Assembly: GCA_023255625.1 (NCBI GenBank)
Contig: JAHFLF010000001.1
Span: forward strand, 568,074 to 601,890
Direction: 5' to 3'
Length of the DNA: 33,817 nucleotides
Origin: Candidatus Harrisonbacteria bacterium
Lineage (GTDB): Bacteria > Patescibacteriota > Minisyncoccia > UBA6257 > 1-14-0-10-44-23
Positions within the stretch are counted from its first letter, which is position 1, and each line of letters starts with the position of its first letter. A program made the translations under genes and the position numbers. This document shows positions 1 to 33,817 of the stretch, one piece after another. The notes under the pieces are model-generated. The model was not told the DNA's origin and made no database searches. It saw only the letters and a list, made by a program, of their open reading frames with translations.

Positions 1-629
1 TCAATTCGTCAAAACGAACCAAGAAAGCGTTACTGGATGCATTTAAGGACGCGCTCAAAAAGCAACCGTTTGCAAAAGGTGAGTACGACGAATCACTAGC
101 AAAGGGAGAGAAGGCACTCTCGGGATATTTCAACCAGTACTATAAAACATGGGGTAAAAAAGTTTTGCCGGAGTTTAATATCCCTGGCGTGCAGCTGACG
201 AAGAATGTCGTTCTCAACGGTAAAATAGATCGTATTGATCTTCTACCAACTACTCACTACCAACTGCACACTCTCCCCGTGAATGTCGTTGACTATAAAA
301 CCGGCAAACCGAAAAGCCGCGCCGAGCTGGAGGGTAAAACAAAAGATGCGAACGGGAACTATCGCCGCCAACTTGTATTCTATTCATTGCTACTTTCTTT
401 ATATAAGAATGGTAAGTACAAGATGAAAACCGGCGAGATTGATTTTGTGGAGCCCGACGAAAAAGGCCGGTATCACAAAGAGCAGTTTGTGATTGATGCC
501 AAAGAGGTATCGCAGCTCCGCAAAGATATTGGAAGCGTTGCTGACGAGATTCTCAATTTGAAATTTTGGGAGAAAAAATGTGATGATAAAAATTGCCGCT
601 ATTGCGAGCTGCGGTCATTCATAGCTTAA
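1..629 (+). CDS. C-terminal part of UvrD/PcrA-type helicase or RecB-family PD-(D/E)XK nuclease domain protein (5' truncated by window edge)
   Basis: Frame 3 is open from the window start through the listed ORF. Motifs GKIDRIDL...VVDYKTGK...RRQLVFYSLLL fit a RecB-like PD-(D/E)XK domain; C-terminal CDDKNCRYCELRSF fits the associated Cys cluster. Confidence 0.75.
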   Translation, partial: NSSKRTKKALLDAFKDALKKQPFAKGEYDESLAKGEKALSGYFNQYYKTWGKKVLPEFNIPGVQLTKNVVLNGKIDRIDLLPTTHYQLHTLPVNVVDYKTGKPKSRAELEGKTKDANGNYRRQLVFYSLLLSLYKNGKYKMKTGEIDFVEPDEKGRYHKEQFVIDAKEVSQLRKDIGSVADEILNLKFWEKKCDDKNCRYCELRSFIA

Positions 630-645
630 TGAATTCATAGTTGCT

Positions 646-1380
646 ATGATCAAAGATCAAAAATACGCCGCGTTGGTTGTAGAGGCGCAGCAGGATCCAA
701 ATATTCTGGGACTTATTCTTGCTGGCGGCCGGGGCAAGGGGCAGTTTACGGAGCAGTCAGATTATGATGTTGAGCTCATCGCCACTGATACGGCTGCGGC
801 AAAGGGAAAGTATAAAAAGTACGAGGAAAAAGACATTATTGATTCTATTAATCCAATGACCCTAGATGAGTTTCGCGCGCACGCAGCGTGGGGAGGCCCG
901 GAGCAATGGAATCGTTATACATTTGCTCATAACAAAGCAGTTTTTGATAAGGCGGGGGAGCTACAGAAGATTATTGATGAAAAAGGAGTCATCCCGCCGG
1001 GGAAAGAGCGGGAGCTTGTTGAGAATAATATCGGCGGATATATGAATTTGGTTTATCGCGCAATCAAAAATTTTCGCGATGGTAATGCGTTATCTGCGCG
1101 CCTTGATGGCTGTGAGTCGCTGCCATGGCTCCTGACCGCGCTTTTTGGTTCAGAAAATCGTATTCGTCCGTACAATAAATTTTTGCGCTGGGAGTTAGAA
1201 AAGTATCCGATTGCTGATTTGCCGTTTACGACCGATGAGTTTTTGAAAAAGATTGAGTTGATTATCGCGACCGGCAATATTGCAGTTCAAAAGGAGGTAT
1301 TTAAAAAATGTATTCAATTTTTCTGCAATAAAGGATTTGTAAAAACAGTAAATTCGTGGGAGGGGTATAAGTTTGAATAG
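646..1380 (+). CDS. Nucleotidyltransferase-domain protein
   Basis: LILAGGRGKGQFTEQSDYDVELIA resembles the GS-x(n)-DxD/E nucleotidyltransferase motif. Confidence 0.6.
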   Translation: MIKDQKYAALVVEAQQDPNILGLILAGGRGKGQFTEQSDYDVELIATDTAAAKGKYKKYEEKDIIDSINPMTLDEFRAHAAWGGPEQWNRYTFAHNKAVFDKAGELQKIIDEKGVIPPGKERELVENNIGGYMNLVYRAIKNFRDGNALSARLDGCESLPWLLTALFGSENRIRPYNKFLRWELEKYPIADLPFTTDEFLKKIELIIATGNIAVQKEVFKKCIQFFCNKGFVKTVNSWEGYKFE

Positions 1381-1414
1381 TGCAAAGTTTTTCGGCCGGT
1401 GCTATCATCGAGAA

Positions 1415-2107
1415 ATGACAGAAAAGCAGACTATTTGGATGGGAATCGGCATATTTGAACGATTATATTCCGAAAAGAAAATTCAGGCATATTTTGCGCA
1501 TCTAGATAAACTGCCTAATAAAAAGGTTTTTATTTTGGCGGATGAAATTACCGGAACGAATAATTTTGTGTTGTCTGGTAAGAAATTTGATCGAATTAAA
1601 GATGCCGCGCTTTTAGAAAAGCAGCAGGTTCGGGCGCGGGAGAAGTTTGCGCCGAAGCATGCGTTTATTCAGTCGCTCATCAAGCAATCAAAAAATCCGG
1701 CAAAGTGGGATGTGCAGTATTGGGAGTTTTTGAGTAAATCCCCCGAGTATCGGGTCTTGCTTGATAACTTGCGCGATAGCATTGAGCGATTTGAGAATCA
1801 TTTTCTTAAGAAAGAGGTTCTGAAAGTGACTATTTTCGGATTCGGCGAGCGATTACGGAAGAATTTTACCGCGAGCTTCGTTGACTTTGTGTTTGATAAG
1901 AATTTTTACCGGTATTTAGAAACATTGTCTGAATACACACTAGAAGAAGTCGCGGCTATTTTCTATTTGGCTAAGAAGGATTGGATTAAGGCCGGCCATG
2001 AAGAAGAAAAACCATTTGATGAGCTGTCAGAGATATTTTATCATCGGTTTAATGCTGATTTTTTGAAGCTGAATAAAAAGCCGGAATTTTATTATTTAGA
2101 TAATTAA
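1415..2107 (+). CDS. Possible divergent tRNA-dependent cyclodipeptide synthase-like protein
   Basis: Start at MTEKQTIWMGIG preferred over 1373. Overall layout MGIGIFERLYS...VFILADEITGTNNF...RAREKF...YTLEEVA...FDELSEIFYH resembles the CDPS fold, including a YxxxE motif. Family call from memory only. Confidence 0.4.
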   Translation: MTEKQTIWMGIGIFERLYSEKKIQAYFAHLDKLPNKKVFILADEITGTNNFVLSGKKFDRIKDAALLEKQQVRAREKFAPKHAFIQSLIKQSKNPAKWDVQYWEFLSKSPEYRVLLDNLRDSIERFENHFLKKEVLKVTIFGFGERLRKNFTASFVDFVFDKNFYRYLETLSEYTLEEVAAIFYLAKKDWIKAGHEEEKPFDELSEIFYHRFNADFLKLNKKPEFYYLDN

Positions 2108-2111
2108 TTAT

Positions 2112-2669
2112 ATGAATTTGGTAATCATTTTTGGCCCGCCGGCTGTTGGCAAAATGACCGTTGCGCAGGAGCTGGCGAAAATCACCGACATCAAGGTGTT
2201 TCATAACCACATGACGATTGACCTCCTGACCAAATTTTTTGAATTTGGCAGCGAGCCGTTTGCGCGGCTCACGAAGCAGTTTCGCCACAGCATGATTGAA
2301 GAGGCGGCGAAAAATAAAGTGAATCTAGCTTTTTCGGTTGCGTGGGATTTTAGTGTGCCAGGCGATACTGATGAGATGCGGCAGATTAAGACGAAGGTTG
2401 AAGGGCACGGCGGCACCGTGTATTTTGTTGAACTTGAGGCGCCGCTTGAGGTGCGGCTTGTGCGCAATAAAAGTGAGAATCGCTTGAAGCATAAAGATCC
2501 GCACAATGTGCAGGCGATTGAGAAAAATATTGTAGAGTGGGAGACAAAATACCAGCTAAATAGCACGCTCGGACAGTTTCCATTTCCGGAGCGGTATCTG
2601 CGCATAAATATTGAGCATTTATCCGCAGCCGACGCTGCTCATCAAATTAAATCCATTTTCTCTCTATGA
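2112..2669 (+). CDS. P-loop kinase / AAA-type small NTPase (shikimate kinase-like)
   Basis: N-terminal Walker A: MNLVIIFGPPAVGKMTVAQELA. Confidence 0.6.
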   Translation: MNLVIIFGPPAVGKMTVAQELAKITDIKVFHNHMTIDLLTKFFEFGSEPFARLTKQFRHSMIEEAAKNKVNLAFSVAWDFSVPGDTDEMRQIKTKVEGHGGTVYFVELEAPLEVRLVRNKSENRLKHKDPHNVQAIEKNIVEWETKYQLNSTLGQFPFPERYLRINIEHLSAADAAHQIKSIFSL

Positions 2670-2673
2670 CCTT

Positions 2674-2701
2674 ACTTTACAATTTAACCGAATTGTAAAG
2701 T
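2674..2701. promoter_or_regulatory. 28-nt operator-like palindrome, copy 1, upstream of the ArsR-type gene
   Basis: ACTTTACAATT-taaccg-AATTGTAAAGT, a perfect 11-6-11 inverted repeat; repeated identically at 3013-3040. Confidence 0.7.
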
Positions 2702-2741
2702 GCTGCGGGAGGGGGGCATGGTATACTAGTTCAATAATTTC

Positions 2742-3008
2742 ATGAAGCGATGGACTCAAATTTTTAAAGCACTCGCGAATATAAACCGACTGGCTATTCT
2801 GAAATTGCTTTCTGATAATACGGAGCGGCATGTTACTACCATTGCGTCGCATATTCATGTGACACTTGCCGGTACTTCCCGCCACCTGCGGATTTTGAGT
2901 AATTTATATATTCTTAATGAAATTGGTAAGGATGGCCATGTTTTTTATTCGTTGAATCCAAAAATGCCAGTTGATATTCGAAAGGTCGTTGATTTTTTTC
3001 TCAAATAA
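2742..3008 (+). CDS. ArsR-family winged-helix transcriptional regulator
   Basis: 88 aa; FKALANINRLAILKLLSDN...VTTIASHIHVTLAGTSRHLRILSN...YSLNP is a typical ArsR HTH. Confidence 0.85.
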   Translation: MKRWTQIFKALANINRLAILKLLSDNTERHVTTIASHIHVTLAGTSRHLRILSNLYILNEIGKDGHVFYSLNPKMPVDIRKVVDFFLK

Positions 3009-3049
3009 TCTTACTTTACAATTTAACCGAATTGTAAAGTAAGATTATT
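3004..3049. promoter_or_regulatory. 46-nt extended palindrome, copy 2 of operator-like site, between the ArsR-type gene and the MFS gene
   Basis: AATAATCTTACTTTACAATT-taaccg-AATTGTAAAGTAAGATTATT, 20-bp perfect stem; overlaps the regulator stop codon and ends 7 nt before the MFS ATG. Confidence 0.7.
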
Positions 3050-3055
3050 GGCACC

Positions 3056-4291
3056 ATGGATAAGAGAAAGGTATTTCTTTGGTCGTTGTACGATTTTGCG
3101 AATTCTATTCCGAATGTTGTGTTCTTTTTGTATTTTTCGCAGTGGTTAGTCATTGAGCACGGGGTCAGCGACTTTTGGTACAACATGATCTTCTTCGGCT
3201 CCTCGGTTTTACTTTTGTTCAGTACCCCGATTGCCGGTATCCTTGCCGACCATATTAATGTGCGGAAGCCGTTTATTTTCTGGTCTAGTATTGTACAGAT
3301 TTTTGCGCTTGGCATCGCCGCCGTTATCGCGATGTTTGCGGAGTCTTCAAGTGCCGTGCTTTATTCCGCCATTGCGTATCTCATCGGTATTTATGCGTAT
3401 CAATTTTCGCTCGTGTTTTATGACGCACTCCTACCTGATATCGCGCCGCCCGAGAAACAGGGGTTTGCCTCGGGCATTGGCCAGTTCGCGAATTGGTTTG
3501 GCCAGGTCATTGGTATTTTTGCCGTTGTCGCCTTTGCCTCCGGCGCCTGGGTTCTTTTTGGAACCCCGGGGCGGACGCAGACGCTCTTGCCATCAGTTAT
3601 TTTGATGCTTATTTTCGCATTGCCGCTCATGCTCTGGTATCGCGAGAAAACTGTGCGCCGACCCAAAACCATCAAGCTTACGCGGGAGTACCGCGGTATT
3701 ATCGCCCGCTTTAAAGAGCTGATTAAAATTCCTGGAGTGGGGAGATACCTACTTGCTTTTTTCTTATTTAACGATGCACTTTTGACCTCTGCTAATAATT
3801 TTCCAATTTATCTTGAGCAGGTATTCCATGTGAGCGATTTATTTAAGTCATTGCTTCTTGTGGGAATTTTACTTACCTCGGCGCTGGGCGGTGGACTTGG
3901 CGGATGGATCGCCGACAAGGTTGGGCTTAAAAAAACATTACTTTTTATCCTTGGCTGCTGGATCTCCATTTTTCCGATTCTTGCTGCAACAACGAATATT
4001 ATTTGGTTTTCAGTATTTGTGATTATTATGGGATTTTTGTATGGTGCGACCTGGGCAGTCTGCCGTGCCGTCATGGCGGCGCTTGTGCCAAATGAGCAAC
4101 TTAATCATGCCTTTAGTTATTATGCGCTTGCCGAACGCTTCTCAACATTTATGAGTCCGCTGAGTTGGGGAATTATTGTCACCGTCTTTGCCTATGCCGG
4201 CGCCGTACGATATCAACTCGCGATGCTCGTGCTGACAATTTTCATCGTTGTTGGGTATTTGATTGTCAGAAAGATTCCAATCGTGCGATAA
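3056..4291 (+). CDS. MFS transporter, UMF1/Atg22-like
   Basis: 411 aa, multiple hydrophobic segments; N-terminal RKVFLWSLYDFANS is characteristic of the family. Confidence 0.8.
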   Translation: MDKRKVFLWSLYDFANSIPNVVFFLYFSQWLVIEHGVSDFWYNMIFFGSSVLLLFSTPIAGILADHINVRKPFIFWSSIVQIFALGIAAVIAMFAESSSAVLYSAIAYLIGIYAYQFSLVFYDALLPDIAPPEKQGFASGIGQFANWFGQVIGIFAVVAFASGAWVLFGTPGRTQTLLPSVILMLIFALPLMLWYREKTVRRPKTIKLTREYRGIIARFKELIKIPGVGRYLLAFFLFNDALLTSANNFPIYLEQVFHVSDLFKSLLLVGILLTSALGGGLGGWIADKVGLKKTLLFILGCWISIFPILAATTNIIWFSVFVIIMGFLYGATWAVCRAVMAALVPNEQLNHAFSYYALAERFSTFMSPLSWGIIVTVFAYAGAVRYQLAMLVLTIFIVVGYLIVRKIPIVR

Positions 4292-4364
4292 ATTTTGACT
4301 ATGGTGGGTTAGGTGTGGCAGGGTAATGGCACGGCACAAACACCCGCAAGGGAGAGGAGGACGG

Positions 4365-5261
4365 ATGCCGCGTCTTGCATATATCATGTATTCGGCCCTC
4401 AAGAGCGGGGCCATGTCTGCGGTTCAGACCGGCGAGTTGTGCCGGAGCGGGCTTGCCGGCAGTCACGATCTTGCGATCCTGCGCCGCGACGGGCAGATGC
4501 TCACGCAGCGGGAGTGCCCGCGGTTGGCGCTGCTTCATTCTGCGTGCCAGCTCGGCGCGCGAGTCATCTCTGTGGATCTGGTTCTTCCATCCACGCAGAG
4601 CTTTACCGCTGACTTCAGGAGGGCGGAGCTGGCGGGCGTGGAGGGTATCTTCAACGGCGATCAAATCCCGTGTCTTGATGCGGGAGATCGAGCGGCTGCA
4701 TTCGTGACTGCTTTCGCCGGGGAGCCCTGCCGGCTGCTGATTCGTGACTACGCGCGTGATCGTCAGACGAAGTGGACTCACGCGGAGGTCAAGTCGTCGA
4801 TTGCCTGCCAGGATGGTTGGCCGTTCACGATCGTTTCGGTGGAGTCGCTCCGCGCCGTCGCCACCGCCGCAGGGCTCAAGGATGTAGAGCTGCTCGCGCT
4901 CATCAAGCGGATTCGCCCGACGCTCGTGGTGGACGGTATCGACGCATTCGAGGAGGACACCTGGAAGCGTATCCGCATCAAGACGGTCCGCGGCGATTGG
5001 ATCACGCTTGTCGTGATCAAGCGTCGCGGTCGGTGCGAGCTCCCGAATGTCAACCCGACTACAGGTGCGGTGGACTGGGTGCAGTCCAGTCGGCTCGTGA
5101 AAGTGCTCGTCGAGAGGATGGAGCGTCTGCTTCCGGAGTATCCCGGCAATCTGGGGTCGCATCGCATCGCGGCTCTGGCGATCGCACTCGGGCTGCAGGA
5201 TCCGCAGGCCCGGGGCACGGTCGCTCTCGGCGCGGGAATTGAGGTCTTGGATCATTGGTAG
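4365..5261 (+). CDS. MOSC-domain protein (GC-rich islet gene 1)
   Basis: ATG at 4365 follows ggagaggagg. N-terminus LKSGAMSAVQTGELCRSGLAGSHDLAILRRDGQMLTQRECPRLALL resembles MOSC_N; SVESLRAVATAAGL...IRPTLVVDGIDAFEEDTWKRIRI...GRCELPNVNPTTG resembles the MOSC core with its conserved Cys. Confidence 0.75.
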   Translation: MPRLAYIMYSALKSGAMSAVQTGELCRSGLAGSHDLAILRRDGQMLTQRECPRLALLHSACQLGARVISVDLVLPSTQSFTADFRRAELAGVEGIFNGDQIPCLDAGDRAAAFVTAFAGEPCRLLIRDYARDRQTKWTHAEVKSSIACQDGWPFTIVSVESLRAVATAAGLKDVELLALIKRIRPTLVVDGIDAFEEDTWKRIRIKTVRGDWITLVVIKRRGRCELPNVNPTTGAVDWVQSSRLVKVLVERMERLLPEYPGNLGSHRIAALAIALGLQDPQARGTVALGAGIEVLDHW

Positions 5262-5265
5262 CACG

Positions 5266-5287
5266 GCGGGTCCCCACGGGGACCCGC
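5266..5287 (+). terminator. Terminator-like hairpin after MOSC gene
   Basis: gcgggtcccc-ac-ggggacccgc followed by ttcaaattttt. Confidence 0.8.
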
Positions 5288-5323
5288 TTCAAATTTTTGG
5301 AGTATACTAATAATTCTTAATCT

Positions 5324-6418
5324 ATGAGTAGAGTTGTTCTTCATATAGACATGGATGCGTTTTTTGCCTCAGTTGAGGAGCGGGATCATCCGCGGATTAA
5401 GGGCATGCCAATTGTAGTTGGCGCAGATCCGGCGAACGGGAAGGGGCGCGGCGTTGTCTCAACTGCAAATTATGCGGCGCGAAAGTATGGCATTAAAAGT
5501 GCGCTGCCGATTAGCCGTGCCTGGGAATTGAGTCAGCAGGCAAAAAAGGCCGGACGGCCGGAGGTAGTTTTCTTTGAGCCGAATATAAAAAAGTATTCCG
5601 CGATTTCACACGAAATTTTTACTTATATCGGTACGCTAGGCGATGCCATGGAGCCGGCGAGTATTGATGAGTGTTATCTGGAAATAATAGACACAAGTGG
5701 CACGAGTAAACAAGTAGGCAAGTGGGAGGATGCAGAGAAGATTGCGCGCGAGATACAAGATAAAGTTCAAAAAGATTTTCAGTTGAGTTGTTCAATTGGC
5801 ATTGGGCCTAATAAATTAATCGCGAAGATTGCGGCTGGTCGGCAGAAGCCGCACGGGCTGACTGTTGTCCGCGAAGCAGTTCAGGAATTTTTAGATCCGC
5901 TCTCTGTGCGTGAGCTACGCGGGATTGGGCCGAAGACGGGTGCCGGGCTTCAAGAGATTGGGGTAGAGACTGTGAAACAGTTGCGGCAAAAGACAAAGGG
6001 CGATTTAATTGCTCATTTTGGTGTAAAGCACGGCGAGTCAATGTATAAGCAGGCGCGCGGCATTGATGATTCACCCCTTGAAACAAGTCGCGAGCAAAAA
6101 AGCAGCGGTAGTGAAACGACCTTTGATAAAGATACGCTAGATCCCTCGGAGATACTCGGGACGTTTCGCGCGCTCTCCGAAGAAGTTGCGAAGCAACTTA
6201 AAAAGAGCGCGAAACGGTTTAAAACAGTGAGCATTGTTGTGCGTTTTTCTGATTTTCAAACGCAGACCCGCTCGCATACACTGGAAGAGACAAGTGATGA
6301 GAAAACCGTTTTAGAAACAGAGGCGCTGAAGCTACTACTGCCATTTTTAGACAGTCGCGAAAATCCGAAACATAAAAAAATTCGACTGGTAGGGGTGCGG
6401 GCGGAAAAATTAGAATAG
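5324..6418 (+). CDS. dinB: DNA polymerase IV (Y-family)
   Basis: VVLHIDMDAFFASVEERDHP, SIDECYLEI, CSIGIGPNKLIAKIAAGRQKPHG, RELRGIGPKTG. Confidence 0.95.
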   Translation: MSRVVLHIDMDAFFASVEERDHPRIKGMPIVVGADPANGKGRGVVSTANYAARKYGIKSALPISRAWELSQQAKKAGRPEVVFFEPNIKKYSAISHEIFTYIGTLGDAMEPASIDECYLEIIDTSGTSKQVGKWEDAEKIAREIQDKVQKDFQLSCSIGIGPNKLIAKIAAGRQKPHGLTVVREAVQEFLDPLSVRELRGIGPKTGAGLQEIGVETVKQLRQKTKGDLIAHFGVKHGESMYKQARGIDDSPLETSREQKSSGSETTFDKDTLDPSEILGTFRALSEEVAKQLKKSAKRFKTVSIVVRFSDFQTQTRSHTLEETSDEKTVLETEALKLLLPFLDSRENPKHKKIRLVGVRAEKLE

Positions 6419-6424
6419 AATTCT

Positions 6425-6452
6425 ACTTAACAATTCTGACTAATTGTTAAGT
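6425..6452. repeat. 28-nt palindrome with the same 11-6-11 geometry as the ArsR-flanking sites
   Basis: ACTTAACAATT-ctgact-AATTGTTAAGT. Confidence 0.6.
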
Positions 6453-6471
6453 GAGGATTTTGAAAATGATT

Positions 6472-6501
6472 CCGCGCGGCGCTCTTGCGAGCGCCGCGCG
6501 G
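6472..6501 (-). terminator. Strong GC hairpin at the 3' end of the GC-rich minus-strand gene
   Basis: ccgcgcggcgctc-ttgc-gagcgccgcgcgg, 13-bp perfect stem. Confidence 0.7.
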
Positions 6502-6518
6502 AGGTGCGGCTGCTGATT

Positions 6519-7211
6519 CTACATCATCTTCTCGAACTCGCCCACGAGCATCCTGAACCGCTGCGGCACATTTAGGCGATTGAGCAGGCGATGCGAGAGC
6601 TTCTCTACGAAGACTTGGCCGACACGGTTGCGCCGCTCGTTCTCTCGGCTGACGATCTCGCGGGCCAGCTCGTAGAGCATAATGATCCGTGCAGCGGAGT
6701 GGAGACCCTCCTCTGTATATTCCACGAACCCCTTGATGGCGGCGTCCATGGCTCTGGCGCCCTCTTCCTCTTCTTGCCAATTCGCCGAGTCGTTTGGCGC
6801 GTAGATCAGTGACAAGATGAGCGCCTTGAGGTCATCTTCACAGAAGGTTACTGCACCATACGACCGGCGGTAGGCGATCATGAGACCGATCAGCACACCG
6901 GCCACGCCGCCATGCTTGAGGTGATTCACCCGGTTCATGCAGCCGCGCAGGACGGGGTTGCCCTTGGTTGGGTGCATCACTGACTGCATGAGCGCCGTCG
7001 CGATCCGGGACTTTGCGGCAAACTCTCCGGACTGTTTGGCCATCTCGTCGATGACGATGTCCACCGCCTGCTCCGGCGAACTTGCTCTTCCCAGGTTTCC
7101 CAGCACGATCAGTTCGATGGGGGTGGAGAAAACGGTCTTCGCCCCCCGGCCGCCCTCTTGCGTGTGAAGCAGGTTCATGTACCCCAGGAAGTCGTCGACA
7201 ATGCTCGACAT
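6519..7211 (-). CDS. Hypothetical protein (GC-rich islet gene 2)
   Basis: 230 aa ORF; ATG preceded by gaaaggagcggctg on the minus strand; composition differs visibly from flanking genes. No family recognised. Confidence 0.7.
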   Translation of the reverse strand: MSSIVDDFLGYMNLLHTQEGGRGAKTVFSTPIELIVLGNLGRASSPEQAVDIVIDEMAKQSGEFAAKSRIATALMQSVMHPTKGNPVLRGCMNRVNHLKHGGVAGVLIGLMIAYRRSYGAVTFCEDDLKALILSLIYAPNDSANWQEEEEGARAMDAAIKGFVEYTEEGLHSAARIIMLYELAREIVSRENERRNRVGQVFVEKLSHRLLNRLNVPQRFRMLVGEFEKMM

Positions 7212-7257
7212 CAGCCGCTCCTTTCAGAGCTTGTGCCCATCGTTATCAGGGCGTGCC

Positions 7258-7279
7258 TAACGAGATTTCAATCTCGTTA
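7258..7279. promoter_or_regulatory. Operator-like inverted repeat between divergent genes
   Basis: TAACGAGAT-ttca-ATCTCGTTA, between a minus-strand TTGACA (7308-7313) and the start of the GC-rich gene. Confidence 0.4.
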
Positions 7280-7349
7280 ATCTTACCCTCTATCTTTTTA
7301 GATGTCTTGTCAATTTCTTTTTACCGCATACTCGTTTATAGTTAGCTTC

Positions 7350-8210
7350 ATGTCCAAATACTATAATCCGCAAAAATCAGCTTCGTATTGTTTTGATCCA
7401 AAGAGCACGCAGCCGTTTCGCTTGAGCCGTAGCAAGATTGATTTATTTTTAGAGTGTCAGCGCTGTTTTTATATTGATCGTCGTATGGGCATCGGCCGCC
7501 CGCCAGGGTATCCTTTTTCGTTGAACTCGGCTGTTGATGCGCTTCTTAAAAAAGAATTTGATGGACACCGTGCCGCGCAGACGGCGCATCCGTTTATGAA
7601 ATCATACGGCCTGGACGCTATTCCTTTCGCCCACGAAAAAATGGACGAGTGGCGCGACTCGCTGCGCCGCGGCATTACCTATGTGCACCCGGCCACAAAT
7701 TTTAATGTTACGGGCGGAGTGGATGATGTCTGGGTTAATCCGGCCGGCGAACTGATTATTGTTGACTACAAGGCAACGGCCAAAGCCGGGGAGGTTAGTT
7801 TGGATGCAGAGTGGCAAAATGGATATAAGCGGCAGATGGAGGTGTATCAATGGCTGTTTCGGAAAAATGGATTTAAAGTTTCTCCAACCGGATATTTTGT
7901 GTATGTAAATGGCAAGTTAGATGCCGAGGCCTTTGATGGAAAACTAGAATTCAGCGTGAAACTAATTCCGTACGAAGGGGACACGCCGTGGGTGGAGCCG
8001 ACTTTAATTAAAATAAAAGAATGCCTAATGAGCGATGAGATTCCGGAAGCCAACGAAGAGTGTGATTATTGTCGCTACCGATTTGCGGTAAAGCGGGTGG
8101 AATTAAAAAGTGCAAATTTTCCCGCCGCGACGAGGCGCGAATCGGTAACCGAGTCAGAGAAATCAGCACCCAAGAAAATCACAAAACCAAAAACCGTTGG
8201 GCTATTTTAG
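7350..8210 (+). CDS. PD-(D/E)XK nuclease superfamily protein (Cas4/RecB-like)
   Basis: LSRSKIDLFLECQRCFYIDRRMG...VTGGVDDVWVNPAGELIIVDYKAT...YKRQMEVYQWLFRKNGF...CDYCRYR. ATG at 7350 preferred over 7302. Confidence 0.75.
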   Translation: MSKYYNPQKSASYCFDPKSTQPFRLSRSKIDLFLECQRCFYIDRRMGIGRPPGYPFSLNSAVDALLKKEFDGHRAAQTAHPFMKSYGLDAIPFAHEKMDEWRDSLRRGITYVHPATNFNVTGGVDDVWVNPAGELIIVDYKATAKAGEVSLDAEWQNGYKRQMEVYQWLFRKNGFKVSPTGYFVYVNGKLDAEAFDGKLEFSVKLIPYEGDTPWVEPTLIKIKECLMSDEIPEANEECDYCRYRFAVKRVELKSANFPAATRRESVTESEKSAPKKITKPKTVGLF

Positions 8211-8234
8211 CTTTACAACACTTGACGGAATTTG

Positions 8235-8263
8235 GCAAGCATGCTAGTATCAAATTGCACGTA
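8235..8263 (+). promoter_or_regulatory. Promoter-like sequence upstream of the RRM gene
   Basis: TTGACG-17 nt-TAGTAT, followed by a ~100-nt leader containing the hairpin tccactttcgagtgga. Confidence 0.6.
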
Positions 8264-8359
8264 GGTATCTTTGGTCTCCGATCGTATTCCACTTTCGAGT
8301 GGATGGTTACCAGGGAAGGTCTTTCTACGGTAAGAATCTAGAAATTTGTTTTACAAGAA

Positions 8360-8638
8360 ATGAAGAAGTTGTATGTAGGGAACCTTCCTTACTCAACGAC
8401 CAGCGACGACCTCCGCACTATGTTTGCGGCAGCCGGCGCAGTTGCTTCAGCTACGGTTATCATCGACAAGATGAGCGGCCGCAGCAAGGGCTTTGGTTTC
8501 GTTGAGTTCGAAAACGACGCGGACGCTGATAAGGCGATCGAGACGTTTAACGGTAAGGACATGGATGGTCGCCCGCTCACAGTTAACGAGGCCCGCCCGA
8601 TGGCTCCTCGAACTGGCGGCGGCTTTGGCCGGATGTAG
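8360..8638 (+). CDS. RRM-domain RNA-binding protein
   Basis: KLYVGNLPYSTTSDDL (RNP2) and RSKGFGFVEF (RNP1). Confidence 0.92.
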   Translation: MKKLYVGNLPYSTTSDDLRTMFAAAGAVASATVIIDKMSGRSKGFGFVEFENDADADKAIETFNGKDMDGRPLTVNEARPMAPRTGGGFGRM

Positions 8639-8673
8639 TCTTTATCGGTCTTTGGACTGATTAAGAAACTAGA

Positions 8674-8707
8674 AAATGCACCTTGAATACGCAAGGTGCA
8701 TTTTTGC
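8674..8707 (+). terminator. Rho-independent terminator of the RRM gene
   Basis: aaatgcaccttg-aatacg-caaggtgcattttt. Confidence 0.85.
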
Positions 8708-8766
8708 GTAATCGCAAAAATCGACGGCACCAGTTCATTCTTCTGTTTTGTGTTATCATTACTCGC

Positions 8767-10470
8767 ATGTCGTTTTCCGAAGAAGTTAAAAAAATTATCA
8801 AAGGCGAGGTGTTCGAAGATGAGTCGGCACTTACAAAATACAGCCACGATGCGAGTATTTTTGAAGTTCGTCCGCAGCTGGTAGTTGCGCCAAAAGATGC
8901 CCAAGATATTCAAGCTCTAGTGAAATTTGCAAACGAGCAGCGCGGACAAAATAAAAATGTTTCACTGACTGCTCGATCGGCCGGCACAGACATGAGCGGT
9001 GGGCCGCTCTCTGAATCAATCATCCTGGATATGACGGCGCATTTTAATCAAGTTCAGGATGTTCAAATTGATCCGGACAAGCAGGGAGGATTTGCCGTTG
9101 TCGAGCCGGGCGCATATTATCGCGATTTTGAAAAAGAAACTGACCGGCGCGATTTGATGATGCCGAGCTATCCGGCTTCAAAAGGTCTGTGTACGGTCGG
9201 CGGGATGGTTGCCAACAATGCCGGTGGTGAAAAAACGCCGGCGTACGGCAAGACTGAAAATTATTTATTGGAACTCAAGGTTGTTCTTGCTGACGGGAAC
9301 GAGTACACGATTAAGCCGTTGACGGAGTCAGAGCTTGAGGCGAAGATGGCCGAGCCAACTTTTGAGGGAGGGGTCTATAAAAAACTTTATACACTGATCA
9401 CTGACAACCGAAAACTGATAACTGATGCAAAACCGAATGTTACAAAAAACTCCGCCGGATATTATTTGTGGAATGTCGTAGGGCCTGCTTTTGGCAGACC
9501 CGAAGATCCCGCCGCAGGCGCGGATTCAAAATTTGATCTTTGTAAACTTTTCGTTGGTTCACAGGGTACACTCGGTATTATTACGCAGATTAAATTCCGA
9601 CTAGTTCCAAAGAAGAAATTTTCCAAGTTGTTGGTGCTTTTTTTGCGGCCGCGGCACATGAAAGACCTTGGCAATATCATCGTTGAACTAAAAAAGCATG
9701 CTCCGGAGACGATTGAATCATACGATGACAACACGCTCAAGCTGGCGATGAGGTTTTTCCCCGATCTTCTGAAGATTTTGAAGCCCAAAAATATGTTAGT
9801 AATGGCTTGGCATTTATTCCCGGAATTTTGGATGTTTTTGACCGGGGGCATGCCCAAAATGGTGATTATGGCCGAGTTTACCGGGGACGATCTGAAAGAT
9901 TTGCATGCGCGAATCCATGAGTCGGCAGAGCCGATGAAGAAGTTTGGCGTGAAAATTCGTATTACGGCGAGTGAGGAGGAGGAGCGTCAGTTCTGGGTGA
10001 TTCGTCGTGAGAGTTTTAGTTTGATGCGCAACAAAGTGAAGGATCGTCACAGCGCGCCGTGTATTGATGATTTTGCGGTGCTCGCTGAAAAGTTGCCGGA
10101 GTTTTTGCCAAAACTGCAGGCAATTTTAGACAAATATCATTTTAGCTACGGAATGGCGGGTCATCCCGGAGACGGTAATTTTCATATTTTCCCGATGCTG
10201 AAAATGGAGGATCCAAACGAACGCGCCATCATCCCAAAGTTGTCTGATGAAGTGTACAACCTGGTGCTTGAGTACAAGGGGACTATTACGGCAGAACATA
10301 ACGATGGGCTTATCCGCACGCCGTATTTGGAAAAAATGTATGGGCCGGAGGTTATCGCGTTATTTGAGCAGACAAAAAAGATTTTTGATCCGCTGGGGAT
10401 TTTTAATCCGGGGAAGAAAACAGGCGGCTCGCTCGGGTACTCAATGGCGCATATTCGGAAAAGCTTTTAA
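8767..10470 (+). CDS. FAD-binding oxidase, GlcD/D-lactate dehydrogenase-like
   Basis: TARSAGTDMSGGPLS, VEPGAYYRDFE, GLCTVGGMVANNAGGEKTPAYGKTENYLLELKVVLADG, GSQGTLGIITQIKFRL, HPGDGNFH. ATG at 8767 preferred because 8683 lies in the upstream terminator. Confidence 0.88.
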   Translation: MSFSEEVKKIIKGEVFEDESALTKYSHDASIFEVRPQLVVAPKDAQDIQALVKFANEQRGQNKNVSLTARSAGTDMSGGPLSESIILDMTAHFNQVQDVQIDPDKQGGFAVVEPGAYYRDFEKETDRRDLMMPSYPASKGLCTVGGMVANNAGGEKTPAYGKTENYLLELKVVLADGNEYTIKPLTESELEAKMAEPTFEGGVYKKLYTLITDNRKLITDAKPNVTKNSAGYYLWNVVGPAFGRPEDPAAGADSKFDLCKLFVGSQGTLGIITQIKFRLVPKKKFSKLLVLFLRPRHMKDLGNIIVELKKHAPETIESYDDNTLKLAMRFFPDLLKILKPKNMLVMAWHLFPEFWMFLTGGMPKMVIMAEFTGDDLKDLHARIHESAEPMKKFGVKIRITASEEEERQFWVIRRESFSLMRNKVKDRHSAPCIDDFAVLAEKLPEFLPKLQAILDKYHFSYGMAGHPGDGNFHIFPMLKMEDPNERAIIPKLSDEVYNLVLEYKGTITAEHNDGLIRTPYLEKMYGPEVIALFEQTKKIFDPLGIFNPGKKTGGSLGYSMAHIRKSF

Positions 10471-10557
10471 ACATTCGGTTGCGGCGGGGTCAAGAGCGGC
10501 AGGGATACCTTTTACTGCCGCCTATGACCCCGCCGCAACCGAACCCTTCTTAAAAGC
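10463..10557. repeat. Structured stem-loop element with GGATACCTTTTA loop, copy 1
   Basis: gcttttaa...ttcggttgcggcgggg-TCAAGA-gcggcag-GGATACCTTTTA-ctgccgc-CTATGA-ccccgccgcaaccgaa...ttaaaagc; shares loop and internal-loop nucleotides with 25246-25329. Confidence 0.75.
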
Positions 10558-10611
10558 GATCGAACATGCAGCCATAAATAATCCCTCGCTCGCTAAACAG
10601 GGGAACATACA

Positions 10612-10830
10612 ATGAAAATTTCTGTGCGTGTTACGCCGAATTCAAAAAAGCCAGAGGTTATTGAAATTGCACCCGGCACATACAGAGTCAAAGTAAATGC
10701 AAAACCGATTGATGGTGCGGCGAATATCAGACTCATTGAAATTCTGGCCGAGCATTTTAAGGTTTCGTTCGGCGCGATACGGATTTTAAGCGGCGCGACG
10801 AGCAGAGAGAAGGTGATTGAGATAATTTGA
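10612..10830 (+). CDS. DUF167 / YggU family protein
   Basis: 72 aa; ISVRVTPNSKKPEVI...YRVKVNAKPIDGAANIRLIEILAEHFKVSFGAIRILSGATSREKVIEI. Confidence 0.85.
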   Translation: MKISVRVTPNSKKPEVIEIAPGTYRVKVNAKPIDGAANIRLIEILAEHFKVSFGAIRILSGATSREKVIEII

Positions 10831-10855
10831 CTATTTTCATAAAGCATGGTATTTA
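10827..10855 (+). promoter_or_regulatory. Promoter-like sequence for GC-rich islet gene 3
   Basis: TTGACT-17 nt-TATTTA. Confidence 0.5.
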
Positions 10856-10967
10856 TTTTTATGACCGAGCCGCCGTGTGCGCGGTTTGATCATGTTCGCT
10901 GACCGAGAGCCGATGTTGGGACCACTCAACACGGGTCAACTCAAGGCGGCGGAATTAAGGAGGGCCC

Positions 10968-11723
10968 ATGGCCCAGATGCGCGTTTTCTTCAGGCGTGAG
11001 GCGTTCGCAGAGGGCGGACCGATCCTTCGAAGTGCGGAGCGCGGCGGCGGCTCCTATTCCTATCAAGGGAAGCCGCTCGGAAAGGATGATGAAGGACCGT
11101 TCGCACTCTTCGAGGACGAGGGCGAAGTGCCCTATGACCTCAAGCCGTTCGTGAGTCACGCCACGCTCTTCGCAGTCTTCGCGGCGGAGCCGGTGCGCGA
11201 GCGCGGGCGGTATGTGAATGCCAGCGCGAAGGGCGTCCTGGATTTTCAGGACGCAAGTCGGAGGCAGTATGAGCTCCGAGCCACGGCCAGGAAGCAGTCC
11301 CATCTCTGGGAGATGCTTCGTCTCATCCGACTCGGTCAGATCAAGCCCTACGAGTTGTATGGCGGTAAGCTGCCCGAGATCCTCGGGCTCGAAGCCGAGA
11401 TCGCCCAGCTCCGAAAGAACTTCGATGACGAAGCGAACGACCGCGACCGGCTCATCGCGGAAGCACGACGAACGATTCACTATATCGTCTCTGCCGTGGG
11501 GCGTATTCAGGAGGAGCACTGGTTTGGCAGGTTCTTCGGTCGTCGGGGGAGAGTGAGCAGGATGTTCTTCTCTCTGGATGCCCTTCGGCCGTTCTTCACG
11601 AGCCACGCAGAGCCGAATGTGGTCTTGGCCGAACTGATGGGCCGGGAGTACTGGGCGTCCCGCCGTCAGCAGGTCGAGATGTTCGTCGTTCGTACTGAAC
11701 GGAAGAGGTGGTGGTCGGCCTGA
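10968..11723 (+). CDS. Hypothetical protein (GC-rich islet gene 3)
   Basis: 251 aa ORF starting MAQMRVFFRREAF; preceded by aaggagggccc; GC-rich composition; ends before a strong hairpin. Confidence 0.7.
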   Translation: MAQMRVFFRREAFAEGGPILRSAERGGGSYSYQGKPLGKDDEGPFALFEDEGEVPYDLKPFVSHATLFAVFAAEPVRERGRYVNASAKGVLDFQDASRRQYELRATARKQSHLWEMLRLIRLGQIKPYELYGGKLPEILGLEAEIAQLRKNFDDEANDRDRLIAEARRTIHYIVSAVGRIQEEHWFGRFFGRRGRVSRMFFSLDALRPFFTSHAEPNVVLAELMGREYWASRRQQVEMFVVRTERKRWWSA

Positions 11724-11746
11724 CCCCCATCATCAAGTAGCAAGAC

Positions 11747-11778
11747 CGGGCTCGGGGTGGACATTCACCCCGAGCCCG
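11747..11778 (+). terminator. Rho-independent terminator of GC-rich islet gene 3
   Basis: cgggctcggggtg-gacatt-caccccgagcccg followed by tgttcttttttaaattgtttttttt. Confidence 0.9.
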
Positions 11779-11821
11779 TGTTCTTTTTTAAATTGTTTTT
11801 TTTGATTTTCTGTGGTATTTT

Positions 11822-11880
11822 CTACTCACTACTTTTTCTTGCAAACTGACCAACTAACTGACTAACCAATTAACTAGCTC
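11822..11880 (+). repeat. Degenerate ACTAAC/ACTGACC micro-repeat tract directly upstream of obgE
   Basis: tactcactactttttcttgcaaactgaccaactaactgactaaccaattaactagctcc, ending 1-2 nt before the ATG. Confidence 0.7.
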
Positions 11881-11882
11881 CA

Positions 11883-13006
11883 TGTTAACCGACGAAGTCA
11901 AACTACATATTAAAGCAGGACACGGAGGGGCCGGTAAAGTCTGCTTTAGCACGATTCCTAGAAACATGGGCCCAACCGGTGGAAATGGCGGGCACGGCGG
12001 CTCGGTTTACCTTGAGGGCGTTTCTGATTTAGCTGCGCTTAGGCAGTATCGCTATAAAAAAGATTTTTTTGCTGAGGATGGCATTCGCGGTGGCGAGGCA
12101 AATCGCGAGGGTAGAAAAGGCGAAGACCTTATTCTCAAAGTTCCGATTGGTACGATGGTTCGGGCGCGGCTTACGAATGCCGACCAAATGGAGCACGACC
12201 CGCAGGAGGGCGGCACGTTTCAGGGGGTGCACGAGGGCGGTTTACCCTCCAAACTTTCTGCAAGAAAGTTAGGAGGGGGACTGCATGGCGGCATCACCGA
12301 AAAAGAGTTTGAAGTCACAAAAGTTGGCGAGCGAATTTTAATTGCAAAGGGCGGCAAGGGTGGCAAGGGAAACTTTATGTTCCGTTCATCGCGCAATCCG
12401 TCACCGATGATTGCACAACCGGGGTTACCCGGTGAGGAGTTTGATGCTGATTTTGAACTGCGTATTATTGCCGACATCGGGCTGATTGGGCTGCCAAACG
12501 CCGGCAAGTCGTCTCTGCTCAATGAGCTGACCAAAGCTGGCGCGCGCGTGGCCAACTATCCGTTTACAACTCTTGAGCCAAATTTGGGCGTGTATTACCC
12601 ATCAGCAATTTTGAAGGCAAGCGACGAGGAGCAGAAAAAGGCGACGCCGATTATCATCGCTGACATTCCGGGATTAATTGAGGGCGCCTCGGCTGGCAAG
12701 GGGTTGGGCTTTAAATTTTTGCGACATATTGAACGAACAAAAGTTGTGATTCACTGCGTTGCGGCCGACTCGGTTGATATTAGTGCGGGCTATAAGGCAG
12801 TGCGTGGCGAGCTCTCAAAATATGACAAGCTGCTTGCGGCAAAAGAGAGTTACATTTTTTTGACCAAGAGCGATCTGGCTGACGCTGCCACGCTGAAAAA
12901 ACACATGACCGCGCTCAAGCGGTTCAAGAAGCCAGTGCTTACGGTTTCAATTCATAACCAAGAACAACTTGGGGAGGTAAAGAAGTTGCTTGACCGGATG
13001 AGTTGA
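11883..13006 (+). CDS. obgE: Obg-family GTPase
   Basis: MLTDEVKLHIKAGHGGAGKVCF...GGNGGHGGSVYL...GLPNAGKSSLLNELTKA...ADIPGLIEGASAGKGLGFKFLRHIERTK. The ORF track start of 11882 may differ by 1. Confidence 0.93.
12245..12277. repeat. Palindrome inside the obgE coding sequence
   Basis: CCCTCC-a-AACTTTCT-gca-AGAAAGTT-a-GGAGGG, encoding part of GGLPSKLSARKLGGGLHG. Confidence 0.75.
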
Positions 13007-13032
13007 TCTGGTATTCTTTTTGATATTAGTTT

Positions 13033-13068
13033 TAACTCGTACTCACTACTCGTTTACTCGTTACTTTC
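13033..13068 (+). repeat. Degenerate ACTCGTT micro-repeat tract directly upstream of the FKBP gene
   Basis: aactcgtactcactactcgtttactcgttactttc immediately before ATG. Confidence 0.65.
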
Positions 13069-13563
13069 ATGAAATACACTATCTTTATTGTCATCGCAGC
13101 TATTATCATTATTGGAGCGATCATGTATAAGCCAGCAGCTGCTCCCGTGGATCAAGTGCAACCGGCAAGTGTAGCGCAGCAGCCGGTGATTTCTGGCACA
13201 GTCGTTACAAACCCTAAACCTATTACTATGGCAAGCGGATTAATTATAGAAGACACAAAGATCGGTGATGGCGCAGTTGCGAAGAATGGCGATTTGGTAA
13301 CGGTGCATTATGTTGGCACGCTGACAAATGGAAAAAAGTTTGACAGTTCCCGCGACCGTGGTGAGCCGTTCCAGTTTCCGCTTGGCCAGGGCATGGTCAT
13401 CAAGGGCTGGGAGGAGGGTGTTGCTGGCATGAAGGTTGGCGGCGTTCGTAAGCTGACAATCCCGCCGGAGCTTGGATACGGCGCAGCCGGAGCCGGTGGC
13501 GTGATTCCACCAAACGCAACACTTTTGTTTGAGGTTGAGCTTTTAGCTACACGGAGTAATTAG
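13069..13563 (+). CDS. FKBP-type peptidyl-prolyl isomerase with N-terminal hydrophobic segment
   Basis: NGDLVTVHYVGTLTNGKKFDSSRDRGEPFQFPLGQGMVIKGWEEGVAGMKVGGVRKLTIPPELGYG. Confidence 0.95.
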   Translation: MKYTIFIVIAAIIIIGAIMYKPAAAPVDQVQPASVAQQPVISGTVVTNPKPITMASGLIIEDTKIGDGAVAKNGDLVTVHYVGTLTNGKKFDSSRDRGEPFQFPLGQGMVIKGWEEGVAGMKVGGVRKLTIPPELGYGAAGAGGVIPPNATLLFEVELLATRSN

Positions 13564-13583
13564 AGCCGTGGTATAGTAGAAAT

Positions 13584-13844
13584 ATGAAAAAAGGAATTGT
13601 GCGAAAAAATAAAGAGGTAACGAATTTTCAGATATTGACTGCTATTGGAGAATTAAGCCAAGCGGTTGGCTCTAAATTTGAGAGAGTTGATTTTCGCTTT
13701 GATGAAGTTGCCCATGAGTTCAAGAGAGTGCATCGTGAGCTTGGTGATTTACAGTATCAGATTACTCGAGTTGAGTCATTGCTGTTACAAAATCATGAGA
13801 AGCGCATCAAGGCGATTGAGCAGAAGTTGGGGTTAGAGGTGTAG
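13584..13844 (+). CDS. Small hypothetical protein, probable coiled coil
   Basis: 86 aa, charged heptad-like KFERVDFRFDEVAHEFKRVHRELGDLQYQITRVES. Confidence 0.55.
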   Translation: MKKGIVRKNKEVTNFQILTAIGELSQAVGSKFERVDFRFDEVAHEFKRVHRELGDLQYQITRVESLLLQNHEKRIKAIEQKLGLEV

Positions 13845-13882
13845 AAATTAAAAAGTGAAATTCTTGCGCAAATAATCCAATT

Positions 13883-14203
13883 ATGACCTCACCAGAGAAC
13901 GAGCATAGTCGCCGAGAGGAAGACCTCTCGCCCAATTTGTTGGAAAGGATGGATGGGGGTCTTGAATTTACAGGTTTAACTTTGTCTGGTCTGCAGGAGA
14001 TTGACCGATTAGACATTAAGCCGGGGTCTTTGATCGTTAGTCAAAGCGGCACCACTCGTAAGGTCCTTGGTATTGATAGAAAACCTCACCAGGCCGGCGT
14101 TTTTTTGTATGTTGAAAAGACCGGAGCGGCGGGTGTTGGAGAGGAGAAAATTCCCTTTAGAGATTTCTCAAATACCGGATGGATTAAGGAAGTTCGGAAT
14201 TAG
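13883..14203 (+). CDS. Hypothetical protein
   Basis: 106 aa ORF in the same orientation as neighbours; no family recognised. Confidence 0.5.
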   Translation: MTSPENEHSRREEDLSPNLLERMDGGLEFTGLTLSGLQEIDRLDIKPGSLIVSQSGTTRKVLGIDRKPHQAGVFLYVEKTGAAGVGEEKIPFRDFSNTGWIKEVRN

Positions 14204-14287
14204 TTCCGCCGCATTCTTGCTATCTCTGAATAAATAGTGTATTATATATGCACGCTACAGAGGCGCCATCCGGCGCTTTTGTGTTTC

Positions 14288-14383
14288 TATTCCTCCTTTC
14301 CTAAAGGAGGTGGCGCTAGCAAGCGACGGAGGATTTAGAAATCCCTCCCCGAGTACGGTACTCCCTTTAGAAAAGGGAGAATA
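14288..14383. repeat. MITE-like palindromic intergenic element upstream of typA
   Basis: Left arm tattcctcctttcctaaaggagg is an imperfect inverted copy of right arm ctccctttagaaaagggagaata; internal ggaggatttagaaatccctcc hairpin. Confidence 0.6.
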
Positions 14384-14391
14384 AAAATACT

Positions 14392-16179
14392 ATGTCACCA
14401 AACATTCGCAACATCGCTATCATCGCTCACGTTGACCACGGTAAAACTACCTTGGTTGACGCGCTTTTGAAGCAGTCCGACAATTTCACCATGAAGGTTA
14501 ATGGCAATGGTGATTTAATCATGGACAACAACGAGCTTGAACGCGAGCGTGGCATTACGATTTTGGCAAAAAATGCCGCGATTACTTACAAGGGCGTCAA
14601 AATTAATATCGTGGACACACCGGGACATGCTGATTTTGGCGGTGAGGTGGAGCGCATTATGAGTATGGTTGACGGCGTAATTTTGCTCGTGGACGCAAAA
14701 GAAGGCCCAATGCCGCAGACAAAGTTTGTTTTGAAGAAGGCGATTGAGGCCGGGCACAAGGCGATTGTTGTGGTCAATAAAATTGATAAGCCAGCGGCGC
14801 GTTGTCAATGGACTTTGGATGAGACTTTTAGTTTGTTTATTGATTTGGGCGCCTCTGATGAACAGGCGCATTTCCCGGTTGTCTATGCCTCGGGTCTTGC
14901 CGGCAAGGCGGGGCTTGTGGCCGACCTCGCCACGATGAAAGATGTTACGCCGCTGTTTGATAAAATTTTAGAATACATTCCGGCGCCAGTTGTTGACGAG
15001 ACCGCGCCGCTCCAGATGATCACCATCAACCTGGCATATGACACCTACAAAGGAAAGATGGCGATTGGCCGACTTCATTCCGGAACTTTGAAACCAAACC
15101 AGCAGGTGATGCACATCAACCGCGCCGGTGTCATGAAAAAAGCGCAGCTGACCAATGTGATGATTTTTGACGGCATGAATCGAAAAGAGGCGACCGAGGT
15201 GGTGGCTGGCGACATCTGTGCCATTGCCGGTATTCCGGATATTTCTATCGGCGAGACGATTGCCGACATTAATGATCCGCGCCCGCTTACGCCGATTAAG
15301 ATTGACGAGCCGACGATCAAGGCGGTGTTCATGGTTAACAAGAGTCCGTTTGTTGGTAAAGAGGGACAGTACATCACGAGTCGCAATATTAAGGAGCGAT
15401 TGGAGCGCGAGACCGAAACCGATGTGGCGCTGAAGATGGAGGAGACCGAGGACAGCGACCGCTGGATTATGTCTGGCCGCGGTGAACTCCACCTGGCAAT
15501 TTTAATTGAAAAGATGCGGCGCGAGGGATTTGAACTTGCCGTTGGTAAGCCGCAGGTGATTTTTAAAGAAATTGACGGCGTAAAGATGGAGCCGTTTGAG
15601 CTCGTTAGTATTGAGGTGCCAAACGAATCAACTGGTGTCGTTATTCAAGATTTTGGCCAGCGGCTCGGCGAGATGCGGCACATGAATCAGGACGGGCCGA
15701 TTACAAAGTTGGAGTTTTCAATTCCAACGCGCGGACTTATTGGATATCGCTCGGATTTTATGACGCGTACGAAAGGGCTCGGCATCATGAACACGATTTT
15801 TGATGCGTACAAGCCGATGAAGGGAGAGATTACTAAGTTGCCGCACGGATCTTTGATCGCCACCGAGGCCGGAGAATCTACGAATTATGGATTGCTGCTC
15901 GCGCAGGACAGAGGCGTGCTGTTTATCGCTGCCGGTACGAAAATTTATGCTGGTATGGTGGTTGGTAAAAATGCTAAAGATATGGATTTGCGGGTGCATG
16001 TTGGCCGTGAAAAGCAGCTTACCAATTTCCGTGCGAAGAACGAGGGCATTGGTGCATTTTTGGAGGCGCCGACACTCATGACCCTTGAAGATTCTTTGGA
16101 ATATATCTCTGACGATGAAATTGTGGAGGTAACGCCAAAGAGTATACGAATTAGGAAGATGGACTTGAAGGCGAAATAA
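14392..16179 (+). CDS. typA: Translational GTPase TypA/BipA
   Basis: [25 protein letters not shown]...[36 protein letters not shown]; BipA-type C-terminus. Confidence 0.95.
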
Positions 16180-16184
16180 ATTGT

Positions 16185-16210
16185 GCGGGGCGGCCAGCTG
16201 GCCGCCCCGC
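16185..16210 (+). terminator. GC-rich palindromic hairpin downstream of typA
   Basis: gcggggcggccagctggccgccccgc, perfect 26-nt palindrome; no clear T-tract. Confidence 0.5.
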
Positions 16211-16240
16211 TACGCTTGCAGCCCGGCTTTATCTCGGGGT

Positions 16241-17341
16241 ATGATAGAGAGAATGTTAACTCATCGCACACTACAACTTTCTTTTTTCTTTGTTATTTTT
16301 GGCATTACTGCCGTTCTTGGTTTTTTCATTTTCCGGCCTTATTTGAATACACTGGTTCTGGCCGCCACCTTTGCAATCATTTTTTACCCAATGTATCAGC
16401 GCTTGATGACGCAGTTTAAGGGGCGATTTCCGGGAGTATGCTCCGGACTAACTGTGCTTATCGCCAGCTTGATTTTGTTTATCCCGTCTGCGCTGCTCGG
16501 TACGCAAGTATTCCGTGAGGCAACTGTTGTGTACTCAAGATTGAGTTTGGCGAATCAAACAGAGCAGCCACCGCTACCGCCCGCGCCAGATAATACGAGT
16601 CCTTTCGTACTCCAAATTCGGGATAAGTTGGATGCCGGTATTACCTCGCTGATTATAAATTTTGATCAGCTTGCACACGAGGCCTTTGGTTGGGTGCTTA
16701 GTAACGCCGGCAATTTTTCAATGCGGCTTGGCCAGTTTAGCATTAGATTTTTTATCTGGTTTCTAGCTTTTTATTATTTTCTGCGCGATGGGCACCATAT
16801 TCGTAAAGTATTTATTGCGCTTAGCCCGCTTTCGGATAAATATGATAACGAAATTGCAAATCGGGTTAGCGTTGCGGTTAAAAGTGTAGTCGGCGGATCG
16901 CTGATCGTTGCAGTTCTTCAGGGACTTGCAGCCGGAGTAGGCATGTGGATTTTCGGGGTACCGGCTCCGGCGATCTGGGGTTCGGTCGCAGTTATGACCG
17001 CGCTCGTGCCGAGCATTGGCACCGCTCTGGTTATTTTGCCGGCCGCTGGTTATCTTTTCCTGATTGGGCACACTGGCCCGACTATCGGACTTTTAATTTG
17101 GGGTCTGACTATCGTGAACATAATCGACAACTTATTGCGGCCAAAACTTATTCAGCGTGGCACTAAGATTCATCCGCTGATGGTTCTGCTTTCTGTACTT
17201 GGCGGCATCGCTCTTCTCGGGCCGGTTGGATTTTTGATTGGGCCAATCGTAGTTAGTTTACTGATTGAATTTTTGGGAATTTACAACGAGATGATTTTAC
17301 ATCACCGCGATGCAACTCTCACTAATAGTCAAGTCTCTTAA
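16241..17341 (+). CDS. AI-2E family transporter (PerM-like)
   Basis: Multi-span protein; FRPYLNTLVLAATFAIIFYPMY...IWGSVAVMTALVPSIGTALVILPAAGYL...NIIDNLLRPKLIQRGTKIHPLMVLLSVLGGIALLGPVGFLIGPIV. Confidence 0.85.
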   Translation: MIERMLTHRTLQLSFFFVIFGITAVLGFFIFRPYLNTLVLAATFAIIFYPMYQRLMTQFKGRFPGVCSGLTVLIASLILFIPSALLGTQVFREATVVYSRLSLANQTEQPPLPPAPDNTSPFVLQIRDKLDAGITSLIINFDQLAHEAFGWVLSNAGNFSMRLGQFSIRFFIWFLAFYYFLRDGHHIRKVFIALSPLSDKYDNEIANRVSVAVKSVVGGSLIVAVLQGLAAGVGMWIFGVPAPAIWGSVAVMTALVPSIGTALVILPAAGYLFLIGHTGPTIGLLIWGLTIVNIIDNLLRPKLIQRGTKIHPLMVLLSVLGGIALLGPVGFLIGPIVVSLLIEFLGIYNEMILHHRDATLTNSQVS

Positions 17342-17918
17342 AGCCGGTGGTGTCGGCGTATTACCGACGGACACTATATACGGTGTTGTTGCTCGGGCGC
17401 TTAACGAAAAATCAGTTGAGCGCGTCTATCAACTCAAAGGCCGCACACCGACCAAGCCGTGCATTATTTTAATCGCCGATATTTCTGACCTTTCTCTTTT
17501 TGGAATTACTGTCGGCAGACTAACTGACCAACTGATTAACCGCCTCTGGCCCGGGCCGGTAAGCATCATCCTGCCCTGCACAAACCAGAAGTTTTCATAT
17601 CTGCACCGCGGCACGAATTCGCTGGCCTTTCGATTGCCGGCGGATGAATCGCTCCGTACATTGCTGCGTGAGACCGGGCCGCTGATTGCACCAAGTGCCA
17701 ATCCGGAAGGTCAACCGCCGGCGACGACGATTGAAGAGGCGAAAAAGTATTTTGGCGATAATATGGACTTTTACTTGCCCTTCGAAGCTTTTGCGAAGAA
17801 GGGTGAAGATGCTGTGGGCAAATTTTCCGGCAAGCCCTCTACTCTTGTTGAGATAAGGGGCGGGAAAGTGGTAATCTTGCGTCAGGGCAGCGCAGTCATT
17901 CCCGCCGAACTTTTATGA
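17310..17918 (+). CDS. tsaC: Threonylcarbamoyl-AMP synthase (Sua5/YrdC/TsaC)
   Basis: GGVGVLPTDTIYGVVARALNEKSVERVYQLKGR...LWPGPVSIILP...LAFRLPADESLRTLLRETGPLIAPSANPEGQPPATT. Confidence 0.9.
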   Translation: MQLSLIVKSLKAGGVGVLPTDTIYGVVARALNEKSVERVYQLKGRTPTKPCIILIADISDLSLFGITVGRLTDQLINRLWPGPVSIILPCTNQKFSYLHRGTNSLAFRLPADESLRTLLRETGPLIAPSANPEGQPPATTIEEAKKYFGDNMDFYLPFEAFAKKGEDAVGKFSGKPSTLVEIRGGKVVILRQGSAVIPAELL

Positions 17919-18619
17919 AAAAAACAAAAGTTGCGATTTTTGACATCGACGGAACCATCTTTCGTAACTCACTGCTCGTTGAGTTGCATTGGAAGATGGT
18001 TAAGGAGGGCATCATTCCTCGTTCGGCTACTAAAGAGCTGGACAGGCGATATTGGAATTGGATAACTCGCAAAGGTACATATGATGATTATTTGCAGGAA
18101 GTTATAGATAGTTTTAACGAATTCGTGAAGGGGGTGCCGACCAAGACTATTCAGCGATTAGCGCGCGAGGTTGTGAAAGTTCAGAGTAACATTGTCTACC
18201 GGTATACTCGGGCGCTGGTTGGGCGTTTGCGTAAGACGCATCTGCTCGTTGCCATATCTGGTTCGCCGCAAATAGTTGTCGGTGAATTTGCACGCGCCTG
18301 GAAGTTTGATTATTACATCGGCACGCAACACCGAATTCGCGACAGTAAATTTACCGAGGGGAATATCTGGGTTGCCTCGGAGAACAAGCAGGAGGCGCTC
18401 CGTAGGTTGCAAGAACAACATGGCTTTACGCTCGGTCGCGGTTCGGTCGGCGTTGGCGATACAGAATCAGATATCAAGATATTAGAGATTGTTGATCTGC
18501 CTATTTGCTTTAATCCAACCGCGCGGCTGTTTGCCGCTGCACAAAAACATAACTGGTTGACAGTTATTGAGCGCAAGGATGTTACATATGCACTGCGCCG
18601 CGGTAAGTTGATCCGTTGA
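17915..18619 (+). CDS. HAD-superfamily hydrolase (subfamily IB-like)
   Basis: KVAIFDIDGTIFRNSL (motif I), LLVAISGSP (motif II), VGVGDTESDIKILEIV (motif IV). Confidence 0.88.
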   Translation: MKKTKVAIFDIDGTIFRNSLLVELHWKMVKEGIIPRSATKELDRRYWNWITRKGTYDDYLQEVIDSFNEFVKGVPTKTIQRLAREVVKVQSNIVYRYTRALVGRLRKTHLLVAISGSPQIVVGEFARAWKFDYYIGTQHRIRDSKFTEGNIWVASENKQEALRRLQEQHGFTLGRGSVGVGDTESDIKILEIVDLPICFNPTARLFAAAQKHNWLTVIERKDVTYALRRGKLIR

Positions 18620-18620
18620 T

Positions 18621-19514
18621 ATGGAACAGAGCTCTGAGTATGAAGTTATTATTGTCGGGGCGGGGCCGGCAGCGTGGAGCGCGGCGACTTTTTTGGCGCG
18701 GGCAAATATCAAGACGCTCGTGATCGGTGATCCGGCCCAAAGTGGTTTGGCTGACGCGGCCGAGGTATGGAATTATCCCGGATTCCCAAAGGGAATTTCT
18801 GGCCGTGAGTTGTTAGAACAGATGCAGGAGCAGGCGGTTTCTCAAGGCGTAACTTTTTTGTCTGGCGAAGTTGTGCATCTTGAACCAACTAACCAACTAA
18901 CCAGCCAACCAACTAACCAATTTCTGGTTCGAACTGCAAAGCGGCAGGATTTTTTCGCAGAAAAAATCCTGCTCGCCCATGGTGCAAATTTTATTAAAAC
19001 AAATCTTCCTGGCGAAAAGGAATTGGTTGGCAAAGGTGTCCATTATTGTGCGCTGTGCGACGGACCTTTATATAAAGGAAAGAGTGTCATTGTGTTGGGC
19101 AACAGTAATTTAGCGGCCGAGGAGGCGCTCCAGCTTGCTGGCATGGGCGTGAAGGTTGAGAAAATTATTACGCACTCCCAGGCTGCCAATTTTTCTTTGG
19201 AATACAGAAAATTATTGGAAGAGAAAAATATTCCTATTGAGATACGACGGGTAGAAAAGGTTGAGCCCATTACCTTTGTGGCACTTGGCGTTGCCTCGTC
19301 AATGACATTTGCGCAAAAACTTGGGCTTGAGATGAGCGGAAATTTTTTGAAGGCCGACGAAAATGGGCGAACAAATGTTACTGGAGTCTGGGTGGCTGGT
19401 CTGGCGCGCGGTGGTGTTAATCAGGTTGGCAAGTCGGTCGGCGAAGGAGCGGTCGCGGCAGTTGATATGATAAAGTCAATAAAGGGATTACCTCAATATC
19501 TTGATCATTCATGA
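18621..19514 (+). CDS. Thioredoxin reductase-like flavoprotein
   Basis: EVIIVGAGPAAWSAATFLARANI, KGVHYCALCDGPLYKGK (CxxC), VTGVWVAGLARGG. Confidence 0.88.
   Translation: MEQSSEYEVIIVGAGPAAWSAATFLARANIKTLVIGDPAQSGLADAAEVWNYPGFPKGISGRELLEQMQEQAVSQGVTFLSGEVVHLEPTNQLTSQPTNQFLVRTAKRQDFFAEKILLAHGANFIKTNLPGEKELVGKGVHYCALCDGPLYKGKSVIVLGNSNLAAEEALQLAGMGVKVEKIITHSQAANFSLEYRKLLEEKNIPIEIRRVEKVEPITFVALGVASSMTFAQKLGLEMSGNFLKADENGRTNVTGVWVAGLARGGVNQVGKSVGEGAVAAVDMIKSIKGLPQYLDHS
18883..18921 (+). repeat. ACTAACCA micro-repeat tract inside the TrxB-like coding sequence
   Basis: aaccaactaaccaactaaccagccaaccaactaaccaa, encoding EPTNQLTSQPTNQ. Confidence 0.85.
18944..18972. repeat. Perfect hairpin inside the TrxB-like coding sequence
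   Basis: GCAGGATTTTTT-cgcag-AAAAAATCCTGC, 12-bp stem. Confidence 0.8.
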
Positions 19515-20074
19515 TTGTAGTGTTTACAGGAAACGGCAAGGGAAAGACAACCGCAGCGCTTGGCGCGGCGGTTCGGGCTGTTGGGCGCGGGCAGCGCGTT
19601 CTGATGGTGCAGTTTATTAAGGGGCCGTGGAAGTCGGGAGAGGATGAGATACAAGTTGCAAGTAGCAAGTTTCAAGTTGCAAGTGGGAGGGTCGGATCGT
19701 TTGAACTGAAGAAGATGGGACTTGGGTTTGTCGGCATCCTCGGGGATCAGTTGCCTTTTGAGGAGCATGTGCGAGCTGCAAAAAATGCGTTAGCGTTTTG
19801 TGCGCAGGTACTCGCCACTCGCGACTCGAAACTCGCTACTTTTTATGACATGGTTATTTTGGACGAGGTGAATGTGGCGGTGGCACTGAAATTAATAGAG
19901 CCAAAACAGGTACTTGAGGTATTAGAGGGATTAGAGGACAATAAGATTGTCATATTGACCGGTCGTGATGCCCCGCAGGAATTTTTAGACCGGGCAGATT
20001 TAGCGACCGAGATGAAAGAGATCAAGCATCCGTTTAATAGTGGTAAGCTAGGTAAATTAAATGTTGAATTTTAA
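19511..20074 (+). CDS. Corrinoid adenosyltransferase CobO/BtuR-like P-loop protein
   Basis: MIVVFTGNGKGKTTAALGAAVRAVGRGQRVLMVQFIKG...YDMVILDEVNVAVALKLI...VILTGRDAPQEFLDRADLATEM. Confidence 0.85.
   Translation: MIVVFTGNGKGKTTAALGAAVRAVGRGQRVLMVQFIKGPWKSGEDEIQVASSKFQVASGRVGSFELKKMGLGFVGILGDQLPFEEHVRAAKNALAFCAQVLATRDSKLATFYDMVILDEVNVAVALKLIEPKQVLEVLEGLEDNKIVILTGRDAPQEFLDRADLATEMKEIKHPFNSGKLGKLNVEF
19650..19687 (+). repeat. GCAAGTTTCAAGTT micro-repeat inside the cobO-like gene
   Basis: tacaagttgcaagtagcaagtttcaagttgcaagtggg, encoding IQVASSKFQVASG. Confidence 0.8.
19810..19840 (+). repeat. ACTCGC micro-repeat inside the cobO-like gene
   Basis: actcgccactcgcgactcgaaactcgctact, encoding LATRDSKLAT. 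Confidence 0.8.
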
Positions 20075-20077
20075 ATA

Positions 20078-20578
20078 ATGGGAAGTTTAATAAGCGTTTT
20101 AAGTATTGTGTTGGGGTTTGTGGTGCTTTTTACCATATATCTTTATTTTGCTTTTCGGACGAAAGAGTATGGATATTCACCATCTTTTAAAAAAGCATTA
20201 TTCGAGCTTGAAAATTTGATCACTGATTTGGCCGACAAGGGTAAGTTTTTTACTGCAGGGAAAGCAGGAGAGTATGAATTAGCTGGCGAGGTTCTACGGT
20301 TTTATCACAATCCACTTCCTCTCTGGGGAAGGGGCACTTCATTTGCTCCTGTCGACAAAATAGCCGTAGCGGCAGAGATATCGATCAAGCATTTTGCTGA
20401 TTCAGCGAGTATTCGTTATCGACTCTGGCCTGACGGACTTTTTGAGAAAGTTGCTGTGCCGACCGGAGATTATAATTTAAGTATTCTTAAGAAAGGGTGC
20501 GGGGCCAAAGTTTCCGAAGAGGAGATTAAACAGCTCATATTAAAGTGTGTAGAGATAAAATCTAAAGCTAGAACATGA
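20078..20578 (+). CDS. Hypothetical membrane-anchored protein
   Basis: 166 aa with N-terminal hydrophobic helix ISVLSIVLGFVVLFTIYLYFAF. Confidence 0.55.
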   Translation: MGSLISVLSIVLGFVVLFTIYLYFAFRTKEYGYSPSFKKALFELENLITDLADKGKFFTAGKAGEYELAGEVLRFYHNPLPLWGRGTSFAPVDKIAVAAEISIKHFADSASIRYRLWPDGLFEKVAVPTGDYNLSILKKGCGAKVSEEEIKQLILKCVEIKSKART

Positions 20579-21198
20579 TCACAATTTTTTTTGTCATCGT
20601 CCTCATATTTTCCGTCATCATCCACGAAATTTCGCATGGCTATGTTGCCTTGTGGCTCGGGGATACAACCGCAAAGGATGCCGGACGACTGACGCTGAAC
20701 CCGCTGGCGCATATTGATTTATTCGGGTCGATTTTATTTCCGCTCATGCTAGCGCTGGTCGGCGCGCCAGTTTTCGGTTGGGCTAAGCCGGTGCCATATG
20801 ATCCGCGGTTTTTGAAAAATCCGCAAAAGGCGGCGGGGCTGATTGCTCTGGCCGGACCGGCCAGCAATTTAGCAATGGCGATTATCTTTGCGCTAGTCAG
20901 CCGGATTTTACTCGGCAGTCTTGCTACAGAATTCACTGCCAGCTTGTACTTATTTGTTGTAATCATCGTCCAGGTCAATGTCGCGCTGGCGGTTTTTAAT
21001 CTTTTGCCAATTCCGCCTCTTGATGGCTCGGGCGTATTATTTTCTCTGTTGCCGCGGGGTACGGAGAGGGTGCAGATTTTCCTGCAGCGGTATGGTTTTT
21101 ACATTCTCATCTTCCTGATTTTTACCGGTTTAAATTTTTTAAATCCAGTTATGAGTGCGCTGTATCGGTTACTGCTCGGGCCAATGCCGATGCAATGA
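20575..21198 (+). CDS. Site-2 protease-like membrane metalloprotease (M50)
   Basis: IIHEISHGYVALWLGD (HExxH); LAVFNLLPIPPLDGSGVLFSLLP. Confidence 0.9.
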   Translation: MITIFFVIVLIFSVIIHEISHGYVALWLGDTTAKDAGRLTLNPLAHIDLFGSILFPLMLALVGAPVFGWAKPVPYDPRFLKNPQKAAGLIALAGPASNLAMAIIFALVSRILLGSLATEFTASLYLFVVIIVQVNVALAVFNLLPIPPLDGSGVLFSLLPRGTERVQIFLQRYGFYILIFLIFTGLNFLNPVMSALYRLLLGPMPMQ

Positions 21199-21207
21199 TT
21201 CTATAGC

Positions 21208-21247
21208 TTGCTTATACCGTAGTTCTGCAGAACTACGGTATAAGCAA
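21208..21247. repeat. 40-nt perfect palindrome upstream of rpsL
   Basis: ttgcttataccgtagttctgcagaactacggtataagcaa; no T-tract. Confidence 0.75.
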
Positions 21248-21253
21248 CTTAGT

Positions 21254-21283
21254 TTGACAGTCATAGGTGGAATGCTGTATCTT
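21254..21283 (+). promoter_or_regulatory. Promoter-like sequence of the rpsL operon
   Basis: TTGACA-18 nt-TATCTT, followed by a long leader before rpsL at 21456. Confidence 0.55.
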
Positions 21284-21455
21284 ATAGCTAGTCCCAGTTA
21301 GGGATTTTTATATTCTTTTTGCGATACAGTCTAGATCACTGTGTGTCATGCTGACAGCAGAGAGAATATGCTTTCGCTTTGAAATTATTAAACCGGACTC
21401 CGAGTAACAGTCGAGTACGACTGAGATCCCTCGGCTTCGGGATGACGTACAAAAA

Positions 21456-21878
21456 ATGCCTACCATCCGACAACTCGTAAAGAAGGGGAGATCGCCGCTC
21501 GCGACTAAATCAAAATCGCCGGCGATGAACCGTTACTTTAACTATATATTGAATGTTCCGAAGCAAATTCCTGCGCCTTTTAAGCGCGGTGTTTGCGTAA
21601 AAGTGTTTACTACGACTCCGAAGAAACCAAACTCTGCAATCCGTAAGGTGGCGCGTGTTCGACTAACAAACGGCATGGAGGTTACCGCTTATATTCCTGG
21701 CGAGGGCCACAATTTGCAGGAGCACTCTGTCGTTATGATCCGCGGTGGCCGCGTGAAAGACTTGCCGGGCGTTCGCTACCACATTGTCCGGGGCGTACTC
21801 GATACTGCCGGCGTTGAGGGTCGCAAACAGCAACGGTCGGCTTATGGAGCCAAGACGCCGAAGGCGGAAGCAAAATAA
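21456..21878 (+). CDS. rpsL: 30S ribosomal protein S12
   Basis: [11 protein letters not shown]...[70 protein letters not shown]. Confidence 0.98.
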
Positions 21879-21894
21879 AGAAAATTTTCAATTC

Positions 21895-21981
21895 TCAATT
21901 TCTAATTTCTAAACAATTCTCAATTTAGAAATTCCGAAATTAAATCATTGTTTGAAAATTGAAAATTAGAAATTGAAAATT
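21895..21981. repeat. 87-nt AT-rich fold-back repeat, copy A, upstream of rpsG
   Basis: Identical over 87 nt to 30423-30509. Confidence 0.9.
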
Positions 21982-21992
21982 AATGAATCTAT

Positions 21993-22460
21993 ATGCGCAA
22001 AAAGCGAAACTATAAAAGAGAGCACAAGCCGGATTTGAAATTTGGCAATGTCTCCGTTGGCCGTTTTATCAACTGCTTAATGTGGGATGGTAAAAAGTCG
22101 GTGGCGGAAAAAGTTGTTTATGATTCTTTTGATCTCATCAAAGAGCAGACGAAAGAGGAACCGCTCGTTGTCTTCCAAAGAGCTTTTGAGAATGTTGCCC
22201 CGTTAGTTGAAACTTCCAGCAAGCGCGTTGGTGGCGCTAACTACCAAGTGCCGCGCGAGGTACGCCCGGATCGCAAATTTTTGCTGGCCACCCGATGGAT
22301 TATTGGTGCCGCCCGCGCCAAGAAAGGCAAGGATATGTCTAAGCGTTTAGCCGAAGAAATTATTTTGGCTGCTAAAAATGAAGGTAACGCTATTAAAAAG
22401 AAGCAGGATGTTCACCGGATGGCGGAGGCAAACAGAGCATTTGCGCATTTCTCTTGGTAG
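21993..22460 (+). CDS. rpsG: 30S ribosomal protein S7
   Basis: MRKKRNYKREHKPDLKFGNVSVGRFINCLMWDGKKSVAEKVVYDSF...RVGGANYQVPREVRPDRK. Confidence 0.97.
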   Translation: MRKKRNYKREHKPDLKFGNVSVGRFINCLMWDGKKSVAEKVVYDSFDLIKEQTKEEPLVVFQRAFENVAPLVETSSKRVGGANYQVPREVRPDRKFLLATRWIIGAARAKKGKDMSKRLAEEIILAAKNEGNAIKKKQDVHRMAEANRAFAHFSW

Positions 22461-22475
22461 AAAATTGGCAAATGA

Positions 22476-22565
22476 ATTTTCAATTTCTAATTTTCAATTT
22501 TTAAACAATTTGAGAATTTAGAAATTAATCATTGTTTAGAAATTAGAAATTTAAAATTAGAAATT
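22476..22565. repeat. Diverged AT-rich fold-back repeat upstream of fusA
   Basis: Shares words CAATTTCTAATTT, TTAAACAATT, GAATTTAGAAATT, ATCATTGTTT and TTAGAAATT with the 87-nt repeat. Confidence 0.7.
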
Positions 22566-24689
22566 ATGGCCCGTCAGTATCCTCTCGAAAGAACTCGTAA
22601 CTTCGGTATCGTGGCCCACATTGATGCGGGTAAGACAACCACATCTGAACGCGTTCTTTACTATACCGGCGTCAGCCACAAAATCGGCGAGGTGCACGAG
22701 GGCGACACGGTGATGGACTGGATGGATCAGGAGCGCGAACGCGGAATTACGATTACCTCGGCAGCGACTACCGCTTTTTGGACTCCGACATATATTAGCA
22801 AGGAGGAGCGGGCGAAAAACAAAGATGCAAATGCCTATCGTTTTAATTTGATCGACACGCCGGGACACATTGACTTTACCGTTGAGGTGAAGCGGTCTCT
22901 TCGGGTTCTGGACGGTGCAGTCGTTGTCTTCGATGGAGTTTCCGGCGTTGAACCTCAAAGTGAAACGAACTGGCGCTATGCCGATGAATATAATGTGCCG
23001 CGTATTTGTTTTATCAATAAACTTGACCGGATGGGCGCGAGTTTTGAGAATAGTTTGCAATCAATTAAAGATCGTTTAAATCCTGGCGCAATTGCTGCCC
23101 AATTACCGATCGGTAGTGAGGCAAATTTCAGCGGTATTATCGATTTGCTGACACAAAAGGCCTATGAGTTTGAGGGAGACAAGGGCAATGTGATTAAAGA
23201 GATTCCGATTCCGGCCGACATGGCAGAAGAGGTTTCAAAGCGCCACAAGGAATTGGTTGAAAAAATTGTTGAGAACGACGACCTGTTAATGGGCAGTTAT
23301 TTAGAGGGCAAGGAGCCGTCTTTGGCTGATTTGAAACGCGTACTCCGAAAGGCCGTGCTCGCTGTTAAGATTATTCCGGTTTATACCGGTTCGGCTTTGA
23401 AGAATAAAGGCGTGCAACTCGTGCTCGACGCAGTGGTTGATTATTTGCCGAGTCCGCTGGATTTGCCGCCGGTTAAAGGAATTGATCCAAAGACAAATGC
23501 AGAAATTTTCCGCAAGCCATCTGATGAGGAGCCATTTTCAGCGCTGGCATTCAAGATTATGGCTGATCCGTTTGTCGGTTCGCTGACCTTCTTCCGGGTT
23601 TATTCCGGCACGCTCAAGCGCGGCAGTTATGTCTATAACGCGACCAAAGGGGAGACCGAGCGCGTTGGCCGTATTTTGCGGATGCACGCAAATGAACGGG
23701 AAGAGTTGGAGGAGATTGAAGCCGGCAACATCGGAGCGCTGGTTGGCATGAAAGATACGACTACCGGCGACACTCTTTGTTTTGAAGAGAAGCCGATTAT
23801 TCTGGAAAAAATTATCTTCCCGGAGCCGGTTATCTCTATTCGTGTTGAGCCGAAGACCAAGGCCGACCAGGAAAAGATGGGCATGGCACTGCGCCGTTTG
23901 GCTGATGAGGATCCGACCTTCCGAGTTTCCGGTAACGCTGAAACCGGCGAGACAATTATTGCCGGCATGGGTGAATTACACCTGGAGGTTTTGGTGGAGC
24001 GCATGAAAAGGGAATTTGGCGTGGAGAGTAATGTCGGCCGTCCGCAGGTTTCATATAAAGAAACTATTACGAAAGCATCGGAAGCAGAGGGTAAGTATAT
24101 CAAGCAGTCCGGTGGCCGCGGTCAGTATGGTCATGTTCGCTTACGCATTGAGCCGCTGCCGCGTGGTACGGGTTTTGAATTTGTGGACGAAATTAAAGGT
24201 GGCTCAATTCCAAAAGAATTTATTGCACCGGTTGAAAAAGGTATTGAAGAGGCGCTGACCCGCGGCATCCAGGCCGGTTACAGAATAATTGATGTGCGCG
24301 CGACGCTGTACGACGGTAGTTATCACGAGGTTGACTCATCTGAAGCCGCATTTAAAATTGCCGCGTCAATGGGTTTTCAGGCCGCCTGTAAGACCGCGGC
24401 TCCGATTATTCTCGAGCCGATCATGAAGGTGCAGGTGATTGTGCCGACCGAATACATGGGCGATATTACCGGCGACATTAGCAGTAAGCGTGGGCGCATT
24501 GAAGGAATGGGCGACCGGCCGATGGTGAAAGTTATCGATGCGTTTGTGCCGCTTTCGGAAATGTTTGGTTACGCGACCAAGCTGCGTTCGATGACACAGG
24601 GCCGCGGAAACTTTACGATGGAATTTTATGCGTATGAGCCGGCTCCGAATAATGTGACGAAGGAGATCATCGAAGGTAAGCGGCAGTAA
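22566..24689 (+). CDS. fusA: Elongation factor G
   Basis: [25 protein letters not shown]...[44 protein letters not shown]; full-length EF-G. Confidence 0.98.
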
Positions 24690-24694
24690 TCAGT

Positions 24695-24766
24695 AAGCAA
24701 AAAGCCCGCACTTTTTTAACCGGGCCCACCCTACGGGATGGTTAAAAAAGTGCGGGCTTTTTGCTT
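24695..24766 (+). terminator. Long terminator hairpin after fusA
   Basis: aagcaaaaagcccgcacttttttaacc...ggttaaaaaagtgcgggctttttgctt, perfect complementary arms. Confidence 0.85.
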
Positions 24767-24821
24767 TCCCTGAAATACTGTATATTCAAATTAGCCGTTA
24801 AGAACATTAATTATTTATCAT

Positions 24822-25220
24822 ATGCGTATTTTTTCTATGAGCGTCCTGTCGAGTATCGGTTTTATCGCACAAAGTTTTATCGCTCGCGCCGCCGCGGTTT
24901 GCCGGGTCAACGGCGAGGTGGTTCCCTGCGGAGAGCTTGGCGATGCGGTCAAGGGTTTTGCCGCAGTCGCTTTTATTATTCCGCTAATATTTGCAGTTGT
25001 CGGAATTTTACTTTTTATTTTTTGGATCATGATGCTGGTGCACGCAGCAAAGCACCCGATTGAAAATAAGCCGCTCTGGATAATTATTATCCTGCTCGGG
25101 AACGGGGTTGGCGCAATTATTTATTATTTCGTGGTCAAGCGCCATTTTGTTTCTATGCCGATAACCGTTGCGCCGCAGCCGCCATCTGGTCCAGTTACGC
25201 CGCCACCAGCGGGAGAATAG
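24822..25220 (+). CDS. Small membrane protein with PLDc_N-like segment
   Basis: FWIMMLVHAAKHPIENKPLWIIIILLGNGVGAIIYYFVVKR. Confidence 0.65.
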   Translation: MRIFSMSVLSSIGFIAQSFIARAAAVCRVNGEVVPCGELGDAVKGFAAVAFIIPLIFAVVGILLFIFWIMMLVHAAKHPIENKPLWIIIILLGNGVGAIIYYFVVKRHFVSMPITVAPQPPSGPVTPPPAGE

Positions 25221-25245
25221 TTAATTCTTGCCAAGTTGGTTTTCG

Positions 25246-25329
25246 GTATGACGCGGGGGCAAGTCCGCTCAAGATGAGCACGGATACCTTTTAGTGCTCC
25301 CTATGATCGGACTTGCCCCCGTGTCATAC
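25246..25329. repeat. Structured stem-loop element with GGATACCTTTTA loop, copy 2
   Basis: gtatgacgcgggggcaagtccg-c-TCAAGA-tgagcac-GGATACCTTTTA-gtgctcc-CTATGA-t-cggacttgcccccgtgtcatac. Confidence 0.75.
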
Positions 25330-25353
25330 AGGAAGATGTCCTTATGCAGCCCA

Positions 25354-25381
25354 TTGACAATTTTCCGCCCGTCCGTATAAT
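25354..25381 (+). promoter_or_regulatory. Promoter-like sequence of tuf
   Basis: TTGACA-16 nt-TATAAT. Confidence 0.75.
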
Positions 25382-25452
25382 TACTGAACATTTAGGACTG
25401 GCTCGGCCAGTTCTCATTCATTAATAAATAAAACAATTTTTAAGTAAAAGGT

Positions 25453-26655
<1,203 letters not shown>

Positions 26656-26696
26656 CGCTATACGCTATACGCGCTGCGTTACACGATCCTTATCAT

Positions 26697-27080
26697 ATGA
26701 CTGCTGCAACTGTAAAAAAGACTGTGAAGGTCCCTGCCGCCGCCAAGACGGTTGCTAAGCCCGAGGTTGTAACGAAGGAGAAGCTGCGTCTGCGTATCAA
26801 AGCGTATGACACAAAGCTGATTGATACTTCGTGTCGCCAGATCATTGAGGCCGCGAAGAAGCATGAGGCCAAAGTAGTCGGGCCGATTCCTCTGCCGACT
26901 GAATTTAAAAAATTCACAGTCAACCGTTCAGCATTCATCGATAAGAACTCGCGCGAGCAGTTTGAGCTCCGCATCCATAAACGGCTCATCGATATATTGC
27001 ATCCAACGCAGCAGATTATTTCTTCGCTTAGCACGCTCAATCTTCCTGCTGGCGTCGACATAGAAATAAAAATGGTGTAG
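26697..27080 (+). CDS. rpsJ: 30S ribosomal protein S10
   Basis: [72 protein letters not shown]. Confidence 0.97.
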
Positions 27081-27189
27081 CGCTCGTTGGTATTTTCGAG
27101 CACCGGGTCATATTTTTCTGCTGAAAAATTGCCCTGCATCTCGCGCCGTCGCGCTGCGATAGCTGCTCGAGAAACACCAACTTCACGCT
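27080..27189. repeat. Multi-branched structured element directly downstream of rpsJ
   Basis: Outer stem GTTGGTATTTTCGAGCA / TGCTCGAGAAACACCAAC plus AGCG/CGCT extension; inner hairpins ATTTTTC-tgct-GAAAAAT and a ctcgcgccgtcgcg hairpin. Confidence 0.55.
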
Positions 27190-27225
27190 TTGTGATTGGA
27201 GAAGGAAAGGGGAAAAGAGCAATTA

Positions 27226-27253
27226 GTAAAAGCCGCTGCAAGGCGGCTTTTAC
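27226..27253. terminator. Bidirectional terminator between rpsJ and the minus-strand ORF
   Basis: gtaaaagccgc-tgcaag-gcggcttttac. Confidence 0.8.
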
Positions 27254-27257
27254 GTTT

Positions 27258-28232
27258 CTAGTCAACAATTCTTATCTTCTGGAAATTCTTGCCTTCTAAT
27301 CCGGGGATGTTAATTGGCTCCCATGAGACCCGTGCAGCTTCTGCCTGTGTGGGCGAAAGCACGGTTTCAATAAAACTGTCGTCGCGTTTTTTGAGCGCTC
27401 CAATGCCAGCCCAGAATTTTGCTACTGATGTTTTTGTGCTGCCGACGGCGATTACTTTATTAATAGGATTTGTGAATACTGTAATTCTTCCCGGTTTCTG
27501 ATAATAAGGACGCTTTTGACTGAGGCTGAGGTATGCATTGTGTAGAAGTTGATTTTTTTCTCTCCAGAAAGGGTCATTATCTTGACCAGATTTTAATTTA
27601 ACATTGAGTTCAATGCTGCCTTTCTGTTGCTCAGTGAGTTGCGGAAGCGCACCGCCGTTTTCCTTATTGATCTTTTCTATTTTTTCGTTGATTTCATCAA
27701 CAAATCCTGTTCCAGTATAACGATCACCGACGCGACTAAATACTAGTTGCATATTTTCTGGCAGGATTTTTTTCATGAACTCCATGAGTTCAAGGAAGCC
27801 AGCAATATAGGATTCAGTGTCAGTCTTTGGAACATTATTGAGCATCTCTATAACAACGTCATCGGAGCAAAATTCAAAACAGAAGCCAGGTTTATAGTTT
27901 TCCGCGATTGGTTTTAGCCACTTTAGAAAATAAACCAGGCTAAATAATTCAGCCCAGTCTGGTTCAGGACTTTCTTCAAGGCGCCATAACTTGTTTGCAC
28001 CGAAAGGAAAATCAAAATGTATTGGTTTGTTACTTTTTATGTTGAGTGCGATAGCCGAATTGATATGCTGAAGATACTCAGGTTGCACGCCGTACTTTCT
28101 GAATTTTTTCGAAAGAACAGCTTTTTTGATGAGTTCAATCAAAGCCTCCGGCGTAGCTGTGTTCGCATCTGGTATTTTTATGGCACGCAAGGATTCCAGC
28201 TGCTCAATTATATATTCCTTTGGTGTTTTCAT
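27258..28232 (-). CDS. Hypothetical protein
   Basis: 324 aa ORF, backbone-like composition, directly downstream of tRNA-Cys on the minus strand; no family recognised. Confidence 0.75.
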   Translation of the reverse strand: MKTPKEYIIEQLESLRAIKIPDANTATPEALIELIKKAVLSKKFRKYGVQPEYLQHINSAIALNIKSNKPIHFDFPFGANKLWRLEESPEPDWAELFSLVYFLKWLKPIAENYKPGFCFEFCSDDVVIEMLNNVPKTDTESYIAGFLELMEFMKKILPENMQLVFSRVGDRYTGTGFVDEINEKIEKINKENGGALPQLTEQQKGSIELNVKLKSGQDNDPFWREKNQLLHNAYLSLSQKRPYYQKPGRITVFTNPINKVIAVGSTKTSVAKFWAGIGALKKRDDSFIETVLSPTQAEAARVSWEPINIPGLEGKNFQKIRIVD

Positions 28233-28242
28233 CGTTTGAAGG

Positions 28243-28314
28243 AGATGCAGGCAGGAATTGAACCCGCGTATTCTGCTTTGCAGGCAGACGCCTGAACCAC
28301 TCGGCTACTGCATC
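28243..28314 (-). tRNA. tRNA-Cys (GCA)
   Basis: Minus strand GATGCAG TA GCC..GGC G TCTGC-CTGCAAA-GCAGA ATAC GCGGG-TTCAATT-CCTGC CTGCATC T. Cloverleaf with anticodon GCA, U73, no encoded CCA. Confidence 0.93.
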
Positions 28315-28456
28315 TTTTACAGTATATCATTTTGTGCTGTTTTGGGGCAAAGATTTTAGTGATTATTTGCTTTTTTATTCGAAGTGTGTTATTTGTATAC
28401 GCATAAGACCTATAGGGCATGGCGCCCAGGCAACCCTTCGGGGAGGAGTAGGTTCA

Positions 28457-29026
28457 ATGGAGCTCGCGATCAGTCTTACGCCCAACACGCTGGCGGCTCT
28501 GGGACTTTTCGACATCTATGCCAGGATGGTTCTGGTCCTGGACTTGGCGCTCGAGCACTTCGGAACGGTCGAACACTGCGGAAATCCGGCCGTAGACCCG
28601 CTCCGCACCGGCTTCGCTGTCAGCATCCTGCACCGGCCGACCGGGCGATACATCGTGGTTCCGCACGGTACATTCGCCCATCCCAAGTACATCTTCGACC
28701 GGGTTGGGCAGTACATGGTCAACGCCGCCGAGAAGGTAACGAGGACGCATCGGCGTCGGGACGAGACGAGCTACCCGAGTCGTGATCCGGACCGCAATAT
28801 GTACGCCGGAGCCGTCCGGGTCGGTGACTACATCATCGCCATCTCCGGACTTTCCAGCGGCTGGAAGGACCAGGCGGCGGTACTGGTCGCAGGCCGATCC
28901 ATCACCATGCCGGAAACAGACCGCCTGTCTGCGGCGGATGCGCTGCGCATCGCCTTCGAGACGCAAGATCCGGAATACGCGTCGTTCGTCGGCTTTGCGG
29001 GCAAGCATCTCCAGCTCACGGAGTAG
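28457..29026 (+). CDS. Hypothetical protein (GC-rich islet gene 4)
   Basis: ATG at 28457 after ggggaggagtaggttca; MELAISLTPNTLAALGLFDIYARMVLVLD...; GC-rich composition; followed by hairpins. Confidence 0.65.
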   Translation: MELAISLTPNTLAALGLFDIYARMVLVLDLALEHFGTVEHCGNPAVDPLRTGFAVSILHRPTGRYIVVPHGTFAHPKYIFDRVGQYMVNAAEKVTRTHRRRDETSYPSRDPDRNMYAGAVRVGDYIIAISGLSSGWKDQAAVLVAGRSITMPETDRLSAADALRIAFETQDPEYASFVGFAGKHLQLTE

Positions 29027-29089
29027 CCGTTTCGGGCAACAGTGACCTCTGCCCGAGTCGTAGTACAACTGAATCTTTTTCAACAGCAC

Positions 29090-29132
29090 GGGCGCCGCTC
29101 GTGCGACTCGAGGGTCGCATGTCACGGCGCCC
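29090..29132 (+). terminator. Strong GC hairpin after islet gene 4
   Basis: GGGCGCCG...TGCGAC-tcgagg-GTCGCA...CGGCGCCC followed by ttaagtttta; preceded by CGGGCA...TGCCCG hairpin. Confidence 0.7.
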
Positions 29133-29167
29133 TTAAGTTTTATTGCGTTTTGAATTTTTATTTCATT

Positions 29168-29196
29168 TTGACTTTTCAATTCCTAGAGACTAGAGT
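29168..29196 (+). promoter_or_regulatory. Promoter-like sequence of GC-rich islet gene 5
   Basis: TTGACT-17 nt-TAGAGT, followed by palindrome attgggcgcccaat. Confidence 0.5.
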
Positions 29197-29231
29197 CATT
29201 GGGCGCCCAATTGCGCAGAAGGAGGCAGAAG

Positions 29232-29666
29232 ATGCCGCTCGTTTTCGACGGCTTTCGGGTAGATGACCGACTTCTTGATGCTCTTGTGCATGGGCGGATC
29301 TGTTCTATTCGCCATGCCGAATCTGCCTTGCGCGCCATCTGTCATCAGCCACGGCGCCCTACGGTGATGGGCCGGGGTGCGATGCTCTGGCAGCCGCTCT
29401 GCGAGTTCAAGGCGGGCGGATCGGTTGTGCTGGAGGTGATTGAGGGATATTGCGTGACTAGGTTTCACGAAAATCCCGATGCTGGCATCAGGATCCATGG
29501 ATTCAAGGGTGCGGCCAAGATCCTGCTGCCGGGCAGGATCCTTCATGGAGAGGTTTCTGGTGTATCCGTGATGACTCTGCCTCCAGGACTCATCTATCAG
29601 AAAGAGGTGCAGTCTCTCTTCGTCGGCATTCTGCATCTGCCTTCACGGGTTCGGGTTGAACAGTGA
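29232..29666 (+). CDS. Hypothetical protein (GC-rich islet gene 5)
   Basis: ATG at 29232 after gaaggaggcagaag; 144 aa MPLVFDGFRVDDRLLDALVHGRICS...; followed by strong hairpin. Confidence 0.65.
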   Translation: MPLVFDGFRVDDRLLDALVHGRICSIRHAESALRAICHQPRRPTVMGRGAMLWQPLCEFKAGGSVVLEVIEGYCVTRFHENPDAGIRIHGFKGAAKILLPGRILHGEVSGVSVMTLPPGLIYQKEVQSLFVGILHLPSRVRVEQ

Positions 29667-29679
29667 GGAGGAAGCAAGT

Positions 29680-29703
29680 CGGGCCGCGCACACGCGCGGC
29701 CCG
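29680..29703 (+). terminator. Strong GC hairpin after islet gene 5
   Basis: cgggccgcgc-acac-gcgcggcccg. Confidence 0.8.
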
Positions 29704-29717
29704 AAACATTTATGCAT

Positions 29718-29812
29718 CAGCAGACACAGAATTTGAATTTTGCAGCAGGGCTCATCCCTGCCTGCCGGCAGGGCAAGCGAATGGCTGGAAAATGTAAGTT
29801 CTGTGTCTGCTG
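29718..29812. repeat. 95-nt structured palindromic element upstream of rplC
   Basis: Outer stem CAGCAGACACAGAA / TTCTGTGTCTGCTG (14 bp); inner attttgcagc / gctggaaaat; hairpins CAGGG-ctcat-CCCTG and CCTGCCGGCAGG. Confidence 0.65.
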
Positions 29813-29825
29813 GCAGGAGAGCCGC

Positions 29826-29854
29826 TTGACCAAAAATTACTCCTCGTGTATACT
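29826..29854 (+). promoter_or_regulatory. Promoter-like sequence of the rplC operon
   Basis: TTGACC-17 nt-TATACT. Confidence 0.7.
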
Positions 29855-29860
29855 ATCCCA

Positions 29861-29984
29861 ACGGTTAGTACCTTAGGCAGCTATGCCTGTCTCCCTTCGG
29901 GAGATCACCCGCAGGGTGACAAAAACTAGTATTTCTGCCTCTTAGAGAAGCGGAGCTAGTCTCGGCTTTTTTTGTTTAAAAAAT
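29861..29984 (+). ncRNA. Candidate structured ribosomal-protein operon leader
   Basis: Tandem hairpins GGCA-gcta-TGCC, CTCCC-ttcg-GGGAG and CACCC-gca-GGGTG, then ACTAG...CTAGT pairing and a T-tract (ggctttttttg) before rplC. Confidence 0.45.
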
Positions 29985-30407
29985 ATGACCCGTCTTGTTG
30001 GTAAAAAAATGAAGATGACGCAGATGTTTAAGGACGGACGCCAGTACGGCGTTACGCCGATTAAGCTCGGCGAAAAAGCGGACATTGCTCTTGTTAAGGT
30101 CGGTAGCTCTGTGATGGTTTCTGGCATTAGCAAGGGTAAGGGTTTTGCGGGTGGTGTGAAGCGCTGGCACTTTAAAGGAGGTCCGGCTACGCATGGTCAG
30201 AAAAATCGTCACCGCGCGCCAGGATCAATTGGTAACACAACTCCACAGCGTGTTTTGCCGGGTCGCCACATGGCAGGGCGCATGGGTATGGACCGTATTA
30301 CCTCGCGCAATATTCCGGTACTTGATGTTGATACGGAAAAGCGCGTCGTTTTGTTAAATGGCTCCGTGCCGGGCACGGTAGGAAGGGAGATGGAGATAAG
30401 AATATGA
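29985..30407 (+). CDS. rplC: 50S ribosomal protein L3 (short form)
   Basis: LVGKKMKMTQMF...VMVSGISKGKGFAGGVKRWHFKGGPATHGQKNRHRAPGSIGNTTPQRVLPGRHMAGRMG...VLLNGSVPG. Confidence 0.93.
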   Translation: MTRLVGKKMKMTQMFKDGRQYGVTPIKLGEKADIALVKVGSSVMVSGISKGKGFAGGVKRWHFKGGPATHGQKNRHRAPGSIGNTTPQRVLPGRHMAGRMGMDRITSRNIPVLDVDTEKRVVLLNGSVPGTVGREMEIRI

Positions 30408-30422
30408 AGTAATTTCTAATTA

Positions 30423-30509
30423 TCAATTTCTAATTTCTAAACAATTCTCAATTTAGAAATTCCGAAATTAAATCATTGTTTGAAAATTGAAAATTAGAAA
30501 TTGAAAATT
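30423..30509. repeat. 87-nt AT-rich fold-back repeat, copy B, upstream of rplD
   Basis: Identical over 87 nt to 21895-21981; ends 1 nt before the ATG. Confidence 0.9.
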
Positions 30510-30510
30510 T

Positions 30511-31134
30511 ATGAATGTGGATCTCTACAACATGAAAGGAGAAAAGACCGGCGGGATAGAAATATCGGACGCTATCTTTGCGCGGGAATGGAATGCTGAT
30601 TTGGTGCATCAGATTGTTTTAGCGCAACAGGCCAATCTTCGCCGGCCATGGGCGCACGCCAAAGGACGCGGTGAGGTGCGTGGTGGCGGTAAAAAGCCAT
30701 GGAAGCAGAAGGGTACTGGCCGCGCTCGGCATGGTTCTACCCGTTCTCCAATTTGGAAGGGTGGCGGTGCAAGCCATGGCCCGGTTAAGACCCGTGATTT
30801 TAGCCAGAAGATTAATAAAAAAATGTTGCGTGCGGCTTTGCACTCTGCGCTTTCTAAAAAATTAGCCGAAGGTAATTTGATATTTGTAGACGCTTTAACT
30901 GTAGCTACCGGCAAGACTAAAGAAGTCTCCGCTATGCTCAAAACTTTTCTTAAAACCAAGCGCACTCTCTCTTCGACTTTGCTTATCCGCGACATGAAGA
31001 ACACCGGTATCAGCCGAGCCGCGCGCAATGTTTCGAATGTTGAGATTCTTTCTGCTGACGGGCTGAACATTTACGATGTTATGAAAGCTAAAAATATCTT
31101 GATCGAACAAGATGCGGTTGGATCGATAAAGTAA
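30511..31134 (+). CDS. rplD: 50S ribosomal protein L4
   Basis: AWAHAKGRGEVRGGGKKPWKQKGTGRARHGSTRSPIWKGGGASHGP-like motif; L4/L1 family. Confidence 0.96.
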   Translation: MNVDLYNMKGEKTGGIEISDAIFAREWNADLVHQIVLAQQANLRRPWAHAKGRGEVRGGGKKPWKQKGTGRARHGSTRSPIWKGGGASHGPVKTRDFSQKINKKMLRAALHSALSKKLAEGNLIFVDALTVATGKTKEVSAMLKTFLKTKRTLSSTLLIRDMKNTGISRAARNVSNVEILSADGLNIYDVMKAKNILIEQDAVGSIK

Positions 31135-31155
31135 AAATGAAGATTTTTGAAATTT

Positions 31156-31437
31156 ATGGCCGACAAAACTTTAATCAAACATCCGCACATCACTGAAAAA
31201 TCTTCGCTGCTCGCCGAAAGCAATCAGTATGTTTTTGTGGTTGTTCCAGGAGCGACGGCGCCGGAGGTGAAGAAGGCCATTATGGCTACCTACAAAGTGA
31301 AGGTGGCGAAAGTTCGGATGATTAACGCTAAGCCGAAGGAGAAGCGCTATGGCCGGACGATGGGCACTAAACCGGGATATCGAAAGGCGATAGTAACTTT
31401 GAAAAAGGGCGAGAAACTGGACATTCTGACAGCATAA
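31156..31437 (+). CDS. rplW: 50S ribosomal protein L23
   Basis: LIKHPHITEKSSLLAESNQYVFVVVPGATAPEVKKAIMATYKVKVAKVRMINAKPK. Confidence 0.95.
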   Translation: MADKTLIKHPHITEKSSLLAESNQYVFVVVPGATAPEVKKAIMATYKVKVAKVRMINAKPKEKRYGRTMGTKPGYRKAIVTLKKGEKLDILTA

Positions 31438-31487
31438 TTTCTAAATTTTAAATTGTTTAAAAATTGAAAATTAGAAATTGAAAATTT
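31436..31487. repeat. Short relative of the AT-rich fold-back repeat upstream of rplB
   Basis: taatttctaaattttaaattgtttaaaaattgaaaattagaaattgaaaatt. Confidence 0.65.
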
Positions 31488-31491
31488 GACT

Positions 31492-32325
31492 ATGAAATCC
31501 TACAATCCCACAAGTCCATCGATGCGTCAGCGAACGATCGTTGAATATAAGAAATTGCTCTCCGGTGATAAGCCGAAGAAGTCTTTGACCAGCAAAATTC
31601 AAGATCGGGCCGGCCGCAACAATCGCGGCGTGATTACCACGCGGCACCAGGGCGGCGGGGTGAAAAAGTCTTATCGCATGATTGATTTTGTGATGAACAA
31701 AATCAATGTCCCGGGTACAATCACGACGATTGAGTATGATCCTTACCGCAGCGCTTTTATATCACTCGTTGTATATAAAGATGGTGATCAGCGCTATCTT
31801 TTAACTCCGCAGAATGTGAAGGTTGGCGAGGAGGTTATTACTGCTCCGAACGCGCCGATTAAAATTGGTAATCGTTTACAGTTAAAAAATATTCCGATCG
31901 GCTATCAGGTTTTTGCCGTTGAGGTTCGTCCTGGCGGCGGTGCGACTCTGGCCCGTTCGGCTGGCGGTTATGTCGAGGTGCTTGGCTCTGATGCCGGTTT
32001 GACCGATTTGCGTTTGGCTTCAAAAGAGGTTCGCCGAGTTCCATCTGATTGTTACGCTACGATCGGCGCGGTTTCTAATCCGGATTATAGCTTGACCAAC
32101 TTGGGCAAGGCAGGCCGCAGCCGTCACCTGGGCATTCGTCCGACTGTTCGTGGTAGCGCTATGAACCCGGTTGATCACCCGTACGGTGGTGGTGAGGGTG
32201 CGCAGCCGCGTGGAACTAAGCGCCCGAAGACAATGTGGGGCAAGGTTGTCGGTGGCCACAAGACTCGTTTGCCGAAGAAGTGGTCGAATAAGTTTATTAT
32301 TCAACGCCGGCCCAAAATAAGATAA
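31492..32325 (+). CDS. rplB: 50S ribosomal protein L2
   Basis: MKSYNPTSPSMRQRT...GRNNRGVITTRHQGGGVKKSYR...MNPVDHPYGGGEGAQPRGTKRPKTMWGKVVGG. Confidence 0.98.
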   Translation: MKSYNPTSPSMRQRTIVEYKKLLSGDKPKKSLTSKIQDRAGRNNRGVITTRHQGGGVKKSYRMIDFVMNKINVPGTITTIEYDPYRSAFISLVVYKDGDQRYLLTPQNVKVGEEVITAPNAPIKIGNRLQLKNIPIGYQVFAVEVRPGGGATLARSAGGYVEVLGSDAGLTDLRLASKEVRRVPSDCYATIGAVSNPDYSLTNLGKAGRSRHLGIRPTVRGSAMNPVDHPYGGGEGAQPRGTKRPKTMWGKVVGGHKTRLPKKWSNKFIIQRRPKIR

Positions 32326-32425
32326 AAGTAAAAAGTTCATCAAGTTTGTCAAGTGAAGAAAAATCAAAACAGGATCCATTCTCAACTTTACAACTTGTAA
32401 CTTGAAAAACTTGTAACTAACTAAT
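32326..32425 (+). repeat. Degenerate AACTTGTAACTTG micro-repeat spacer upstream of rpsS
   Basis: ...caactttacaacttgtaacttgaaaaacttgtaactaactaat. Confidence 0.6.
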
Positions 32426-32773
32426 ATGTCACGCTCCTCTAAAAAAGGTCCATTCGTTGATCCGAAGCTGATTAAGAAGGTCAGTTTATTGAAGTCGGGT
32501 GATCGCAAGGTGATTAAAACCTGGGCCCGGCATTCAGTTATTGCTCCTGAATTTGTTGGTTTCATGTTCGGAGTTCATAATGGCCGCAAACATATTGAAG
32601 TTTTGATTAAGGAAGAAATGGTTGGCCACCGATTAGGAGAATTTTCTCCAACCAGGCACTTTACGAAACATGGCGGTAAGCTCACTAAACAGCTGGAAGC
32701 GGCTGCCTCGGCTACTGAAGCGGCTAAGAAGGCGGCCAGTCAGGCCGCGCCGGCCGGGGCAGTAAAAAAATAG
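32426..32773 (+). CDS. rpsS: 30S ribosomal protein S19 with Ala/Lys-rich C-terminal extension
   Basis: [19 protein letters not shown]...[25 protein letters not shown]...[12 protein letters not shown]; tail [25 protein letters not shown]. Confidence 0.96.
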
Positions 32774-32870
32774 CTTAATCAGCTTTTCAGCTTGTCAGAA
32801 AAAGCAGAGAAGCACAGAATACAAAAACCTAAAAAGCTAAGAAGCTGACCAGCTGATAAGCTAACAAGAT
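32774..32870 (+). repeat. Degenerate AGCTGATAAGCT micro-repeat spacer upstream of rplV
   Basis: aatcagcttttcagcttgtcag...aaaaagctaagaagctgaccagctgataagctaacaag. Confidence 0.65.
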
Positions 32871-33443
32871 ATGCACACAGAAAAAGTACAACTAAATTAT
32901 CTGATGATCTCGCCGCGCAAGGTACGGCTGATTGCCAATACTCTAAAGGGCATGCCGATTATTGAGGCGCAGGCGCAGCTGATGTTGCGTCCGCAACGCA
33001 CAGCTGATGCGCTTTTACGGTTGTTAAATAGCGCGGTGGCCAATGTCAAACACAACAAACAAATTGGCGTTGATTCGCTGCGGGTTAAGCAGGTGGTTGT
33101 AGATCCGGCACCGGTTTTAAAACGCTCATTGCCGCGTGCCCAGGGTCGGGCAACCTCGATTTTTAAACGAATGTCGCATGTGACGCTGATCATTGAAGAG
33201 ATGGCCGCGCCAAAAGTTGCCCGTTTTGTTATTCCGGTGGCTCCGAAGAAAGAGAATAAGAAAAGTCCGGCACCGAATCGGCCTTCTCGTCGAGCTACTA
33301 AAGACGAAAAGAAAACAGATTTGGAGCACGCCAGACCGGAAAAGAAGCTGGTTGATCCGAAAGAGCAAGTTCATGATGCTGCCGAGCGAAAGTCGAATAC
33401 GCGCGGCGTGATGAAGAGATTATTTAATCGGAAAGCGATTTGA
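32871..33443 (+). CDS. rplV: 50S ribosomal protein L22 with charged C-terminal extension
   Basis: LNYLMISPRKVRLIANTLKGMPIIEAQAQL...LLNSAVANVKHN...LPRAQGRATSIFKRMSHVTLII; ~75-aa Lys/Arg/Glu-rich tail. Confidence 0.95.
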   Translation: MHTEKVQLNYLMISPRKVRLIANTLKGMPIIEAQAQLMLRPQRTADALLRLLNSAVANVKHNKQIGVDSLRVKQVVVDPAPVLKRSLPRAQGRATSIFKRMSHVTLIIEEMAAPKVARFVIPVAPKKENKKSPAPNRPSRRATKDEKKTDLEHARPEKKLVDPKEQVHDAAERKSNTRGVMKRLFNRKAI

Positions 33444-33560
33444 TTTCATCAAATCAAGTTCAAAGTTATCAAGTTCATAAAGTTGAAAGTAGGAACTGGA
33501 AACTTGATAAATTGAAAAAACTTGATAAACTTTAAAACTTGATAACTTTATAACTAATTC
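33444..33560 (+). repeat. Degenerate AACTTGATAAACTT micro-repeat spacer upstream of rpsC
   Basis: ...caagttcaaagttatcaagttcataaagttgaaag...aaacttgataaattgaaaaaacttgataaactttaaaacttgataactttataac. Confidence 0.65.
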
Positions 33561-33817
33561 ATGGGTCAAAAAATCCGACCAGATTCATTCCGCTTAGGTA
33601 TCACTCGCGACTGGAACGCGCGTTGGTATGCAGGCAAGTCATTCGCCGCAAAATTGCAGGAGGATGTTTTGATTCGGCGAGTTATTGAAGAGAAAATTAA
33701 GCTGGCCGGGGTTGTGAGTGTGATCATTGAGCGCAGCGCCAACAATGCTTATCGAGTTGCGATCAAGGCGGCCAGACCCGGTTTTATTATCGGCCGCGGC
33801 GGTACCGGTATCGAAGA
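33561..33817 (+). CDS. rpsC: 30S ribosomal protein S3 (3' truncated by window edge)
   Basis: ATGGGTCAAAAAATCCGACCAGATTCATTCCGC = MGQKIRPDSFRLGITRDWNARWYAGKSFAAKLQEDVLIR. Confidence 0.95.
   Translation, partial: MGQKIRPDSFRLGITRDWNARWYAGKSFAAKLQEDVLIRRVIEEKIKLAGVVSVIIERSANNAYRVAIKAARPGFIIGRGGTGIE

What the first reader, a model, noticed from the sequence alone, without database searches (positions are those of the whole stretch)
4295..29703. Family of five solitary GC-rich gene cassettes scattered among housekeeping genes
Genes at 4365-5261, 6519-7211, 10968-11723, 28457-29026 and 29232-29666 are visibly more GC-rich than their neighbours. Each is a single gene with a strong Shine-Dalgarno (ggagagg, aaaggag, aaggagg, gggaggag, gaaggagg) and an exceptionally stable 3' hairpin. 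Several have an AT-rich promoter-like sequence upstream (TTTTGACT or TTGACA). They are in both orientations, with no transposase or integrase visible nearby. The pattern of one GC-rich ORF, own promoter and own terminator, repeated five times, suggests a cassette-like acquisition or expression system.
Basis: partly seen in the sequence, partly recalled or inferred. Interest (0 to 1): 0.82.

Follow-up and report, generated by a model that had tools for sequence, protein, structure and literature searches.

The report
Scattered self-contained GC-rich single-gene cassettes
This tiny bacterial genome carries at least 55 foreign-looking one- or two-gene inserts, most with their own start and stop signals, slipped between housekeeping genes at spots where relatives have nothing or a different gene; this resembles the stray 'moron' genes of phages, but on a bacterial chromosome and on a large scale.

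Summary
All five genes are where stated, with 57-63% GC against about 40-52% in neighbours, foreign codon usage (one of five borderline), strong Shine-Dalgarno sites and 3' hairpins. They are a local sample: 742 kb of the same 0.93-Mb (Patescibacteria-like) genome holds 80 GC-rich segments; I curated 55 units (42 single-gene) with 70 genes. The proteins are mostly orphans; a few are recognisable enzymes (PurB, PyrF, kynureninase). In family-level relatives, sites occupied here are empty in 26 comparisons and occupied in 7; all 7 keep the orientation and at least 5 hold an unrelated gene. Sites empty here are occupied in only 2 of 158 (Fisher P = 7e-5). So there are hotspots. Window gene 4 belongs to a family found patchily in 9 of 380 phylum genomes, each in a different taxonomic family, usually again GC-raised. 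I found no shared junction motif and no integron-type integrase. Best reading: horizontally acquired, insulated single-gene transcription units, working like phage morons but on the chromosome. How they first insert is unknown; uptake by transformation and replacement by recombination in conserved flanks are inferred. I found no published description in the papers searched.

The parts
4295..4300 (+). TTGACT, possible -35 element of cassette 1
   Evidence: consensus match only
4365..5261 (+). cassette 1 gene, 298 aa, divergent MOSC_N/MOSC-domain protein; GC 0.632; SD GGAGAGGAGG; stop TAG
5266..5287 (+). terminator-like hairpin of cassette 1, followed by TTCAAATTTTT
7308..7313 (-). TTGACA, possible -35 element of cassette 2
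6519..7211 (-). cassette 2 gene, 230-aa orphan; GC 0.595, GC3 0.79; between DNA polymerase IV and a PD-(D/E)XK nuclease gene. In relative G004 this site holds an unrelated GC-rich cassette in the same orientation
6471..6502 (-). terminator-like hairpin of cassette 2 (14-bp stem)
10827..10832 (+). TTGACT, possible -35 element of cassette 3 (17 nt before TATTTA)
10968..11723 (+). cassette 3 gene, 251-aa orphan; GC 0.612; between a DUF167-type small ORF (10612-10830; named by eye) and obgE. In G004 the two flanking genes are 45 bp apart
11747..11778 (+). terminator-like hairpin of cassette 3, followed by TGTTCTTTTTT
28457..29026 (+). cassette 4 gene, 189 aa; GC 0.625; member of a patchy phylum-wide family (9 of 380 genomes), weakly Roadblock/HbpS-like in fold
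29090..29132 (+). terminator-like hairpin of cassette 4
29168..29173 (+). TTGACT, possible -35 element of cassette 5
29232..29666 (+). cassette 5 gene, 144-aa orphan; GC 0.568; codon usage only marginally foreign
29679..29704 (+). hairpin of cassette 5 (weak T-run)
27081..29984 (.). insertion hotspot between rpsJ (S10, 26697-27080; named by position) and rplC (L3): here a DIT1/PvcA-like gene, tRNA-Cys and cassettes 4 and 5; in G004 one unrelated cassette, in G001 about three small ones, in G002 empty (196 bp)

Best explanation
The five genes are part of a genome-wide set of horizontally acquired, self-contained single-gene (sometimes two-gene) transcription units. Each brings an AT-rich promoter, a GC-rich leader with a strong ribosome-binding site, one GC-rich gene and a hairpin terminator, so it can be expressed between housekeeping genes without reading into them. 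Shown by sequence: architecture, foreign codon usage, empty sites, hotspots holding unrelated genes in the same orientation, and patchy phylum-wide distribution of one cassette family. Inferred: promoters and terminators work; new DNA enters by natural transformation (a ComEC-family gene is present) and alternative cassettes are swapped by homologous recombination in the conserved flanking genes. How a cassette first enters an empty site is not known. The mode of action matches phage morons, transferred to a bacterial chromosome.
For: 80 GC-rich segments in 742 kb, 9.8% of the DNA; 55 curated units, 42 with one gene, 12 with two, 1 with four. Promoter-like TTGAC[AT] 19/48 vs 3.7 shuffled; SD and hairpin enrichment; distinct codon usage, e.g. 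TTC 0.86 vs 0.27, AAG 0.90 vs 0.37, TTA 6 of 1396 Leu. Occupancy table 7 occupied/26 empty vs 2/156, OR 21, P 7e-5; orientation kept in 7/7, with unrelated proteins at five or six of the seven and one ortholog. Homologs in 464 kb of four relatives: 2/70 cassette vs 236/625 backbone proteins, P 5e-11. Window gene 2 absent from the other 243 order genomes. Cassette-4 family in 9/380 genomes, each in a different family, GC above flanks in 5 of 7 with a usable ORF. In relatives' contigs 6/19 GC-rich segments lie at contig ends (0.9 expected, P 3e-4), as expected if they vary between strains. ComEC family present; natural competence is shown for Saccharibacteria (PMC10633639).
Against: No donor found: the best match to gene 1 is 34% identical. 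GC3 ranges 0.59-0.89, more than one donor would give. At one site a GC-rich ortholog is kept in two genera at about 38% identity, so high GC is not only a mark of recent arrival. Stop codons favour TAG (43 TAG, 22 TGA, 5 TAA), a TAG:TGA ratio like the backbone's (142:60), which argues against ordinary high-GC donors (the comparison with high-GC bacteria is from general knowledge). Terminator-like hairpins also occur away from cassettes. Only five genomes of the family were available and relatives were sampled in part.
Confidence: 0.6

Rival explanations
1. Native, fast-evolving lineage-specific genes whose high GC, strong ribosome sites and codon bias are kept by selection on expression. They look absent in relatives because they diverge or are lost quickly.
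For: One GC-rich ortholog kept across genera; TAG:TGA ratio similar to backbone; promoters of ordinary TTGACA/TATAAT type.
Against: 26 empty adjacencies, several of only 16-45 bp; recognisable enzymes among the cassettes (PurB, PyrF, kynureninase) with the foreign codon usage; the cassette-4 family is scattered over distant lineages; different unrelated genes share one site.
Confidence: 0.22
2. A dedicated site-specific cassette system (integron-like, or a tyrosine recombinase acting at chromosomal sites) inserts single-gene units in a fixed orientation.
For: Hotspots and conserved orientation 7/7; the cassette-4 homolog in G415 sits in an array of mostly same-strand units separated by about 88-bp repeats that begins at a tRNA gene; a GTACTAGTAC palindrome lies beside some cassettes (9 of 13 in cassette-flank intergenic DNA, about 3.2 expected if spread over intergenic DNA); three tyrosine recombinases in the genome, two next to the kynureninase cassette.
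Against: No motif common to cassette edges; none of the recombinases reaches the integron-integrase cut-off; cassettes are scattered, not arrayed; the G415 repeat was not searched for directly in the window genome.
Confidence: 0.13
3. Assembly chimerism or contamination.
For: Abrupt GC changes at the edges.
Against: Same kind of insert in related assemblies G001-G004, inside ribosomal and DNA-repair loci; listed contamination of the genome is 0.
Confidence: 0.02

Closest known systems
Phage morons (single-gene transfers with own promoter and terminator; wording in PMC2147016)
   Same: Single gene between two genes that are adjacent in relatives; own promoter and terminator; different base composition; apparently frequent gain and loss.
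   Different: Here on a bacterial chromosome among housekeeping genes, at least 55 units; no phage genes seen around the five in the window, and no match in IMG/VR for two of them or in the phage records for a third.
Integron gene cassettes / superintegrons
   Same: Mostly single orphan genes, high turnover, fixed orientation at a site.
   Different: No attC-type repeat found, no integrase over the integron cut-off, not in an array; each unit has its own promoter and terminator.
Genomic islands of Patescibacteria (PMC12455944)
   Same: Horizontally acquired, compositionally distinct DNA in the same kind of organism.
   Different: Islands are multi-gene blocks; these are one- or two-gene units spread over the whole chromosome.

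Membership tests
Phage moron | inserted between genes adjacent in related genomes | tested here: met
   26 empty adjacencies, e.g. the cassette 3 site is 45 bp in G004
Phage moron | own promoter | tested here: inconclusive
   Consensus matches enriched; present for four of five window genes; no transcript data
Phage moron | own terminator | tested here: inconclusive
   Hairpins after all five and enriched genome-wide; T-run weak for the fifth; no transcript data
Phage moron | base composition different from neighbours | tested here: met
Phage moron | located in a phage genome | tested here: not met
   Flanked by polymerase IV, obgE, bipA, EF-Tu and ribosomal protein genes; window genes 2 and 3 not in IMG/VR, gene 4 not in phage records
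Integron cassette | attC-type recombination site with each gene | tested here: not met
   No shared motif at edges; repeat families lie near only some cassettes
Integron cassette | integron integrase in the genome | tested here: not met
   Three tyrosine recombinases, all below the TIGR02249 cut-off
Integron cassette | array behind a common promoter | tested here: not met
   Units are dispersed over the sampled contigs

The most novel reading that the evidence does not exclude
Patescibacteria share a phylum-wide pool of insulated single-gene expression cassettes and have a dedicated means of placing them, in fixed orientation, into chromosomal hotspots between housekeeping genes; in some lineages (G415) the same currency is stored in tRNA-anchored arrays with repeat elements that partly carry hammerhead ribozymes.
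Probability: 0.2. Interest if true: 0.9.

Novelty: new variant of a known kind. Interest (0 to 1): 0.68.

Why it matters
Patescibacteria have small, supposedly streamlined genomes and live on other microbes. A tenth of the sampled DNA here is GC-rich, most of it insulated orphan genes that turn over at fixed sites. That would be a visible accessory genome for these organisms and a place to look for host-interaction factors. It also gives a testable case of single-gene acquisition into chromosomes without obvious mobile elements.

Tried and rejected
Integron reading: no attC-like motif and no integrase over cut-off. Viral or plasmid origin: no relatives of genes 2 and 3 in IMG/VR nor of gene 4 in phage or plasmid records. 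Donor search for gene 1 gave only 34% identity or less. The PurB cassette matches 'phage' records at up to 55%; these look like bacterial DNA, so no phage origin is claimed. A shared repeat as boundary: several dispersed families lie near cassettes, but cassettes lie between genes where such repeats also lie, and no family marks most cassettes. Hammerhead ribozymes: a pattern search found them only in G415, none in the window genome or family. Structure prediction of gene 2 was poor (pLDDT 46); gene 4 gave a weak model, best matches all E > 0.1. A first SD comparison was partly circular because the gene list was chosen with SD; it was repeated without that choice.

Full report
Observation. The five ORFs are present at the stated coordinates. 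Their GC is 0.57-0.63 against 0.405-0.521 for the eleven neighbouring genes measured. Each is followed by a GC-rich hairpin, with a T-run after the first three, a shorter one after the fourth and a weak one after the fifth. A TTGACA or TTGACT lies upstream of four of the five. One Pfam hit was found, a divergent MOSC protein for gene 1; the other four have none.

Genome-wide. The window is the end of contig C8 of a 0.93-Mb assembly in 12 contigs, 94.9% complete. I read 742 kb of it (all of C8, most of C1, all of C3) in stretches. A two-state GC model finds 80 GC-rich segments, 9.8% of the DNA. Not all are cassettes. After selection by reading frame, SD and codon-position GC, and removal of doubtful cases by eye, 70 genes in 55 units remain: 42 units with one gene, 12 with two, 1 with four. 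These gene calls come from my own script, not from a gene finder. The proteins are unrelated to each other (one pair at E 1e-23). Of 70 scanned, about a dozen match Pfam, among them PurB, PyrF, kynureninase, a formyltransferase, a Crp-type regulator and a radical SAM protein.

Architecture. Upstream of first genes GC dips to 0.38 at about -135 to -90 and rises to 0.60 at the start; after hairpins it falls at once from 0.82 to 0.24. TTGAC[AT] occurs upstream in 19/48 against 3.7 in shuffles. With ORFs chosen without regard to SD, 74% have an SD match of 5 or more, against 23% of backbone genes by a like rule. Hairpins within 120 nt: 24/70 against 35/391.

Composition. Codon usage separates the sets almost completely, but the cassette set was chosen partly by GC, so some separation is built in; biases such as TTA (6 of 1396 Leu) and stops TAG 43, TGA 22, TAA 5 were not selected for directly. 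GC3 varies more than one donor would give.

Synteny. In four genomes of the same family, G001-G004, I compared conserved adjacent gene pairs. Where the window genome has a GC-rich segment, the relative is empty in 26 comparisons and occupied in 7; where it has none, 156 and 2 (odds ratio 21, P 7e-5). Several comparisons share a site, so they are not fully independent. In the 7 occupied cases the orientation is the same, one is an ortholog, one is doubtful and five are unrelated. Cassette 2's site holds a different gene in G004; the rpsJ-rplC gap holds two cassettes here, about three in G001, one in G004 and none in G002. Cassette 3's flanking genes are 45 bp apart in G004. GC-rich segments run at 3.7-14 per 100 kb in the family and about 2 per 100 kb in sampled genomes of other families of the order.

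Wider distribution. Gene 2 is not in the other 243 order genomes, and gene 1 is not in 40 relatives. A first phylum search with several joined cassette proteins found relatives of gene 4 in G415 and G421. A profile of that family then matched 9 of 380 phylum genomes, each in a different taxonomic family. Of seven with an ORF I could read, five are GC-raised over their flanks; most have a strong SD. In G415 the gene lies in an array of mostly same-strand genes, many of them single, with about 15 copies of an 88-bp repeat, starting at a tRNA gene (read by eye as tRNA-Asp), and a few copies next to type III hammerhead ribozymes (Rfam RF00008, E 2e-5, below the gathering score).

Reading. The simplest account is repeated horizontal gain of insulated single-gene units into preferred intergenic sites, with later exchange. 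The unit resembles a phage moron. A ComEC gene is present, so uptake by transformation is possible, but no step of the insertion is shown. A native but fast-evolving class of genes remains the main rival because of the one GC-rich ortholog and the backbone-like TAG:TGA ratio.

Limits. Relatives were sampled in part, and some stretches of G004 read as N. Promoters and terminators are consensus matches. Literature searches found no description of this, but many journals are not held.

Noticed in passing
L204:7360-20000 and L205 (G415 contig C32, 37.4-64.3 kb): Cassette array behind a tRNA gene: many single genes, mostly one strand, with about 15 copies of an 88-bp repeat (GTTCTAAC...GATGTAGAAC) whose first copy overlaps the tRNA 3' end; no integrase nearby (only one tyrosine recombinase found in that genome).
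   Followed up: partly
L192:1058-1114 and 1854-1910; L204, L207, L208: Type III hammerhead ribozymes (Rfam RF00008, E 2e-5 and 2e-4, below gathering score) in repeats on either side of the cassette-4 homolog in G415.
   Followed up: partly
C8/C1 of the genome, e.g. C8:282767, 448649, 538665; L123:11607; L138:10271: A palindrome with core GTACTAGTAC, 13 copies in 742 kb, 12 within 800 bp of a GC-rich segment; also beside cassettes in relative G001.
   Followed up: partly
L026:2076-4626 (-): Two tyrosine recombinase genes next to the kynureninase cassette.
   Followed up: no
window 27258-28314: A DIT1/PvcA-like gene (E 4e-4, below cut-off) and a tRNA-Cys, both on the minus strand, split rpsJ from rplC.
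   Followed up: no
C8:27741-37029 (L009): Local repeats, two families of 18 and 13 copies (median 184 and 240 bp), many of them clustered in about 10 kb, not near cassettes.
   Followed up: no
C3:27749-32327: A 4.6-kb GC-rich segment that lies in one 1587-aa ORF, not a small cassette.
   Followed up: no
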